A program made the position numbers and the translations under genes. A stretch of DNA of 64,000 nucleotides from Candidatus Accumulibacter sp. ACC003 (lineage in GTDB: Bacteria; Pseudomonadota; Gammaproteobacteria; Burkholderiales; Rhodocyclaceae): contig NZ_CAJQTX010000001.1 in assembly GCF_907163085.1 (NCBI RefSeq), forward strand, positions 186,001-250,000, in the 5' to 3' direction. Below the pieces are notes generated by a model. That model was not told where the DNA came from, did no database searches, and worked only from the letters and a program-made list of their open reading frames with translations. Below, one piece after another: positions 1 to 64,000 of the stretch; the first letter of the stretch is position 1; every line of letters starts with the position of its first letter.

Positions 1-474
1 CCGGGGCGGGCACAGTCCGGCAAAGAACCAGGTCAGGCGCTCACAACGCGTGCTGATCGTCACTGGCGACAGGCCTCGTTCGTCGCGCATATGGCAGGCA
101 AAGGCGTCAATCTGAGCCATGAAGGCGTTCGGTGCCTCTTCGGTCTGCTGAAGGCAGTCCAGGTATCGCAGCCATTCCGTCGCGAAGTGGATAAACATCT
201 GGCGTGTCCACACCGAGTCCTCGGTACGGATGGGCTGATGTCTCAACCGTCGTCTGCAGTCCGCAGCGCGCTCAATGTCCTGCGTACTGACCTTCCCATG
301 CTCAAGGTCAAGGCCCTCTGCGACGGCCAGGAGTACCCAAGCGATCTTCTGCAGCATCGAGCGTGAGTAACCATCGTTGGCACATCGGTCGAGAAATTGT
401 TCTCGCGCTTTTGCAAGCGGGCCTTCCCGGTAGCGCGCCAGCGCCGTGGGGCGCTTGAATAGCTCTTCAATCAT
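1..474 (-). CDS. Tyrosine recombinase/integrase, N-terminal part, runs off the left edge
   Basis: An open frame begins at the ATG at 474 and stays open to base 1, giving 158 codons without a stop. The visible part is rich in helices and has the layout of a core-binding (SAM-like) domain of phage-type integrases. A tail around residues 130-150 (HMRDERGLSPVTIS) matches the usual phrase in which repeated short DNA arms are bound before the catalytic domain. The catalytic Arg-His-Tyr part would lie outside the window. The gene sits just left of a four-gene transposon and is probably part of another mobile unit, possibly one of the multi-recombinase elements, but this cannot be decided from half a gene. 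Confidence 0.6.
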   Translation of the reverse strand, partial: MIEELFKRPTALARYREGPLAKAREQFLDRCANDGYSRSMLQKIAWVLLAVAEGLDLEHGKVSTQDIERAADCRRRLRHQPIRTEDSVWTRQMFIHFATEWLRYLDCLQQTEEAPNAFMAQIDAFACHMRDERGLSPVTISTRCERLTWFFAGLCPPR

Positions 475-750
475 GATCGATCTCCGTCTTCAACAAGATG
501 GACGATCATCGTGATCCTGATCCGCGCAAACTTATGTGGCGTAAATTTGACCGACCGCCCGCAACCAAGCGGGGTGTTACGTCCGCCGCTCTCCAGGAAC
601 TGACGGCGTGAGATATCCCGTGGACGGCGAGGGCGAAAGAAGGCGGCCTGCCTGAAGGATGTTGGGACGAAGTGAACGAAAGAAGGGCCGGGACAACTCT
701 GCTATCGTGGGAAGTTATCAAGACAAACCACACAGCAAAGCGCCCAGCCC

Positions 751-1284
751 ATGCAGCGAATTGTAGCCGGCATCGAGACGATCGAGCAGCATCTTGAGGC
801 CATCAAGCAAACCCCCGAAGCGTATCGCCCGCCGTGCTGCCCGCATTGCGGCCTGAAGATTCTCTGGCAGCACGGGCACTACGAGCGCAAGGCCGACCGG
901 CGAGCCGGGCAGGATTCACTCAATCCGGTGCCGATCTGCCGCTACTGTTGCGCTGGATGTCGGCGCACGTGTTCGCGTCTGCCGGCGTGCATCGCGCCGC
1001 GCCGCTGGTATGACTGGTCAGTGCAGCAAGCGGTCCTGGCACAGCGGCTGAGCGGTGCGCCCGATCGCCCCGGCGCACCCGGCGCGGCGCCCGAGCGGCG
1101 CACCGCCGGTCGCTGGTGGGCCTGGCTCCAGGAGCGCCGCCTGCTGTTCGAGTTTCACCTGCGTGCTCGCTTTGCCGACCTCGGGCGGACGGTCGACGGC
1201 AGCGCTTTCTGGCGCCGGGTGTTCGAATCGATCGGCCTGGCACAGGCCATGACCTGGCTTGATCGGGAGATCAGCGTCCCGTGA
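751..1284 (+). CDS. Zinc-ribbon helix-turn-helix protein of the four-gene transposon (DUF6431-like)
   Basis: 177 residues. The N-terminal half has two cysteine pairs (CPHCG near residue 27 and CRYCCAGC near residue 68), followed by a WYDWS segment and a helical region that resembles a helix-turn-helix. This layout matches small zinc-ribbon proteins encoded beside rve-type transposases. A role in binding the transposon ends or choosing the target is inferred from position only. The start is the first ATG after the left-end region. A 129-bp gap containing a perfect 30-nt palindrome separates it from the transposase. The copy at 35190-35723 differs at a few positions. Confidence 0.7.
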   Translation: MQRIVAGIETIEQHLEAIKQTPEAYRPPCCPHCGLKILWQHGHYERKADRRAGQDSLNPVPICRYCCAGCRRTCSRLPACIAPRRWYDWSVQQAVLAQRLSGAPDRPGAPGAAPERRTAGRWWAWLQERRLLFEFHLRARFADLGRTVDGSAFWRRVFESIGLAQAMTWLDREISVP

Positions 1285-1312
1285 TGAACTGATTCCGAAC
1301 GAGCGGCAGACG

Positions 1313-1342
1313 GTGAGGTCCCCGCCCGGGCGGGGACCTCAC
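1313..1342. promoter_or_regulatory. Perfect 30-nt palindrome between the first two transposon genes
   Basis: The sequence reads GTGAGGTCCCCGCCC followed by its exact reverse complement, a 15-bp stem with almost no loop. There is no T-run after it, so it is not a classical intrinsic terminator. It could limit read-through from the zinc-ribbon gene or be a protein site. In copy 2 (35752-35781) one base of the right arm has changed (CCTCAC to CCCCAC). Confidence 0.55.
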
Positions 1343-1413
1343 ACAGTTTGCTCCTGTCATTAGAACGGCCGTTCTGGTTTGATCACCGCTCCGATTTATC
1401 ACCAGGAGTGGTT

Positions 1414-2742
1414 ATGAACCCGATTGATCCGAAAGCCCTGTTTCGCCTGTCCGTCCTCGGTCCCCTGATCAGCCGCGAGCGGCTGGAACGTGGCGAACTG
1501 CAACAGCTCCTCCGGGAGCTGGCCAGCCGCGAGTACGCCATCCCCGGCAGCCGTCGGCGCTATCTGAGCGAGAAGACGATTCAGGCGTGGTACTACGCCT
1601 GGCGCCTCCACCAGCTTGACGGCCTGACGCCCAAGCCACGCGCCGACCGCGGGCAGTCGAAGCTCCCGGCCGCCACCCAGGCGGCCATTCTCGCCGCCAA
1701 GCGCGACAACCCGCGGCGCTCGCTGTGCCAGATTCGACAATTGCTCGAAGCCACCGGCACCGTCGCCCGTGGCCGCCTGGCCCGGTCGACCATTCACCGT
1801 CTGCTGCAGCAGCACGGCCTGTCACGGATCACCGGCTCGGCCAGCCTGCCCGAGGAGAAACGCAGCTTCGTCGCCGCGACAGCGGGGGCGATCTGGTACG
1901 GCGACGTGATGCACGGCCCACGCGTGCCGATCGACGGCAAACTCGCCAAGAGCTATCTCGTATCGCTCTTCGACGACGCCTCCCGGCTACTCACGCACAG
2001 CGCCTTCTGCCCCGGAGAAACCGCCCTGGATATCGAAGGCGTGCTCAAGCAGGCGGTGCTCAAACGCGGCATTCCGCTCAAGCTGGTGGTCGATAACGGC
2101 GCCGCCTACCGCGCCGAGACGCTGCAAGGGATCTGCGCCCGGCTGGGCATCCACCTGATTCACTGTCGGCCGTACGCGCCCGAGGGCAAAGGGAAGTTGG
2201 AGCGCTGGCACCGCCGCTGCCGCGATCAGTTTCTCAGCGAACTCGATGAGCGCCATATCGCCAGCCTGGACGATCTCAATGCTCGCCTGTGGGCCTGGCT
2301 TGAACAGGTCTATCACCGCAGCCCGCACGCCGGTCTCGCCGGCATGACGCCGTTGGCGCGTTACCAGCAGGACCTGTCCAGGATTCGTCCGTTGGGGCCG
2401 TTGGCGGCAAGCCTCGATGCCCTGTTCCAGCATCGCGTCACGCGACTGGTCAGGAAGGATGGCACGGTATCGTATCAGGGACAACGCTTCGAGGTGCCCT
2501 TTGAACTGTCGGGCAAAACGGTGTCTCTGGTGGTCGATCCGCATACCGAGACGGTGATCGGCGTCGAGGACGAGCAAGGGGAATCGATCGGTGCGGCGAC
2601 GCCACTCGATGCGCTGGCCAATGCCACGCGCCAACGACGCCAGTCTGACCCAGCGGACGCTAGCCCGCCCCAGAAAGGGGCGAGCGGCCCGAATCTGATC
2701 GAGCAGATCTATCAGCAGTACTACGACCCCGAAGGAGAGTGA
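1414..2742 (+). CDS. DDE (rve-type) transposase of the four-gene transposon, copy 1
   Basis: 442 residues from the ATG at 1414, chosen because AGGAG lies 7 bases upstream; a longer frame from 1348 lacks such a site. The N-terminal third is helix-turn-helix-like, including a stretch around SEKTIQAWYYAW. The integrase core has the expected acidic triad in WYGDVMHGP, VVDNGAAY and GKGKLERWHR. A small beta-rich C-terminal domain (SYQGQRFEVP) resembles the Mu-transposase C-terminal domain. It cuts and joins transposon ends, presumably assisted by the ATPase that follows after one base. Similar proteins are often labelled IS481 family, but the ATPase partner and the TGT/ACA ends fit TniA/TnsB-like transposases better. 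Confidence 0.85.
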   Translation: MNPIDPKALFRLSVLGPLISRERLERGELQQLLRELASREYAIPGSRRRYLSEKTIQAWYYAWRLHQLDGLTPKPRADRGQSKLPAATQAAILAAKRDNPRRSLCQIRQLLEATGTVARGRLARSTIHRLLQQHGLSRITGSASLPEEKRSFVAATAGAIWYGDVMHGPRVPIDGKLAKSYLVSLFDDASRLLTHSAFCPGETALDIEGVLKQAVLKRGIPLKLVVDNGAAYRAETLQGICARLGIHLIHCRPYAPEGKGKLERWHRRCRDQFLSELDERHIASLDDLNARLWAWLEQVYHRSPHAGLAGMTPLARYQQDLSRIRPLGPLAASLDALFQHRVTRLVRKDGTVSYQGQRFEVPFELSGKTVSLVVDPHTETVIGVEDEQGESIGAATPLDALANATRQRRQSDPADASPPQKGASGPNLIEQIYQQYYDPEGE

Positions 2743-2743
2743 G

Positions 2744-3538
2744 GTGGACCTTCAGCACTTTGGTTTGCGGCATCCGCCGCTGGGCAAGCAAGCGGCCGAG
2801 CTGTGGGATGACGGTACGCTGGGACAGTTGGCCGAGCGCTTTGCGTGGTTGTTGCACTCACCGGGCGTCGGCCTGATCACCGGCGAACCCGGGGTGGGCA
2901 AGACGGCGGCCTTGCGCCAATTGACCCGTGGCCTGAATCCGCATCGTTATCAGGTGATCTATCAGGCGGAGACCGACTTTGGTCGGCTGGATATCTATCG
3001 CGGTCTGGCACGGGCGCTGGGTGTCGAGCCGGGGTATCGGCGGGCGCAGCTGTGGCGCGATCTGAAGGAGCGGATTCTGCAGTTGGTCGATAGCCGTCAG
3101 CTGATGCCGGTGTGGATCATCGATGAGGCGCAGAATCTGCCGCCGGAGTTCTTTCGGGATTTGCCGGCCTTCCTCAACTTCGCCTTCGATACGCGCGATG
3201 TGATGGCGGTCTGGTTGATCGGTCATCCAACACTGGCGCAAACGCTGGAGCGGGCGCCTTATGCGGCGCTGGCGGGGCGGATTCAGGTGCGCGTGCAGCT
3301 CAAGCCGGTGCTCGAACGCGAGCGCTTCGCGCAGCTGATCCAGCACAGCCTGAAGAGTGCCGGTTGTACCAGTACGCTGCTCAGCGATTCAGGCCTGGAG
3401 ATCTTGCGCCAGGCGAGCAAGGGCTTGCCGCGGCATGCCGGGCGAATTCTGCGCACGGCGATGCGCCTGGCGGTGCCGCGTGGTTTGAATCATTTGCCGG
3501 ACGATCTGTTGCAGTTGGCGATCGAGGAATTGCGATGA
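2744..3538 (+). CDS. AAA+ ATPase, TniB/TnsC/ExeA-like, transposition partner, copy 1
   Basis: 264 residues starting at GTG 2744, one base after the transposase stop, with GGAGAG upstream. The Walker A motif is GEPGVGKTA (about residue 45), Walker B is VWIIDEAQN (about residue 125), and a sensor-like WLIGHP follows. This matches the ExeA/TniB branch of AAA+ proteins. In related transposons such ATPases bind DNA, pick target sites and activate the transposase. It is translationally coupled to the last small gene by an ATGA overlap. The second copy is 37183-37977. Confidence 0.85.
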   Translation: MDLQHFGLRHPPLGKQAAELWDDGTLGQLAERFAWLLHSPGVGLITGEPGVGKTAALRQLTRGLNPHRYQVIYQAETDFGRLDIYRGLARALGVEPGYRRAQLWRDLKERILQLVDSRQLMPVWIIDEAQNLPPEFFRDLPAFLNFAFDTRDVMAVWLIGHPTLAQTLERAPYAALAGRIQVRVQLKPVLERERFAQLIQHSLKSAGCTSTLLSDSGLEILRQASKGLPRHAGRILRTAMRLAVPRGLNHLPDDLLQLAIEELR

Positions 3539-3735
3539 AGCGCCGCTCTGCCGAGCCGCTATTCCCCGACGGCCTCTCCGATGAAAGCGTTGCCGCGCTC
3601 AGTCAGTTCCTTCACCAGCTCGCCGTCGCTTGTGAAAGCCGTTATGCCGTACAGCTACGCCGCTACCACCAGCGGCAGATGAATCTGTACGATCCCGAAG
3701 AGTCTTGGCGGTTGCCGCTGCTGCCGCCTCGGTAG
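3535..3735 (+). CDS. Small protein of the four-gene transposon, copy 1
   Basis: 66 residues. The ATG overlaps the ATPase stop (ATGA), so the two are very probably co-translated. The protein is charged and helical (SDESVAALSQFLHQLAVA, then an RRYHQRQ patch) with no motif I recognise. Perfect conservation in the second copy (37974-38174) and the coupling argue that it is a real gene. It may be a small DNA-binding or adaptor subunit, but its function is unknown. Confidence 0.6.
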   Translation: MKRRSAEPLFPDGLSDESVAALSQFLHQLAVACESRYAVQLRRYHQRQMNLYDPEESWRLPLLPPR

Positions 3736-5701
3736 GGCCTTCATCCCACGTTGCCGCCGGGATCACTCTTCCGGTTGCAGCATGGGACTCGGCCATCGTT
3801 TCAACCTCGAAAAGCTTGGGCCGAGGAGTCTGGATTAGGGCCGGACGTAACAGGTAACCACCAAGGCGAGCGACGAGGCGCACGGCATCACCCAACTGTC
3901 TGGGCTGAGGCAGTCTTTTTTTTAGCATAGGCCTCGAGCACCTCGATTTCGAGGTCGGAGAAGAGGACGTCAGGGGGAAGCCCGGGACATTCTCTGCCGA
4001 GCAGGGTCATCAACATGATCCGCCAGGCAATCACCAGATGGATGGCAATGGCGCGTTGCAATCGCTCGGCGCTTCGATGCGCCAGGGCTTCGACGCGACA
4101 CCCGCTCTTCAGGACGCGATGCCAGTCTTCAATGCGCCAGCGCAGGCAGTACCAGCGCAGACACTCCTGTGCCTGCTCGACGGTCGTGATTTCGCGTGTC
4201 GTCAGCAGAAACCACTCAAGCGCCTTGGCATCCTCTGGCGGAGCGGTTTCCCGCACGTGCACGACCCACAGCGTGATCGGCGCCTTCCCCTTGTGTGCGA
4301 GTGGTGGCGGTAGATCGACGCGCCGATAGCGCAAGGCGACCGCCGCACAGCGCTGCTTTCGCGGCGCACGGGCCTTCTGCTTGCTTTTCTTCGCTCGGGC
4401 ACTTTGCCGAGGCACCGTGATATTCAAGCGGCCCTGCACCGGGCTTTGTCTGGCCGACTCGAAGAGACGCAGGGCCTCGCCGGTACAGCGGTCATGCTGG
4501 GCTCGGATCAAGAGATCGACGCGGGCGCGTTGGCGCTGCTCATCGAAGAGTTCAAAGAAATCGGCCTCGCGATCCATGACACAGATCTGGCGTGTCGTGG
4601 GGAGCTCTTTGGCCAGTTGGCTGCACGTGCGCAAGCCCTCAATCCAGGCGAAGGTCTTCTTCTCTTCAATCGGCACCGGCGTCGCCCCCGGCGGCTCGTT
4701 CTTCGCCGTGGCGATCGGCGCCGAGCACTGCGCCGCCAGAACGCCGAGCGGCAGGCCCTCGGTGCTCACGATCAGCGTCGAATGCAGGTGCAGCCCCCGA
4801 CTCTGGGCACCCGTCTGATTGCTCCCGATCACCCCCAAGCCCTCGCATTGCGCGAGTCCGGAATAATTGAGGTCGCTGCCATCCTGGATGCACAGGACCG
4901 TCGCCTGCGCTTTCATCCGCTGCAGGGTCCGTTGGCGGTGCGGTGCCAGGATCGCTTCAAGGGTGACGGCCGAGTCAGCGGCCTGGTCGATCAGCCGGTA
5001 GTGCCCCTTGACCGCGGCGCGGTCGCCTTGTGCCGCGCCGGAGAACGCGCGTCCGGGCATCGCCGCCAGCGTGCAGGCACTATCGACCAGGCGTTGGCTG
5101 AGCCGCTCATCCCCCAGTGCGGCCCCGGCAAACTCCTGCGCCGCCCACGCGTTGCCCTCCAGGCCCTCGGCGATCGTCAGCGCCGGTAGGCCGATCGGTT
5201 CGGGAAGCCCCAGTCGGCTGCGCCAGTCCGACGCCAAGGGATAGGCGTAGATCGCTTTGACCGTCTTGTTCTTCTGATGCGCGCGGTCTTGGCGGCCTCG
5301 ACCTCGGGTTTGCCCGATGGCCTCCCAGTTCGCCGCCCGGTAACAGGTTCCGGCAAAATGCGCGCTGTCGACAAAGCTCTCGACCAGCCAGGGCCGATAC
5401 CCGTACTGCGTTTGGAAATCCCCGCCCAGGCGACGAAGAACCATGCCCAGCACGTGCGAGGCCAGGTTGTGACAAGCGACCGACGGCCGAATCAGAAAGC
5501 GGCTCATGCCCACCACCCGGTGCAACTGTTGCCGGCGCGTCGCAGCGTCCCAGCCCATCCAGCGGTCTCGATCCGCCAGTTGCAGGGCGGCGGCACCAAA
5601 TCCCAGACCACCCAGCCAACCATGCGCCGAGCCGATCAGATAGCGTATCTGTGCCCCCACCAGCGGTCCGGCCCCCTGCGGATGTTCGCTCAGCATCAGT
5701 T

Positions 5702-8077
5702 CAGATTTCCTGATCTCGGAGGAAACCGGGTTGGCACTTCAGACAAGAGTGAAGGTCATTCTTGCCCCGGTTTCCGGATGCGGAAAATCTTGCAGGGTGA
5801 GTTCCTCGAGGAGCGCGGCGATAGCGCGATCATGAGCTGGGCTGGCCATCCGGTGAATTTTGATGGTCAGGGTGTTGGCTAGCGCGTTCGGTTCGATGTC
5901 AGCGGAAGAAACGAACAATTCGCGAATGAGCGCACGTGCGTCGTCCTCCTTCTTCAAGTGGCGGCGCAATAGCGCCACCATGGCGGTCTCGGCCCGGTAG
6001 GCGACCATTTTCACGGTATCGCAGAGCATCTTGTTCAGCGGCGGCAGTTGGGTCGGTCGCTCGGCCTCGGGCAGACTGTCGATCGTCACCTTTCGGGGGC
6101 TTGCCTTGCGCGCCGCGCAAAGTCGCTTGAGCTCCTCCTGAACGGCCTGCAGTGCTTCGACAGACTCGGCGTTTTTCTGGATTTCGCCGCCGTCGTTCAA
6201 GGCCGTCCTGGCGATTGCGGCCTGCAGTTTTCTTTCGCTCTGGCGGGTTTGCCTGACGGCCTTGTCGAGTTCCCGCCAGCGGGGGTTAACGACCTGGTGA
6301 GTGCCGGGAAGAGATTCGTCTCCGTACTCGATAAGCCCATCAATATCATAATGTTCCATCATGTACGCGAAGTAGTTTTCCTGGCACCAACGGGCGAACA
6401 TCCGCCCAGCGATGGTGGTGTTTCCGAGTTGCCGGGCGGTCGTGATCACGGCTGTTTGATGTCCCGTCTGGGTCAGCCGACGAACTTCGCTCACGGCCAG
6501 GCTGCCATCGCCTGTGCCGAGTCGGGTTTCGCGCATGGCGAGTTTCATCCCGGTGCTGCCGCCTGCCGGCAGATGGACTTCCTGTTCCTGAAACACCTCT
6601 TCGGACCAGAGGTCCTTGACGTTCTTGCGGTAGGTCAGTGCGCCGATGCGCTGTTTCCAGAGTCTGCCGAGGAGACTCTGGGTGGCCCCTTCCCGATCGA
6701 AGACCATGACAAACCGGTGCAGGGTCGGGTCGGCGTCCAGTTCGGCCGGCGTCGGCTGTCCCGGGACAATCTCCAGCAGTTGGGGGACGATGTCCTTGAG
6801 CAGGGTCTCGGCGAGTCCGTCATTGAGCGGCTGCGAAACCACAAAGAACGGGCGACCCAGGGCATCGTTAACCCAGTAGTCGGTGGTGCCCCGCAGGCAC
6901 AGGCGTTCGCGCGAGACGTAGCGCTTCGACAGCCTGGCCTGCTCGCCGTGATACACCCGAACATGACCATCGACATACAGGTAACCCGCTTCTTCTGGCT
7001 CGCTTTCCATCCAGAGCTTCGCGAGATCCCGCATCCAGGCTGCCGGGTCACCCGTCTTGGCCAGCAGATGGACCTTTTCCCGCAGGGTGCGGACTTCCGG
7101 TACCCGGTCCAGGCCGATGACTTTGCCGAGTTCTCCGGGCGAGGTTTGTCGCAGATGTTCCGGCCGCTTGATTCGCCCCAGGGCCATGAAGCCGAGGACG
7201 AGAAGGATGTGCAAGGCGCTGTAGAATCCCCGGGGCAGCTTGAGATGGCGATCCAGGCCGGTCAGTAGCCCGTTCGCGCACAAGGCCGGCAAGCCGGCCA
7301 ACAGCCCCCCCATCGCCACATCGTGGCTCGCTTCGAAGCGCGTCGTCGCACCGGTCGCCAATCCCAGCGCCGTTTGGATCCGCTCGTCGGCGCGCGTGCA
7401 GGCGGTGCCCATCCCCGCGGCGGCTTCCGCATCCGCCCGGCTGCGCTCACTCTTGGTGCTCGCCGCTTCCAATTCCCCTGCCTCTTGCGGCAAGGCGGCC
7501 AACTGCGGCACGCCCTGGCGCCGGATCGCCTTGCGCAGCGTCGACTCCTGGACGCCCACCTGCCGTGCCACTTCGGCAGGACGCTTTCCCTCGCTCAACA
7601 GCCGCGCGCATTCGGCACTCTTGTCCGGCGTCATGATCCGCGGCCGGCTCGCCGCCGCCGGTCGAAAGAAAGACGATGGCCCGGCTTTGCGGCTTTGTCC
7701 CACCCAGTTCATCAGCGTGCGGTGCGGGATGCACAGCGGTGGCCTTTCCAGTTCGACCGCCTTGACGTGCCCGTTCTCCATCAGGCTGGTCAGAGCGAAC
7801 CTGCGGCCAGCGTCGTCTCCTACGGGGTGCGAGAAGTAATTGTCTCCCCCAACAAAGTAGATCGCTTGGCCATCCTTCTCCAGAATCGCCAACCCTTCTC
7901 CCACTTTCTGCGCACCATCCGGAAACCCTGGAAGCCACGATTGCCTCAACGTCTGCTCCTCCTTGCACTCCTAGCGAAGCTTGGTTTATGCCATAAGAAA
8001 ATCATGGCCGTCAAAATAAAGTGCCACGTGCAATTCCGGAATTCTACCTACATTCCCGGCCGGGATCAGGAAATCTG
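5702..8077 (-). mobile_element. Insertion sequence with a 736-residue transposase
   Basis: Inverted ends CAGATTTCCTGATCTCGG (5702-5719) and its near complement (8060-8077, one mismatch) are flanked by a perfect 5-bp target duplication CAGTT (5697-5701 and 8078-8082). The element interrupts the DUF4338-transposase fusion between codons for LWNEL and MLSEH. It has one gene. Confidence 0.85.
5739..7949 (-). CDS. Large DDE-type transposase, unclassified family
   Basis: 736 residues. A helix-turn-helix around residues 105-140 (RPAEVARQVGVQESTLRKAI) precedes a long RNase-H-like core. Candidate catalytic acids lie in YVDGHVRVY (about 320), MVFDREG (about 410) and FARWCQENYFAYM (about 525). The C-terminal fifth is helical. 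I recognise the family as the roughly 700-residue transposases often filed under unclassified IS groups. Element ends and target duplication support activity, and no internal stop is seen. It lies antisense to nothing essential but interrupts the older fusion gene. Confidence 0.7.
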   Translation of the reverse strand: MRQSWLPGFPDGAQKVGEGLAILEKDGQAIYFVGGDNYFSHPVGDDAGRRFALTSLMENGHVKAVELERPPLCIPHRTLMNWVGQSRKAGPSSFFRPAAASRPRIMTPDKSAECARLLSEGKRPAEVARQVGVQESTLRKAIRRQGVPQLAALPQEAGELEAASTKSERSRADAEAAAGMGTACTRADERIQTALGLATGATTRFEASHDVAMGGLLAGLPALCANGLLTGLDRHLKLPRGFYSALHILLVLGFMALGRIKRPEHLRQTSPGELGKVIGLDRVPEVRTLREKVHLLAKTGDPAAWMRDLAKLWMESEPEEAGYLYVDGHVRVYHGEQARLSKRYVSRERLCLRGTTDYWVNDALGRPFFVVSQPLNDGLAETLLKDIVPQLLEIVPGQPTPAELDADPTLHRFVMVFDREGATQSLLGRLWKQRIGALTYRKNVKDLWSEEVFQEQEVHLPAGGSTGMKLAMRETRLGTGDGSLAVSEVRRLTQTGHQTAVITTARQLGNTTIAGRMFARWCQENYFAYMMEHYDIDGLIEYGDESLPGTHQVVNPRWRELDKAVRQTRQSERKLQAAIARTALNDGGEIQKNAESVEALQAVQEELKRLCAARKASPRKVTIDSLPEAERPTQLPPLNKMLCDTVKMVAYRAETAMVALLRRHLKKEDDARALIRELFVSSADIEPNALANTLTIKIHRMASPAHDRAIAALLEELTLQDFPHPETGARMTFTLV

Positions 8078-8532
8078 CAGTTCGTTCCACAGCCGCATCT
8101 GATCGACCGTTTCAACCTGGAGTAGTGACAGTTCCTGAACCGCCTCCGCTTGCGCCGGTACACCGCTCGGCGCCTCGACCGGCTGTCCCAGGCGCCGTGG
8201 TCGGCGGCCTTCGACCGACACCCGCGGCCGTGCGCTGGGAAGGACAAAGTGACCGCCACGTTCCAACTCCCGCAGCGCCTTTATACAGCCACTGGTTTGT
8301 GCTTTCCCGCGCGCGTCGACAAAACCGAAGTGCCCGCACACCGCGCCAACAAACGCCGAACGAGTAGAATCAGCACGGCTATCCAAAAGGCTGCAGATCG
8401 CTTCGATCCAGCGCTGAAGCATGACTGCGCCAGCCCAGTACTGGCAAGGCGTTGCGGTGGGCAGGCAAAAAAGGTTTCGCACAAGGGAGCTAGACAGCCG
8501 GGGGGACTTCTGGCAGGATAGGTGGAGGGTCA

Positions 8533-9468
8533 TTGGTCCACGTTTCAGCCGGAGGTATCGTGGTGGTTGCAACGAGCGAAGGGGAGTGGGTGCACTGCGG
8601 TCGCGTATTCAGCGCCGCGGAGATCGCCGAGGTGTGCGGGACGGTGGCGTGGCTGCCGGGATTGGCGCGCAAGGAGTTGGCGGCGACGGTCTGCGAGCAC
8701 CTGGGGTGGACCACTCTGACAGGGACGGCGAAGATCAGCGCCTGCCTGGAGTTTCTGGAGCGTTTGCAGGCGGCCGGGCTGCTGACACTGCCGGCGATAA
8801 GGCCGTCGTCAGCACGCCGTTGCGCGCCGCCCGCGGCACCCGTAGATACGGTCACCGGGGAGCTTCCCGTGCACTGCGCCCTGTCGGCACTCGCACCGGT
8901 CTGCCTGGAAGTCGTTCGCGACGCGGCGTTGGTGGCGCAGTGGGATGCGCTGGTGGCGCGCTGGCACCCACTGGGTTTCCAGGGGGCCTTCGGCTACCGC
9001 CTGCGCTACTTCATCACGGCGGGCGACCGGCGGCTCGGCAGCGTCCTGCTGGCCGGCGCTGCCCGCGCGGTCGCCGTGCGCGACCGCTGGATCGGCTGGA
9101 CGGCCCAGGCCCGCCGCGAGAACCTGGCGCGGGTGGTGAACAACAGCCGCTTCCTGATCTTTCCCCACGTCCGGGTGCCGCATCTGGCCAGTCATGTGCT
9201 CGGACAACTCGCGCGCCGCGCACGCGCGGACTGGCTCGATCACTGGGGCTTCGAGCCCCTGTTGCTGGAGACTTTCGTCGATCCTCGTCACTATACCGGC
9301 ACCTGTTACCGCGCGGCCGGTTGGCAGTTGCTCGGGGCAACCAGCGGGCGCGGGCTGGCCCGCCCCGGCCAGTCGTATCGCAGCACGCCCCGCCAGGTGT
9401 GGCTCAAACCGCTGAGCGCCGATTGTCGCGACCGGCTGTGTGCCGCCCCTGGGAGCTCCCGGCCATGA
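8533..9468 (+). CDS. DUF4338 (DruA-like) accessory protein, element copy 1
   Basis: 311 residues. The N-terminal 100 residues form a helical region, probably a winged-helix type. The DUF4338 core follows with GFQGAFGYRLRYFI, RDRWIGWTAQARRENL, VVNNSRFLIFPHV, LLLETFVDPRHYTGTCY and RAAGWQLLGATSGRG. This is the same domain as DruA of the Druantia anti-phage system, but no dru genes accompany it. Its stop overlaps the start of the transposase (ATGA), implying coupled translation and a role in transposition. The start could be a few codons upstream; 8533 is an alternative start codon well placed after GGTGGAG. Confidence 0.8.
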   Translation: MVHVSAGGIVVVATSEGEWVHCGRVFSAAEIAEVCGTVAWLPGLARKELAATVCEHLGWTTLTGTAKISACLEFLERLQAAGLLTLPAIRPSSARRCAPPAAPVDTVTGELPVHCALSALAPVCLEVVRDAALVAQWDALVARWHPLGFQGAFGYRLRYFITAGDRRLGSVLLAGAARAVAVRDRWIGWTAQARRENLARVVNNSRFLIFPHVRVPHLASHVLGQLARRARADWLDHWGFEPLLLETFVDPRHYTGTCYRAAGWQLLGATSGRGLARPGQSYRSTPRQVWLKPLSADCRDRLCAAPGSSRP

Positions 9469-10985
9469 GCAAACCCTGCCGTCGCCCGACACGCGCTGCC
9501 CTCAAGGAGCTGCGCTCAGAGAAGAAACGGCAGGAAAAGGCACTGAACGCGAAACGGCGCGCGAGTGGACAAGTCCTCCACTCCCCCACTTCTCTGCCCA
9601 ACCGATGCTCAGCCTTCGCGACCGTCGGCGAGGAAAGGGAGGCCCGCGAGGACGCCGTGAGCAAAAAGACGCGTCTCCTGCGCAAAGAGCTACCCGCCTT
9701 GCTCGAGCAACTGGAACAAATTCCCGACCCGAGAGACCCCAGGAAGCGCCGCCACAAGCTGACCGCGCTGCTGCTTTACGGTCTGCTGATGTTCGTCTTT
9801 CAGTTCTCCTCTCGGCGCGAGACCAACCGCGAAATATCCCGTCCCCAGTTCATGGCCAACCTCCACCTGCTGTTCCCGGAGATCGAGACCCTGCCACACG
9901 CCGACACCCTGTTTCGGCTGCTGCGCGACATCGACCTTGACCACCTTGAGCAGGCCCACGTCGATCTGGTGAAGCGGCTGATCCGCGGCAAGAGCTTCCG
10001 CCGCTATCTGATCAACCACTGCTACCCCATCGCCATCGACGGCTCGCAGAAGGTCGCCGGCGACACCCTCTGGGCGGAGGAACTCCTCCAGCGCACCGTC
10101 GGCAAGGAGGAAACCCGCCACACCCAGTACTTCGTCTACGTCCTCGAGGCCAGCCTGGCTTTCCACAACGGCCTGGTCGTCCCACTGCTCAGCGAGTTCC
10201 TCGAACACGCGCTGGGCGATACCGAAGCGCAAAAGCAGGACTGCGAGCTGCGCGGCTTTGTGCGCTTGAGCGACCGGCTCAAGACGCTGTTCCCCCGCCT
10301 GCCGATCCTGCTCCTGCTCGACGGCCTTTACGCCAACGGGCCGGTGATGCAGCGCTGCTTGCGCGCCCACTGGCAGTTCATGATCGTGCTTAAGGACAAG
10401 GATTTGTCCACGGTCTGGCAGGAGTTCCGCGCACTCCACGCCCTGAAGCCACAAGCCGTGCAGCGCGCTTGGGGAAGGCGCCGACAACACTTCAGCTGGG
10501 TCAACGACATCGACTACGCCTTCGCGGCCAACGGGCGTCAGCGTCTCAAGCTGAACCTGGTGGTCTGTGAGGAAAGCTGGGAAAAGATCGATGAACAGGC
10601 CAGGACCGTCACCGAAACATCGCGCCACGCCTGGCTCTCCAGCCAACCGCTCAGACAAGACAATGTCCATGAGCGCTGCAACCTCGGTGCCCGCCACCGT
10701 TGGGGCATCGAAGCGGGCTTCCTCGTCGAAAAACATCAGGGCTACCACTACGAGCATGCCTTTGCCCTCGACTGGAATGCCATGAAAGGCTATCACCTCC
10801 TCATGCGCCTGGCGCATGTGTTCAATACCCTGGCACGTTTCACCCGGCAGTTACGCAACCTGTATCAAGAACTCGGTGTGCGCGGCGCCATCGCCTTCAT
10901 CCGTAATTCCTGTGCTGCGCCCTGGCTTGACCCAGCACGCCTGCGTCTGCTTCTCGCCGAACCGTTCCTGCTGCAACTCGAATAA
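9465..10985 (+). CDS. DDE transposase of the DUF4338-carrying element, copy 1
   Basis: 506 residues from ATG 9465, overlapping the DUF4338 stop. A basic N-terminal tail of about 100 residues precedes an RNase-H-like DDE core. The likely acids are in YPIAIDGSQK, ILLLLDGLYANG and HRWGIEAGFLVEK. The latter has the W/Y-x2-E spacing seen in IS4-superfamily transposases. The family is not one I can name precisely. The frame stays open upstream of 9465 without a protein-like sequence, so the longer reading was not used. Copy 2 (39986-41506) encodes the same protein. Confidence 0.8.
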   Translation: MSKPCRRPTRAALKELRSEKKRQEKALNAKRRASGQVLHSPTSLPNRCSAFATVGEEREAREDAVSKKTRLLRKELPALLEQLEQIPDPRDPRKRRHKLTALLLYGLLMFVFQFSSRRETNREISRPQFMANLHLLFPEIETLPHADTLFRLLRDIDLDHLEQAHVDLVKRLIRGKSFRRYLINHCYPIAIDGSQKVAGDTLWAEELLQRTVGKEETRHTQYFVYVLEASLAFHNGLVVPLLSEFLEHALGDTEAQKQDCELRGFVRLSDRLKTLFPRLPILLLLDGLYANGPVMQRCLRAHWQFMIVLKDKDLSTVWQEFRALHALKPQAVQRAWGRRRQHFSWVNDIDYAFAANGRQRLKLNLVVCEESWEKIDEQARTVTETSRHAWLSSQPLRQDNVHERCNLGARHRWGIEAGFLVEKHQGYHYEHAFALDWNAMKGYHLLMRLAHVFNTLARFTRQLRNLYQELGVRGAIAFIRNSCAAPWLDPARLRLLLAEPFLLQLE

Positions 10986-11340
10986 CCTTGCCCAGGCCTG
11001 CCCAACACATCTTCCCAAGCGCGGCGCACCCCGCGCCGGGAAAGGCTCGCCTGGCGATCGTAACGGAGCTCCCTCGACCTCTCCTGTCCCACTGACTGAA
11101 CACCAAACCCCCGCGCCGCAAGCGCTCCCTTGCCGCTAGCCAACCCCCATCTGGCCGCCTCGGCGGCGAAAGTGGGCGTAACCGGCAAGTGCTGTCGATT
11201 CGGGGAGGTCATGCGTCAGGGCTGGCTTCGATCGCGTCTGATTGGGCCAGCGTTCGTTTGATCTGATGTTGTTTTTCCATCCCGTCAGGATGGCCGACCC
11301 GCCTTGAAAAGTCCAGCACTTATTGTGGGGCAAGGGCAGG

Positions 11341-11692
11341 GCTAGCGTCCGCTGGGTCAGGCTGGCGTCGTTGGCGCGTGGCATTGGCCAGCGCATCGAG
11401 TGGCGTCGCCGCACCGATCGATTCCCCTTGCTCGTCCTCGACGCCGATCACCGTCTCGGTATGCGGATCGACCACCAGAGACACCGTTTTGCCCGACAGT
11501 TCAAAGGGCACCTCGAAGCGTTGTCCCTGATACGACACCGTGCCATCCTTCCTGACCAGTCGCGTGACGCGATGCTGGAACAGGGCATCGAGGCTTGCCG
11601 CCAACGGCCCCAACGGACGAATCCTGGACAGGTCCTGCTGGTAACGCGCCAACGGCGTCATGCCGGCGAGACCGGCGTGCGGGCTGCGGTGT
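11341..11692 (-). pseudogene. Third, partial copy of the four-gene transposon's transposase
   Basis: The minus strand encodes about 115 codons nearly identical to the C-terminal quarter of the DDE transposase at 1414-2742, from about HRSPHAGLAGMTPLARYQ to SDPADASP. Both ends break off abruptly: the 3' side changes to unrelated sequence after GCTAGCCC, the 5' side just before CACCGCAGC. It shows that a third copy of the transposon once lay here and was deleted around it. Confidence 0.85.
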
Positions 11693-11786
11693 TGGACGAA
11701 GCCGCTACGCGGAGGAAACCCCGGTGCTGTCGTCGCGTTGACTCAAGATGTGACCTCGCCCCTCATCCGAGGGACGTTCATGACGA

Positions 11787-12721
11787 ATGCGAGGTTACCG
11801 CAAGATGGAAGAGATGTCCGCTGTCGCAACGACGATTTTTGACACGAACTACGAGCTGCACCAGAAGCACCTGAAGCTCAAGGGCTTGCAGCCGAAGACG
11901 ATCGACGCGTATTCGCGCGCCGTCCGCCGGGTGGGAGATTACTTCGCTCATCAGATCGACGATCTGAGCGAGGCCGACCTGTTGGATTACTTCGCCGACC
12001 TGCGTGAGACGCACTCCTGGAGTTCGCTCAAGCTCGATCTGTACGGGCTCAAGTTTTACTACGAGCACGTGCTGAAGAAACCCTGGGTGGCGCCCGGTCT
12101 GATCAAGCCGCCGCGCTCGCTGCGCCTGCCGGACATCGTCACGGTCGAGGAGACCGAGCGGATTTTTCTGGCCACGCAGGTGCTCAGTTACCGCGTTTTC
12201 TTCTTCACCCTCTACAGTCTCGGCCTGCGCCTGGGCGAAGGCTTACGGCTGACGGTCGCCGACATCGACGGCGCGCGCGGGCGGGTGCATATCCGCGATG
12301 CCAAGGGCAACAAGGATCGCCTGGTGCCGCTGCCGACGGCCACCTACCGACTCCTGCGTTGTTTCTGGCAGCGCCACCGTAATCCCGTTCTGCTGTTTCC
12401 CAATCGCCGCGGCGGCTTGCCAGGTGCGAGCAGCGCCAGGACACCGCTCAATCGCAGCGGCGTTCAGAAGGCACTGCGGGCGGTGGTCGAATCCTGCGGG
12501 CTAAAAAAAACATTTCGCCGCACAGTTTGCGTCACGCCTATGCCACGCACCTGATCGAGGCGGGCGTCGAGCTCACCGAGGTGCAGAGCATTCTCGGCCA
12601 TCACTCGATTCTCACGACGGTTCGCTACACCCATCTGACGGATCAAACCCGGCATCACGCCATCGACCGCATCAACGCGCTGATGGACCGCTTTTGTCTG
12701 AGCAAGGGGACGCCGCGATGA
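11787..12721 (+). pseudogene. Tyrosine recombinase paired with IS91 transposase, frameshifted in an A-tract
   Basis: Residues 1-250 give a normal integrase: an N-terminal core-binding domain (KLKGLQPKTIDAYSRAV), then LYSLGLRLGEGLRL holding the first catalytic Arg. At an eight-A run (12503-12510) the frame is lost. The next frame continues exactly with SPHSLRHAYATHLIEAG and LGHHSILTTVRYTHL, which contain the His-x-x-Arg and Tyr residues. One base change in the A-run restores about 310 residues. It may be a true mutation, a sequence error, or programmed slippage on A8. The gene ends in an ATGA overlap with the IS91 transposase; integrase-IS91 pairs of this kind are known. Confidence 0.8.
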
Positions 12722-13824
12722 TCCGCCTCGGCTCTGTCATTGCCGAATTCGAAGCGGACTTCATGACGCAATTTCGCCACCGCCTGAGCTTCGATCAGCT
12801 TCGGGCACTCTCGGCGATGCGCGATTGCCGCGGCCCGGCCAGCCCGATGATGCAGCTCCAGTGCGAAGGCTGCGATCAGCAAAAACTCGTTCCGCATTCC
12901 TGCGGCCATCGCCTTTGCCCGCACTGCCAGCACCACGAGAGCCAGCAATGGCTGGAACGTCAGATAGAGCGCCTCGTCCCGGCCGACTACTTTCTGCTGA
13001 CCTTCACGCTGCCGGCCGAATTGCGCGGGCTCGCTGCGGCGCACGCCGACGTCGTCTTCGATGGCTTGATGCGCTGTGCCTGGGAAACGGTGCACCGCTT
13101 CAGTCAGAACGACCGGCAGTTGCAGGGCACGCCCGGCGCCATCGCGGTCCTGCACACGCACTCGCGTCGGCTCGACTTCCACCCGCATGTCCATCTCGTC
13201 GTCCCCGCGGCAGCGATCGATGCCGCGAAGCAGCGCTGGCGACGCAAGCGGCGCGGCAAGAACGGCACCTACCTGTTCAACGAGAAGGCGATGGCCAAGG
13301 TCTTCCGGGCCAAAATGCTGGCGGCGATCGAGGCGGCCGGCATTTGCCTGCCGGCGTCCTATCCGCGGGAATGGGTAGCGCACTGCAAATCGGTGGGCAG
13401 CGGCGAGAAGGCCCTGATCTACCTCGGTCGTTACCTCTACCGCGGCGTCATCCGTGAACAGGACATCCTCGCTTGTAAGGATGGGCGGGTGAGCTTCCGC
13501 TACCGCAACGCACAAACCGGCAAGTCGGAAAAGCGCTCGCTAGCCGGCGCCGATTTCCTCTGGCTGATCCTCCAGCACGTGCTACCCAAGGGCTTTCGCC
13601 GCGCCCGCAATTTCGGCTTCCTGCACGCCAACTGCAAGCGCCTGATCAGTTTGCTGCACCGCTTGCTGAAGTTCGATCCCAGCCGCTTCACGCCGCCGCG
13701 CAAGGAGCGGCCAGCGATGCTTTGCCCGTGCTGTGGCTCCGTGATGTCAATTGTCCGGACGCGTATTCGATCAACATCGCCCGCCTTCGTCGCTGCTCCA
13801 CCGCTCGTCGCGATCGCTGCCTGA
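12718..13824 (+). CDS. IS91 family HUH transposase
   Basis: 368 residues from ATG 12718, which overlaps the integrase stop. An N-terminal zinc-binding region (CEGCDQQK, CGHRLCPHC) is followed by the HUH metal-binding motif in LDFHPHVHLVV (about residue 155). Catalytic tyrosines follow in YLGRYLYRGVI (about residue 237). The C-terminus has a further CPCCG pair. IS91 elements move by rolling-circle replication and leave no target duplication. The element's right end must lie between 13825 and 14111, where it cuts an integrase gene. Confidence 0.85.
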   Translation: MIRLGSVIAEFEADFMTQFRHRLSFDQLRALSAMRDCRGPASPMMQLQCEGCDQQKLVPHSCGHRLCPHCQHHESQQWLERQIERLVPADYFLLTFTLPAELRGLAAAHADVVFDGLMRCAWETVHRFSQNDRQLQGTPGAIAVLHTHSRRLDFHPHVHLVVPAAAIDAAKQRWRRKRRGKNGTYLFNEKAMAKVFRAKMLAAIEAAGICLPASYPREWVAHCKSVGSGEKALIYLGRYLYRGVIREQDILACKDGRVSFRYRNAQTGKSEKRSLAGADFLWLILQHVLPKGFRRARNFGFLHANCKRLISLLHRLLKFDPSRFTPPRKERPAMLCPCCGSVMSIVRTRIRSTSPAFVAAPPLVAIAA

Positions 13825-14111
13825 TCGTGTAAGCCGCCTTCACAGCGCTGTCCGGCCGCCTTTGGGACTTCAGTTTCCCCAAGCTGAGTGACGGGGTCGC
13901 CCGGAGTTCAGTGGCCGGGACGCCAAAACGGCCGGATTTGCGCGATCTTCGCTGACGGTGCCGCAGCGCGCGGCGACGGCCCGCTCCCCGCCCTTCGGCA
14001 TTCATGCCTGCGGGGTAAATCCAAAAAAGATATTTGCAGAGGGCGCGCCCAGCGCTCCGGCCCGGGCTCGTCCAACAAACGGATCAGATCGTGGCTTCGC
14101 ACGATCTATCC
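13825..14111. other. Non-coding 3' part of the IS91 unit
   Basis: About 290 bases with no convincing gene. By position it should hold the replication origin-like end of the IS91 element, which abuts the broken integrase fragment. I cannot place the exact terminus. Confidence 0.4.
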
Positions 14112-14486
14112 TTATTCGTTATGGGTCACGGCGTTCTTCTCACACAGGGACTCGAACAGCGACGACAGCGCTGCCAGACGATGCCGTACGGTCATGCCGC
14201 TCAAGGCGCGCTGCACCAGGTCGTCGCGCCAGGCGATGACATGGGCGCGGGTGACGGTGCGAAATTCCTCGGGTTTCACGATGCCGGCGAACTTCATGAA
14301 ATCCCCGAGGGCGTTTTCGTAGGCGCGACGGGTGGCCTTGTTGCCGAGATTGGCGAACCATTCGATCTCGGGGGGGACGTCGGCCAGGCGTTGAAACTGG
14401 TCGGCAGTCAGCAGCCGGCCGGCGGAGGTCGCCGGCGCTGACAGTGGGTTGGTCACTTCATTCGAGGTTGTCGTCTTCAAAATCAT
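14112..14486 (-). pseudogene. Tyrosine integrase, N-terminal fragment
   Basis: About 124 codons of a core-binding domain: NKATRRAYENALGDFMKF, then VTRAHVIAWRDDL and TVRHRLAALSSLFE. The protein stops right after NAVTHN, exactly where the catalytic domain should begin, at the junction with the IS91 right end. It therefore looks truncated by that insertion. The start overlaps the end of the toxin gene at 14458 by 29 bases. Confidence 0.7.
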
Positions 14487-14766
14487 GTACCCCTATGTCG
14501 CGCGCGCCGTGCAAAACACGCAACAAGTCGATGCCGTCCGCCATGGCCAAGTAGAAAGCAACATAGCGACCGACCGGAAAGCTCCGCAGCTCTGGCATAA
14601 GTTCCGGCCGCGACCGCCCCATCTGCGGCTGCATGGCCAGCAGCCTGAACTTTTGCTCCAGGACTGCGAGAAAGTGGTCAGCGGCGTCCGCGCTGTCATC
14701 TGCGATGAACGACCAGATTTCAGCTAGGTCGGAATAGGCAAGCGGCCGTTTGAGGACACGAGGCAT
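14458..14766 (-). CDS. parE: ParE/RelE-superfamily toxin
   Basis: 102 residues with the compact RelE/ParE fold signature: AYSDLAEIWSFIADDS at the N-terminus, MGRSRPELMPELRSFPVGRYVAFY in the middle, and LLRVLHGARDI near the end. ParE toxins poison DNA gyrase. The gene starts two bases after the antitoxin stop, the usual operon order. It appears complete. Confidence 0.85.
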   Translation of the reverse strand: MPRVLKRPLAYSDLAEIWSFIADDSADAADHFLAVLEQKFRLLAMQPQMGRSRPELMPELRSFPVGRYVAFYLAMADGIDLLRVLHGARDIGVHDFEDDNLE

Positions 14767-14768
14767 CG

Positions 14769-15047
14769 TCAGGTCTGCTCACCGGTGCTCGCAAGCCGCG
14801 CCGCGCGCAAACGGCGGCCTTCGGCCTTGATCTCTTCCATATCGAGCGGCGTCGCAGGTCCGCTATCAAGACCGGCCTGGATGTCTTGCCGAAGCTGCGC
14901 CAGCGCCGCCGCGCGCAACTGGTCTTCGCGCTCCATCAGCCGCAAAGCCTCGCGCACCACCTCGCTGGCGGAGTTATACAGCCCAGAGGTCACTTTCGAG
15001 CGCACCAGCTGTTCCAACTGTGGGGTCAGGTTGATGTTCATCGTCAT
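14769..15047 (-). CDS. parD: ParD/CC2985-type antitoxin
   Basis: 92 residues. An N-terminal ribbon-helix-helix (MNINLTPQLEQLVRSKV, YNSASEVVREALRLM) is followed by an acidic toxin-binding tail. It would bind the neighbouring ParE and repress its own promoter. The upstream repeats TTGTCAA/TTGACAA at 15088-15114 are a likely operator. Confidence 0.85.
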   Translation of the reverse strand: MTMNINLTPQLEQLVRSKVTSGLYNSASEVVREALRLMEREDQLRAAALAQLRQDIQAGLDSGPATPLDMEEIKAEGRRLRAARLASTGEQT

Positions 15048-15087
15048 GAGTGTCTCCAGTGGTCATGTCGCATCATAACTATCCGCA

Positions 15088-15114
15088 TTGTCAATTATTG
15101 TCAATCTTTGACAA
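15088..15114 (-). promoter_or_regulatory. Putative operator of the parDE operon
   Basis: Two direct TTGTCAA repeats ten bases apart and one inverted TTGACAA lie 40-65 bases upstream of the antitoxin start. They also supply TTGACA/TTGTCA-like -35 hexamers. Overlap of short inverted repeats with the promoter is typical of autoregulated toxin-antitoxin operons. Confidence 0.45.
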
Positions 15115-15327
15115 CACATCCGGCGCGGGTCGGCCTCCTTCGTAAGCTGCATCTGACTATTGATAAAATATGTTATCAAGAGTACCGCGACCATGTCGAG
15201 CTGTTGCCAAGCAGATGTTTGCCGGCACGGCTGATACAGCACAACTCGCCTTGTTGCACTTTGCGAGGCACGCGCTGTAATGATCATGTATATACTTGGT
15301 TAGTACCCTTTGACAGGAGACCTGATC

Positions 15328-15606
15328 ATGTCGAAAGAAGCCGTTTTCACGATGAAGCTGGAACCCGAGCTGCGTGCCGAGTTCATGGCGGAAGCTGAAG
15401 CCGCCCACCGCCCGGCGTCGCAGGTGCTGCGCGAGCTCATGCGCGAGTTTGTTCGCCGCCAGCGCGAGGCACGGGACTACGATGAGTTCCTGCGCCACAA
15501 GGTCGAGGCCGGCCGGGCCTCGATGCGTGCCGGGCAGGGGCGATCGAACGATGAGGTTGAAGCCGAGTTTTCCGCACGGCGTGCCAATGTGACGAATCGC
15601 CCGTGA
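15328..15606 (+). CDS. RelB-like antitoxin, now without its toxin
   Basis: 92 residues from ATG 15328 (MSKEAVFTMKLEPELRAEFM), a ribbon-helix-helix N-terminus with a charged helical tail. AGGAGA lies upstream. The stop overlaps the ATG of a toxin gene (GTGA/TGAGGG region, 15603), but that toxin is cut off after about 13 codons by IS66 debris. The antitoxin itself looks intact. Confidence 0.75.
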   Translation: MSKEAVFTMKLEPELRAEFMAEAEAAHRPASQVLRELMREFVRRQREARDYDEFLRHKVEAGRASMRAGQGRSNDEVEAEFSARRANVTNRP

Positions 15607-15641
15607 GGGTCGTCTGGACACCAGAAGCGCAGCAAGACCGT
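15603..15641 (+). pseudogene. Start of a RelE/ParE-type toxin, truncated by IS66 debris
   Basis: Only about 13 codons (RVVWTPEAQQDR) match the standard opening of RelE-type toxins. The downstream sequence is the antisense of an IS66 transposase. The toxin is therefore dead. Confidence 0.55.
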
Positions 15642-15884
15642 CCCAGTCTGGTCCAACAACTTGCGCTTGCGCTTGCGCTTGCGCTTGGTCGTGGCGCCGA
15701 ACAACATCTTGCGAAAGCGCGCCAGCGACGTCTTCGCATTCTGCAAGGCTTGCATCACGAAGCTGAAGGTCGACAGTACCTGCTTGAGTAACTCGTACTG
15801 CGGTGCCGGGAACGTCGGCCCGGCGAGTGCCAGAAGTTCGTCGAGTTGCGCCTGGGTGGCAGTGACGTGCTCGGGCGCTCTCAT
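15642..15884 (-). pseudogene. IS66-type transposase, N-terminal fragment
   Basis: About 80 codons (QYELLKQVLSTFSFVMQAL, then SLARFRKMLFGATTK) match the leucine-zipper-like start of IS66 TnpC, after which the element is lost. A hexamer TTGCGC repeated four times (15661-15684) encodes alternating Lys-Arg at the break. The ATG overlaps the stop of the DUF4338 gene upstream, so here DUF4338 precedes the transposase. That is the reverse of the intact IS66 copies at 60-64 kb. Confidence 0.6.
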
Positions 15885-17036
15885 CCGCTCACCTGCGACA
15901 GTCGCTGGCGAAAGTCCTTGACCAAGGCATAGCCCAGCACTTCCTTGATCGAACGATTGGCGGCGTAGGTCGGTGCGTCCTTGCCACGCCCGGTCGTCGT
16001 TCCCAGGACCTGCCAGTTGGCGGCGCGGTAGCAGGTGCCGCGAAAGCGCTGCGGCTCAATGAAGGTTTCGAGAAAGTAGATCGGGTGCCCGTACATCGAC
16101 TGCCAATCGGCGGACAGCCGGCGCGCCATGTGCCCGAGCAGGTTCGAGGCCAGATGCGGCACGGTGACCCAGGGCAGAATCAGAAAACGCGTGTTGTAGG
16201 CGAGCAGCCGGATGTTCTGCCGCCGTGCCTGCGCCCCCCAGCCAATGAATCGGTCACGGCTGCCCAGATGTCGCGGCGCCGAGCACCACGCCAAGCAGGC
16301 GACTGGTCGGCCCCGGGCATAAACCAGGTACTTCAGATGCTCGCCCACCGGCTGGCTATAGCCCAGATAGTGGTGATGCTGGAGCAGGCTGTTGAACAAG
16401 GGCTCATCAGCGGTGCGTCTAACCTGGCGCACCTCCAGCGGCCCAAGCTCAGCGAAGATCGCTTGCAGGCCTCAACGCTCACGAAAACTGACCCTTTTTC
16501 GCTCACGGAAATTGACCCACCGTTGGCGCGCGCCAACACCCAGGTTTTCGCCTCGGAGCGGGGTCAAGGGCGGGCTGCGGTTTTTGCAGCCCGGCGCAGC
16601 GTACCCTTGACGCCGTGTAGAGGCGAGTACGCTCGGGAATGGCTGTGTGCGCGGCATTTTCGTGCGCACAGCCATGACGACTAGGCGGGTCCGGTTTCGT
16701 GAGCAAAAGTGGGTCAATTCCTGAGAGCGTCAAGGTGCAGGGGGTCTCATCCACGTTCACCCGCGCCGGCTGCCGGCGATCGGCCAGCGGATTGCGCACC
16801 ACCCTGCGCACCGGCGGTAATGCGATCAGCCCCTCGCGATGCAGCATCATCCCGCGGCACACCATGTCGCGCAACGCGCCATTGGCCTGCACCCAATTCC
16901 AGGCCTCACACAATCGTTTCGACAAACCCCTGCGACTCAAGCCGGGATGATCGGCGATCAACTGGCGAATGAACACGAGGTCGTCTTCGGAAATCGCCCG
17001 GTGGCGGTAGGTCAGCGTCGTTTGCATGCCTCGCAA
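15881..17036 (-). pseudogene. DUF4338 (DruA-like) gene disrupted by a MITE-like insert
   Basis: The 5' part (17036 to about 16733) encodes FIRQLIADHPGLSRRGLSKR and MLHREGLIALPPVRR. The 3' part (about 16470 to 15881) resumes with IFAELGPLEVRQV, HHHYLGY, NTRFLILPW, LASNLLGHMARRL and GTCYRAANWQVLGTTTGRG. The roughly 260 bases between them are foreign and shift the frame. Without the insert the gene would be a normal DUF4338 protein of about 300 residues, overlapping the IS66 fragment by ATGA. Confidence 0.7.
16474..16732. mobile_element. MITE-like insert with doubled terminal repeats and internal hairpins
   Basis: The left end has two direct copies of a site like GCTCACGAAAACTGACCC (16477 and 16501). 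The right end has the same pair inverted (GCTCTCAGGAATTGACCC and GCTCACGAAACCGGACCC in complement). Between them are a 16-bp perfect palindrome GTTGGCGCGCGCCAAC (16522-16537), a stem GGGCTGC/GCAGCCC (16572-16592) nested within GTCAAGGG/CCCTTGAC (16563-16611), and a hairpin at 16639-16675. No gene is present. The doubled end sites suggest mobilisation by a transposase that binds repeated sites, as IS21 or Tn7-like enzymes do. Confidence 0.55.
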
Positions 17037-17143
17037 GGTAAGCCAGCCGGCCTTGGAACGTAAGTGGAAAATGCAGCCGATCTCTTCCGTGACGCCTTCC
17101 AGCCCAGTCTCTTGGCGAATTTAGGCAGACTTGCCGGAGGGAC

Positions 17144-17314
17144 ACGATCCAGGCGCTGCGCGACTCGGGCAAGGACATCGACGAGAGGCTGCTGCGGCAT
17201 CTCTCGCCGCTGGGCTGGGAGCACATCAACCTGACCGGCGACTACATCTGGCGGCAGAACAAACACGCCGAGCAGGGCAAGTTCCGGCCGCTGCGGGTGC
17301 TCGGTGAGGCTTAG
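17144..17314 (+). pseudogene. Tn3-family transposase, C-terminal fragment
   Basis: 57 codons in one frame ending at TAG 17314: [17 protein letters not shown], then [17 protein letters not shown] and FRPLR. This is the characteristic last stretch of TnpA of Tn3 transposons, followed immediately by the terminal repeat. Everything 5' of it is gone. Confidence 0.85.
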
Positions 17315-17347
17315 CGTACGATTTTTCCCATTTCGTGAGCTGACCCC
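17310..17347. repeat. Tn3-family terminal inverted repeat (38 bp)
   Basis: Read outward-in on the minus strand it starts GGGGTCAGCTCACGAAAT and ends in GTACGCTAAG, the standard Tn3-family form. It overlaps the last codons of the transposase fragment, as usual. Confidence 0.8.
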
Positions 17348-17448
17348 AGAAAGACGGAAAAAATTGCCTCACGAAATTTGCTGGGGTTTGAGCTTACAAC
17401 CCCAATCCACTGCACCGCAGACCCCTTCCAGGCCTACGCGAACCGTAG

Positions 17449-17485
17449 CCCCCAATTTGTCACAAGCCTTGTGACAAATTGGGGG
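17449..17485. repeat. Long perfect inverted repeat upstream of parA
   Basis: Two 17-base arms, CCCCCAATTTGTCACAA and its exact complement, are separated by GCC. It lies 167 bases before parA. It may be a terminator for the Tn3 side, a recombination site or part of a plasmid maintenance region. No T-tract follows it. Confidence 0.6.
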
Positions 17486-17643
17486 CGGCTTTCTTGTGCA
17501 CCGATCTCGGGATCACGCCGGAAGTCCGGGCTGGTCATGCCGTTTACCTGGTGCACTGTTTGGAGGTGCTCAAGGTAGTTGACCGAATTGATTGACGGTC
17601 TACGCGAATACCTCTAGTCTTGTAGACTTATATGATCCTATAG

Positions 17644-17655
17644 GTGTATACATGC
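17644..17655 (+). promoter_or_regulatory. Repeated 12-mer at parA start
   Basis: GTGTATACATGC overlaps the parA start codon and recurs exactly at 18615-18626, just upstream of the replication gene. The shared palindromic core GTATAC and the positions make it a candidate operator for the RHH partition protein encoded between them. Confidence 0.4.
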
Positions 17656-18325
17656 AAATAATTGCTGTAATCGCGCAAAAGGGCGGGGCCGGGAAAACAA
17701 CGCTTGCGCTTGGCTTGGCTGTTGCCGCCATGCAGGACAAAAAAACAGCGCCGTCATCGACACCGACCCCCAAACCACCGCCACCAACTGGACTGACCGC
17801 CGCGACGCCGAAACACCTTGGGTTGTTGCCTCGCCCGTCGCCCGCATCAAACAAGCGATTGCCGCGGCGTTGTCTCAAGGCGTCGAACTTCTGTTGATCG
17901 ACACACCGCCGCACGCCTCGCAAGAGGCCGCAGAAGCCGCGCGCGTGGCCGATCTAGTCTTGATACCCGTTCGCCCGCATCTCTTCGATATCGAGACGCT
18001 CAAGACCGTGCGCGACCTGCTCAAACTGGCAGGTGGGCCTCCTTCTCTAGTCGTCATCAATCAGGCTCCCGTGCAGGGCTCCGCCGCCCAACAGACCGCC
18101 GCCGCCATTCGGAACATGGGCTTCACCGTTGCGCCAACGGTGCTTCATCAGCGCGCCGCACACATGCACGCCACCAATATAGGCCAAGGCCCCACCGAAT
18201 TCGACCCTTCCGGCAAAGCCGCAGCCGAAGTTATACAGTTATACAAGTTTACGCGTAATCTTATAGACAAATTAAAAAAGGAGGCAGACCATGGCCAAGC
18301 CGAACCCACTCGCGCGCGGGCTTGA
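17652..18325 (+). pseudogene. parA: ParA partition ATPase, frameshifted in an A-tract
   Basis: The first 30 codons give MQIIAVIAQKGGAGKTTLAL, the deviant Walker A motif of ParA. After a seven-A run (17739-17745) the correct protein continues in another frame: VIDTDPQTTATNW, LLLIDTPPHAS (Walker B), LIPVRPHLFDIET and VVINQAP. One indel restores about 215 residues, typical of small plasmid ParA proteins (ParF/IncC type). It is upstream of and overlaps a ribbon-helix-helix gene. It may be a real mutation or a homopolymer error. Confidence 0.8.
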
Positions 18326-18590
18326 GAAATTCACCGCGCCCAGCACTCCGCCACCGGCTGCGCCGGCCATCAAGGGGCGTGGGCAGAACCGCCCCGGTGC
18401 CCGCAAGGGGCAAGTGCTGATCGGAGGTTTCTTCGCCCCGGAAGTACACAAGCAATTGAAGATGATTGCCGTTGAAGGGGAAATCACCTTGCAAGAATTA
18501 CTGGCCGACGCGCTGAACACCATTTTTGCCAGAGAGGGAAAGCCGGAGATTGCAAGACTCGGTCGAATTCTTGAAGCTCGCGACAGTTAA
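18291..18590 (+). CDS. ParG-like ribbon-helix-helix partition protein
   Basis: 99 residues. A flexible, proline-rich N-terminal half is followed by a ribbon-helix-helix (QVLIGGFFAPEVHKQLKMIA, LQELLADALNTIF). This is the architecture of ParG/ParB-like partners of small ParA ATPases, in which the tail stimulates ATP hydrolysis and the RHH binds the partition site. It overlaps the end of parA by 35 bases and has GGAGG upstream. Confidence 0.75.
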   Translation: MAKPNPLARGLEKFTAPSTPPPAAPAIKGRGQNRPGARKGQVLIGGFFAPEVHKQLKMIAVEGEITLQELLADALNTIFAREGKPEIARLGRILEARDS

Positions 18591-18683
18591 GCCATATAAA
18601 ATATACGAGTATAAGTGTATACATGCATACACATAGACACATAGACATCCAAGGACAGTCAGGCGAGCAGGGGGGGTAAAAAA

Positions 18684-19277
18684 ATGACCACTAAAAAGCT
18701 CGAAACGAGCCTTGAACTTATGCGACAGACGCTTGATAAGCGTGAAGCCGCGAAAATGCATCAGCTCGCCTTGTGGCCCGACAAAGACATGGGTGTTCCG
18801 AACGAATTGAGCCGTTCAGCTCTGTTCGCCGCGATCGATGACAAATTCCCCCGCAAAACCTACGACAATGCGCTCATTCCGTCTCAAACCGGCTTCGACA
18901 TCACTTACACCGGACACCAACTCGACCAAGACCACATTGATATTTTTGAAGGCATCATGCACTTCGCGCGCGGCGTGCACGAAGGCAACCTGGTCCGCTT
19001 CAGCCGACACCGTCTTCTGAAGATCATCGGCCGATCGACAGGAGGCAATGAACACAAGTGGCTGCTCTCCCGCCTAAATCACTTAACAGCGACATCGGTC
19101 TGCATCAATCAAGGGAACAAACGCGTTTTCTGGGGCTCCTTGCTGCCCCGCGGCGCCACCGACAACGAGACTGGGGAGTACATCGTCGAAATCTCCCGAG
19201 ATCTTGCAAAACTATTCGGCCGTGGCTTCACGCGCGTTGAATGGGAACAACGTTACCAGCAACGGTGTCCGGCTTGA
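18684..19277 (+). pseudogene. TrfA-like plasmid replication initiator, C-terminally truncated
   Basis: About 190 codons resemble the N-terminal and central part of TrfA of IncP-type plasmids: VPNELSRSALFAAI, then FARGVHEGNLVRFSRHRLL, IGRSTGGNEHKWL and a WGSLL segment. The match ends at RVEWEQRYQQR, and the C-terminal winged helix is absent; IS4-related sequence follows. With parA and parG-like genes it marks a former plasmid that integrated and lost replication ability. Confidence 0.75.
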
Positions 19278-19667
19278 ATTTTGGCCGAAGCAGGTAATCC
19301 ACCACAAGGCGGCGTCGCAGTCGTGTTATACGCGGATAATTTGAGTATTTAATAGAAAAGCGGCAGGTTCGAAATCGACGTGCTCTATGGCGCGGATATT
19401 GAGGCGGCAAAAATATTTTTAAAATAATGCGAAAAACACTTGACAAAGGTTTGGCAAATTGCTCGCAATTTTGGCTGTATAAACAACAGCTTATTGGAGT
19501 GTCTTGTGGATACCGAACGATTAACTGCGGTCATGGATAGCCTCATGAACCAAACCGTCTTGGGTGAATTGTTGGCGCCGATGGCTCGTGCCTTGGCGCA
19601 GGTGCGCGGTACCGACGCGGTATCGCGAGTGTTGAGCATGGCGGATTTTATCGGCCTGGGGGTGCTG

Positions 19668-20951
19668 CAGGGCCTCCGCACTCGGCTGTCATAGCGGTGT
19701 GAGGCCCAGCATCGTCATCCGGACATCGTCATCCCAAGCAGCTCCTTTGCGCTTCAAGCGTAAGCTGGCTTTAGTCTTGTCGGTCGTATCCAGACGAATC
19801 AGGTTGAGAACGATTTTCTTCAAGAGGGAGAGGTTCTGTGGGGCGTTGTCCTTGCGTACAGTGCTGGCATCTTCACGAAAGCTGACGTCGAGCACCCAGT
19901 GAAGGCGGTTTTCTACGCCCCAATGGCCTCGCACCGCGGCCGCCAGCTCTTCGGCGGTCAAGGCACGAGAACTGATGTAGTAGCGTCGCTCGAAGTTCGA
20001 TTCCTTGTCGCCAACCTTGCGCAGGGAGTCGACCAGGCCGATCGTCTGGCACTTCGGCCAATCGGCCAGATCAACGAGTCCTTGCGCAGGCAAGACCGAG
20101 GCGATCTGTCCGACGATTCGACCATGGGACTTGCGGGCCTGACGGTGGCGATCAACGGCCTCGGATTGATACTGGTCGATGAACTCGGTCTCGATGGCTT
20201 CCAGCAACGTCGGCTGGTTGCCTTTGACCGCCAGCAGGTAGTCACCGCCTTGATCCGTGATCTGCCGAGCAATAGTTTTCTGGCAGCCCATGGCGTCGAT
20301 GGTGACCAGCAACCCATTGATATACAGTGCCTTGAGGAGTTCCGGGATGGCGGTGATCTCATTACTCTTGCTGGCGACCTTTTCCTGGCCGAGGACAATA
20401 CCCAATTCCGTAGCGAAGGCGCTGACCATGTGAATCGCGGTTTCGCCACCACTGCCGGAACCTCGCACCGTCTTGCCATCGAACGCGACGCTGCCTCGCA
20501 AGGCGCCGACCACCCCGGCCACCCAGCGGCGAAACGCGACCTCAAATTGCTTCGGGTCAAGCGCTCGGAACACCCGCAGAAACGTCTCCGTGGAGGGAAC
20601 CCCGTTCTTGAGCACCAGGAATTCACGCAGCCATTTTTCTTTCCGGCGCCCCCAGTAGGCGATGTCTTCGATGGTGTCACAATCCGAGAGTACCCCTGCC
20701 ATGGCAATCACCAAAATCTCCTGGAAGTCATGCAGCGTCCCGTTGCTGGGTCTGCGCGGGTCGTCCACTTCCCTCAAGCAGCACATCAGGCTCACTCCCG
20801 TCGTCACAGTCATTTCGTTCGTCCAAAAGACGAGAGTAGACCTGATTTCAACAGGGTTTACAAGTGGTTGTCATAAGCCCATGAATGTTAACGATTTTCC
20901 GCTGATCGAGTATGACAACAAGCACTATGCTATCCGAGTGCGGAGGCCCTG
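19668..20951 (-). mobile_element. ISAs1-family element, copy 1
   Basis: 1284 bp, with CAGGGCCTCCGCACTCGG at the left end and its complement at the right. It is flanked by a perfect 10-bp target duplication GGGGGTGCTG (19658-19667 and 20952-20961). It interrupts the IS4 transposase gene. Confidence 0.92.
19689..20813 (-). CDS. ISAs1 family transposase, intact copy
   Basis: 374 residues. An N-terminal DDE_Tnp_1-associated domain (CLREVDDPRR, AMAGVLSDCDTIEDIAYW) precedes the core. Acidic residues lie in SVAFDGKTVRGS (about 125), LVTIDAMGCQKTIA (about 190) and RGHWGVENRLHWVLDV (about 305). The C-terminal RLKRKGAAWDDD is typical. No frameshift. The split copy at 24977-31931 encodes an almost identical protein. 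Confidence 0.92.
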   Translation of the reverse strand: MTVTTGVSLMCCLREVDDPRRPSNGTLHDFQEILVIAMAGVLSDCDTIEDIAYWGRRKEKWLREFLVLKNGVPSTETFLRVFRALDPKQFEVAFRRWVAGVVGALRGSVAFDGKTVRGSGSGGETAIHMVSAFATELGIVLGQEKVASKSNEITAIPELLKALYINGLLVTIDAMGCQKTIARQITDQGGDYLLAVKGNQPTLLEAIETEFIDQYQSEAVDRHRQARKSHGRIVGQIASVLPAQGLVDLADWPKCQTIGLVDSLRKVGDKESNFERRYYISSRALTAEELAAAVRGHWGVENRLHWVLDVSFREDASTVRKDNAPQNLSLLKKIVLNLIRLDTTDKTKASLRLKRKGAAWDDDVRMTMLGLTPL

Positions 20952-22139
20952 GGGGGTGCTGCGCCACCTGCAGGGCATGCGCACCCTGCGCGAGCAGGTG
21001 CAGTCGCTGCTGCATTGCGAGCCGGGGACGGCGCAGCGCGTCCCGCTGGCACGTTCCACCTGGTCGGACGCGCTGTCCTCGCGCCGCCGCCGCACGGTCT
21101 TGGAGGCGGCGATGCCGCCGTTGCTCACCGAGGCCCGGGCCGCGCTGCCGGATCGCCTGGCGCAATTCCCAGCCCTGCAAGGACGGCCGGTGTATGCAAT
21201 GGATGGGACCTATCAGAGCGAAAGCGCCCACTACGGGCGGTGTACGCCCCGCCAGGGCGGGACGGACAATCCCAAGGGGCACGCGCTGTTGAGCTTCTAC
21301 GACGTGCGCCTGGGTTGCCCCACCGACGTGCACGTCGACACCCGCAGTCGCCACGAAATCACTCTGTTGCGCGACTATGACCAATCCGCGCAGGCCATGA
21401 CCCGTGACAAGGGCGCGCTGTGGCTGGTCGACCGCGCTTTCATCGACGCGACGTTTTGGGATGACCGGAAAAAGAGCTTGGGCGTGACCATGATCACGCG
21501 CATGAAAAGCAGCCTGTGCGTCGAGTCCACCGAGCCCTTAAAGATCGAGGATGTCCCGGCCAACGACGGGGTGCTCAACGATCTGCGCATCACCTTGCTC
21601 AGTTCCCGCCAACACTGGCGCCTGATCACCTTCCGCAGCCGACGAGGACATCTCGTGGAGTTTCTGACCAACGAGTTCGACCTCGCGCCCGGCGTCATCG
21701 CCTTCCTCTACTCCCGCCGCTGGGAGGAGGAGAAATGTTTCGACACATGGAAGAACGACTTCAGCCTCGCCAAGGCATGGGGCGCCAGTGTGGCGGCCAT
21801 CGAGAATCAGGTCCGCCTGGCCGTTGTCACCAGCCTCTTGGTGGCCCTGCTGGTGCACTACAGAATGGGGCAGCACGGAATCGTGGACGAGAAGGCTTTG
21901 CGCAAGCAGGACCGGCGCCAGACCTCGGCGACCGACGGGACCGATCGCCCCGACTGGACTGCCCCGGTATTCCGCTACACCTCCAAGGTGAGCCGCCAAG
22001 TCCTGCGGTTTTTTAAGCACTGTTTTCACAAACCCGCCTCGCAGGCGCTCTACGAGGCCCAGTTGCGGCCATTGTTGTTGGCATACCTATGAGGCAGCCG
22101 GACACCATTGCACCAATAGCCATGAGAGTTCTCCAGTCA

Positions 22140-22508
22140 TTACCGTGAAAGAACACCCTCCTGAAGGCGAGCGAATCTCTGGCACTTGATGCCATTGAGA
22201 GCAACAGGCGGGAAGAGTAGCTCAGGCGGCAGCGGGGATAAAACCGTGCTTCTTGAGCATCTTCAACCAGCGAGGGGCGTTGCGTGCAACAGATAGGGCT
22301 TCGAAGTCGGTTGCCGAGTCCCGGTAGTGCGTCTGTCGGCTGATCAACAGGAAGACCGTTTTGAGAATCTTGTGGGCGATGGCGACGATGGCGCGCTTAT
22401 GCCCTCGTCGCAAGCGAAGCGCCTCGAACTTGGACTTGAAAGCACATCGCGTCCGACTGGCCGCGTGCGCGAACTGGCAAAGCAGGCGTCGGACCCAGGG
22501 GTTACCTT
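22140..22508 (-). mobile_element. Partial IS110 copy (3' end only)
   Basis: 369 bases identical to the right-end portion of the full copy that follows directly. It encodes the last 90 or so codons of the IS110 transposase. It stops inside the gene at GGTTACCTT, exactly where the next copy begins with its own right end. The two are head-to-tail with no spacer. Confidence 0.85.
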
Positions 22509-22590
22509 TTACCGTGAAAGAACACCCTCCTGAAGGCGAGCGAATCTCTGGCACTTGATGCCATTGAGAGCAACAGGCGGGAAGAGTAGC

Positions 22591-23811
22591 TCAGGCGGCA
22601 GCGGGGATAAAACCGTGCTTCTTGAGCATCTTCAACCAGCGAGGGGCGTTGCGTGCAACAGATAGGGCTTCGAAGTCGGTTGCCGAGTCCCGGTAGTGCG
22701 TCTGTCGGCTGATCAACAGGAAGACCGTTTTGAGAATCTTGTGGGCGATGGCGACGATGGCGCGCTTATGCCCTCGTCGCAAGCGAAGCGCCTCGAACTT
22801 GGACTTGAAAGCACATCGCGTCCGACTGGCCGCGTGCGCGAACTGGCAAAGCAGGCGTCGGACCCAGGGGTTACCTTTTCGTATCCGTCCGGTCTTTCGC
22901 TTGCCGGCGGACTCGTTGTTGCCAGGACAAATGCCCACCCATGAGGCCAGTCGATCAACCGAGCCGAAGGCGCTCATGTCATTACCGATCTCGACCAGCA
23001 GCAAGGCGGCACCGACGGCGTCGATGCCGGGGATGGTCTGCATCAATGCCAGCGTGCTTCGGTAGGGTGTCAGTTGATCGAGCAGATACTGGTCGAAACG
23101 ATCGATACGGCGTTCGAGCTCCTCGACGTGCGCGATCAATTCATGCAGCACGAAGCGGTGGTCGGCGGTGAGTTCGCCGTCGAGCGCGTCGAGCAGTTCC
23201 GTACGGTCGGCCTTGAGACGGTTGCCGGCGAGCATCAACACCTCGGCGGGAGAGTGCTCGGCGATCAGCGCCTTGACCATCGCCCGCCCGGCGACGCCGT
23301 GGATGTCGCTCACCACCACCGACAAACGAATGCCGCCGTCGGAGAGGATCTTGTGCACGCGGTTCTTCTCGCTCGAAAGGATGCCGACCAGCTGCTGGCG
23401 TTGTCGCCCGACGTGGCGCAAAGCCCGAAACTGTGCCGGCGGCACAAAGGACGCGCGTAGCATGCCGGCTCGCGCCAGCATCGCCAGCCACTGCGCATCC
23501 GCCCAGTCCGTCTTGCGGCCAGGTACGGTCTTCACGTGCCGCGCATTGACGACCGTCGCGACGATGCCGACCTGTTCCAGCGCCGCATGCGGACTCTTCC
23601 AGTAGATGCCGGCGCTCTCCATGACGACCATCTCGGCGCCGTGAGCGGCCACCCATTGCGCCATCGCCTGGCGGTCACGCTTGAAACCACCAAACTCGGC
23701 CAACTCGACACTCGTCTGGCCGGCCTCATCTTCCGTGATCGCACAGGCCGTGATCTTCGCCTGATGAACGTCCAGCCCGACGACACGCTTGTACAGTTTC
23801 GCCAGTTCCAT
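22591..23811 (-). CDS. IS110 family transposase (DEDD), copy 1
   Basis: 406 residues. The RuvC-like DEDD catalytic domain shows VVGLDVHQAKI, VVMESAGIYWK and KTDWADAQWLAM. After a coiled middle, the transposase_20 domain has TIPGIDAVGAALLLVEIG, then NNESAGKRKTGRIRKGNPWVR with the serine-bearing region after it. IS110 enzymes are RNA-guided recombinases. It differs from copy 2 at MESA versus MEST. Confidence 0.93.
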   Translation of the reverse strand: MELAKLYKRVVGLDVHQAKITACAITEDEAGQTSVELAEFGGFKRDRQAMAQWVAAHGAEMVVMESAGIYWKSPHAALEQVGIVATVVNARHVKTVPGRKTDWADAQWLAMLARAGMLRASFVPPAQFRALRHVGRQRQQLVGILSSEKNRVHKILSDGGIRLSVVVSDIHGVAGRAMVKALIAEHSPAEVLMLAGNRLKADRTELLDALDGELTADHRFVLHELIAHVEELERRIDRFDQYLLDQLTPYRSTLALMQTIPGIDAVGAALLLVEIGNDMSAFGSVDRLASWVGICPGNNESAGKRKTGRIRKGNPWVRRLLCQFAHAASRTRCAFKSKFEALRLRRGHKRAIVAIAHKILKTVFLLISRQTHYRDSATDFEALSVARNAPRWLKMLKKHGFIPAAA

Positions 23812-24066
23812 CCGTTACTCCTTTCCCGTAAAGTCACGAACGGGTGGGAACGGCGCTTGACCGAAACAACCTGCAGGGTTGCCCCTGCGGCCTTTTTACC
23901 GTGCGCTCTCTACGAGGCAATCCGGGGTACGAGTCGGTTCAGCGGGTCACGTTAGGCATCGGGGTCCAACCACCATCTCATTGCTCGACCTCTGCCGTTT
24001 CCACCCACTCGTATTTTCTTTCATCATCCGGGGTGGCGCGAGCCGCCTCACGCAATGACCGTTAGG
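23812..24066 (-). ncRNA. Candidate bridge RNA region of IS110 copy 1
   Basis: The 255-base leader between the element's left end and the transposase start is long, non-coding, and conserved between both copies. In characterised IS110-group elements this position encodes the bridge RNA, which pairs with target and donor DNA. Visible short stems include GCCGCAGGGGC/GCCCCTGCGGC-type pairing around 23875-23895. The RNA ends and loops are not determined here. Confidence 0.45.
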
Positions 24067-24380
24067 ACGCAACTGCCCTGACACAGGTGGACTTTACCGA
24101 AGTGTAGGAAGTTCAACGCCACCACACCAGGGAACCGCTGATCAATTGATGTTTTTGGTAATCGCACTCAAGCCAGCCATTTGAACCGACGCCGATGATC
24201 GATTTTTCCGCTTCTACCGCTCAGAACCGAGACATTTTTAGGCCTCGAAAGCCCCAATTCGGGCGCAGCGGACGGATTTCGCCCATCAACTCATCGGTTT
24301 TCTCCTCGCCAAATAGAGGTTGGTCAATCCGATAATCGAGAACACCTGCACGGCGACCTTCTTGTCGCCACCGCGATAAG
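24067..24380. other. Decayed intergenic sequence
   Basis: About 310 bases between IS110 and a broken CoA-transferase gene. I see no gene, tRNA or clear repeat. It is moderately AT-richer than its surroundings. Confidence 0.4.
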
Positions 24381-24638
24381 AAGGCCTACGACCTGTTGAT
24401 CCAGAGCGAGGCCGGCTTCGTCTCGGTGACCGGCACCGCTGACGAACCCCGCAAGGTTCGGGTCGTCGATCGCTGACATCGTCGCCGGCATGTACGTCTA
24501 CAGCAAAATCCTGGCCACGCAGATGCAGGGCATGCAGATTGGCAAGGGCCAGCGCATCGATGTCTCAATGCTCGAATCGCTGCCGAGTGAACGAGCTACC
24601 CGCTGTACTACGTCTTCGACGGCGCACCGCCGCCAAAG
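24381..24638 (+). pseudogene. CaiB/BaiF family CoA-transferase fragment
   Basis: Two frames together give KAYDLLIQSEAGFVSVTGT, then after a frameshift SIADIVAGMYVYSKILA, IGKGQRIDVSMLES, and after a further change YPLYYVFDGAPPP. These are the standard consecutive motifs of class III CoA-transferases. At least one frameshift and one stop (GAGTGA in place of GAGTGG) make it inactive, and both ends of the gene are missing. Confidence 0.75.
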
Positions 24639-24679
24639 TGCTTGTTGATCTCCGTGTACTCGGCCAGCAGATCGGGAAG

Positions 24680-24790
24680 CGGACGCTTCTACGCGCACGA
24701 CCTGGTCTACGACATCTGCTGTGCGACCCGGCCAACTACCTGGGGCAGTCGGGCGTGATGGTCGATCGGGTGCTGGCGAGCCAGCGCTAG
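24680..24790 (+). pseudogene. Possible C-terminal fragment of an adenylosuccinate lyase/fumarase-superfamily enzyme
   Basis: Two frames give AHDLVYDICC and then DPANYLGQSGVMVDRVLASQR followed by a stop. This resembles the end of lyase-family proteins (dp-x-yLG-x-a-x-x-mvdrvl). It is short and frameshifted. The assignment is tentative. Confidence 0.35.
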
Positions 24791-26798
24791 AGACCCTGAC
24801 GGCAGGAAACGCAGTGGCGGGCCGTTCGGCCCCCCCCCCAGGGCCTCCGCACTCGGATAGCATAGTGTTTATTGTCATACTCGATCAGCGGAAAATCGTT
24901 AAAATTCACGAGCTTATGACAACCACTTGTAAACCCTACTGAAATCAGGTCTACTCTCGTCTTTTGGACAACCGAAATGACTGTGACGACGGGAGTGAGC
25001 CTGATGTGCTGCTTGAGGGAAGTGGACGAGCCGCGCAGACCCAGCAATGGAACGCTGCATGACTTTCAGGAGATTTTGGTGATTGCCATGGCAGGGGTAC
25101 TCTCGGATTGTGACACCATCGAAGACATCGCCTATTGGGGGCGCCGGAAGGAAAAATGGCTGCGTGAATTCCTGGTGCTCAAGAACGGGGTTCCCTCCAC
25201 GGAGACGTTTCTGCGGGTGTTCCGAGCGCTTGACCCGAAGCAATTTGAGGTCGCGTTTCGCCGCTGGGTGGCCGGGGTGGTCGGCGCCTTGCGAGGCAGC
25301 GTCGCGTTCGATGGCAAGACGGTGCGAGGTTCCGGCAGTGGTGGCGAAACCGCGATTCACATGGTCAGCGCCTTCGCTACGGAATTGGGTATTGTCCTCG
25401 GTCAGGAAAAGGTCGCCAGCAAGAGTAATGAGATCACCGCCATCCCGGAACTGCTCAAGGCACTGTATATCAATGGGTTGCTGGTCACCATCGACGCCAT
25501 GGGCGTAAGTATTCGGTGAACCCGTAGCCCCCGCTTTTTTGGTCGGCGTGGTTCAGTCAGCGATTGGCGGGTAGACCGGAAATCTGGACTGGACACAGCA
25601 GCGGAAATCCGGCACCATGCGGCGCATGGACACGGGTGCGGACATCATTGGCGGAGGATCGGCGGCAAGTCACCGCCAAGTGGCGCCGTTCGCCGAGGTG
25701 TTGGTGACGCTAACCAAGGAGCAGGAAATCAAGCTCCGTTGGGAGGCCAGCTTCTGGCGGAGCCAACATCGACAAGCGCTGGTTCGGTTGGCGCAATCGG
25801 AGGCCGCTCATCGGGTGGAAATGGCGCAAGCGGCGGCGCGCGAGGCGGCCTTGCGCAGCGAACTGGAGCAGGCCAAGGGCAAGATCCGCGATCTGCAAAA
25901 ACGCCTGTTTGGTCGCAAGTCAGAACGCTCTTCGGGAGCCGAGAAGAACCCGGCGGCGGACCAAAAATCGTCGCGAGCTCGAGGTCAGCAACCGGGAGCA
26001 GCGGGTCACGGGCGGAACCCGGAAAGTCACTTGCCGACGCAGATCGAGGTCATCGACATCGACTGCCCGCATTGCCCGGACTGTGGTCTGGGCTACGTCG
26101 ACTTTCCCGGCACGGAAGACAGTGAAGTCCTCGAGATCGAGGTCAAGGCCTACCGCCGGAAGATCTGCCGGCGGCGCTACCGGCGGACCTGTCAGTGTTC
26201 GGGCGCGCGGGGTATTCTGACCGCGCCACCGCCGGCACGATTGATCCCGCGTGGAAAGTACGGCGTGTCGATCTGGGTGCACCTGCTGCTGTCGAAGTTC
26301 TTGTACGGCCAGCCGACGCATCGGCTTCTGCGAGACTTGTCCGACCACGGACTGACGCTCTCGGCAGGAACGGTGGCCGGCGGACTGCGTGCCTTGGCAC
26401 CGCTGTTCGAGCCGCTTGAAGAAGCACTGCTTGGCCAACTACGCAGCGAGAAACAGTGGCACGCAGACGAGACCCGCTGGCGGGTCTTTGCCGAGACCGA
26501 AGGGAAGGTCGGACATCGCTGGTATTTCTGGGTGTTCCACGGCCCATCGGTCATCCACTTCGTGCTCGACCCGAGCCGCTCGGCGGCGGTGCCGATCCGG
26601 GAGCTCTCCGGTAGCGCCGGAGGAGTCATCATCTGTGATTGCGTATTCCACACCAAACTGGACACCGATTCCAGACGAAACTGGACAGTGATTCCACGGC
26701 AAACTGGACACCGATTCCAGAGCAATCTGGACAGTCATTTGTAATATCGTAGCGCGCGGGATAACCGTGGCACCCTCGGCAGATTTGCCGAGGCCCAC

Positions 26799-28337
26799 AT
26801 GGCGAATAGCAGGCTATCCATGCGCAAGATTCTTGACGTTTTACGGCTGTCCCTTGAGGGCGGCCGCAGCCACCGCGAGATCGCCCGGGCGACCCACGCC
26901 TCACCGACGACCGTCGGCGATCTCCTCCGTCGTGCGAAGCTCTACGGCGTCACCTGGCCACTGCCGGCGGGAATGAGCGAGCCGGAGCTGGAGGCGCAGC
27001 TGTACCCGCCGGCGGCACCGTCGAACCAGACCCGCCCCGAACCCGATTGGCCGGTCGTGCACCGCGAACTGCGGCGCAAGGGCGTCACCCTCGACCTCCT
27101 CTGGCAGGAATACAAGACCGAACACCCGGCCGGCTACCGCTACAGCGGCTTCTGCGCCCTCTATCGGCAGTGGGTCGGGCGGCTCTCGCTGAGCCTGCGC
27201 CAGACGCACCCCCCGGGCGAGAAACTGTTCGTCGACTACGCCGGCCAGACGGTGCCGATCACCGACCCGATGAGCGGTGAAATCCGGCTGGCGGCGATCT
27301 TCGTCGCCGTCCTCGGCGCCTCCAACTACACCTACGGCGAAGCCACCTGGAGCCAGAGCCTGCCGGACTGGATCGGCAGCCATGTGCGCACCTTCGAACA
27401 CCTCGGCGGCGTCACCGCCCTGATGGTGCCCGACAACCTCAAGAGCGGCGTCACCAGCGCCTGCTACTACGAGCCCGAACTCAACCCGACGTACCGCGAC
27501 CTGGCCACCCATTACGGCACCGCGGTTCTCCCCGCCCGGCCGCGTCGCCCGAAAGACAAGGCCAAGGCCGAAGCTGGGGTGCTTCTGGTCGAGCGCTGGG
27601 TCCTGGCGCGTCTGCGCCACCAGCGTTTCTTCAGCCTGGCTGAGCTCAACCGCAGCATCGCCGAACTGATGACCCGGCTCAATAACCGTCCGTTCAAGAA
27701 GTTGCCCGGCTGCCGCCAATCGGCCTTCATCGAACTCGATCGGCCGGCTTTACTGCCCTTGCCGGTGACGCGTTACGAGTTCGCCGAATGGAAAGTCGTC
27801 AGGGTCGGCATTGATTACCACGTCGAGCTCGTCGGCCACTACTACTCGGTGCCCTACCGCTTCGCCCGCGAGCAAGTCGATAGCCGGCTGACGGCGAGTA
27901 CCGTCGAACTGTTCCATCGCGGCACGCGCATTGCCAGTCATGTCCGCAACGACGCCCGCGGCCGGCACACCACCGTCGATGCGCACATGGCGCCGGCCCA
28001 CCGGGCGGTACAGGGCTGGAATGCCCCGCGCCTACTCGACTGGGCCGGGCGTATCGGGCCGCATGCCCAGGGCGTCGTGCAGAGCCTTCTGCATCAACGC
28101 CGCCATCCGCAACAGGCCTATCGGGCGTGCCTGGGCATCCTGCGCCTGGGCCAGGCCTACGGGGACGAGCGCCTGGAAGCTGCCTGCGAGCGGGCCATCG
28201 CTATCGGGGCGACGTCCTACAGCAGCCTGAAATCGATCTTGAAGAACGGCCTGGACAAGCAGCGGGTGAGCGCACCCGCCCAGACCCATTTACCTCCGGA
28301 GCACGCCAATGTGCGTGGCCCCGGTTACTACCACTGA
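26799..28337 (+). CDS. istA: IS21 family transposase IstA
   Basis: 512 residues. An N-terminal helix-turn-helix (SHREIARATHASPTTVGDLL) precedes an rve integrase core with acids in KLFVDYAGQTV (about 145), LMVPDNLKSGV (about 210) and KDKAKAEAGV (about 250). A beta-rich C-terminal domain (GHYYSVPYRFA) follows. It cleaves and joins the ends together with IstB, which starts 12 bases downstream after GAAGGAGC. Confidence 0.95.
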   Translation: MANSRLSMRKILDVLRLSLEGGRSHREIARATHASPTTVGDLLRRAKLYGVTWPLPAGMSEPELEAQLYPPAAPSNQTRPEPDWPVVHRELRRKGVTLDLLWQEYKTEHPAGYRYSGFCALYRQWVGRLSLSLRQTHPPGEKLFVDYAGQTVPITDPMSGEIRLAAIFVAVLGASNYTYGEATWSQSLPDWIGSHVRTFEHLGGVTALMVPDNLKSGVTSACYYEPELNPTYRDLATHYGTAVLPARPRRPKDKAKAEAGVLLVERWVLARLRHQRFFSLAELNRSIAELMTRLNNRPFKKLPGCRQSAFIELDRPALLPLPVTRYEFAEWKVVRVGIDYHVELVGHYYSVPYRFAREQVDSRLTASTVELFHRGTRIASHVRNDARGRHTTVDAHMAPAHRAVQGWNAPRLLDWAGRIGPHAQGVVQSLLHQRRHPQQAYRACLGILRLGQAYGDERLEAACERAIAIGATSYSSLKSILKNGLDKQRVSAPAQTHLPPEHANVRGPGYYH

Positions 28338-28349
28338 AGGAGCTTTGCC

Positions 28350-29084
28350 ATGCTGAATCATCCGACCGTCGAGAGACTCCACCAACTGCGCCTGCCGGGC
28401 ATGGCCCGGGCCTTGGCCAGCCAGGCGCAAAGCCCCGAGATCGACCAGTTGTCGTTCGAGGAGCGCCTCGGGCTGCTGGTCGACTGCGAGGCGGCCGAAC
28501 GCGAGTCGCGACAGAATGCGGCGCGTCTGAAACGCGCCGGGTTGAAACAGGCGGCGACGCCAGAGGATGTCAATTTCCGGCATCCGCGCCGACTCGACCG
28601 GGGGCTGTTCGCCCGCTTGATGACCGGGCGCTGGGTGAGCGATCACCAGAACGTGCTGATCTGCGGGCCGACGGGGATCGGCAAGACCTATCTGGCGTGC
28701 GCCCTGGCCAACCAGGCGTGCCGGCAGGGGCATTCGGTCCTCTATGTGCGTTTGACGCGTCTCTTGCCGGCGCTGGCGATCGGCCGCGGCGATGGCAGTT
28801 ATCTGAAGTCGCTGGCGCAGTTGGCCAAGACCGAGGTCCTGGTGATCGACGAATGGGGGCTGGCACCGCTCTCCGACGAGAGCCGCCGCGATCTCCTGGA
28901 GATCTTCGATGACCGCCACGGGACGCGCTCGACGATCATCACCAGCCAGCTGCAGGTCGAGCATTGGCATGCGTCGATTGGCGATCCGACGCTGGCCGAT
29001 GCGATCCTCGACCGGCTGGTCCATCAGGCACATACGCTGGACCTCGATGGCGAATCGTTGCGCAAGCCCGAGACGCCGGTATGA
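28350..29084 (+). CDS. istB: IS21 helper ATPase IstB
   Basis: 244 residues, DnaC-like AAA+. Walker A is CGPTGIGKTYLACAL (about residue 105) and Walker B VLVIDEWGLAPL (about residue 165), with the arginine-finger region STIITSQL after it. IstB oligomerises on DNA and drives target capture for IstA. Confidence 0.95.
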   Translation: MLNHPTVERLHQLRLPGMARALASQAQSPEIDQLSFEERLGLLVDCEAAERESRQNAARLKRAGLKQAATPEDVNFRHPRRLDRGLFARLMTGRWVSDHQNVLICGPTGIGKTYLACALANQACRQGHSVLYVRLTRLLPALAIGRGDGSYLKSLAQLAKTEVLVIDEWGLAPLSDESRRDLLEIFDDRHGTRSTIITSQLQVEHWHASIGDPTLADAILDRLVHQAHTLDLDGESLRKPETPV

Positions 29085-29267
29085 ACGCCTCAGCAAGCCC
29101 AACAAGTTACCCACCGCCGCCCGCCAGCCCGCCTGCTATAGAAGGAGCGCAGCCTGGCGGGCGGCCGTGGATAACTCTGCGCGGTGCCACTCGTTGCGCC
29201 CAAAGCGCCCCACGGCCTGTGCCCTCGATTGCTGCGCTGCTGGCATGGCAACCCCTCCATCAAACCG

Positions 29268-29583
29268 TTACTGCGTAACGCTCAACAGGACCATCAACAT
29301 GGCAAAAACTAATGCTCAACGGCAATCGGACTATCGCGTTCGTCACTTGAAAGATGTGGACGGCCAGGCCGAGCGGCTGAATCTGCTGGTCAATCTTCAC
29401 GCCAAGCGTGCCTTGGAGCGCCTGGCGGCGTGTTACGCAGTAACGCAACGTGAGGTCCTTGAAAGCCTGCTTCGGGAGGCTGACCACGCCGCTTTGAAGC
29501 GCGCGGCGCGGGTTCCGAATGGAGAGACGGACTACTACGAAAAGCGCCTTCTATTGGCCAAAGAAGCCGTTACGCAGTAACGC
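29268..29583. repeat. Three GTTACGCAGTAAC near-palindromes around the IS21 passenger gene
   Basis: Copies lie at about 29268 (inverted form GTTACTGCGTAAC), 29435 and 29571. The arms GTTAC/GTAAC are palindromic about a 3-base centre. The first is 18 bases before the start codon and the last contains the stop codon. Operator-like. Confidence 0.5.
29299..29580 (+). CDS. Passenger gene of IS21: small basic DNA-binding-like protein
   Basis: 93 residues from ATG 29299 (MAKTNAQRQSDYRVRHLKD), a basic helical N-terminus. This is followed by LNLLVNLHAKRALERLAACYAVTQREVLESLL, which resembles ribbon-helix-helix or CopB-type plasmid repressors. It lies between istB and the right end, where IS21 elements normally have nothing. 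A 13-bp near-palindrome (GTTACGCAGTAAC) occurs upstream, inside, and over its stop codon, suggesting autoregulation. I cannot name the family. Confidence 0.6.
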   Translation: MAKTNAQRQSDYRVRHLKDVDGQAERLNLLVNLHAKRALERLAACYAVTQREVLESLLREADHAALKRAARVPNGETDYYEKRLLLAKEAVTQ

Positions 29584-30419
29584 CAAGCGGTTGCCTTTGC
29601 ATGCCAAAAACTTGACCACAAGACGAGGCTCAGAGTAAAACCTTTTAACCCCGCGTCGCTACGCTCCGACTGTCCAGATTCACGTGGAATGGGTGTCCAG
29701 TTTGCCGTGGAATCGGTGTCCAGTTTGCGTGGAATACACAGTGATCGCTATTCGGCCTACAAGAAGCTCGCGCGAGTCCTTGACCACTTCATTCTGGCTT
29801 TCTGCTGGGCACATCAGCGGCGTGATTTCCTGGAACTGGCCAACGCCCATCCGGAGCTCGCGGACTGGGCACTGGCCTGGGTCGAGCAGATCGCTCAGCT
29901 CTACCACTTGAATGGACGGCGCCTGGAAGTCCGTAGCGACCCAGTACAGTGGGCCGAACGCGACCGCGCCTTGCGGCAGGCGATCACGCAAATGGCCAGT
30001 CAACGGGAAAGCGAACTGGCGAACCCGGCGCTCAAAATGCCGGCGAGCAAGGTGCTGCGAAGCATGCGCAAACATTGGTCCGGCCTGACCGTCTTTGTCG
30101 ACCGCCCCGAGGTGGCGATGGACAATAATGCCGCCGAGCGCGCACAGCGCACGCCGGTGGTCGCACGCAAGAACTTCTATGGGTCGGGCAGTCTCTGGTC
30201 CGGCGCACTCGCCGCGACGATGTTCAGCTTGCTGCTGACGCTGCGCTTGTGGGGAATCAACCCGCGCACCTGGCTGACGGCGTATCTGGAGGCCTGCGCC
30301 GCCAACGGCAACCTGCCGCCGACGGACTTGAGTGCCTTTCTGCCCTGGGCGATGGCGACCGATCGACTGGCTCAGATGCGTGGCATCCCGGTCGATCAGA
30401 GCCGTCCCATCGATAGCTC

Positions 30420-31277
30420 GTGAAGCCTTATTGCGGGCGTCACTTTACCGACGACGAACTGCAGGCCCTCTGCCGCCTGATCGAAGCCCATCCTGGCAGC
30501 AGCCGCGCGCAACTGTCGCGCCAGGTGTGTGAGCTCTTCGACTGGCGTAAGCCCAATGGCGAGCTGAAGGATATGACCTGCCGGGTGGCCATGCTGCGTA
30601 TGCAGGCCGACGGCCTGCTCACCCTGCCGGCGGCACGACGGGCCGCTCCTCGCCAACCCGAGTATCTGCCTACTCACGCCACCGATCCACAACCGTTGCT
30701 CACTCAGCCGGTGCATGAACTGCCGCCGCTGCGTCTGCATCAGGTCGTCGGTTCGGCGAACTCGCGTCTGTGGAACGAGTACATCGCCCGCTACCACTAT
30801 CTCGGCCACACGCCCATGGCGGGCAGTCAGAGCCGCTACTTCGTCTTCGCCGGCGAGACCCTGGTCGCCTTGCTCAGCTTCGGCGCCAGCGCCTGGAAAC
30901 TCGCCGCGCGCGAGCAATTCATCGGTTGGCACGATGAGCAGCGACAAAGGAACCTGCAACTGGTGGTGAACAATGCCCGCTTTCTGATCCTGCCCTGGAT
31001 CCAGTGCAAGGGCCTGGCCTCCAAGATCCTCTCGCTTATGCAGCGGCAACTGCCCAAGGACTGGCTGGCGCGCTACGGCTACCGCCCCGTACTGCTCGAA
31101 ACCTTCGTCGAGACGCCCCGCCATCGCGGCACCTGCTACCAGGCCGCCAACTGGATCAAGGTCGGTCAAACCGCCGGGCGAGGCAAGAAATGCCCCACCA
31201 GCAAGTCCATCCTCCCGATCAAGGACATCTGGCTCTACCCCCTTCACAGAGCCTTCCGATCAGTCCTCTGCCGCTAA
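30420..31277 (+). CDS. DUF4338 (DruA-like) protein of IS66 copy A
   Basis: 285 residues from GTG 30420, overlapping the IS66 transposase stop. The N-terminal 95 residues have LCRLIEAHPGSSRAQLSRQV, a winged-helix-like region. The core carries LWNEYIARYHYLGH, REQFIGWHDEQRQRNLQ, VVNNARFLILPW, LLETFVETPRHRGTCY and AANWIKVGQTAGRG. It is complete although the transposase upstream is split. Two near-identical genes lie at 60326-61183 and 63061-63918. Confidence 0.88.
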   Translation: MKPYCGRHFTDDELQALCRLIEAHPGSSRAQLSRQVCELFDWRKPNGELKDMTCRVAMLRMQADGLLTLPAARRAAPRQPEYLPTHATDPQPLLTQPVHELPPLRLHQVVGSANSRLWNEYIARYHYLGHTPMAGSQSRYFVFAGETLVALLSFGASAWKLAAREQFIGWHDEQRQRNLQLVVNNARFLILPWIQCKGLASKILSLMQRQLPKDWLARYGYRPVLLETFVETPRHRGTCYQAANWIKVGQTAGRGKKCPTSKSILPIKDIWLYPLHRAFRSVLCR

Positions 31278-31952
31278 CCCGCCTCGGCAATGGCGCTGGC
31301 GCGCTACGGGTTGGCCGAATACTTACCCATGGGCTGCCAGAAAACTATTGCTCGGCAGATCACGGATCAAGGCGGTGACTACCTGCTGGCGGTCAAAGGC
31401 AACCAGCCGACGTTGCTGGAAGCCATCGAGACCGAGTTCATCGACCAGTATCAATCCGAGGCCGTTGATCGCCACCGTCAGGCCCGCAAGTCCCATGGTC
31501 GAATCGTCGGACAGATCGCCTCGGTCTTGCCTGCGCAAGGACTCGTTGATCTGGCCGATTGGCCGAAGTGCCAGACGATCGGCCTGGTCGACTCCCTGCG
31601 CAAGGTTGGCAACAAGGAATCGAACTTCGAGCGACGCTACTACATCAGTTCTCGTGCCTTGACCGCCGAAGAGCTGGCGGCCGCGGTGCGAGGCCATTGG
31701 GGCGTAGAAAACCGCCTTCACTGGGTGCTCGACGTCAGCTTTCGTGAAGATGCCAGCACTGTACGCAAGGACAACGCCCCACAGAACCTCTCCCTCTTGA
31801 AGAAAATCGTTCTCAACCTGATTCGTCTGGATACGACCGACAAGACTAAAGCCAGCTTACGCTTGAAGCGCAAAGGAGCTGCTTGGGATGACGATGTCCG
31901 GATGACGATGCTGGGCCTCACACCGCTATGACAGCCGAGTGCGGAGGCCCTG

Positions 31953-32353
31953 GCCCCCCCGTGATCCGCTACCCGTTGCTGCCGGCCCTTCTGCGAGGTG
32001 CAGGTGTGATGCGCCAGCGGCGATAGGGGCTGCCGCTTGCGACGTCGCGAGGCCGCGAGACCGGCAAGACTGACGCCGAGAGGAGCAAGGGTGCCGGGCT
32101 CCGGGACATGCGTTATGAGCAACGTCACATTGATCTCAGCGCCAGGGCTGACAACCGTTCCTGATTGCAATGTTCCGGAGAAGGAGTTTGCGGTGAAGGA
32201 AAACGTCGGCGCAAGAGAAAGGCCCTGAATCAGGCCTGGAGTGAAGCCGACCATGCCCACCCAATCACGGTAAGTGAGCAGGTATGTCTCGTCCAGACCC
32301 ACCGCGCCGCCTGACAAGAACTGCGTCCGGTCGGATATGCGTTGACAATCCAT
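31953..32353 (-). pseudogene. C-terminal remnant of a PEP-CTERM sorted protein
   Basis: The minus strand encodes LSLAPTFSFTANSFSGTLQ and a beta-rich stretch. It ends in VPEPGTLAPLGVSLAGLAASRRRKR, a full PEP-CTERM signal: VPEP motif, hydrophobic segment, Arg-rich tail. Exosortase-bearing bacteria use it to sort surface proteins. The 5' end is cut by IS110, and ISAs1 abuts the 3' side, removing the natural stop. Confidence 0.75.
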
Positions 32354-32427
32354 GGCTTACAGGGGAGAGAGGGGTTGCTGTCACGCAACTGTAAAAAATC
32401 TCGACAGCCTGCTGCTCTGGCCTCGAG

Positions 32428-32682
32428 CCTAACGGTCATTGCGTGAGGCGGCTCGCGCCACCCCGGATGATGAAAGAAAATACGAGTGGGTGGAAACGGC
32501 AGAGGTCGAGCAATGAGATGGTGGTTGGACCCCGATGCCTAACGTGACCCGCTGAACCGACTCGTACCCCGGATTGCCTCGTAGAGAGCGCACGGTAAAA
32601 AGGCCGCAGGGGCAACCCTGCAGGTTGTTTCGGTCAAGCGCCGTTCCCACCCGTTCGTGACTTTACGGGAAAGGAGTAACGG
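32428..32682 (+). ncRNA. Candidate bridge RNA region of IS110 copy 2
   Basis: Non-coding leader of 255 bases between the left end and the transposase start, conserved with copy 1. Its position matches the bridge RNA of the IS110 group. Exact RNA ends are unknown. Confidence 0.45.
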
Positions 32683-33903
32683 ATGGAACTGGCGAAACTG
32701 TACAAGCGTGTCGTCGGGCTGGACGTTCATCAGGCGAAGATCACGGCCTGTGCGATCACGGAAGATGAGGCCGGCCAGACGAGTGTCGAGTTGGCCGAGT
32801 TTGGTGGTTTCAAGCGTGACCGCCAGGCGATGGCGCAATGGGTGGCCGCTCACGGCGCCGAGATGGTCGTCATGGAGAGCACCGGCATCTACTGGAAGAG
32901 TCCGCATGCGGCGCTGGAACAGGTCGGCATCGTCGCGACGGTCGTCAATGCGCGGCACGTGAAGACCGTACCTGGCCGCAAGACGGACTGGGCGGATGCG
33001 CAGTGGCTGGCGATGCTGGCGCGAGCCGGCATGCTACGCGCGTCCTTTGTGCCGCCGGCACAGTTTCGGGCTTTGCGCCACGTCGGGCGACAACGCCAGC
33101 AGCTGGTCGGCATCCTTTCGAGCGAGAAGAACCGCGTGCACAAGATCCTCTCCGACGGCGGCATTCGTTTGTCGGTGGTGGTGAGCGACATCCACGGCGT
33201 CGCCGGGCGGGCGATGGTCAAGGCGCTGATCGCCGAGCACTCTCCCGCCGAGGTGTTGATGCTCGCCGGCAACCGTCTCAAGGCCGACCGTACGGAACTG
33301 CTCGACGCGCTCGACGGCGAACTCACCGCCGACCACCGCTTCGTGCTGCATGAATTGATCGCGCACGTCGAGGAGCTCGAACGCCGTATCGATCGTTTCG
33401 ACCAGTATCTGCTCGATCAACTGACACCCTACCGAAGCACGCTGGCATTGATGCAGACCATCCCCGGCATCGACGCCGTCGGTGCCGCCTTGCTGCTGGT
33501 CGAGATCGGTAATGACATGAGCGCCTTCGGCTCGGTTGATCGACTGGCCTCATGGGTGGGCATTTGTCCTGGCAACAACGAGTCCGCCGGCAAGCGAAAG
33601 ACCGGACGGATACGAAAAGGTAACCCCTGGGTCCGACGCCTGCTTTGCCAGTTCGCGCACGCGGCCAGTCGGACGCGATGTGCTTTCAAGTCCAAGTTCG
33701 AGGCGCTTCGCTTGCGACGAGGGCATAAGCGCGCCATCGTCGCCATCGCCCACAAGATTCTCAAAACGGTCTTCCTGTTGATCAGCCGACAGACGCACTA
33801 CCGGGACTCGGCAACCGACTTCGAAGCCCTATCTGTTGCACGCAACGCCCCTCGCTGGTTGAAGATGCTCAAGAAGCACGGTTTTATCCCCGCTGCCGCC
33901 TGA
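32683..33903 (+). CDS. IS110 family transposase (DEDD), copy 2
   Basis: 406 residues with the same motifs as copy 1: LDVHQAKI, VVMESTGIYWK, KTDWADAQ and TIPGIDAVG. The start ATG follows AAAGGAG by 7 bases. The single visible difference from copy 1 is Thr in place of Ala after MES; the downstream 82 bases to the element end are non-coding. Confidence 0.93.
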   Translation: MELAKLYKRVVGLDVHQAKITACAITEDEAGQTSVELAEFGGFKRDRQAMAQWVAAHGAEMVVMESTGIYWKSPHAALEQVGIVATVVNARHVKTVPGRKTDWADAQWLAMLARAGMLRASFVPPAQFRALRHVGRQRQQLVGILSSEKNRVHKILSDGGIRLSVVVSDIHGVAGRAMVKALIAEHSPAEVLMLAGNRLKADRTELLDALDGELTADHRFVLHELIAHVEELERRIDRFDQYLLDQLTPYRSTLALMQTIPGIDAVGAALLLVEIGNDMSAFGSVDRLASWVGICPGNNESAGKRKTGRIRKGNPWVRRLLCQFAHAASRTRCAFKSKFEALRLRRGHKRAIVAIAHKILKTVFLLISRQTHYRDSATDFEALSVARNAPRWLKMLKKHGFIPAAA

Positions 33904-33985
33904 GCTACTCTTCCCGCCTGTTGCTCTCAATGGCATCAAGTGCCAGAGATTCGCTCGCCTTCAGGAGGGTGTTCTTTCACGGTAA

Positions 33986-35008
33986 CAGTCATGGCTGTTG
34001 ACGGCAGCCATCCCCTTGCGTTTGCAGCGTCGCTAGCACCGTCGATGTTGACGCCACAAAAACCGGGAAGTGGCCGAAAGCTGTGAGGTGACGATTGCTT
34101 CGTGGCCCGCTGGCGATGGTTTTTACACGGCCTCGCCCGCGGGCTGTCCAACAAAATCCCGAGCTCGCCGACCTGTCAGCCTTCGAACCTGCCGCCCAAG
34201 CGCCCACATCGCCCCGAGTGGCTCCAGCGGTTGCTTCCGCGGCACTGGATGTACCGGCGAATGTTCGGTCTGAAAATGCTCGACCGGCCGGAGTGGGTCG
34301 GATCCGGGCGTAGCGAAAATAAGGAAGCCGTTCGGCCTGAACGTTTCCCGTACGGCCGGTAAAGGAGCCATACCCGCCGTCGGCGCCATGTGCCGCCAAC
34401 TTGCGGCCGCTGGTCCGCAACAGCATTCACGTCCTGCTCGAGCCGGCGCCGCTCGCCGCGCTCGCCTTGCGCCTGGCGCCGCGCTGGCTGGCGTGGCTCG
34501 CCGAGAGCAGGCTGCGGACACGGGCACGGGCACTACGCCGGCTGCCAAAACGTCGGCAGCCGAAGCTGCGCACGCAGGTGCCACGACTCGACTATCCTTG
34601 TCGCCATCAGATCGAAACGCTGGGGCCGCCAGCCGCCGGCCAGGTGAACGGGGCGACTGCGCTGCGCTGCCCGTTGTTGGGCCAGAACGGCGCCGCGGGC
34701 AGCGTGACGGAGAGATAATCGACCTGCGGCGCCGCCATCGGATGCCGCACCCGGGACGAACGCGACGAGCAGGCGGCAGAGACGATGACGATCAGGATGA
34801 TGGCCCGGTTGACCGCCCGGGCAGGCAGCGCGACTGCGTTGGCAACAGTCTTGCGCGAACTTTGCGGCCCGAGCCGTGCGGAAGGCGGCCGTTTGGGCTA
34901 CGAGGGGAGGGGGCACAATCAGAGACGATGCACGCGAGTTCATGACGCTCGATCCATGGACCTTACCCAGCATTTCCGGCAGCTCGCCTGACGGCGATGC
35001 CCGGCAGC
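33986..35008. other. About 1 kb without a confident gene
   Basis: This stretch between IS110 and the second four-gene transposon is GC-rich and has several overlapping open frames, none with a recognisable product. The frame 34401-34718 (plus) contains an amphipathic leucine/arginine-rich run (PLAALALRLAPRWLAWLAE) that looks protein-like. It could be the remnant of a host gene, as could a basic frame at 34102-34362. I see no RNA gene. Confidence 0.35.
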
Positions 35009-35189
35009 GCTACTGTTACGTCCGCCGCTCTCCAGGAACTGACGGCGTGAGATATCCCGTGGACGGCGAGGGCGAAAGAAGGCGGCCTGCCTGAAGGATG
35101 TTGGGACGAAGTGAACGAAAGAAGGGCCGGGACAACTCTGCTATCGTGGGAAGTTATCAAGACAAACCACACAGCAAAGCGCCCAGCCC

Positions 35190-35723
35190 ATGCAGCGAAT
35201 TGTAGCCGGCATCGAGACGATCGAGCAGCATCTTGAGGCCATCAAGCAAACCCCCGAAGCGTATCGACCGCCGTGCTGCCCGCATTGCGGCCTGAAGATT
35301 CTCTGGCAGCACGGGCACTACGAGCGCAAGGCCGACCGGCGAGCCGGGCAGGATTCACTCAATCCGGTGCCGATCTGCCGCTACTGTTGCTCTGGATGTC
35401 GGCGGACGTGTTCGCGTCTGCCGGCGTGCATCGCGCCGCGCCGCTGGTATGACTGGTCAGTGCAGCAAGCGGTCCTGGCACAGCGGCTGAGCGGCGCGCC
35501 CGATCGCCCCGGCGCACCCGGCGCGGCGCCCGAGCGGCGCACCGCCGGTCGCTGGTGGGCCTGGCTCCAGGAGCGCCGCCTGCTGTTCGAGTTTCACCTG
35601 CGTGCTCGCTTTGCCGACCTCGGGCGGACGGTCGACGGCAGCGCTTTCTGGCGCCGGGTATTCGAATCGATCGGCCTGGCACAGGCCATGACCTGGCTTG
35701 ATCGGCAGATCAGCGTCCCGTGA
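35190..35723 (+). CDS. Zinc-ribbon protein of the four-gene transposon, copy 2
   Basis: 177 residues; the same CPHCG and CRYCCSGC cysteine pairs as copy 1 with a few substitutions (Ser for Ala in the second pair, Gln for Glu near the end). Retention of an open frame through independent changes supports a working protein. Confidence 0.7.
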   Translation: MQRIVAGIETIEQHLEAIKQTPEAYRPPCCPHCGLKILWQHGHYERKADRRAGQDSLNPVPICRYCCSGCRRTCSRLPACIAPRRWYDWSVQQAVLAQRLSGAPDRPGAPGAAPERRTAGRWWAWLQERRLLFEFHLRARFADLGRTVDGSAFWRRVFESIGLAQAMTWLDRQISVP

Positions 35724-35751
35724 TGAACTGATTCCGAACGAGCGGCAGACG

Positions 35752-35781
35752 GTGAGGTCCCCGCCCGGGCGGGGACCCCAC
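35752..35781. promoter_or_regulatory. Palindrome between transposon genes, copy 2 (one mismatch)
   Basis: Counterpart of 1313-1342. The left arm is GTGAGGTCCCC, the right arm GGGGACCCCAC, so one pair is lost. No T-run follows. Confidence 0.5.
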
Positions 35782-35852
35782 ACAGTTTGCTCCTGTCATT
35801 AGAACGGCCGTTCTGGTTTGATCACCGCTCCGATTTATCACCAGGAGTGGTT

Positions 35853-37181
35853 ATGAACCCGATTGATCCGAAAGCCCTGTTTCGCCTGTCCGTTCTCGGT
35901 CCCCTGATCAGCCGCGAGCGGCTGGAACGTAGCGAACTGCAACAGCTCCTCCGGGAGCTGGCCAGCCGCGAGTACGCCATCCCCGGCAGCCGTCGGCGCT
36001 ATCTGAGCGAGAAGACGATTCAGGCGTGGTACTACGCCTGGCGCCTCCGCCAGCTTGACGGCCTGACGCCCAAGCCACGCGCCGACCGCGGGCAGTCGAA
36101 GCTCCCGGCCGCCACCCAGGCGGCCATTCTCGCCGCCAAGCGCGACAACCCGCGGCGCTCGCTGTGCCAGATTCGACAATTGCTCGAAGCCACCGGCACC
36201 GTCGCCCGTGGCCGCCTGGCCCGGTCGACCATTCACCGTCTGCTGCAGCAGCACGGCCTGTCACGGATCACCGGCTCGGCCAGCCTGCCCGAGGAGAAAC
36301 GCAGCTTCGTCGCCGCGACAGCGGGGGCGATCTGGTACGGCGACGTGATGCACGGCCCACGCGTGCCGATCGACGGCAAACTCGCCAAGAGCTATCTCGT
36401 ATCGCTCTTCGACGACGCCTCCCGGCTACTCACGCACAGCGCCTTCTGCCCCGGAGAAACCGCCCTGGATATCGAAGGCGTGCTCAAGCAGGCGGTGCTC
36501 AAACGCGGCATTCCGCTCAAGCTGGTGGTCGATAACGGCGCCGCCTACCGCGCCGAGACGCTGCAAGGGATCTGCGCCCGGCTGGGCATCCACCTGATTC
36601 ACTGTCGGCCGTACGCGCCCGAGGGCAAAGGGAAGTTGGAGCGCTGGCACCGCCGCTGCCGCGATCAGTTTCTCAGCGAACTCGATGAGCGCCATATCGC
36701 CAGCCTGGACGATCTCAATGCTCGCCTGTGGGCCTGGCTTGAACAGGTCTATCACCGCAGCCCGCACGCCGGTCTCGCCGGCATGACGCCGTTGGCGCGT
36801 TACCAGCAGGACCTGTCCAGGATTCGTCCGTTGGGGCCGTTGGCGGCAAGCCTCGATGCCCTGTTCCAGCATCGCGTCACGCGACTGGTCAGGAAGGATG
36901 GCACGGTATCGTATCAGGGACAACGCTTCGAGGTGCCCTTTGAACTGTCGGGCAAAACGGTGTCTCTGGTGGTCGATCCGCATACCGAGACGGTGATCGG
37001 CGTCGAGGACGAGCAAGGGGAATCGATCGGTGCGGCGACGCCACTCGATGCGCTGGCCAATGCCACGCGCCAACGACGCCAGTCTGACCCAGCGGACGCT
37101 AGCCCGCCCCAGAAAGGGGCGAGCGGCCCGAATCTGATCGAGCAGATCTATCAGCAGTACTACGACCCCGAAGGAGAGTGA
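35853..37181 (+). CDS. DDE transposase of the four-gene transposon, copy 2
   Basis: 442 residues from ATG 35853 with AGGAG upstream, carrying the DDE residues in WYGDVMHGP, VVDNGAAY and KGKLERWHR. It differs from copy 1 only in the N-terminal region (LERSELQQ for LERGELQQ, LRQLDG for LHQLDG). Confidence 0.87.
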   Translation: MNPIDPKALFRLSVLGPLISRERLERSELQQLLRELASREYAIPGSRRRYLSEKTIQAWYYAWRLRQLDGLTPKPRADRGQSKLPAATQAAILAAKRDNPRRSLCQIRQLLEATGTVARGRLARSTIHRLLQQHGLSRITGSASLPEEKRSFVAATAGAIWYGDVMHGPRVPIDGKLAKSYLVSLFDDASRLLTHSAFCPGETALDIEGVLKQAVLKRGIPLKLVVDNGAAYRAETLQGICARLGIHLIHCRPYAPEGKGKLERWHRRCRDQFLSELDERHIASLDDLNARLWAWLEQVYHRSPHAGLAGMTPLARYQQDLSRIRPLGPLAASLDALFQHRVTRLVRKDGTVSYQGQRFEVPFELSGKTVSLVVDPHTETVIGVEDEQGESIGAATPLDALANATRQRRQSDPADASPPQKGASGPNLIEQIYQQYYDPEGE

Positions 37182-37182
37182 G

Positions 37183-37977
37183 GTGGACCTTCAACACTTT
37201 GGTTTGCGGCATCCGCCGCTGGGCAAGCAAGCGGCCGAGCTGTGGGATGACGGTACGCTGGGACAGTTGGCCGAGCGCTTTGCGTGGTTGTTGCACTCGC
37301 CCGGGGTCGGGCTGATCACCGGCGAACCGGGGGTGGGCAAGACGGCCGCCTTGCGCCAATTGACCCGTGGCCTGAATCCGCATCGTTATCAGGTGATCTA
37401 TCAGGCGGAGACGGACTTTGGTCGGCTGGATATCTATCGCGGTCTGGCACGGGCGCTGGGCGTCGAGCCGGGGTATCGGCGGGCGCAGCTGTGGCGCGAT
37501 CTGAAGGAGCGGATTCTGCAGTTGGTCGATAGCCGTCAGCTGATGCCGGTGTGGATCATCGATGAGGCGCAGAATCTGCCGCCGGAGTTCTTTCGGGATT
37601 TGCCGGCCTTCCTCAACTTCGCCTTCGATACGCGCGATGTGATGGCGGTCTGGTTGATCGGTCATCCAACACTGGCGCAAACGCTGGAGCGGGCGCCTTA
37701 TGCGGCGCTGGCGGGGCGAATTCAGGTGCGCGTGCAGCTCAAGCCGGTGCTCGAACGCGAGCGCTTCGCGCAGCTGATCCAGCACAGCCTGAAGAGTGCC
37801 GGTTGTACCAGTACGCTGCTCAGCGATTCAGGCCTGGAGATCTTGCGCCAGGCGAGCAAGGGCTTGCCGCGGCATGCCGGGCGAATTCTGCGCACGGCGA
37901 TGCGCCTGGCGGTGCCGCGTGGTTTGAATCATTTGCCGGACGATCTGTTGCAGTTGGCGATCGAGGAATTGCGATGA
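37183..37977 (+). CDS. AAA+ ATPase of the four-gene transposon, copy 2
   Basis: 264 residues from GTG 37183, protein identical to copy 1 although the DNA carries several synonymous changes around 37297-37460. That pattern suggests the protein is under selection. Walker A GEPGVGKTA and Walker B VWIIDEAQN are intact. Confidence 0.87.
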   Translation: MDLQHFGLRHPPLGKQAAELWDDGTLGQLAERFAWLLHSPGVGLITGEPGVGKTAALRQLTRGLNPHRYQVIYQAETDFGRLDIYRGLARALGVEPGYRRAQLWRDLKERILQLVDSRQLMPVWIIDEAQNLPPEFFRDLPAFLNFAFDTRDVMAVWLIGHPTLAQTLERAPYAALAGRIQVRVQLKPVLERERFAQLIQHSLKSAGCTSTLLSDSGLEILRQASKGLPRHAGRILRTAMRLAVPRGLNHLPDDLLQLAIEELR

Positions 37978-38174
37978 AGCGCCGCTCTGCCGAGCCGCTA
38001 TTCCCCGACGGCCTCTCCGATGAAAGCGTTGCCGCGCTCAGTCAGTTCCTTCACCAGCTCGCCGTCGCTTGTGAAAGCCGTTATGCCGTACAGCTACGCC
38101 GCTACCACCAGCGGCAGATGAATCTGTACGATCCCGAAGAGTCTTGGCGGTTGCCGCTGCTGCCGCCTCGGTAG
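37974..38174 (+). CDS. Small protein of the four-gene transposon, copy 2
   Basis: 66 residues, identical to the copy at 3535-3735, overlapping the ATPase stop by ATGA. Unknown function. Confidence 0.6.
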   Translation: MKRRSAEPLFPDGLSDESVAALSQFLHQLAVACESRYAVQLRRYHQRQMNLYDPEESWRLPLLPPR

Positions 38175-38331
38175 GGCCTTCATCCCACGTTGCCGCCGGG
38201 ATCACTCTTCCGGTTGCAGCATGGGACTCGGCCATCGTTTCAACCTCGAAAAGCTTGGGCCGAGGAGTCTGGATTAGGGCCGGACGTAACAGCTACAGCA
38301 AACACTAATTCGTCGGGTTGACCTACAACAC

Positions 38332-39075
38332 ATGCAAGCGCACCGTTCGACCTTTCTCGTTCTCGCCCTGGCGCTGTTACTTGCGCTCCTCGTGCTTTCT
38401 GGTGCCAGGCCCTATGACCGGGCGACATGGGCGATGGAAGTGTTTCCCATCTTCATCGCAGTAGCTGTGCTGTTGACTACGTACAAGCGGTTTCCGCTTA
38501 CCACGCTGCTCTACGTCTGCATCTTCCTGCACGCGCTGGTACTCATGCTTGGCGGCGCCTACACCTATGCCCGCGTCCCGCTCGGCTTCCAGATTGCGGA
38601 CTATTTCGATCTCGCTCGCAATCCGTACGACAAGGTCGGGCATTTCTTTCAAGGCTTTGTGCCGGCGCTGGTGGCGCGAGAGATACTCGTTCGGGGTGCT
38701 TACGTGGTGGGCCGCAAGATGCTGGTCTTCAACGTTATCTGCATCGTGCTCGCGATCAGCGCGTGCTACGAGTTCCTCGAGTGGGGCGCCGCGCTGCTGA
38801 TGGGCCAAGGCGCAGACGAGTTTCTCGGGACGCAGGGTGATCCCTGGGACACGCAGTCCGACATGTTCTTTGCTCTCATCGGCGCAGTCTGCGCGTTGTT
38901 GTTGCTGGCGGGCGAACAGGATCGGCAAATCAGGCGCTTGACGAGTGCAGCACGCCGTGAAACGGCTCCCGATGTGTCCGCCAGCACTGGCCGCAGACAT
39001 CGCAGCGGCGAAACCTTGGGCAAGCTGGCGTCTGGCGAGCAGCGGCGACGCCCCGAAACGGGGAGCGACCCGTGA
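38332..39075 (+). CDS. DUF2238 (YjdF-like) inner membrane protein
   Basis: 247 residues with about six hydrophobic segments: FLVLALALLLALLVLSG, FPIFIAVAVLL, LLYVCIFLHALVLMLGG, VFNVICIVLAISACYEF and FFALIGAVCALLLL. Conserved DUF2238 features include YDKVGHFFQGFVPALVAREI and GDPWDTQSDMF. Function is unknown in the family. The C-terminal 45 residues are hydrophilic and low in complexity. The four-gene transposon inserted 40 bases upstream, so its promoter may now be inside the element. Confidence 0.85.
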   Translation: MQAHRSTFLVLALALLLALLVLSGARPYDRATWAMEVFPIFIAVAVLLTTYKRFPLTTLLYVCIFLHALVLMLGGAYTYARVPLGFQIADYFDLARNPYDKVGHFFQGFVPALVAREILVRGAYVVGRKMLVFNVICIVLAISACYEFLEWGAALLMGQGADEFLGTQGDPWDTQSDMFFALIGAVCALLLLAGEQDRQIRRLTSAARRETAPDVSASTGRRHRSGETLGKLASGEQRRRPETGSDP

Positions 39076-39308
39076 GGACGGCATCGCACCCGCGGGGCAA
39101 GGTTTTCCCTCTTGCCTCGTTTGCTCCGGGTTTCGTCAGCAGCACAAGAGCAACCCGCTTCGGCCGCAATTTGTCGGCGGACTGTTATTGCTTCAGCGCA
39201 ACGCTTCTTGCTGGCTCAAGGCCCTGATTGGCGTCGGCTTCATCCCCACAGCCGCTTGCTGCAAAATAATCCATTTGCATGACCGGTGCCGGTCAGGGTT
39301 GTGCGCCT

Positions 39309-39537
39309 TCAAGGCGGGTTCTTTAACATTGACACGCAGTGCTCAAGTGCCAGATCCACCAAGGCACGCTCCTCGTTCTCCGTCGGTTTCCATTTGTACT
39401 CTGCGTGATACGGCCGCTTCGCCAAACACCGCCAAATCGTGCGGGCTGGCCAAGTAGTGCCGATGCACGGTGCCGCAGTGCGGGCAGGCCACGTCGCCAG
39501 CGCCAAGCCGACCCGAAACTGGGCGTGGCTGCTCCAT
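39309..39537 (-). pseudogene. Small zinc-ribbon hypothetical protein, apparently frameshifted
   Basis: One frame encodes VACPHCGTVHRHYLASPHDLAVFGEA. Another, continuing from the same point, encodes YHAEYKWKPTENEERALVDLALEH and the stop at 39309. Together they read as one protein of about 75 residues with a CxxC zinc ribbon. A single-base change near 39415 separates the halves. Not a family I can name. Confidence 0.4.
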
Positions 39538-39617
39538 AGTGCTGGCAAAACGCAGCTTTATCGTTGAATAAAGTGTTGTTTTTGGACTTCTATGGACTGC
39601 TGGGGAAGCACCGTAAG

Positions 39618-39689
39618 TCCCCTCGACAGGAATCGAACCTGTATCCCACGCTTAGGAGGCGCGTGCACTATCCATTGTGCTACGAGGAG
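39618..39689 (-). tRNA. tRNA-Arg (anticodon CCT)
   Basis: On the minus strand the cloverleaf closes: acceptor CTCCTCG with CGAGGGG, D arm GCAC/GTGC, anticodon stem CGCGC/GCGTG around loop CTCCTAA, and T arm ACAGG-TTCGATT-CCTGT, discriminator A. CCA is not encoded. The anticodon CCT reads the rare AGG codon. tRNA genes are common integration sites, and this one lies at the chromosomal edge of the mobile block. Confidence 0.9.
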
Positions 39690-39985
39690 CGGGGCGCGTA
39701 TTGTAGCCGCTGCGCCCGGGTTTCGCCAATTTGGCGGCTGGTCTGCCAGCCCTGACGCATGACCTCCCCGAATCGACAGCACTTGCCGGTTACGCCCACT
39801 TTCGCCGCCGAGGCGGCCAGATGGGGGTTGGCTAGCGGCAAGGGAGCGCTTGCGGCGCGGGGGTTTGGTGTTCAGTCAGTGGGACAGGAGAGGTCGAGGG
39901 AGCTCCGTTACGATCGCCAGGCGAGCCTTTCCCGGCGCGGGGTGCGCCGCGCTTGGGAAGATGTGTTGGGCAGGCCTGGGCAAGG

Positions 39986-41506
39986 TTATTCGAGTTGCAG
40001 CAGGAACGGTTCGGCGAGAAGCAGACGCAGGCGTGCTGGGTCAAGCCAGGGCGCAGCACAGGAATTACGGATGAAGGCGATGGCGCCGCGCACACCGAGT
40101 TCTTGATAGAGGTTGCGTAACTGCCGGGTGAAACGTGCCAGGGTATTGAACACATGCGCCAGGCGCATGAGGAGGTGATAGCCTTTCATGGCATTCCAGT
40201 CGAGGGCAAAGGCATGCTCGTAGTGGTAGCCCTGATGTTTTTCGACGAGGAAGCCCGCTTCGATGCCCCAACGGTGGCGGGCACCGAGGTTGCAGCGCTC
40301 ATGGACATTGTCTTGTCTGAGCGGTTGGCTGGAGAGCCAGGCGTGGCGCGATGTTTCGGTGACGGTCCTGGCCTGTTCATCGATCTTTTCCCAGCTTTCC
40401 TCACAGACCACCAGGTTCAGCTTGAGACGCTGACGCCCGTTGGCCGCGAAGGCGTAGTCGATGTCGTTGACCCAGCTGAAGTGTTGTCGGCGCCTTCCCC
40501 AAGCGCGCTGCACGGCTTGTGGCTTCAGGGCGTGGAGTGCGCGGAACTCCTGCCAGACCGTGGACAAATCCTTGTCCTTAAGCACGATCATGAACTGCCA
40601 GTGGGCGCGCAAGCAGCGCTGCATCACCGGCCCGTTGGCGTAAAGGCCGTCGAGCAGGAGCAGGATCGGCAGGCGGGGGAACAGCGTCTTGAGCCGGTCG
40701 CTCAAGCGCACAAAGCCGCGCAGCTCGCAGTCCTGCTTTTGCGCTTCGGTATCGCCCAGCGCGTGTTCGAGGAACTCGCTGAGCAGTGGGACGACCAGGC
40801 CGTTGTGGAAAGCCAGGCTGGCCTCGAGGACGTAGACGAAGTACTGGGTGTGGCGGGTTTCCTCCTTGCCGACGGTGCGCTGGAGGAGTTCCTCCGCCCA
40901 GAGGGTGTCGCCGGCGACCTTCTGCGAGCCGTCGATGGCGATGGGGTAGCAGTGGTTGATCAGATAGCGGCGGAAGCTCTTGCCGCGGATCAGCCGCTTC
41001 ACCAGATCGACGTGGGCCTGCTCAAGGTGGTCAAGGTCGATGTCGCGCAGCAGCCGAAACAGGGTGTCGGCGTGTGGCAGGGTCTCGATCTCCGGGAACA
41101 GCAGGTGGAGGTTGGCCATGAACTGGGGACGGGATATTTCGCGGTTGGTCTCGCGCCGAGAGGAGAACTGAAAGACGAACATCAGCAGACCGTAAAGCAG
41201 CAGCGCGGTCAGCTTGTGGCGGCGCTTCCTGGGGTCTCTCGGGTCGGGAATTTGTTCCAGTTGCTCGAGCAAGGCGGGTAGCTCTTTGCGCAGGAGACGC
41301 GTCTTTTTGCTCACGGCGTCCTCGCGGGCCTCCCTTTCCTCGCCGACGGTCGCGAAGGCTGAGCATCGGTTGGGCAGAGAAGTGGGGGAGTGGAGGACTT
41401 GTCCACTCGCGCGCCGTTTCGCGTTCAGTGCCTTTTCCTGCCGTTTCTTCTCTGAGCGCAGCTCCTTGAGGGCAGCGCGTGTCGGGCGACGGCAGGGTTT
41501 GCTCAT
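39986..41506 (-). CDS. DDE transposase of the DUF4338-carrying element, copy 2
   Basis: 506 residues, sequence as copy 1 (9465-10985), with acids in AIDGSQK, LLLDGLYA and HRWGIEAG. The ATG overlaps the DUF4338 stop. Both copies are intact, so either could mobilise the other. Confidence 0.8.
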   Translation of the reverse strand: MSKPCRRPTRAALKELRSEKKRQEKALNAKRRASGQVLHSPTSLPNRCSAFATVGEEREAREDAVSKKTRLLRKELPALLEQLEQIPDPRDPRKRRHKLTALLLYGLLMFVFQFSSRRETNREISRPQFMANLHLLFPEIETLPHADTLFRLLRDIDLDHLEQAHVDLVKRLIRGKSFRRYLINHCYPIAIDGSQKVAGDTLWAEELLQRTVGKEETRHTQYFVYVLEASLAFHNGLVVPLLSEFLEHALGDTEAQKQDCELRGFVRLSDRLKTLFPRLPILLLLDGLYANGPVMQRCLRAHWQFMIVLKDKDLSTVWQEFRALHALKPQAVQRAWGRRRQHFSWVNDIDYAFAANGRQRLKLNLVVCEESWEKIDEQARTVTETSRHAWLSSQPLRQDNVHERCNLGARHRWGIEAGFLVEKHQGYHYEHAFALDWNAMKGYHLLMRLAHVFNTLARFTRQLRNLYQELGVRGAIAFIRNSCAAPWLDPARLRLLLAEPFLLQLE

Positions 41507-42438
41507 GGCCGGGAGCTCCCAGGGGCGGCACACAGCCGGTCGCGACAATCGGCGCTCAGCGGTTTGAGCCACACCTGGCGGGGCGTGCTGCGATACGACT
41601 GGCCGGGGCGGGCCAGCCCGCGCCCGCTGGTTGCCCCGAGCAACTGCCAACCGGCCGCGCGGTAACAGGTGCCGGTATAGTGACGAGGATCGACGAAAGT
41701 CTCCAGCAACAGGGGCTCGAAGCCCCAGTGATCGAGCCAGTCCGCGCGTGCGCGGCGCGCGAGTTGTCCGAGCACATGACTGGCCAGATGCGGCACCCGG
41801 ACGTGGGGAAAGATCAGGAAGCGGCTGTTGTTCACCACCCGCGCCAGGTTCTCGCGGCGGGCCTGGGCCGTCCAGCCGATCCAGCGGTCGCGCACGGCGA
41901 CCGCGCGGGCAGCGCCGGCCAGCAGGACGCTGCCGAGCCGCCGGTCGCCCGCCGTGATGAAGTAGCGCAGGCGGTAGCCGAAGGCCCCCTGGAAACCCAG
42001 TGGGTGCCAGCGCGCCACCAGCGCATCCCACTGCGCCACCAACGCCGCGTCGCGAACGACTTCCAGGCAGACCGGTGCGAGTGCCGACAGGGCGCAGTGC
42101 ACGGGAAGCTCCCCGGTGACCGTATCTACGGGTGCCGCGGGCGGCGCGCAACGGCGTGCTGACGACGGCCTTATCGCCGGCAGTGTCAGCAGCCCGGCCG
42201 CCTGCAAACGCTCCAGAAACTCCAGGCAGGCGCTGATCTTCGCCGTCCCTGTCAGAGTGGTCCACCCCAGGTGCTCGCAGACCGTCGCCGCCAACTCCTT
42301 GCGCGCCAATCCCGGCAGCCACGCCACCGTCCCGCACACCTCGGCGATCTCCGCGGCGCTGAATACGCGACCGCAGTGCACCCACTCCCCTTCGCTCGTT
42401 GCAACCACCACGATACCTCCGGCTGAAACGTGGACCAA
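41503..42438 (-). CDS. DUF4338 (DruA-like) accessory protein, element copy 2
   Basis: 311 residues, the same protein as 8533-9468, with RWIGWTAQARRENL, VVNNSRFLIFPHV and GTCYRAAGWQLLGATSGRG. Translationally coupled to the transposase. Confidence 0.8.
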   Translation of the reverse strand: MVHVSAGGIVVVATSEGEWVHCGRVFSAAEIAEVCGTVAWLPGLARKELAATVCEHLGWTTLTGTAKISACLEFLERLQAAGLLTLPAIRPSSARRCAPPAAPVDTVTGELPVHCALSALAPVCLEVVRDAALVAQWDALVARWHPLGFQGAFGYRLRYFITAGDRRLGSVLLAGAARAVAVRDRWIGWTAQARRENLARVVNNSRFLIFPHVRVPHLASHVLGQLARRARADWLDHWGFEPLLLETFVDPRHYTGTCYRAAGWQLLGATSGRGLARPGQSYRSTPRQVWLKPLSADCRDRLCAAPGSSRP

Positions 42439-42851
42439 TGACCCTCCACCTATCCTGCCAGAAGTCCCCCCGGCTGTCTAGCTCCCTTGTGCGAAACCTT
42501 TTTTGCCTGCCCACCGCAACGCCTTGCCAGTACTGGGCTGGCGCAGTCATGCTTCAGCGCTGCTGGTCTGCAGGGCCATCGCGTGCATGCCAAGGTCGTG
42601 ACCCCTCTGAAATAACCGTTTACGCTCAACAGTCTGCGCGGGTCCGTCGACGTGCCTTTTGGCGACGACCAGATGCGAGCCAGAGCTGACCTCTTCCGTG
42701 CCGAGCTGCTGGGCGTTCTACAAGATTCATGCGATTGCCCTGGGTGGACAAGTCTCCCGCGCGTGTCGCTTCGATCAACAGCGTAGAATGGCGCGCTTGG
42801 CGCCATGCCCGGCGGCCACTCTATCCACCGACAGGACTTCGAACTGCACCC

Positions 42852-45094
42852 ATGCCGTATCTGATTCTCACCGACGCCTCGCTCGCTTTCGGCCACGTGC
42901 CGCTTCTCGATCACGCCGAGTTCCAGCTTGACCTGGTCGCAACCGTGTCATTCAAGCTGCTGATTGTCACCCCCGCTCCTCGCACGTCTGTACCCGGCCT
43001 CAAGCTCCATCCGCTCTCTCCCTGTGTACTCTGCAGCGTCGTTCTCTCAGCGATCCTCTTCACTTGGCCGGCACTGGCGCCTCGACGATGGTACGGTCTG
43101 TGCGGCAGCCGGGATTGCGCATCGCTATGTGCTGCAGGGATCCGCCTTCCCTATCGACCCTGCCCGAATCGACCGTTTTCCGCGGCCGTCGTTGCCAGTC
43201 ATGGGCGACTTGTACTTCGCGCTGTCCCCTCTTCCTGTCGCCTGGTGTACCTGCGGCTTTCCGCGACTCCCCGCTACTCCGCTCCGTGCCCACTTCGTCG
43301 AGCAAACTCCAGATTCGCCTCGTGTCTGTTCTCGCGTCGCATTGTCCTCGCTTTATCGCACTCTGTCTTTGCTCTCCGAACTGCCCCTGTGTCTTTCGCT
43401 CGTCAGTAGGGTGAGGACACACGCCGAACCGAAGCGATTTTTCTGTCTACTCCTCTTCATTACACCTCGTCCACAGTTCTTTTCACTCTTCTATGCACTT
43501 GGGACCACACAAGAGCTTAAAGCCCCACGTGGTCCATGAGGTGGTGTGGGGCAGCACAGGAGATGGCCAGTATCCCGTGCGACCGCTTCCCGTGCATCCG
43601 GATGTCCGGTCGTCTTTCTATCGGGGTAGGATAGAGAAGCCGCAACACCGTGTGGAGGAAACGGGGAGTGTCGGACTGATCACGCGGAGAAAATAAGTGA
43701 TGGGGGAAAAAAAGTCAGAAACAGGGGTGGTGAGCACGGGTCGGGGACACCCCCCTCAAAGGGGGAAAGTGGACAGGTCAGCTGGCCTTCGACATTAAGA
43801 CACAAAATTAACCGGCCGTTCGTCGCGCGGCGTGGCGACGCGTATTGTCGAACTCGATCGCGGCCGCCTGCTTTCCTGCCCGGGTAGCTTCAGCGAGTAC
43901 CAGTCGCGCAAGGAAATGATGTTGCACGACGAGGCGGTGAACAATTCCCGCTCCGACAAATTTCTGGCGCAGGAAGAAGTCTGGATTCGGCAGGGCATCA
44001 AGGCGCGGCGGACGCGCAATGAAGGGCGCGTCCTGCGTCTTGAACAGTTGCGCCGCGAGCGCGCGGCGCGACGCGAGCGCCAGGGCAAGGTCGATATGGC
44101 GCTCGATGCCGGCGTCAAGAGCGGCAAGCTGGTGGCCGCTCTTGAGCACGTCAGCAAGAGCTACGGTGACAAGAAGATCGTGAGCGATTTTTCGTGCCGG
44201 CTGCAGCGCGGCGACAAGATCGGCGTCATTGGCCCGAACGGTGCCGGCAAGACGACCTTGCTGCGCATGATTCTCGGCGAGCTGGCAGCCGACCAGGGAA
44301 AGGTCTATCTGGGGACGAAAGTGGAGGTGGCGTATTTCGACCAGTTCCGCAGCGCGCTCGACGAAGAGGCAACGCTGATCGACGTCATCTCGCCGGGCTC
44401 CGACTTCATCGAGATCCGCAACCAGCGCAAGCACGTGATCAGTTACCTCGGTGATTTTCTCTTCGCGCCACAACGCGCGCGTTCGCTGGTCAGCTCGCTA
44501 TCTGGCGGCGAGCGTAATCGGCTGCTGCTGGCGCGGCTGTTCGCGCGGCCGGCGAATGTGCTGGTGCTCGACGAGCCGACCAACGACCTCGACATCGAGA
44601 CGCTCGAACTGCTCGAGGAATTGTTGCAGGAATACAGCGGCACGCTGTTCCTGGTCAGCCACGACCGGGCGTTCATCGACAACGTCGTTACCCAGACCAT
44701 CGCTTCGGAAGGCGATGGTGTCTGGCGCGAGTACGCCGGTGGCTACCAGGACTGGGCCGATTATCAGGCCGCCCGCTTACGTGACGAGGCGCTGGCGGCG
44801 AGCAGTGGCAAACGCGGCGACGCGCGCGCCGCACAGAACTTGGCCAGCGCCAACGCGTCTGCGCAAAAAGCCGGCGGCGGCAAGCTGTCGTGGAAAGAGG
44901 CGCGCGAGCTCGAGGAACTGCCACCGCGGATCAGTGCGCTGGAGGCCGAGCAAAAAGCCATCGGCGAGCGTCTGGCCGACGCCCAGCTGTACCAGTCGCA
45001 ACCCGATGAAGCACAGCGGCTGGCAGCTCGGCTGAGCGAAATCGACGAGCAGCTGCTGCGCTTGCTCGAACGCTGGGAGGCGCTCGAAGGCTAG
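42852..45094 (+). pseudogene. uup: ABC-F ATPase Uup with a ruined first half
   Basis: The gene opens normally (MPYLILTDASLAFGHVPLLDHAEFQLD), then collapses. Between about 42940 and 43830 only islands in different frames match the first ABC domain: LDDGTV, VRQPGLRIA, ESTVF, and an MGDLY-like piece. From 43832 (GTG) the frame is perfect: linker with SRKEMMLHDEA, then a second ABC domain with GPNGAGKTTLL, LSGGERNRLLLARL, VLDEPTNDLDI and a C-terminal coiled coil. ABC-F proteins need both domains, so the product is probably inactive; a 420-residue C-terminal half could be made. Confidence 0.75.
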
Positions 45095-46260
45095 CGGCGA
45101 CGCGGGTCGCGCAGGACGAGCAGCGCCGCCAGCCCGGCCAGCAATCCCCAGAACGCCGAGCCGACACCGGCCAGCGCGACGCCCGAGGCGGTGACCAGAA
45201 AGGTCAGCAGCGCGGCTTCGCGTTCGGCTTCGTGGCTCAAGGCTGCGGCCAGGCCGCTGCCGATGGTGCCGAGCAGCGCGAAACCGGCAATGGCCACGAC
45301 CAGCTCGCGCGGGAAGGCCAGGAAAAGCGAGCCGATGGTGGCGCCGAAAACGCCGATCAGCAGGTAGAAGACACCGGCGGAGACGGCGGCGACGTAGCGC
45401 CGGTCGGGGTTTTCATGCGCTTCTCGGCCCATGCAGATCGCCGCGGTGATCGCCGCCAGGTTGAGCGCGAAGCCGCCGAAAGGGGCCAGCACGATGTTGG
45501 CGGCTCCGGTCCAGCCGATCAGCGGCGAGATCGGCAGCTGGTAGCCGGAGGCACGGATGACGGCGACGCCGGGGACGTTCTGCGAAGCCATGGTGACCAC
45601 ATACAAGGGCAGCGCGACGCCGATCAAGGCCGGCCACGAGAATGCTGGCACGGTGAACACCGGTCGGGCCAGTTCGAGGTGGATTTCATCGATGCGCAGC
45701 AATCCCTGGCTGGCGGCGATGCCGACACCGAGCGCCAGCGTCACGACGATCGCGTAGCGCGGCAGCAAGCGGCGGCCGAGCAGATACGCGCAGAACATCG
45801 GAAAGACCAGAACGAACTGACTGCGCATGGCGACGAAAGCATCAAGACCGAAGCGCAGCAGGACGCCGGCGAGCATCGCCGAGGCGATCGAGATCGGTAT
45901 CCGGCTGATCATCCGCTCGAAGTAGCCGCTGAAGCCCGAGATCGTGATCAGTGCCGCCGAGACGAGAAAGGCGCCGATCGCCTCGGCCATCGACACGCCT
46001 GCCGCGCTGGTGATCAGCATCGCGGCGCCGGGCGTCGACCAGGCGGTGAGCACCGGCACGCGGTAGCGCAGCGACAGGACGATGCTCGTCAGACCCATGC
46101 CGATACCGAGCGCTCCCATCCACGAGGCGGTCTCGGCGGCCGTCGCGTGCAGCGTTTGCGCGGCCTGGAAAACGATCACCGCCGAACTGGTGAAGCCGAC
46201 CAGAACAGCGACGAAGCCAGCGATCAGCGCCGAAGTCGAGAAGTCGGCAAGCAGTCGCAT
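45091..46260 (-). CDS. benE: BenE-family benzoate/H+ symporter
   Basis: 389 residues with about 11-12 membrane segments. It starts LLADFSTSALIAGFVAVLVGFTSS and includes VLTAWSTPGAAML, IPISIASAMLAGVLLRFG and NIVLAPFGGFALNLAAITAAICMG, a conserved BenE stretch. It would import benzoate or a similar aromatic acid with protons across the inner membrane. Its stop overlaps the end of uup on the other strand by four bases. No benzoate catabolic genes are adjacent, though the kor operon 10 kb away belongs to a pathway used in anaerobic aromatic metabolism in relatives. Confidence 0.88.
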   Translation of the reverse strand: MRLLADFSTSALIAGFVAVLVGFTSSAVIVFQAAQTLHATAAETASWMGALGIGMGLTSIVLSLRYRVPVLTAWSTPGAAMLITSAAGVSMAEAIGAFLVSAALITISGFSGYFERMISRIPISIASAMLAGVLLRFGLDAFVAMRSQFVLVFPMFCAYLLGRRLLPRYAIVVTLALGVGIAASQGLLRIDEIHLELARPVFTVPAFSWPALIGVALPLYVVTMASQNVPGVAVIRASGYQLPISPLIGWTGAANIVLAPFGGFALNLAAITAAICMGREAHENPDRRYVAAVSAGVFYLLIGVFGATIGSLFLAFPRELVVAIAGFALLGTIGSGLAAALSHEAEREAALLTFLVTASGVALAGVGSAFWGLLAGLAALLVLRDPRRR

Positions 46261-46320
46261 GGCTTTTCTACGCGGCTGCTAGCGATCGCCGCTGCCGGCG
46301 GCTCGAGGCGTCGGAACGGG

Positions 46321-47202
46321 TCACAGCCGGCCCGCCTTGCGCAGCACTTCGCGAATCTGCGGCAGCGCCGCCTGCGCGGCCTTTTCGCCTTCGAGAATCG
46401 CGTCGTGGCGCGCCTGGAACTCGGTGGAGCCGACGGCGCCGACCTGCGGACGAATGACGACGTCGGCTTCCTTGAGTTCGTAGCGAGCAAGGCTCTGACC
46501 CATGATCGTGAAAGTCTGCATCAGGATGTCGAAGGTGCTGCGCACCGGCTGGTTGCCGGGAACGGCCGCGATGTCGACGGCGATGACCACGTCGGCGCCC
46601 ATCTGGCGTGCGGCACGGACCGGAATCAGGCTGCTCAGGCCGCCATCGACGTATTCGCGGCCGCTGATGCGCACCGGCTGAAAAATCCCCGGCACGGTCG
46701 CTGAAGCGCGTACCGCCATGCCGGTGTCGCCGGTGCGAAAGACGACGCTCTCGCCGCTGCGAAGATCGGTGGCAACGGCTCCGAAAGGTTTTTTCAGAGC
46801 CTCCAGCGGCCGCTGGCCGACCGCTTCATTGACGAACTTCTGTAGTGACTCGCCCTTGAGAACGCCGCGATCGGGTAGCGACCAGTCGCTGATTTTGGTC
46901 TCATCAAGCCGGTGCGCCAGCTTCTGCAGCTCGAAGCCGTTATTGCCGGCGGCGTAGAGCGCGCCGACCACCGCGCCGGCGCTGGTGCCGACGACGATGT
47001 CCGGAACGATGCCCTGACTCTCGAGCGCCTTGATCACGCCGACGTGCGCGAAACCGCGCGCTGCACCGCCGCCGAGAGCGAGGGCCAGCTTGACCGGTTT
47101 GCCGGGCAGCGTCGCTTGCGCGACCGGCAACGGCGGTTTGCTCGCACAGCCGCTGACGGCAGCGAGCGTGGCGAGGGCAGCGATGAGTAGCAGCTGACGC
47201 AT
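46321..47202 (-). CDS. Patatin-like phospholipase lipoprotein
   Basis: 293 residues. A lipoprotein signal (LLLIAALATLAAVSGC) places the mature protein on a membrane. The patatin fold shows the oxyanion loop GGGAARGFAHVGV, the nucleophile elbow GTSAG (Ser about 75) and the catalytic Asp in EYVDGG (about 190). It likely hydrolyses lipids at the envelope, similar to RssA-type proteins. It is transcribed towards benE with a 60-base gap. Confidence 0.88.
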   Translation of the reverse strand: MRQLLLIAALATLAAVSGCASKPPLPVAQATLPGKPVKLALALGGGAARGFAHVGVIKALESQGIVPDIVVGTSAGAVVGALYAAGNNGFELQKLAHRLDETKISDWSLPDRGVLKGESLQKFVNEAVGQRPLEALKKPFGAVATDLRSGESVVFRTGDTGMAVRASATVPGIFQPVRISGREYVDGGLSSLIPVRAARQMGADVVIAVDIAAVPGNQPVRSTFDILMQTFTIMGQSLARYELKEADVVIRPQVGAVGSTEFQARHDAILEGEKAAQAALPQIREVLRKAGRL

Positions 47203-47731
47203 GGATTTCCTTTCGTCGGATAAGCGCTTGCGCTACTTGGCCGTAGCGCGTTTTGTCCGGAGAGAGCGACGCCAGATCGGCCAGGTGGCCGCGCTCGCCA
47301 GCCTGGCCTGATCAGCGCGGACCGTAATGGTACGACTTCACGGCGAAGGTGGCCATCTTCCGCTTTGCCGACCGTGCCGAGTGGCTAGCCGCCGCTCGCG
47401 TCGCCGAGCAGTTGAAGGGCGATGGCTGCCGCGCCCGCAGGTGCGCCGAAGTGTCTGCTTGCTGCGCTTCTACGGACCGTCGTTCGGGCGGACCTTTTCC
47501 TTGCTTCCTGCCGGTAATTGTTTACCATCTGCCGGGTCGACGCGAGATTCGGAGCCCGTTTGGCATGCTGCCCAATGCTCTGGCTCTGGCCCATTTGTCG
47601 ATGCGCAGCCGGCAAGCGGCAGCATTTGCTGGCTACCTTTCGCGATCGAGACCTCCGGCGCCGGACAAGGCACAGGCCGATCAAGCCGCCACGCATAGTC
47701 GTGGCGCGGAAATTTTTGGAGAGAAGGAATC
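47203..47731. other. Intergenic region before the NYN gene
   Basis: About 530 bases between divergent genes. It should hold both promoters. One open frame (47349-47741) has a partly protein-like start (FRFADRAEWLAAARVAEQLKG) but no family match, and it overlaps the NYN gene start. I do not call it. Confidence 0.4.
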
Positions 47732-49150
47732 ATGGCTGTAGCGCCCGAAACCGCCAGCATGGCGCTGTTTTGTGACTTCGAGAACGTCGCCCTTGGCGTT
47801 CGCGATGCGAAGTACGACAAGTTCGACATCAAGCCGGTACTGGAGAAGCTGCTCCTCAAGGGCAGTATCGTCGTCAAGAAGGCCTATTGTGACTGGGAGC
47901 GATACAAGGGCTTCAAGGCCGCGATGCACGAAGCGAATTTCGAGCTGATCGAAATTCCACACCTGCGTCAGTCGGGCAAGAACTCGGCCGACATCCGCCT
48001 GGTCGTCGATGCGCTCGACCTGTGTTACACCAAGTCGCACGTCGACACCTTTGTGATCATCAGCGGCGATTCGGATTTTTCGCCGCTGGTTTCCAAGTTG
48101 CGCGAGAACGCCAAGTCGGTGATTGGCGTCGGCGTCAAGCAGTCGACTTCCGACTTGCTGATCGCCAACTGCGACGAGTTCATTTTCTATGACGACCTCG
48201 TGCGCGAGATGCAGCGCTCGGCGCGGCGCGATTCCAAGGAGGTGCAAGCGGTCGTCAGGCGCTCGCCGGAGGAGGACGCGCAGCGCAAGGAGGAACTCGA
48301 GGCGCGCCGGAGCAAGGCCGTCGAGCTGGCGGTGGCGACCTTCGACGCGCTGATCGGCGAGCGCGGCGACAGCAGCAAGATCTGGGCGTCGATGCTCAAG
48401 GAAGCGATCAAGCGGCGCAAGCCCGACTTCAACGAGTCCTACTATGGCTTTCGTGCTTTCGGCAACCTGCTCGAAGAGGCGCAGTCGCGCGGTTTGCTCG
48501 AGATCGGCCGTGACGAAAAATCGGGTAGCTACGTTTATCGTCGCAACGGTCTTGGTGGGCTGGCAGAGCCGAGCGCGCCGGCGTTTGCCGCGCCGGCTGT
48601 GGCTGGCGAAGCGCCAATCGACAGCGCTGTGACTGAGGAGCTGGCCGATTCGGTCGGCGGCGGCCGCAAGGGGCAGGGCCGACGGAAAGCGGGCGAGAAA
48701 GGCGGCAAGCGAAGCCGCGAGCCGAAGGCGAGCAAGGAGGAGGGCGTCGACCTAAAGGAGGGCGTCGTAAAGGAGGAGCGCGTTGACGCAACCAACGCTG
48801 ATGGTGGCGCGTTGGGGCAGCCTGAGTTGGGTCAACCCGAGCCGTGGCGCGACGAGGTCCCTGCACTCGAATCGCCGGCGCTGCCAGAAGCGCGCAAGTC
48901 GGCGGCCACAAGCAGACCGACACGACGGGCGCGGCCCACAAGAGCAGACAAGGTGCCGCCTGGAGAAGAGGCGCCGGCCGCGCCAGCGACAGTCGCCGAG
49001 CGTGGCGACAGCGGCAGCGACTCGCAGCCGGCCGTGGTCGCGGTGGTTGCGGGCGAGGCGGTGGCGAGTGAGGCGGCGGAGCCGGTCAAAAAAGCAGCAA
49101 CGCGTAGTCGGCGGCCGCGCAAACCGAAGGTTGCGCCGGAAGCGGGCTAA
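47732..49150 (+). CDS. NYN-domain (LabA-like) protein with OST-HTH/LOTUS domain
   Basis: 472 residues, ATG 47732 after GAAGGAA. The NYN PIN-like nuclease domain (about 8-155) has the acidic residues in ALFCDFENVALG, KNSADIRLVVDALDL and FVIISGDSDFSPLV. Residues 190-265 form an OST-HTH/LOTUS-like RNA-binding domain (SKIWASMLKEAIKRRKPDFN, LLEEAQSRGLLEI). The last 200 residues are low-complexity, rich in Ala, Glu, Lys and Arg, ending in basic RRPRKPK. It is probably an RNA-binding or RNA-cleaving regulator. A strong terminator follows at 49210. Confidence 0.85.
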   Translation: MAVAPETASMALFCDFENVALGVRDAKYDKFDIKPVLEKLLLKGSIVVKKAYCDWERYKGFKAAMHEANFELIEIPHLRQSGKNSADIRLVVDALDLCYTKSHVDTFVIISGDSDFSPLVSKLRENAKSVIGVGVKQSTSDLLIANCDEFIFYDDLVREMQRSARRDSKEVQAVVRRSPEEDAQRKEELEARRSKAVELAVATFDALIGERGDSSKIWASMLKEAIKRRKPDFNESYYGFRAFGNLLEEAQSRGLLEIGRDEKSGSYVYRRNGLGGLAEPSAPAFAAPAVAGEAPIDSAVTEELADSVGGGRKGQGRRKAGEKGGKRSREPKASKEEGVDLKEGVVKEERVDATNADGGALGQPELGQPEPWRDEVPALESPALPEARKSAATSRPTRRARPTRADKVPPGEEAPAAPATVAERGDSGSDSQPAVVAVVAGEAVASEAAEPVKKAATRSRRPRKPKVAPEAG

Positions 49151-49209
49151 TCACCAGTCGCGGCAGCGGTGCCGGCAGGTGCCAGGATTGCGAGCCGCGA
49201 CTTTCAGCA

Positions 49210-49243
49210 AAAGAAAGCCGCGACTCGCGTCGCGGCTTTCTTT
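49210..49243. terminator. Intrinsic terminator after the NYN gene
   Basis: A perfect 15-bp stem (AAAGAAAGCCGCGAC with its complement) around a TCGC loop, ending in T's, with A's on the other side. It can work in both directions and also closes the pan operon. Confidence 0.85.
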
Positions 49244-49265
49244 GGCGGCTGGCCCGTTCTTGCGC

Positions 49266-49649
49266 TCAGGCCGCAGCCTGCGTCGGAATCATCCCGGCGA
49301 TACGGACAATCCGGTTCTGGGTGTCGACATAGATCAGGTGCGGTGCATATTTCGCGAGTTCGACCTCGTTATAGACCGCGAAGCTGGCGATGATCAGGAT
49401 GTCGCCCGGCGCGGCGCGGCGCGCGGCCGAGCCATTTACCGAGATGACGCCGGATCCACGCTCGGCGCGCAGCGCGTAGGTCGTAAAGCGCTCGCCGTTG
49501 TTGACGTTCCAGATGTCGATCTGTTCGTACTCACGAATATTCGCCGCGTCCAGAAGATCCTCGTCGATGGCGCACGAACCTTCATAGTGGAGCTCGGCGT
49601 GCGTGGTGCTGACGCGGTGCAGCTTCGACTTCAGCATTGTCCTCTGCAT
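49266..49649 (-). CDS. panD: Aspartate 1-decarboxylase
   Basis: 127 residues, the usual length. It makes beta-alanine from aspartate for pantothenate. The proenzyme self-cleaves at Gly-Ser in YEGSCAID (Ser25 becomes the pyruvoyl group). Other conserved parts are [30 protein letters not shown] and IIASFA. It lies last in the panB-panC-panD series, 42 bases after panC. Confidence 0.95.
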
Positions 49650-49691
49650 GGAATCACCGGGGTTTTGAGTTAGGGAAGGGCATTGTAGCGG

Positions 49692-50552
49692 CTAATTGCC
49701 GCCTGTCAACGGCCCCTTTTTGGGATTGATTTCGACATTGTCGATTAGCCGTGCAGAGCCCAGTCGGCTCGCTGCAAGGACCACCAACGGCCCCGCTGCA
49801 GGGTGGCTGGGGACTTGCAGGTCGGCCTGCAGACGAATCGCGACGTAGTCTGTTTGCCAGCCATGCTGGTCGAGTTCCTCGCTTGCCTGCCGTTCGAGTT
49901 GTGTGAAGTCGCTTGCGCCGGCGAGTACCGCTGCGGCGATTCGGCGCAGGATGCGTTGCAGGCGTGGTGCCTCGGCGCGCTCGGCCGCCGACAGGTAGGA
50001 GTTGCGCGAAGAGAGCGCCAGGCCGTCGTCGGCGCGGACCGTCTCGCCGCCGATGACGTCGATCGGCAAGGCCAACTGACGCGTCATGTTGCGCAGTACC
50101 AGCAGCTGCTGATAGTCCTTCTTTCCGAACAGCGCCGCTTGCGGCTGCACGATGTTGAACAGTTTGAGGACTACGGTGGCGACACCACGAAAGTGGCCGG
50201 GGCGAAATTCGCCATCGAGCTGATTCTGGATTGCCGGTGGGTCTACCTGGTAGGTCTGCGGTTCGGGGTAAAGCTCGGTCTCGGTCGGTGCCAGGAGCAG
50301 GTCGACGCCAGCGCCGGATAGCCGCTCGCAGTCCTCGGTGAAGGTGCGCGGATAGCGGTCGAAGTCGTCACTTGGTCCGAACTGCAGGCGATTGACGAAG
50401 ATCGTGGCGACGACCGTATCGCCATGCACGCGCGCTTCTTTCATCAGCGCGATGTGGCCGGCGTGCAGGTTGCCCATGGTCGGCACCAGGACGACGCGGC
50501 CACGGTTTCTCAGCGCCAGGCGCAGTTCGGGGATCGAGGAGGGGATCTGCAT
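49692..50552 (-). CDS. panC: Pantothenate synthetase
   Basis: 286 residues. It joins pantoate and beta-alanine using ATP. The nucleotidyltransferase HIGH-type motif is [11 protein letters not shown], followed by [29 protein letters not shown] and the KMSKS-like SSRNSYLS. The sequence is complete. A tandem repeat separates it from panB. Confidence 0.95.
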
Positions 50553-50607
50553 GGTTTGATGAGACCTCTAAGGAACCTGGCGGGAAGCTGTAGTTCCGGG
50601 TTGCGGG

Positions 50608-50661
50608 TGAGTGGTGAGTGGTGAGTGGTGAGTGGTGAGTGGTGAGTGGTGAGTGGTGAGT
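50608..50661. repeat. Tandem repeat of TGAGTGG between panB and panC
   Basis: Seven exact copies of the 7-base unit TGAGTGG (50608-50656) plus a partial eighth. A unit length not divisible by three and perfect copies suggest a slippage-prone, variable locus. It lies within the 200-base panB-panC gap and may affect read-through between the two. Confidence 0.9.
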
Positions 50662-50753
50662 TCGGCGGGCATACGCTGCCGGATCATCGCGGCAGCGGCC
50701 GAGCGTAGTGCCCGAGCGCCGTCATGGCGTCGTCGTCGCGTCCGCGCCGCTCT

Positions 50754-51566
50754 TCAGTAGCAGTGTTCCGCAGCCGGGAAGCTGCCGTCCTTTACGGCGG
50801 TGACGTAGGCGGCGATGGCCGCGGCGATCGATGCCTGGCCGCTCATGAAGTTCCTGACAAAGCGAGCCTTCTTGCCGCTCGAGATGTCGAGCATGTCATG
50901 CAGCACCAGCACCTGCCCAGAGCACTCGCGGCTGGCGCCAATGCCGATCGTCGGGATCGCCAGCCGCTCGGTGACTTCGACCGCCAGGGCCACCGGGATG
51001 GCTTCAAGGACGATCAGCGTTGCGCCGGCGTTCTGCTGGGCGAGGGCGTCGGCAAGCACTCTGGCAGCGTCCGAGTCATCCTTGCCCTGGACGCGGTAGC
51101 CGCCGAGCTGATGAACCGATTGCGGCGTCAGCCCGACGTGTGCGCAGACCGGGATTCCCCGGCTGGTCAGGAAGCGCGTTGTTTCGACCATCTCCGCGCC
51201 GCCTTCGAGTTTGACCATCTGCGCGCCGCTGGCGAGCAGCAACACCGCATTGCGTAGCGCTCGCTGCGGGCTTTCCTGGAAGCTGCCGAAGGGCATGTCG
51301 GCAATCACCAGCGGCCGTGTGCTGGCACGGGCGACGCTGGCGGTGTGGTAGGCGACGTCAGCGAGGGTTACCGGCAAGGTCGAGTCGTGACCTTGCAGGA
51401 CCATGCCAAGCGAGTCGCCGATCAGCAATACGTCTACGCCGGCCGCTTCGCAGAGCTGCGCGAAACTGGCGTCGTAGCAGGTGAGCATAGCGATCTTGTC
51501 GCCCTTGGCACGCATCTTGGCCAGGTCGACGTGCGTCAGCCGGCGCGTCGCAACGTGGGTGGACAT
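50754..51566 (-). CDS. panB: 3-methyl-2-oxobutanoate hydroxymethyltransferase
   Basis: 270 residues. It makes ketopantoate from 2-oxoisovalerate and methylene-tetrahydrofolate. Conserved: [25 protein letters not shown] with the Mg-binding Asp, [15 protein letters not shown], and IGIGAS near the C-terminus. It starts six bases after the kinase gene upstream, so the two are probably one transcript. Confidence 0.95.
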
Positions 51567-51572
51567 GGGTTT

Positions 51573-52226
51573 TTACTCTCCCCGGTTGAAATATTCGCGG
51601 TGTCCGCGCATCGCTTCGATGCGCTTGACGAGCAGGTGGAAGTCGTCGTCGGAATCGACGAAATTGAGGTTTTCGGAGTTGACCACCATCACTGGTGCCG
51701 CGTCGTAGTTGTGAAAAAAGTGCATATAGCTTTCCGCGAGGGCGCTCAGGTAGGCGTCGCCAATACGGCGCTCGTAGTCGATGCCGCGCTTGCGCACGCG
51801 GGCAATCAGTGTTTCCGGTTTGGCTTGCAGGTAGATCACCAGGTCGGGTGCCGCGACCGCTGCTGCGAGATGGTCGTAGACCTTGCGGTAGAGTCCGTAC
51901 TCTTCTTCGCTGAGCGTCAGCAGCGCGAACAGCGGATCTTTCTCGAGCAGGTAGTCGGCGACCACCGAGCGGCTGCAGAAATCGGGCTGCGCGAGCGCAC
52001 GCGTCTTGTCGAGACGCTGAAAAAGGAAGAACAGCTGTGTTTGTAGGGCAAAGCGCTGCTGGTCCTGATAAAAGCGACTTAGAAAGGGGTTTAGTTCGGG
52101 TTGCTCGAGCAACAGCTGCGCGTCGATGTGCTCGCCCAGGCGCCGGGCCAGGCTGCTCTTGCCGGCGCCCATCGGACCTTCGACGACGACGTGGCGGGCT
52201 GTGCGGAGGGTATTGCGTGCAGACAT
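51573..52226 (-). CDS. Deoxynucleoside kinase family protein
   Basis: 217 residues. P-loop VVEGPMGAGKSSLA at the N-terminus, the base-recognition FFLFQRLDKTR, the DRS-like SRSVVADYLLEKDPLFA and the lid RVRKRGIDYERRI. It resembles dGK/dCK-type kinases. In beta- and gammaproteobacteria such genes often precede panB. It probably salvages deoxynucleosides. Confidence 0.88.
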   Translation of the reverse strand: MSARNTLRTARHVVVEGPMGAGKSSLARRLGEHIDAQLLLEQPELNPFLSRFYQDQQRFALQTQLFFLFQRLDKTRALAQPDFCSRSVVADYLLEKDPLFALLTLSEEEYGLYRKVYDHLAAAVAAPDLVIYLQAKPETLIARVRKRGIDYERRIGDAYLSALAESYMHFFHNYDAAPVMVVNSENLNFVDSDDDFHLLVKRIEAMRGHREYFNRGE

Positions 52227-52250
52227 GAAAAGGCGGCAGTCGATGCCGGG

Positions 52251-53375
52251 TCAGTGTCTCTGGGAAGAAAGTGCGTCGGGCCTGGCGTCACCGTCCCGAG
52301 CCATTTTATTGAGGCTCTGGAGGACGCTCATGCTGGCGGTCTCCATCTCCTCGACGGCATCAACGGCCGCGGCAAAATGGCCTGCACGATAGGCGTCGAC
52401 GGCAGCCCGGCCTTGCCGGTGAAGCTCTTGGTGAGGTGTTTCGATCGCCCGGTAACCGGCGAGCGTCGCGCAGCAGACCTTGCCCTCGCCTTCGTAATAC
52501 CATTTACCCAGGCGGCAGTCCGTGTGGCTGGGAAAGTCGTCGGCCTTACACTCGGAAGTACCCATGAGTACCTGATAGACGTCGAACTTGAACAACAGAT
52601 GATCGATCTTCGCCAGCTCGACGAAGCTGCGCAGCGCGGCAACGCCAACGGTTCGTTCCATCTGCCTGGCCAGGCTGGTAAAGCCGCCAATTGCCGCCGA
52701 CGCCTCTTTGCCCTGTTCGCTGAACGAGTCCGATTGCTCGGCCAGTCCGCCGATACTCGTCTGCGCCAGGCTGGTCTCGTGTTGGATGCTGGCGACCAAT
52801 CGCGAAATGTCGCTGGTGGCGTGCGTCGTCCGGTCAGCGAGCTCGCGAACTTCGTCGGCGACGACGGCAAAACCGCGACCGGCTTCGCCGGCACGCGCCG
52901 CTTCGATGGCCGCGTTCAGCGCCAGGAGATTGGTTTGGTCGGCGATTTCCTTGATCAGGTGGACGATGCCGCCGATCTTCGTCGTACTGTCTTGCAGACT
53001 GACGACTTTTTCGAGGGCACTGCGCGAGTCGGTCGCCAGCTGGTCCAAGTCGGTGCTGATGGAGTGCATCGAGTCGTGACTGCTCGCGCCGATGGCGGCC
53101 GCGTCAACGGTCGCTTTCTTTTCGTCGCGCAGGCGATGGGCCAGTTCGCCGATGGTCTGTTGTGACTCGGCCAGCGACTGGCGATACGACTGGAAGGCGG
53201 CAAATAGCCGCTGCAATTCGCTACGGTCCTGGGCGACCGCTTGCGAAGCGTGCACGCCCGCGTCGCGCTGCGCCGCGGCCGATTCGAGCTGGTCGCGCAG
53301 GTTCTGGTTCTGCTGTGCGAGCTCGCTGACGCGCCGCTCGAGGTCACGAACTTTCTCTCCGCATCCGAAAAACAC
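52251..53375 (-). CDS. Soluble methyl-accepting chemotaxis protein with CZB zinc-binding domain
   Basis: 374 residues with no membrane segment. An N-terminal coiled coil (about 5-60) leads into the MCP signalling domain, with the hairpin tip [16 protein letters not shown] (about 170). The C-terminal CZB domain has the zinc ligands in [23 protein letters not shown] and HQELH. CZB receptors sense zinc or oxidants such as hypochlorous acid in characterised cases. It starts 24 bases after nothing related and precedes the kinase gene by 24 bases. Confidence 0.9.
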
Positions 53376-53575
53376 GCTTTTCTCCCGCTGGCAAGGGGCC
53401 GCTGGTGGTGGCTGTGCGGTGAGCTCCGACAGCCGATGAAATCAAAAGGGGTCTAGGATACACAGAGCAGCGCCCCGATGGTCAGGTTTGCGCGCCACAG
53501 GTGTGCAAAATAACTGCACGCCCGGGCCAGCGCGGCGAGCTCACCCTCAAAAACCGACCACTTGCTCAGCGGCAG

Positions 53576-54204
53576 TCAGCGACGTCTGACCACGCAGGGT
53601 TCAGCCAGCGCGGCCCGCACTGAATCGTCGAGATTGCGGACGTTGGCGAAATTGCTGTCCCAGAGGTCGGCATCGGTAAAGTCGGCCGCTTCGAGGTTGG
53701 CGCCATTGAACAGCGCGTGGCAGTCGCGAATCGAGCCACCGCTGAGGTCAATTCCTTCCATCAGGACGTCTTTGAGGTAGGCGCCGGAGAAATCGGCGCC
53801 CGCGGCCTTGGCGTTGATCAGGTTGGCGCCGAAGAGATTGGCGCTACGCGCGTCGGCGCCGGCGAGACTGGCGTCGTCGAAAGTTGCGTGAAACAGGTCG
53901 GCATTGCGGAGGTCGGCGCTGGCCAGGTTGGCGCCGGTGAAATTGGCCCATTTGGTGTTGCTGCCGCGCAGGTCGGTTTCGCCGAGGTCGGCCCGGCGGA
54001 AGTCCGTGCTCGCCATGCGGGCGCCGGCCAGACGTGCCCCGCGCGCAAGTCCTTGCCGCTCAGGTTCTGGCGTGAAAATTCGCCGTGCGCGAGATCGGTC
54101 GCCGCTTGCGGAAGCTGGCAGTTGCCTGCCGGCAAATTATCGGCAAGCGCGTCGGCAACGGTAGCGCTGAGTGCCCGCGCAGCGAGCAGCGGGACAGGCT
54201 TCAT
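53576..54204 (-). pseudogene. Secreted pentapeptide-repeat protein, frameshifted
   Basis: A start at 54204 gives a signal-peptide-like N-terminus (MKPVPLLAARALSATVADALA) and then HGEFSRQNLSGKDLRAG. At about 54038 the frame is lost; the next frame resumes ARLAGARMASTDFRRADLGETDL and continues with A(D/N)LxX repeats to 53576. One inserted base would fuse them into about 209 residues. Pentapeptide repeats form a right-handed beta-helix. The 146-residue downstream part from ATG 54016 is open on its own. Confidence 0.75.
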
Positions 54205-54311
54205 CAGACTCGACTTCCAGTGCGCACAGAGCGTTGATTCTAGGCTTGATCGTCAACGCGCCGCTAGTATTTTCCTTGCGACTTCGTGCTACGGCCTTAG
54301 CGTTGCCCAGC

Positions 54312-55151
54312 CTAACTGGCCAGCGCTTCGCCCATGCGGATCGAGCCGGCTGGCGCCCACGCTGGATTGAAGCTCAGAACGTCTGCAGGGAAGAGCATGA
54401 CCACCGTCGAGCCGAGCAGGAAGCGGCCCATCTCGTCGCCTTTCCCGAGGACGATCTGCTGGCCGTGGTAAGACCATTCGCGTAGTTTTCCGCTGCGCGG
54501 CGGATTGACCCGGCCGTGCCAGACGGTCGCCATGCTGCCGACAATTGTCGCGCCGACCAGCGCCATGGCGAAGCAGCCAAACGCCGCCTCAAAGACGCAG
54601 ACGACGCGCTCGTTGCGGGCGAAGAGCCCCGGGACGCCGCGCGCGGTCGCCGGATTGACCGAGAACAGGTCGCCGGGAACGTGGATCATCCGCGTCAGGC
54701 GGCCGGTGACCGGCATGTGAATCCGGTGGTAGTCGCGCGGGCTGAGATACAGCGTCGCAAATTGGCCATCGGCGAAGCGCGCTGCCAGCTCGCTGTCGCC
54801 ACCCAGCAAGGCCGTGGTCGAGTAGTGGTGACCCTTGGCCTGAAAGATCTGGTCGTGTTCGATGCGGCCGAACTGGCTGATCGCGCCGTCGACCGGGCAC
54901 AGGAAATCGGCGTCGGCGAGCGGTCGGACGTCGGCGCGCAGCGGTCGCGTGAAGAAGTCGTTGAAGCTCGGGTAGCTGGTCGGGTCAGGATCGACGGCTT
55001 CGCTCAGGTCGACGCCGTAGCGGCGGACAAACCAGCGGATGACGGCGGTCGTCAGTTTGCCCGCTTCGGCTGCGGCGAGCGATCCGGCAAGGGTGGTCAG
55101 GGCCTGTTTGGGCAGCAGGTACTGCGCTAGTACGGTGAGACGATCGGACAC
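54312..55151 (-). CDS. psd: Phosphatidylserine decarboxylase proenzyme
   Basis: 279 residues. It converts phosphatidylserine to phosphatidylethanolamine at the inner membrane. Conserved: FNDFFTRPL, CPVDGAIS with the catalytic Asp, YLSPRDYHRIHMPVTG, and the LGST self-cleavage site (FLLGSTVVMLF), whose Ser forms the pyruvoyl group. Starts at the first ATG. Confidence 0.95.
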   Translation of the reverse strand: MSDRLTVLAQYLLPKQALTTLAGSLAAAEAGKLTTAVIRWFVRRYGVDLSEAVDPDPTSYPSFNDFFTRPLRADVRPLADADFLCPVDGAISQFGRIEHDQIFQAKGHHYSTTALLGGDSELAARFADGQFATLYLSPRDYHRIHMPVTGRLTRMIHVPGDLFSVNPATARGVPGLFARNERVVCVFEAAFGCFAMALVGATIVGSMATVWHGRVNPPRSGKLREWSYHGQQIVLGKGDEMGRFLLGSTVVMLFPADVLSFNPAWAPAGSIRMGEALAS

Positions 55152-55310
55152 GGTTGAGCCAGCTGGACGCGAAAAGAGCCAGGATTATACCGGTTCGGCC
55201 GACCGGCCGGCCGTGGCCGTGGCATGGTGACCGTGGGCGGGCGCCTGGCGCATGCCGCGTGCGCGGAACGTCGGGCCTCAGAACCAAGGCCGGCGAGCCG
55301 CCGGTGCAGC

Positions 55311-56366
55311 CTAGCGCAAGGAGGCGTTGATCTGCTCCAGAACGGCCGATCCCGGGCAGAGCTCGGCGGCGCCGAGAGTGTTCAAGGGCTCGTCGATGGT
55401 GTTCAGTTGTCGGTGCAGGTCGCAGGCTTCGGGGTCGACGTAGAGCAGTCCGGTGACCACTTCACCGCGCGCGGCGTGCTCGTGAACGTAGGCCATCGCG
55501 CGAACGCGGTCGGTGGGGTCGTACTCGGCGTGCAGTTTGCGCAGGCGTAGCACCGAGTCGTCGTGCTGGCGCACCTCGATGATCTCGCCCGCGCCATACT
55601 CGGCGGTGATCTCGTCGCGCTGCGGGAAGAAATCGAGTCGGTTAACGGCTTCGTTATGTTCGCGCACGTAGTCGTAGCTCTTGGTGCTGCCCGAGTGGTT
55701 GTTGAAGGCGATGCACGGCGAGACGACGTCGATCACGGCGGCGCCGGCGTGCGCGATCGCGGCGTGGATCAAGGGCACCAGTTGTTGTTTGTCGCCGGAG
55801 AAGCTGCGCGCCACAAAGGTCGCACCCATCACCAGCGCCAGGCTGGCGAGGTCGATCGGCGTGTCGTTGTTGGCCTGCCCGCGTTTCGATTTTGAACCCT
55901 TGTCGGCGGTCGCCGAGAACTGCCCCTTGGTGAGCCCGTAGACGCCGTTGTTTTCGACGATGTAGGTCATGTTGACGCCACGGCGCAGCACGTGCGCAAA
56001 CTGCCCGAGACCAATCGACGCCGAGTCGCCATCGCCCGAAACGCCGAGGTAGATCAGCTCGCGGTTGGCCAGATTGGCGCCGGTGAGGACCGAGGGCATG
56101 CGTCCGTGCACGGTATTGAAGCCGTGCGAGTTGCCGAGGAAGTAGTCGGGTGTCTTCGACGAGCAGCCTATCCCCGAGAGTTTGGCGACGCGGTGCGGCT
56201 CGATATCGAGTTCCCAGCACGCCTGGATAATCGCCGCCGAGATCGAGTCGTGGCCGCAGCCCGCGCACAGCGTCGAGATCTTGCCCTCGTAATCGCGGCG
56301 GGTATACCCGACGCGGTTTTTGGCGAGACTGGGATGGTGGAGTTTGGGTTTGGCGAGGTAGGTCAT
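55311..56366 (-). CDS. korB: 2-oxoacid:acceptor oxidoreductase, beta (TPP) subunit
   Basis: 351 residues from ATG 56366, which follows the alpha stop by one base; a longer frame inside korA was not used. It has CAGCGHDSISAAI and GIGCSSKTPDYF iron-sulfur/substrate motifs, and the TPP-binding VSGDGDSASIGLGQF with NNGVYGLTKGQFS. It works with KorA to oxidise a 2-oxoacid (2-oxoglutarate most likely) to its acyl-CoA. Confidence 0.9.
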   Translation of the reverse strand: MTYLAKPKLHHPSLAKNRVGYTRRDYEGKISTLCAGCGHDSISAAIIQACWELDIEPHRVAKLSGIGCSSKTPDYFLGNSHGFNTVHGRMPSVLTGANLANRELIYLGVSGDGDSASIGLGQFAHVLRRGVNMTYIVENNGVYGLTKGQFSATADKGSKSKRGQANNDTPIDLASLALVMGATFVARSFSGDKQQLVPLIHAAIAHAGAAVIDVVSPCIAFNNHSGSTKSYDYVREHNEAVNRLDFFPQRDEITAEYGAGEIIEVRQHDDSVLRLRKLHAEYDPTDRVRAMAYVHEHAARGEVVTGLLYVDPEACDLHRQLNTIDEPLNTLGAAELCPGSAVLEQINASLR

Positions 56367-56367
56367 C

Positions 56368-58206
56368 TCAGGCCACTCTGTCGGCTTTGCGCGAATGCAC
56401 ATTCAGGCGCGCGACGCGGTCGGCGATGGCCTGGGTGATGAAGCGGGCGGTAATCGGCGTGCCGTCGTAATGGACGACCGTTACCAGGCTATGCGGGTCT
56501 ACGCCGGCCTCGTTGATCAGCAGCGTGGTCAACTGCCCGTCCAGGTTCTGCTCGAAAACGAAGACCTTGCTGTGCGCCGCGACGAAGTCGACGATCTCGT
56601 TCTGGAAGGGGAAAGCGCGTACGCGCAGGGCATTCAGATAGATGCCGTGTTCAGCCAGCGCATCGAGCGCTTCGTGCATCGCCGGACTGGTCGATCCGTA
56701 GAAGATGACCGCGAAGCGCGCCGGGTACCTGGCGGCGGTGAGCACCGGCAGCGGTACCAGCGACTTGGCGGTCTCGAATTTGCGCAGTAGTCGCTGCATG
56801 TTGTCGACGTAGTCCGCGCCGGCCTCGGAGTAGCCCGCGTAGGCGTTCTTGGTCGTACCGCGGGTGAAATAGCCGCCCTTGGTGGGGTGAGTTCCCGGGT
56901 AGGTGCGGTAGGGAATGCCATCACCGTCAACGTCGAGGTAGCGGCCGAAGTCGCTGCCCGCGTCGAGCGCCTCGCGGGTCATCACCTTGCCGCGGTCGTA
57001 TTCGACGCTGTCGTCCCAGGCGAAGGGGCGGCACAGGCGCTGGTTCATGCCAATGTCGAGGTCGCTCATGACGAATACCGGCGTCTGCAGGCGCTCGGCG
57101 AGGTCCAGCGCCTGCGCCGACATCTCGAAACACTCGTAGGGATCTTCCGGAAACAGGAGTACGTGCCGGGTGTCACCGTGCGAGGCGTAGGCGCAGGCGA
57201 GGATGTCGGATTGCTGGGTGCGCGTCGGCATGCCGGTTGACGGCCCGCCGCGCTGGACGTTGATCAGTACCGTCGGGATCTCGGCAAAGAAGGCCAGGCC
57301 TATGAACTCGGACATCAGAGAGATGCCGGGTCCCGAGGTCGCCGTAAACGCTCGCGCGCCGTTCCAGCCAGCGCCGACGACCATGCCGATCGACGCCAGC
57401 TCGTCTTCGGCCTGCACCACGGCGCAACGCTGCTGGCCGGTCTTCGGGTCGACGCGCAGTTTCTGAGTGTAGCGAATGAAGGCCTCGGCGACCGACGATG
57501 ACGGCGTGATCGGATACCACGCGCAGACTGTTGCGCCGCCATAGACGCAGCCGAGCGCGGCGGCGGTGTTGCCATCGACGAAGATGTGGTCGCCGACCTT
57601 GTCGCGGCGCTCGACCTTGAGTCCGATCGGCTTGAGGTTTTCGCGGGCGTACTCGCGGCCGACCTTGAGTGCCTGGAGGTTGGCATCGAGTAGCTTCTCC
57701 TTACCTTTGAACTGCTGCCCGAAGAGTGTCTCGATTTCGCTCGGGTCGATGTCGAGCAAGTGCGCCAGAGCGCCGACGTAGAGGATGTTCTTGAACAGCT
57801 GGCGCTGCCGCGGGTCGCTGTAGGTGTTGTTGCAGAGCTCGGTGAGCGGCATGCCGATGACGTGGATGTCATCGCGTGAGCGCGAGCGCGGCAGCGGTCG
57901 GGAATTGTCGTAGAACAGGTAGCCGCCGGTTTCGATTTCGCGGACGTCCTGGTCCCAGGTCTGCGGGTTCATGGCCACCATCATATCGACGCCGCCGCGC
58001 CGGCCAAGATAGCCGCGCTCGGTGACGCGCACTTCGAACCAGGTCGGTAGCCCCTGGATGTTCGAGGGAAAGATGTTGCGCGGTGAAACCGGTACGCCCA
58101 TGCGCAGGATGGCGCGTGCGACAAGTTCGTTCGCCGAGGCCGATCCCGAGCCATTGATGTTGGCAAACTTGATGACGAAATCGTTGACCGCTTCGATCTT
58201 CTGCAT
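56368..58206 (-). CDS. korA: 2-oxoacid:acceptor oxidoreductase, fused gamma-alpha subunit
   Basis: 612 residues. Residues 1-190 are the gamma domain (FANINGSGSASANELVAR, RRGGVDMMVAM). Residues 210-612 are the alpha (pyrimidine-binding) domain with AWYPITPSSSVAEAF, AEDELASIGMVVGAG, TATSGPGISLMSEF and RGGPSTGMPTRTQQSD. This gamma-alpha fusion is standard in KorA-type enzymes. It lies between korC and korB with gaps of 9 and 1 bases. Confidence 0.92.
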   Translation of the reverse strand: MQKIEAVNDFVIKFANINGSGSASANELVARAILRMGVPVSPRNIFPSNIQGLPTWFEVRVTERGYLGRRGGVDMMVAMNPQTWDQDVREIETGGYLFYDNSRPLPRSRSRDDIHVIGMPLTELCNNTYSDPRQRQLFKNILYVGALAHLLDIDPSEIETLFGQQFKGKEKLLDANLQALKVGREYARENLKPIGLKVERRDKVGDHIFVDGNTAAALGCVYGGATVCAWYPITPSSSVAEAFIRYTQKLRVDPKTGQQRCAVVQAEDELASIGMVVGAGWNGARAFTATSGPGISLMSEFIGLAFFAEIPTVLINVQRGGPSTGMPTRTQQSDILACAYASHGDTRHVLLFPEDPYECFEMSAQALDLAERLQTPVFVMSDLDIGMNQRLCRPFAWDDSVEYDRGKVMTREALDAGSDFGRYLDVDGDGIPYRTYPGTHPTKGGYFTRGTTKNAYAGYSEAGADYVDNMQRLLRKFETAKSLVPLPVLTAARYPARFAVIFYGSTSPAMHEALDALAEHGIYLNALRVRAFPFQNEIVDFVAAHSKVFVFEQNLDGQLTTLLINEAGVDPHSLVTVVHYDGTPITARFITQAIADRVARLNVHSRKADRVA

Positions 58207-58215
58207 TTTCGTTCC

Positions 58216-60138
58216 TCAGGCGGCTTGCGGGTCGGGAGCCGGCGCCGGCTTCGGCTTTTGTTTTGCCTTTGGCTTGTGCTCGGGTGACGGGGATTGCGGC
58301 GGCTCGGGCAAGGGTGGCGATGAGCCGGCATTGCGGCAAGCGGGTCCGGCGTGCGTCGTTTCGAAGAGAAACTTCTGCATGTCCCAGGCGCCCGTCGGAC
58401 AGCGCTCGGCGCACAGTCCGCAGTGTAGGCAGACGTCCTCGTCCTTGACCATCACCCGCCCGGTTTTCAGCGAAGCGGAGACGTAGAGGTCCTGCGTGAC
58501 GTTCAGTGCTGGCGCCAACAAGCGCGGCCGCAACTCGTCTTCGTCGCCGTTGGCGGTAAAGGAGATGCTGTCCATCGGACAGATGTCCATGCACGCGTCG
58601 CACTCGATGCACAACTTCGGCGCGAAGACCGTCTGCACGTCACAGTTCAGGCAGCGCTGCGCCTCCTGGAAAGCCAGTTGCGGGTCGAAACCGAGTTCGA
58701 CTTCGATCTTGATGTTCTTCAGCGCCGCGCTGAGCTCGCGTAGCGGCACTCGCAGGCGGCGGTCGTCGGAGACGGCGTTGTCGTAGATCCACTGGTGGAT
58801 GCCCATTTTCTGCGAGATCAGCGAGGTGTGCGGCGCCGGCCGGCTGGCGATGTCCTCACCGTTCAGCATGCGGTCGATCGAGACCGCCGCATCGTGGCCG
58901 TGCGCGACGGCCCAGATGATGTTCTTCGGCCCGAAGGCCGCGTCGCCGCCGAAGAAGACGTTGGGCAGCGTCGATTGCATGGTCTTGGCGTCGACTGTCG
59001 GCAGCCCCCACTTGTCGAACTCGATGCCGATATCGCGCTCGATCCACGGGAAGGAGTTGTCCTGGCCAACGGCGACCAGCACCTCGTCACAAACAAAGTG
59101 TGCGTCGGTTTCGCCCGTCGGCACCAGGCTGCGCCGACCCTGCTCGTCGAACACCACGCGCACTTTTTCGAAGGTCGCGCCGGTGAGGCGGCCGCCGATG
59201 TGGGTGAAGGCCTTGGGAACCAGGTTGTTGAGGATCGGGATGCCTTCGTGCATCGCGTCTTCTTTTTCCCAGGGGCTCGCCTTCATCTGCTCGAAGCCCG
59301 AACGGACGATAACCTTGACGTCTTCGCCGCCAAGCCGGCGCGACGATCGGCAGCAGTCCATCGCCGTGTTGCCGCCACCGAGAACGATCACCCGCTTGCC
59401 GATCGACGTGGTGTGGCCGAAAGCGACGCTGGCCAGCCAGTCGATTCCCAGATGGATCGATTTGGCGGCCTCCTGGCGCCCGGGAATGTCGAGGTCGTGG
59501 CCGCGCGGTGCTCCCGAACCGACAAAGATCGCGTCGTAGCCTTCGCTGAGTAGCTGTTTCAGCGAACTGACGTACTGACCACTCCGGAAGTCGACGCCAA
59601 GGTCGAGGACGTAGCCTGTTTCCTCGTCGATGATCTCTTCGGGCAGACGGAATTTCGGGATCTGGGTGCGCATCATGCCGCCGGCGCGTGCGTCGCCATC
59701 GTAGATCACCACCTCGTAGCCGAGCGGTGCGAGGTCGCGGGCGACGGTGAGCGAAGCCGGGCCGGCGCCAATGCAGGCCACCCGGCGGCCGTTTTTCTGC
59801 GCCGCGGGCGGTGGCAGGCGGTCGCGGATGTCTTCCTTGTAGTCGGCGGCGACACGCTTCAGGCGGCAGATCGCCACCGGTTCCTTGCGCTCGCGGCCAT
59901 CGGCGGTGTCGTCCTCGACGCGGCCACGGCGACACGCGGGCTCGCAGGGGCGGTCGCAGGTGCGTCCGAGGATGCCTGGAAAGACATTCGACACCCAGTT
60001 GACCATGTAGGCGTCGCCGTAACGTCCGGCGGCGATCAAGCGGATGTACTCGGGAACAGGCGTGTGGGCCGGGCACGCCCACTGGCAATCAACGACTTTG
60101 TGGAAGTAGTCGGGGGCGCCGATATCGGTGGGCTTCAA
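58216..60138 (-). CDS. korC: NAD(P)H/ferredoxin-type flavin-iron-sulfur subunit, GltD/KorC-like
   Basis: 640 residues from the TTG at 60138, placed after AAAGGAAG; an upstream TTG (60222) has no such site. The N-terminal [4Fe-4S] region has CQWACPAHTPV and CDRPCEPACRRG. The FAD site is IGAGPASLTVARDL and the NADPH site LGGGNTAMDCC. The C-terminus adds two ferredoxin clusters, CIECDACMDICP and CLHCGLCAERCP, and a Pro/Lys-rich tail. It resembles GltD and the third subunit of the 2-oxoglutarate:NADP+ oxidoreductase of Azoarcus/Thauera. It would pass electrons between KorAB and NADP+. Confidence 0.85.
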   Translation of the reverse strand: MKPTDIGAPDYFHKVVDCQWACPAHTPVPEYIRLIAAGRYGDAYMVNWVSNVFPGILGRTCDRPCEPACRRGRVEDDTADGRERKEPVAICRLKRVAADYKEDIRDRLPPPAAQKNGRRVACIGAGPASLTVARDLAPLGYEVVIYDGDARAGGMMRTQIPKFRLPEEIIDEETGYVLDLGVDFRSGQYVSSLKQLLSEGYDAIFVGSGAPRGHDLDIPGRQEAAKSIHLGIDWLASVAFGHTTSIGKRVIVLGGGNTAMDCCRSSRRLGGEDVKVIVRSGFEQMKASPWEKEDAMHEGIPILNNLVPKAFTHIGGRLTGATFEKVRVVFDEQGRRSLVPTGETDAHFVCDEVLVAVGQDNSFPWIERDIGIEFDKWGLPTVDAKTMQSTLPNVFFGGDAAFGPKNIIWAVAHGHDAAVSIDRMLNGEDIASRPAPHTSLISQKMGIHQWIYDNAVSDDRRLRVPLRELSAALKNIKIEVELGFDPQLAFQEAQRCLNCDVQTVFAPKLCIECDACMDICPMDSISFTANGDEDELRPRLLAPALNVTQDLYVSASLKTGRVMVKDEDVCLHCGLCAERCPTGAWDMQKFLFETTHAGPACRNAGSSPPLPEPPQSPSPEHKPKAKQKPKPAPAPDPQAA

Positions 60139-60325
60139 GACGAGGGCTTCCTTTCTTCGGGTCGAGTCCGGGGCCACGGCTACGTAGCCCAAAAGAGAAT
60201 TAATACTAGCGCGGCACTGCAAGCGTGAAAAGGGCTATTTTTCAGGATATTGCCGTCGCCAGCTAGGGCGACGGCGGTAAGTATTCGGCCAACCCGTAGT
60301 GAGCCAGCGCCGTTGGCGAGGCCGG

Positions 60326-61183
60326 TTAGCGGCAGAGGATTGATCGGAAGGCTCTGTGAAGGGGATAGAGCCAGATATCCTTGATCGGGAGGATGGGCTT
60401 GCTGGTGGGGCACTTCTTGCCTCGGCCGGCGGTTTGGCCGACCTTGATCCAGTTGGCGGCCTGGTAGCAGGTGCCGCGATGGCGGGGGGTCTCGACGAAG
60501 GTTTCGAGCAGCACGGGGCGGTAACCGTAGCGCGCCAGCCAGTCCTTGGGCAGTTGCCGCTGCATGAGCGAGAGGATCTTGGAGGCCAGGCCCTTGCACT
60601 GGATCCAGGGCAGGATCAGAAAGCGGGCATTGTTCACCACCAGTTGCAGGTTCCTTTGTCGCTGCTCATCGTGCCAACCGATGAATTGCTCGCGCGCGGC
60701 GAGTTTCCAGGCGCTGGCGGCGAAGCTGAGCAAGGCGACGAGTGTCTCGCCGGCGAAGACGAAGTAGCGGCTCTGACTGCCGGCCATGGGCGTGTGGCCG
60801 AGATAGTGGTAACGAGCGATGTACTCGTTCCACAGACGCGAGTTCGCCGAACCGACGACCTGTCGCACCGAGAGAGGCGGCAGTTCATGCACCGGCTGAG
60901 TGAGCAAGGGTTGTGGATCGGTGGCGTGCGTGGGCCGATACTCGGGTTGGCGAGGAGCGGTCCGTCGTGCAGCCGGCAGGGTGAGCAGGCCGTCGGCTTG
61001 CATGCGCAGCATGGCCACCCGGCAGGTCATATCCTTCAGCTCACCATTGGGCTTGCGCCAGTCGAAGAGCTCGCACACCTGACGCGAGAGTTGTGCGCGG
61101 CTGGCGCCGGGAGGGGCCTCGATCAGGCCGCGGATCGTCTGCAGTTCGTCGGCGGTAAAGTGGCGCCCGCAATAAGGCTTCAC
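60326..61183 (-). CDS. DUF4338 (DruA-like) protein of IS66 copy B
   Basis: 285 residues starting at GTG 61183, overlapping the transposase stop. Core motifs LWNEYIARYHYLGH, REQFIGWHDEQRQRN, VVNNARFLILPW and GTCYQAANWIKVGQTAGRG. About 95% identical to the copies at 30420 and 63061 by eye; the differences cluster in the N-terminal wing (TIRGLIEAPPGASRA). Confidence 0.88.
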   Translation of the reverse strand: MKPYCGRHFTADELQTIRGLIEAPPGASRAQLSRQVCELFDWRKPNGELKDMTCRVAMLRMQADGLLTLPAARRTAPRQPEYRPTHATDPQPLLTQPVHELPPLSVRQVVGSANSRLWNEYIARYHYLGHTPMAGSQSRYFVFAGETLVALLSFAASAWKLAAREQFIGWHDEQRQRNLQLVVNNARFLILPWIQCKGLASKILSLMQRQLPKDWLARYGYRPVLLETFVETPRHRGTCYQAANWIKVGQTAGRGKKCPTSKPILPIKDIWLYPLHRAFRSILCR

Positions 61184-62970
61184 GAGCTATCGATGGAAGG
61201 TGTCTGATTGACCGGGATGGCACGCATCTGGGCCAGACGATCGGTCGCCATCGCCCAGGGCAGAAAGGCGCTCAAGTCCGCTGGTGGCTGGTTGCCGTTG
61301 GCGGCGCAGGCTTCCAGATAAGCCGTCAGCCAGATGCGCGGGTTGATTTTCCACAAGCGCAGCGTCAGCAGCAGGCTGAACATCGTCGCGGCGAGAGCGC
61401 CGGACCAGTGACTACCCGACCCATAGAAGTTCTTGCGTGCGACCACCGGCGTACGCTGGGCGCGTTCGGCGGCATTATTGTCCATCGCCACCTCGGGGCG
61501 GTCGACAAACACGGTCAAGCCGGACCAATGCTTGTGCATGCTTCGCAGCACCTTGCTCGCCGGCATTTTGAGCGCCGGGTTTGCCAGTTCGCGTTCGCGC
61601 TGACTGGCCATCTGCACGATCGCCTGCCGCAAGAGGCGGTCGCGTTCGGCCCACTGTGCCGGGTCGTTACGGACTTCCAGGCGCCGTCCATTCAAGTGGT
61701 AGAGCTGAGCGATCTGCTCGACCCAGGCCAGTGCCCAGTCCGCGAGCTCCGGATGGGCGTTGGCCAGTTCCAGGAAATCACGCCGCTGATGTGCCCAGCA
61801 GAAAGCCAGAATGAAGTGGTCAAGGACTCGCGCGAGTTTCTTGTAGCCCGCGTAGCGATCACAGATGATGACGCCTCCGGCGCTACCGGAGAGCTCCCGG
61901 ATCGGCACCGCCGCCGAGCGGCTCGGGTCGAGCACGAAGTGGATGACCGATGGGCCGTGGAACACCCAGAAATACCAGCGATGTCCGACCTTCCCTTCGG
62001 TCTCGGCAAAAACCCGCCAGCGAGTCTCGTCCGCGTGCCACTGTTTCTCGCGACGCAGTCGGCCAAGCAGTGCTTCTTCAAGCGGCTCGAACAGCGGCGC
62101 CAAGGCACGAAGTCCGCCGGCCACCGTTCCTGCCGAAAGCCTCAGTTGGTGGTCGGACCAGTCTCGTAGAAGCCGATGCGTCGGCTGACCGTACAAGAAC
62201 TTCGACAGCAGCAAGTGCACCCAAATCGACACGCCGTACTTTCCACGCGGGATCAATCGTGCCGGCGGTGGCGCGGTCAGAATGCCGCGGGCGCCCGGGC
62301 ACTGACAGGTCCGCCGGTAGCGCCGCCGGCAGATCTTCCGGCGGTAGGCTTTGACCTCGATCTCGAGAACTTCACTGTCTTCTGTGCCGGGAAAGTCGAC
62401 GTAGCTCAGACCACAGTCCGGGCAATGCGGGCAGTCGATGTCGATGACCTCGATCTGCGTCGGCAAGTGGCTTTCCGGATTCCGCCCGTGACCCGTTGCT
62501 CCCGGTTGATGACCTCGACCCCGCGACGACTTCTGGTCTGCTGCCGGGTTCTTCTCGGCTCCCGAAGAGCGTTCTGACTTGCGACCAAACAGGCGTTTTT
62601 GCAGATCGCGGATCCGGCCCTGGGCCTGCTCGAGCTCGCTACGCAAGGCCGCCTCACGCGCCGCCGCTTGCTCCGCCGCACGCGCCATTTCCACCCGATG
62701 AGCGGCCTCCGATTCCGCCAAACGGACCAGCGCTTGCCGATGTTGGCTGCGCCAGAAGTTGGCCTCCCAACGGAGCTTGATTTCCTGCTCCTTGGTCAAC
62801 GTCACCAACACCTCGGCGAACGGCGCCACTTGGCGGTGACTTGCCGCCGATCCTCCGCAGATAATGTCCGTAGCCGTGCCCATGCGCCGCATGGTGCCGG
62901 ATTTCCGCTGCTGTGTCCAGTTCAGATCTCCGGGCTGCCCGCCAATCGCTGACGGAAGCTCGCCCACCAA
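61180..62970 (-). CDS. IS66 family transposase (TnpC), intact
   Basis: 596 residues from ATG 62970; an inner ATG at 62892 (MRRMGTATD) matches the start used by copy A. Coiled-coil N-terminus (RQALVRLAESEAAHRVEMAR), LQKRLFGRKSERSS, zinc-finger CPHCPDCGLSYVDF, then the DDE_Tnp_IS66 core (WHADETRWRVF, IICDRYAGYKKLA, VAMDNNAAERAQR). No tnpA or tnpB is present, as in the ISBst12-type subgroup. Confidence 0.92.
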   Translation of the reverse strand: MVGELPSAIGGQPGDLNWTQQRKSGTMRRMGTATDIICGGSAASHRQVAPFAEVLVTLTKEQEIKLRWEANFWRSQHRQALVRLAESEAAHRVEMARAAEQAAAREAALRSELEQAQGRIRDLQKRLFGRKSERSSGAEKNPAADQKSSRGRGHQPGATGHGRNPESHLPTQIEVIDIDCPHCPDCGLSYVDFPGTEDSEVLEIEVKAYRRKICRRRYRRTCQCPGARGILTAPPPARLIPRGKYGVSIWVHLLLSKFLYGQPTHRLLRDWSDHQLRLSAGTVAGGLRALAPLFEPLEEALLGRLRREKQWHADETRWRVFAETEGKVGHRWYFWVFHGPSVIHFVLDPSRSAAVPIRELSGSAGGVIICDRYAGYKKLARVLDHFILAFCWAHQRRDFLELANAHPELADWALAWVEQIAQLYHLNGRRLEVRNDPAQWAERDRLLRQAIVQMASQRERELANPALKMPASKVLRSMHKHWSGLTVFVDRPEVAMDNNAAERAQRTPVVARKNFYGSGSHWSGALAATMFSLLLTLRLWKINPRIWLTAYLEACAANGNQPPADLSAFLPWAMATDRLAQMRAIPVNQTPSIDSS

Positions 62971-63060
62971 AAAAACCGGGGCTACGGGTTCACCGAATAC
63001 TTACCGACGGCGTAAGTATTCGGCCAACCCGTAGCGCGCCAGCGCCATTGCCGAGGCGGG

Positions 63061-63918
63061 TTAGCGGCAGAGGACTGATCGGAAGGATCGGTGAAGGGGA
63101 TAGAGCCAGATATCCTTGATCGGGAGGATCGACTTGCGGGTGGGGCACTTCTTGCCTCGGCCGGCGGTTTGGCCGACCTTGATCCAGTTGGCGGCCTGGT
63201 AGCAGGTGCCGCGATGGCGGGGCGTCTCGACGAAGGTTTCGAGTAGTACGGGGCGGTAGCCGTAGCGCGCCAGCCAGTCCTTGGGCAATTGCCGCTGCAT
63301 AAGCGAGAGGATCTTGGAGGCCAGGCCCTTGCACTGGATCCAGGGCAGGATCAGAAAGCGGGCATTGTTCACCACCAGTTGCAGGTTCCTTTGTCGCTGC
63401 TCATCGTGCCAACCGATGAATTGCTCGCGCGCGGCGAGTTTCCAGGCGCTGGCGCCGAAGCTGAGCAAGGCGACCAGGGTCTCGCCGGCGAAGACGAAGT
63501 AGCGGCTCTGACTGCCCGCCATGGGCGTGTGGCCGAGATAGTGGTAGCGGGCGATGTACTCGTTCCACAGACGCGAGTTCGCCGAACCGACGACCTGATG
63601 CAGACGCAGCGGCGGCAGTTCATGCACCGGCTGGGTGAGCAACGGTTGTGGATCGGTGGCGTGAGTAGGCAGATACTCGGGTTGGCGAGGAGCGGCCCGT
63701 CGTGCCGCCGGCAGGGTGAGCAGGCCGTCGGCCTGCATACGCAGCATGGCCACCCGGCAGGTCATATCCTTCAGCTCGCCATTGGGCTTACGCCAGTCGA
63801 AGAGCTCACACACCTGGCGCGACAGTTGCGCGCGGCTGCTGCCAGGATGGGCTTCGATCAGGCGGCAGAGGGCCTGCAGTTCGTCGTCGGTAAAGTGACG
63901 CCCGCAATAAGGCTTCAC
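63061..63918 (-). CDS. DUF4338 (DruA-like) protein of IS66 copy C
   Basis: 285 residues, nearly the same as the gene at 30420-31277 (LCRLIEAHPGSSRAQLSRQV, LRLHQVVGSANSRLWNEY). It is closer to copy A than to the adjacent copy B, so the tandem pair did not arise by a simple duplication of B. Confidence 0.88.
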   Translation of the reverse strand: MKPYCGRHFTDDELQALCRLIEAHPGSSRAQLSRQVCELFDWRKPNGELKDMTCRVAMLRMQADGLLTLPAARRAAPRQPEYLPTHATDPQPLLTQPVHELPPLRLHQVVGSANSRLWNEYIARYHYLGHTPMAGSQSRYFVFAGETLVALLSFGASAWKLAAREQFIGWHDEQRQRNLQLVVNNARFLILPWIQCKGLASKILSLMQRQLPKDWLARYGYRPVLLETFVETPRHRGTCYQAANWIKVGQTAGRGKKCPTRKSILPIKDIWLYPLHRSFRSVLCR

Positions 63919-64000
63919 GAGCTATCGATGGGACGGCTCTGATCGACCGGGATGCCACGCATCTGAGCCAGTCGATCGGTCGCCATCGCCCAGGGCAGAA
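63915..64000 (-). CDS. IS66 transposase, C-terminal end only
   Basis: The last 28 codons (FLPWAMATDRLAQMRGIPVD) end at a stop overlapping the DUF4338 GTG. The remainder is outside the window. Confidence 0.8.
   Translation of the reverse strand, partial: LPWAMATDRLAQMRGIPVDQSRPIDSS

Follow-up and report, generated by a model that had tools for sequence, protein, structure and literature searches.

Short DruA (DUF4338) proteins coupled to diverse transposases resemble the Mom DNA-modifying enzyme

DruA genes in the insertion sequences of one window

The window analyzed here, the whole 64,000-nucleotide stretch of a contig of Candidatus Accumulibacter sp. ACC003, holds seven instances of the DUF4338/DruA domain, called by the PF14236 profile or by DruA protein queries and scoring 89.7-140.7 bits against a cut-off of 27 bits in the five window proteins scanned. 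As the original prediction had it, each is either fused to a transposase or overlaps a transposase gene by 4 nt, and the transposases are of three kinds (IS4/Tn5-like, ISAs1-like and IS66). The features are:

3852-11346, reverse strand: IS4/Tn5-like stretch, DruA at the transposase N-terminus (blastn against L052; Pfam domains)
3888-5696, reverse strand: surviving open frame of this fusion (Pfam domains)
5704-8077, reverse strand: Transposase_29 (PF21804) element interrupting the fusion (Pfam and element boundaries)
8409-11224, forward strand: ISAs1-like element, 2816 bp (inverted ends and target duplication)
8533-9468, forward strand: its DruA gene, 311 aa, N-terminal domain plus GNAT domain (PF14236)
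9465-10985, forward strand: its transposase, 506 aa, PF13808 DDE_Tnp_1_assoc (Pfam)
15477-15884, reverse strand: IS66 TnpC N-terminal fragment (E 5e-7 with a local HMM run on that region only)
15881-17009, reverse strand: decayed DruA, with its GNAT part at 15881-16432 and a frame-broken N-terminal part at 16803-17009
25505-31326, forward strand: IS66 element, TnpC then DruA, with another insertion within (about 26640-29740)
30420-31277, forward strand: its DruA gene, 285 aa (structure predicted)
39747-42562, reverse strand: second ISAs1-like copy, 99.96% identical (separate 9-bp target duplication and inverted ends)
41503-42438, reverse strand: DruA gene of the second copy (PF14236)
60277-63004, reverse strand: an IS66 element complete at 2728 bp, with inverted ends GTAAGTATTCGG.. 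and a target duplication of 8 bp, CGACGGCG
60326-61183, reverse strand: DruA gene between its ends, overlapping TnpC by 4 nt
61180-62970, reverse strand: its IS66 TnpC (PF03050, 199.5 bits)
63061-63918, reverse strand: DruA gene belonging to a third IS66 element, which has one end at 63012 and extends past the window

The first ISAs1-like element has the inverted ends CAGCGCTGAAGCATGAC and CAGCCCTGACGCATGAC and the 9-bp target duplication GCTTCGATC, and the start of its transposase overlaps the stop of DruA by 4 nt, as it does in the second copy, where the transposase start (41506) was placed by position from the near-identity of the two. DUF4338 had been described here as lying upstream of an unclassified DDE transposase (8533 and 41503); the position stands, but the transposase can be labeled ISAs1-like, since Pfam assigns it DDE_Tnp_1_assoc, a domain that both ISAs1-type elements match. 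The ISAs1 model NF033564 reaches 51.2 bits against 70 with the first half of a frame-split ISAs1 fusion, and for 9468-10985 no match to it is listed.

DUF4338 was also said to be fused to an IS4/Tn5-type transposase at 11280-3888, and this reading of the coordinates is correct because the matched stretch, with its PF14236 match, consists of three pieces (11346-11227, 8408-8078 and 5703-3852, by blastn against L052, the intact 741-aa frame of such a fusion) that were split by two later insertions, the ISAs1-like element and the Transposase_29 element, the latter free of any DruA match. In the surviving frame Pfam places DruA at residues 8-143, Tnp_DNA_bind at 183-239 and DDE_Tnp_1 at 360-556, and the IS4/Tn5 model NF033590 (cut-off 160) gives 293 bits for the window fusion and 407 bits for L051. 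Inverted ends of this fusion were sought and not found.

The complete element at 60277-63004 is an IS66 element by its TnpC (which also matches NF033517, at 297 bits), its inverted ends and its 8-bp duplication, yet it has neither TnpA nor TnpB, with room for TnpC and DruA only. One IS66 subgroup is known to do without TnpA and TnpB; at L178, TnpB adjoins DruA. All three genes predicted to lie downstream of IS66 TnpC (30420, 60326 and 63061) match DruA and overlap TnpC by 4 nt, although for the third the 3' part of TnpC was read in L019, anchored on this shared overlap. The copy predicted upstream of an IS66 fragment (15881-17036) was likewise borne out, with a DruA match and a TnpC N-terminal match whose frames, 15881-16432 and 15477-15884, again share 4 nt. 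Among the IS66 copies, dN/dS is 0.16 and 0.17 for DruA (two pairs) and 0.20 for TnpC (one pair), which shows purifying selection on IS66-type DruA.

Coupling of short DruA to many transposase groups

The source genome as a whole contains 83 DruA matches, and chance is excluded since all 83 exceed the Pfam cut-off, no internal stop interrupts any of them and not one DruA match occurs in 14 control genomes. About 25 of these domains are fused to a further transposase type (ISAs1), and in this fusion DruA lacks the N-terminal domain. Inverted ends and target duplications (8, 9 or, mostly, 10 bp) could be defined for three element types, IS66 and two ISAs1 types, and in all three DruA lies within the element ends.

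The survey of DUF4338-transposase adjacency that the original prediction had proposed was made over five phylum draws, comprising 90 loci with a "short" and 23 with a "long" DruA, and counted transposases within 1.5 kb. Such a transposase was found at 65 of the 90 short loci, spread over 14 reference groups, and at none of the 23 long loci and none of the 63 loci used as controls, which represent 58 distinct places and include 17 (13 distinct places) from the source genome itself; the other 25 short loci show no transposase within that distance. Coupling is close in 52 of the 65, through fusion (19), an available start with the 4-nt overlap (15) or a start no more than 60 nt away (18). The labels IS66, ISAs1, IS4/Tn5 and IS1634 were taken from Pfam/NCBIfam; DDE_5 and UPF0236 correspond to IS701 and ISLre2, respectively.

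Both the window and the genome are full of insertion sequences, and the shortened DruA at L205 is followed by a Transposase_29 gene that may have inserted there, as in the window, so one might suspect that IS-rich neighborhoods alone account for the association. This is almost certainly wrong: in three element types, each present in several copies, DruA sits between the inverted ends, and the control loci, those from the source genome included, yielded nothing, which refutes a chance or neighborhood effect for the multi-copy elements.

A second possibility is that DruA is a passenger, an anti-phage, toxin-like or other defense cargo riding on transposons, as the Pfam family includes Druantia DruA, four of the seven proteins have weak PADLOC DruA1 matches (18-20 bits), and three short loci (L235, L260 and L261) have a partner gene in common with long DruA. 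We nevertheless regard it as very improbable, given the fusion to a transposase in 19 of the 65 loci, the presence of DruA in a minimal element of TnpC plus DruA, and the absence of long DruA from the vicinity of these transposases. The window also agrees with the earlier observation that no DruB-E partner is seen, for its longest complete ORF listed, at 854 aa, is too short for DruE, a large helicase. A remnant of Druantia was rejected, no partner being seen and the DruA being of the wrong type.

Fold, profile and residues compared with Mom

Structure prediction of the 285-residue protein, one of the checks put forward at the outset, gave for the IS66-type DruA (30420) an AlphaFold model with a pLDDT of 90.5, GNAT topology and an N-terminal three-helix domain; a prediction of the 311-aa DruA made without an alignment reached a pLDDT of 45.9 and was not used, so that the predicted GNAT fold, as in the Mom family, is that of the IS66 type. 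In the PDB, Foldseek matches this model to GNATs. Ranked by E-value, Mom (8bv8) comes seventh, but it has the highest query-normalized TM-score (0.42) and sequence identity (17%) among the 50 rows listed, although by the target-normalized TM-score RimI (0.69, the best among the rows examined) exceeds Mom (0.57); in the viral library, the Mom protein from a Salmonella phage, at rank 3, is the first match to bear a functional name.

The profile comparisons are more selective. With hhalign, short DruA aligns to Mom with a probability of 96.6% and a score of 74.8, a second DruA set (mostly fusions) with 95.7% and 66.6, and 20 subsamples all with at least 95.8%, whereas DruA scores 13.1 against RimI and 17.0 against Acetyltransf_3 (no match), 40 column shuffles reach at most 20.9, the reversed profile 17.6, and the positive control, RimI against Acetyltransf_3, 55.0. 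RimI and Acetyltransf_3 served as the GNAT comparison families in place of an earlier mixed set that aligned poorly. The Pfam Mom profile (PF25680, cut-off 27.1) finds the window DruA at 30420 below its cut-off (E 0.002, 18.2 bits), with no other acetyltransferase family matching in that scan, and likewise L041 and L154 (14.8 and 11.7 bits), while no match is listed for the 8533 copy, L167 or L244; a PDB sequence search with the DruA profile gave one meaningless match. By model and profile, then, short DruA is a predicted GNAT-fold protein with a Mom-specific profile match, an assignment new here, and a canonical protein-acetylating GNAT as its nearest relative was rejected for want of a profile match to RimI or Acetyltransf_3. 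That DruA might acylate RNA or a protein, be it the transposase or some host factor, rather than DNA would suit a fold common to protein and polyamine acetyltransferases, as well as the RimI TM-score, but appears rather improbable when the profile similarity is to Mom and not to RimI or Acetyltransf_3, in a comparison covering these two families and the one mixed set.

Much of the Mom signature is conserved in short DruA. Mom H58 corresponds to DruA H126 (159/159 rows), R111 to R187 (159/160), S124 to S201 (159/160), D149 to D/E231 (147/158), G156 to G237 (154/158), Y159 to Y240 (156/157), N163 to N244 (148/157) and G168 to G249 (156/156), and Mom A161 is kept as well. Nine positions are invariant in 14 Mom proteins (H58, Y59, G72, G81, E108, G156, Y159, N163 and G168), of which six are kept in DruA, one of them, Y59, only partly (133 of 159 rows, with P in 15), and G72, G81 and E108 are not. 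Position 124, Ser in nine and Thr in five of the 14 Mom proteins, is the one changed in a PDB entry titled "inactive mutant S124A".

These residues bear on the strongest competing explanation, that DruA is a non-catalytic transposition accessory whose GNAT-like fold merely binds DNA or the transposase. The fusion of DruA to the transposase or its close coupling with it, the three-helix N-terminal domain of the IS66 type, the absence of three of the nine Mom-invariant positions, and the 41 of 157 rows that depart from at least one of the eight core residues (all eight are kept in 116, and in only 7 of 24 of the ISAs1 class) would all accommodate it. However, H126, R187, S201, Y240 and G249 are near-invariant across 161 rows and many transposase groups, S201 aligns with the Mom serine whose mutation inactivates Mom, and the ISAs1 fusion dispenses with the N-terminal domain, so we hold a purely non-catalytic role to be unlikely. 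The original prediction of a general transposition accessory thus survives in part: the survey upholds the association, but the roles offered for it (target choice, end binding or regulation) are too general, because the fold, the match between profiles and the residues that are conserved all favor an enzyme of the Mom kind, putatively one that modifies nucleobases.

A candidate DNA-marking enzyme and its relatives

The explanation we favor, with somewhat better than even confidence, is that short DruA is an intrinsic IS gene, a Mom-type GNAT enzyme that would add an acyl-derived group to a DNA base and so mark the element. That it is catalytic, acts on DNA, transfers such a group and benefits transposition is inferred. 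DruA would be made in step with the transposase, as its N-terminal fusion partner or through the overlapping translation start; the N-terminal helical domain that it has in three types from the source genome (IS66, ISAs1-like and IS4) may bind DNA (no DNA-binding fold was matched to it); and a small acyl-derived group placed on bases of the element DNA, its ends or its new copies could let transposition intermediates evade host nucleases and restriction, and/or let the transposase distinguish marked from unmarked DNA. These findings suggest that elements may carry their own DNA-marking enzyme. More tentatively, and in our judgment somewhat short of an even chance, a guild of insertion sequences with at least 10 DDE transposase groups in several phyla may couple transposition to Mom-like DNA hypermodification in one process, the modifying enzyme and the transposase often forming a single polypeptide, with Druantia DruA as a descendant that has lost the active site.

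If transposon DruA is a Mom-like DNA modifier, its function becomes testable, as does the question of why different transposons repeatedly acquire the same accessory, and whether transposition is tied to a self-made DNA modification, much as IS10 and IS50 are tied to host Dam methylation. Short DruA being beside or fused to a transposase at 65 of 90 loci of this sample, lone DruA genes would also be risky as Druantia calls in defense surveys.

Mom of phage Mu (PF25680; 8bv8, "methylcarbamoylase mom") and short DruA would both be GNATs with a significant profile match, and both are encoded by transposable elements, Mu replicating by transposition. Proteins of the Mom family modify adenine in DNA. 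Unlike Mom, DruA either bears an additional N-terminal domain or is joined to a transposase, and its PF25680 score is below the cut-off. Druantia DruA belongs to the same Pfam family (PF14236) as short DruA, and the long form, taken as Druantia from its Pfam name and its neighbors (6 of 35 are NurA, 3 of 35 HerA-type DUF87), matches that profile end to end and aligns with the short form (probability 97.1%; G249, T251 and G253 kept in both). However, it is not found beside these transposases, its alignment has no profile-profile match to Mom, and most Mom-type residues are absent (W stands throughout in place of H126, and G in place of S201 in 96%), so the proposal that the defense use was recruited from transposon DruA fits this pattern of signature retention and loss.

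In the excerpts available from the open-licence literature (including PMC10853773, PMC8565338, PMC12774648 and PMC7824862), DUF4338 is not linked to Mom or to insertion sequences. A DUF4338 domain fused to DndF has already been named a GNAT, with no Mom or transposon link in the part consulted (PMC10853773), and Synechococcus phage DruA-like proteins are described as structurally similar to Druantia type I DruA, the accessible text giving no transposon or Mom link (PMC12774648). With respect to known IS66, ISAs1, IS4/Tn5, IS1634, IS701 and ISLre2 elements, the transposase domains are alike; the IS66 element described here, without the usual TnpA and TnpB, consists of TnpC and DruA only, and it is the DruA domain or gene that the present elements add.

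DruA-bearing elements in the window and the source genome

All seven instances of DruA (the PF14236/DUF4338 domain) that the original prediction claimed for the window are genuine, and its pairing of the domain with three kinds of transposase is seen in IS4/Tn5-like, ISAs1-like and IS66 elements. DruA is fused to the front of the IS4/Tn5-like transposase, the window copy of which lies in three pieces with two later insertions; the fusion is intact at 741 aa in locus L052 and likewise, judged from frame length, in L053, two loci with flanking sequence in common, and a related fusion of 764 aa is found in L051. Inverted ends of this IS4/Tn5-like fusion were sought and not found. The ISAs1-like element, of 2816 bp and with two copies in the window, carries DruA 5' of its transposase with a 4-nt overlap, and 9-bp target duplications were read directly at 13 full copies whose sequence was fetched, a 14th running into the end of its locus. 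The IS66 arrangements are as follows.

15477-17009: decayed IS66 fragment, gene order reversed relative to the other IS66 elements
25505-31326: IS66 element, both ends inside the window, interrupted
60277-63004: IS66 element, both ends inside the window, complete
Running off the window end: a further IS66 element

The transposase TnpC and DruA are the sole genes of the complete IS66 element, which, like a further full copy (L067), has an 8-bp target duplication. The element at 60277-63004 directly adjoins another IS66 element, and its duplication takes in the first base of the neighbouring IS66 end at 63012; the interrupted element holds an insertion of ~3.1 kb at 26640-29740, with ORFs at 26799-28337 and 28350-29084.

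Across the 5.39 Mb (13 contigs) of the source genome there are 83 DruA matches, all above the Pfam cut-off and none (0/83) with an internal stop within the match. By open-frame length, 32 are IS66-type (30 of 286 aa, one of 327 and one of 256), 25 belong to a DruA-ISAs1 fusion class (23 of 372 aa, one of 382 and one of 246), 19 belong to the 2816-bp ISAs1-like type and the remaining 7 are others including IS4 fusions, DNA comparison confirming these classes for the copies in fetched loci. The element carrying the ISAs1 fusion measures 1908 bp, and the majority of its 23 listed long copies show 10-bp target duplications. In L041 this fusion occupies two overlapping frames (3439-4512 and 2726-3475), and the first-frame length recurs in 23 genomic matches; the split follows seven consecutive A, which suggests programmed frameshifting. 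DruA is under purifying selection, as is TnpC, with dN/dS of 0.028/0.179 and 0.031/0.179 in two DruA pairs and 0.032/0.160 in one TnpC pair (1248 nt).

Transposases beside short DruA in five phyla

PF14236 was searched in genome draws from five phyla and found in 17/398 genomes of the host phylum, own genome counted, and, in draws centred on four named loci and with the centre genome counted, in 15/149 Acidobacteriota, 19/199 Planctomycetota, 37/299 Bacillota and 14/201 Chloroflexota genomes. Survey loci were matches of at least 60 bits from genomes other than the own one and the four used as centres, the latter excluded because they had been picked for having matches; with the repeated copies in genomes G464 and G498 represented by three loci and one locus respectively, this gave 113 loci, several per genome in places and some at contig ends with the neighbour out of view (e.g. 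L161, L200, L233). Two groups of DruA emerge, a long one (at least 200 bits, spanning the profile mostly end to end) with 23 loci and a short one with 90.

The predicted adjacency of DruA to transposases is borne out for the short group, where a reference transposase was found at 65/90 loci in a 3-kb search, 65/65 of them already inside 1.5 kb, versus 0/23 long-DruA loci in the same search (p = 5e-11) and, within 1.5 kb, 0/63 loci of ordinary acetyltransferases, which occupy 58 distinct places (0/58; p = 2e-21). References were Pfam- or NCBIfam-labelled transposases or proteins clustering with them, those from L197 and L099 being without a Pfam label, and several of the 65 loci matched through a reference from that very locus; 61/90 (p = 6e-10) remain once four doubtful loci are set aside: L197, whose reference has no label; L158, a weak case; L165, with the transposase on the opposite strand; and L205, where it may be an insertion. 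A Pfam scan independent of these references agrees, with the IS66 transposase (13), DDE_Tnp_1_assoc (8) and DDE_Tnp_1 (7) among 60 downstream neighbours of short DruA versus 0/35 neighbours of long DruA for these three, where NurA (6), DUF87 (3), TniQ (1) and reverse transcriptase (1) were found. By draw, short loci with a transposase number 8/13 in the host phylum, then 14/16, 17/20 and 25/37, and 1/4 in Chloroflexota.

By reference group the 65 loci comprise IS66 (21), ISAs1 and ISAs1-like (18), IS4/Tn5 (12), DDE_5, which we take to be IS701 (2), three unassigned DDE groups (2 each) and single loci of IS1634, UPF0236 (presumably ISLre2), another IS4 group, an IS1380-like transposase (weak), Transposase_29 and the L197 reference. 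DruA is fused at 19 of them, has a start available for a 4-nt overlap at 15 and a start within 60 nt at 18, the other 13 being looser, broken or opposite-strand arrangements. A separate and biased set of 80 named relatives, picked as the best matches to IS66-type DruA, has a window-type transposase in 60/80. In an Arenicellales MAG (G228, OY282380.1, reached via L074), 52 DruA matches fall into several classes, fused as well as unfused.

A tree of 161 short DruA domains shows 18 changes of transposase family and 4 of IS66 gene order; its starred branches require a smaller number, no fewer than 6 changes for IS66, 3 for ISAs1 and 3 for IS4/Tn5, in a count that lumps transposase-less loci with the rest on a quick tree with many weak forks. 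These changes of transposase family imply repeated joining of the domain to transposases.

DruA also occurs in other settings. On one branch with support 100, four loci (L114, L119, L139, L142) have close by a 700-aa protein whose radical-SAM match falls under the Pfam cut-off; in L142, DruA also adjoins an ASCH-domain protein and a ResIII-type helicase. The arrangement resembles a transposase-free cassette for nucleic-acid modification. Large proteins of 680-1281 aa (one cut at its locus end) in L162, L163, L164, L244, L245 and L249 have a split DruA match and a common N-terminal part, with nSTAND3 and FRG domains in the downstream neighbours at L244 and L245, and are possibly a defence class. 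One cluster of downstream genes, mostly of ~400 aa and some with a NurA match, is common to 11 long-DruA loci (L151, L153, L167, L211, L251-L254, L256, L257, L270) and three short-DruA loci (L235, L260, L261).

Likeness of DruA to phage Mu Mom

The AlphaFold model of IS66-type DruA (mean pLDDT 90.5), built on a 74-row alignment (4 rows from the window, 70 from the set of 80 named loci), predicts a GNAT core preceded by a helical domain at the N-terminus, in agreement with PMC10853773, which describes DUF4338 as a GNAT domain occurring in fusion with DndF. Foldseek against the PDB returned GNATs at TMq 0.29-0.42 among the 50 matches listed, and therefore points to a shared fold rather than close kinship; FeeM had the best E-values and Mom, the DNA-modifying enzyme of phage Mu, came seventh, with the top TMq and top identity of those 50 matches, and the target-normalised TM-score was 0.69 for RimI versus 0.57 for Mom. 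In the viral library the first functionally named match, at rank 3, was Mom of a Salmonella phage.

Central to what the protein may be is the profile comparison, in which DruA matched a profile of Mu Mom and 13 phage homologues with a probability of 96.6% (score 74.8, 166 columns), and a separate set of 26 DruA domains, chiefly from fusions, did so at 95.7%. DruA gave no match, with scores of at most 20.9, to RimI, Acetyltransf_3, 40 shuffled Mom profiles and one reversed one; the RimI and Acetyltransf_3 profiles score 55 against each other, and long DruA had no match to the Mom profile (score 18.8). The Pfam Mom model reached the window DruA at 30420 with E 0.002, under the cut-off, and the 8533 copy is absent from the matches listed for that model.

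The residues of the two proteins appear to agree in part. Six of the nine positions invariant in 14 Mom proteins are identical in DruA (H58, Y59, G156, Y159, N163, G168) and three differ (G72, G81, E108). Partners of Mom H58, R111, S124, D149 (counted as D or E), G156, Y159, N163 and G168 are conserved at 93-100% among as many as 161 DruA rows, and Y59 in 133/159. The title of a Mom PDB entry reads 'inactive mutant S124A', the alignment placing the changed residue at S124 in the numbering used here, a position that is S in 9/14 and T in 5/14 Mom proteins. Of 157 DruA rows, 41 have a change at one or more of eight core positions, most often at the Y59 partner, and all eight are intact in 7/24 ISAs1-class rows. 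In 24 rows of long DruA, where the alignment is less certain, the H126 position (Mom H58) is W in all, the S201 position (Mom S124) G in 96% and the Y240 position (Mom Y159) Y in 18%, with G249 (Mom G168) kept in all.

A possible Mom-like step in transposition

Mom moves an acyl group from acyl-CoA onto N6 of adenine according to PMC7824862, which infers that phage DNA is thereby protected. By analogy we infer that transposon DruA may carry out a Mom-like transfer onto a DNA base, being delivered to the element's DNA via the transposase or via its own N-terminal domain. Such a modification could keep host nucleases off excised or newly copied DNA, or could be a mark letting the transposase tell donor, new copy and target apart, two benefits that would be compatible. 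Insertion sequences, Mom enzymes and DUF4338 as a GNAT are each already known, and no description of their union was found in the portions of the open-licence literature available; if DruA is active, a DDE transposase with base modification coupled to it would amount to a novel type of transposon module.
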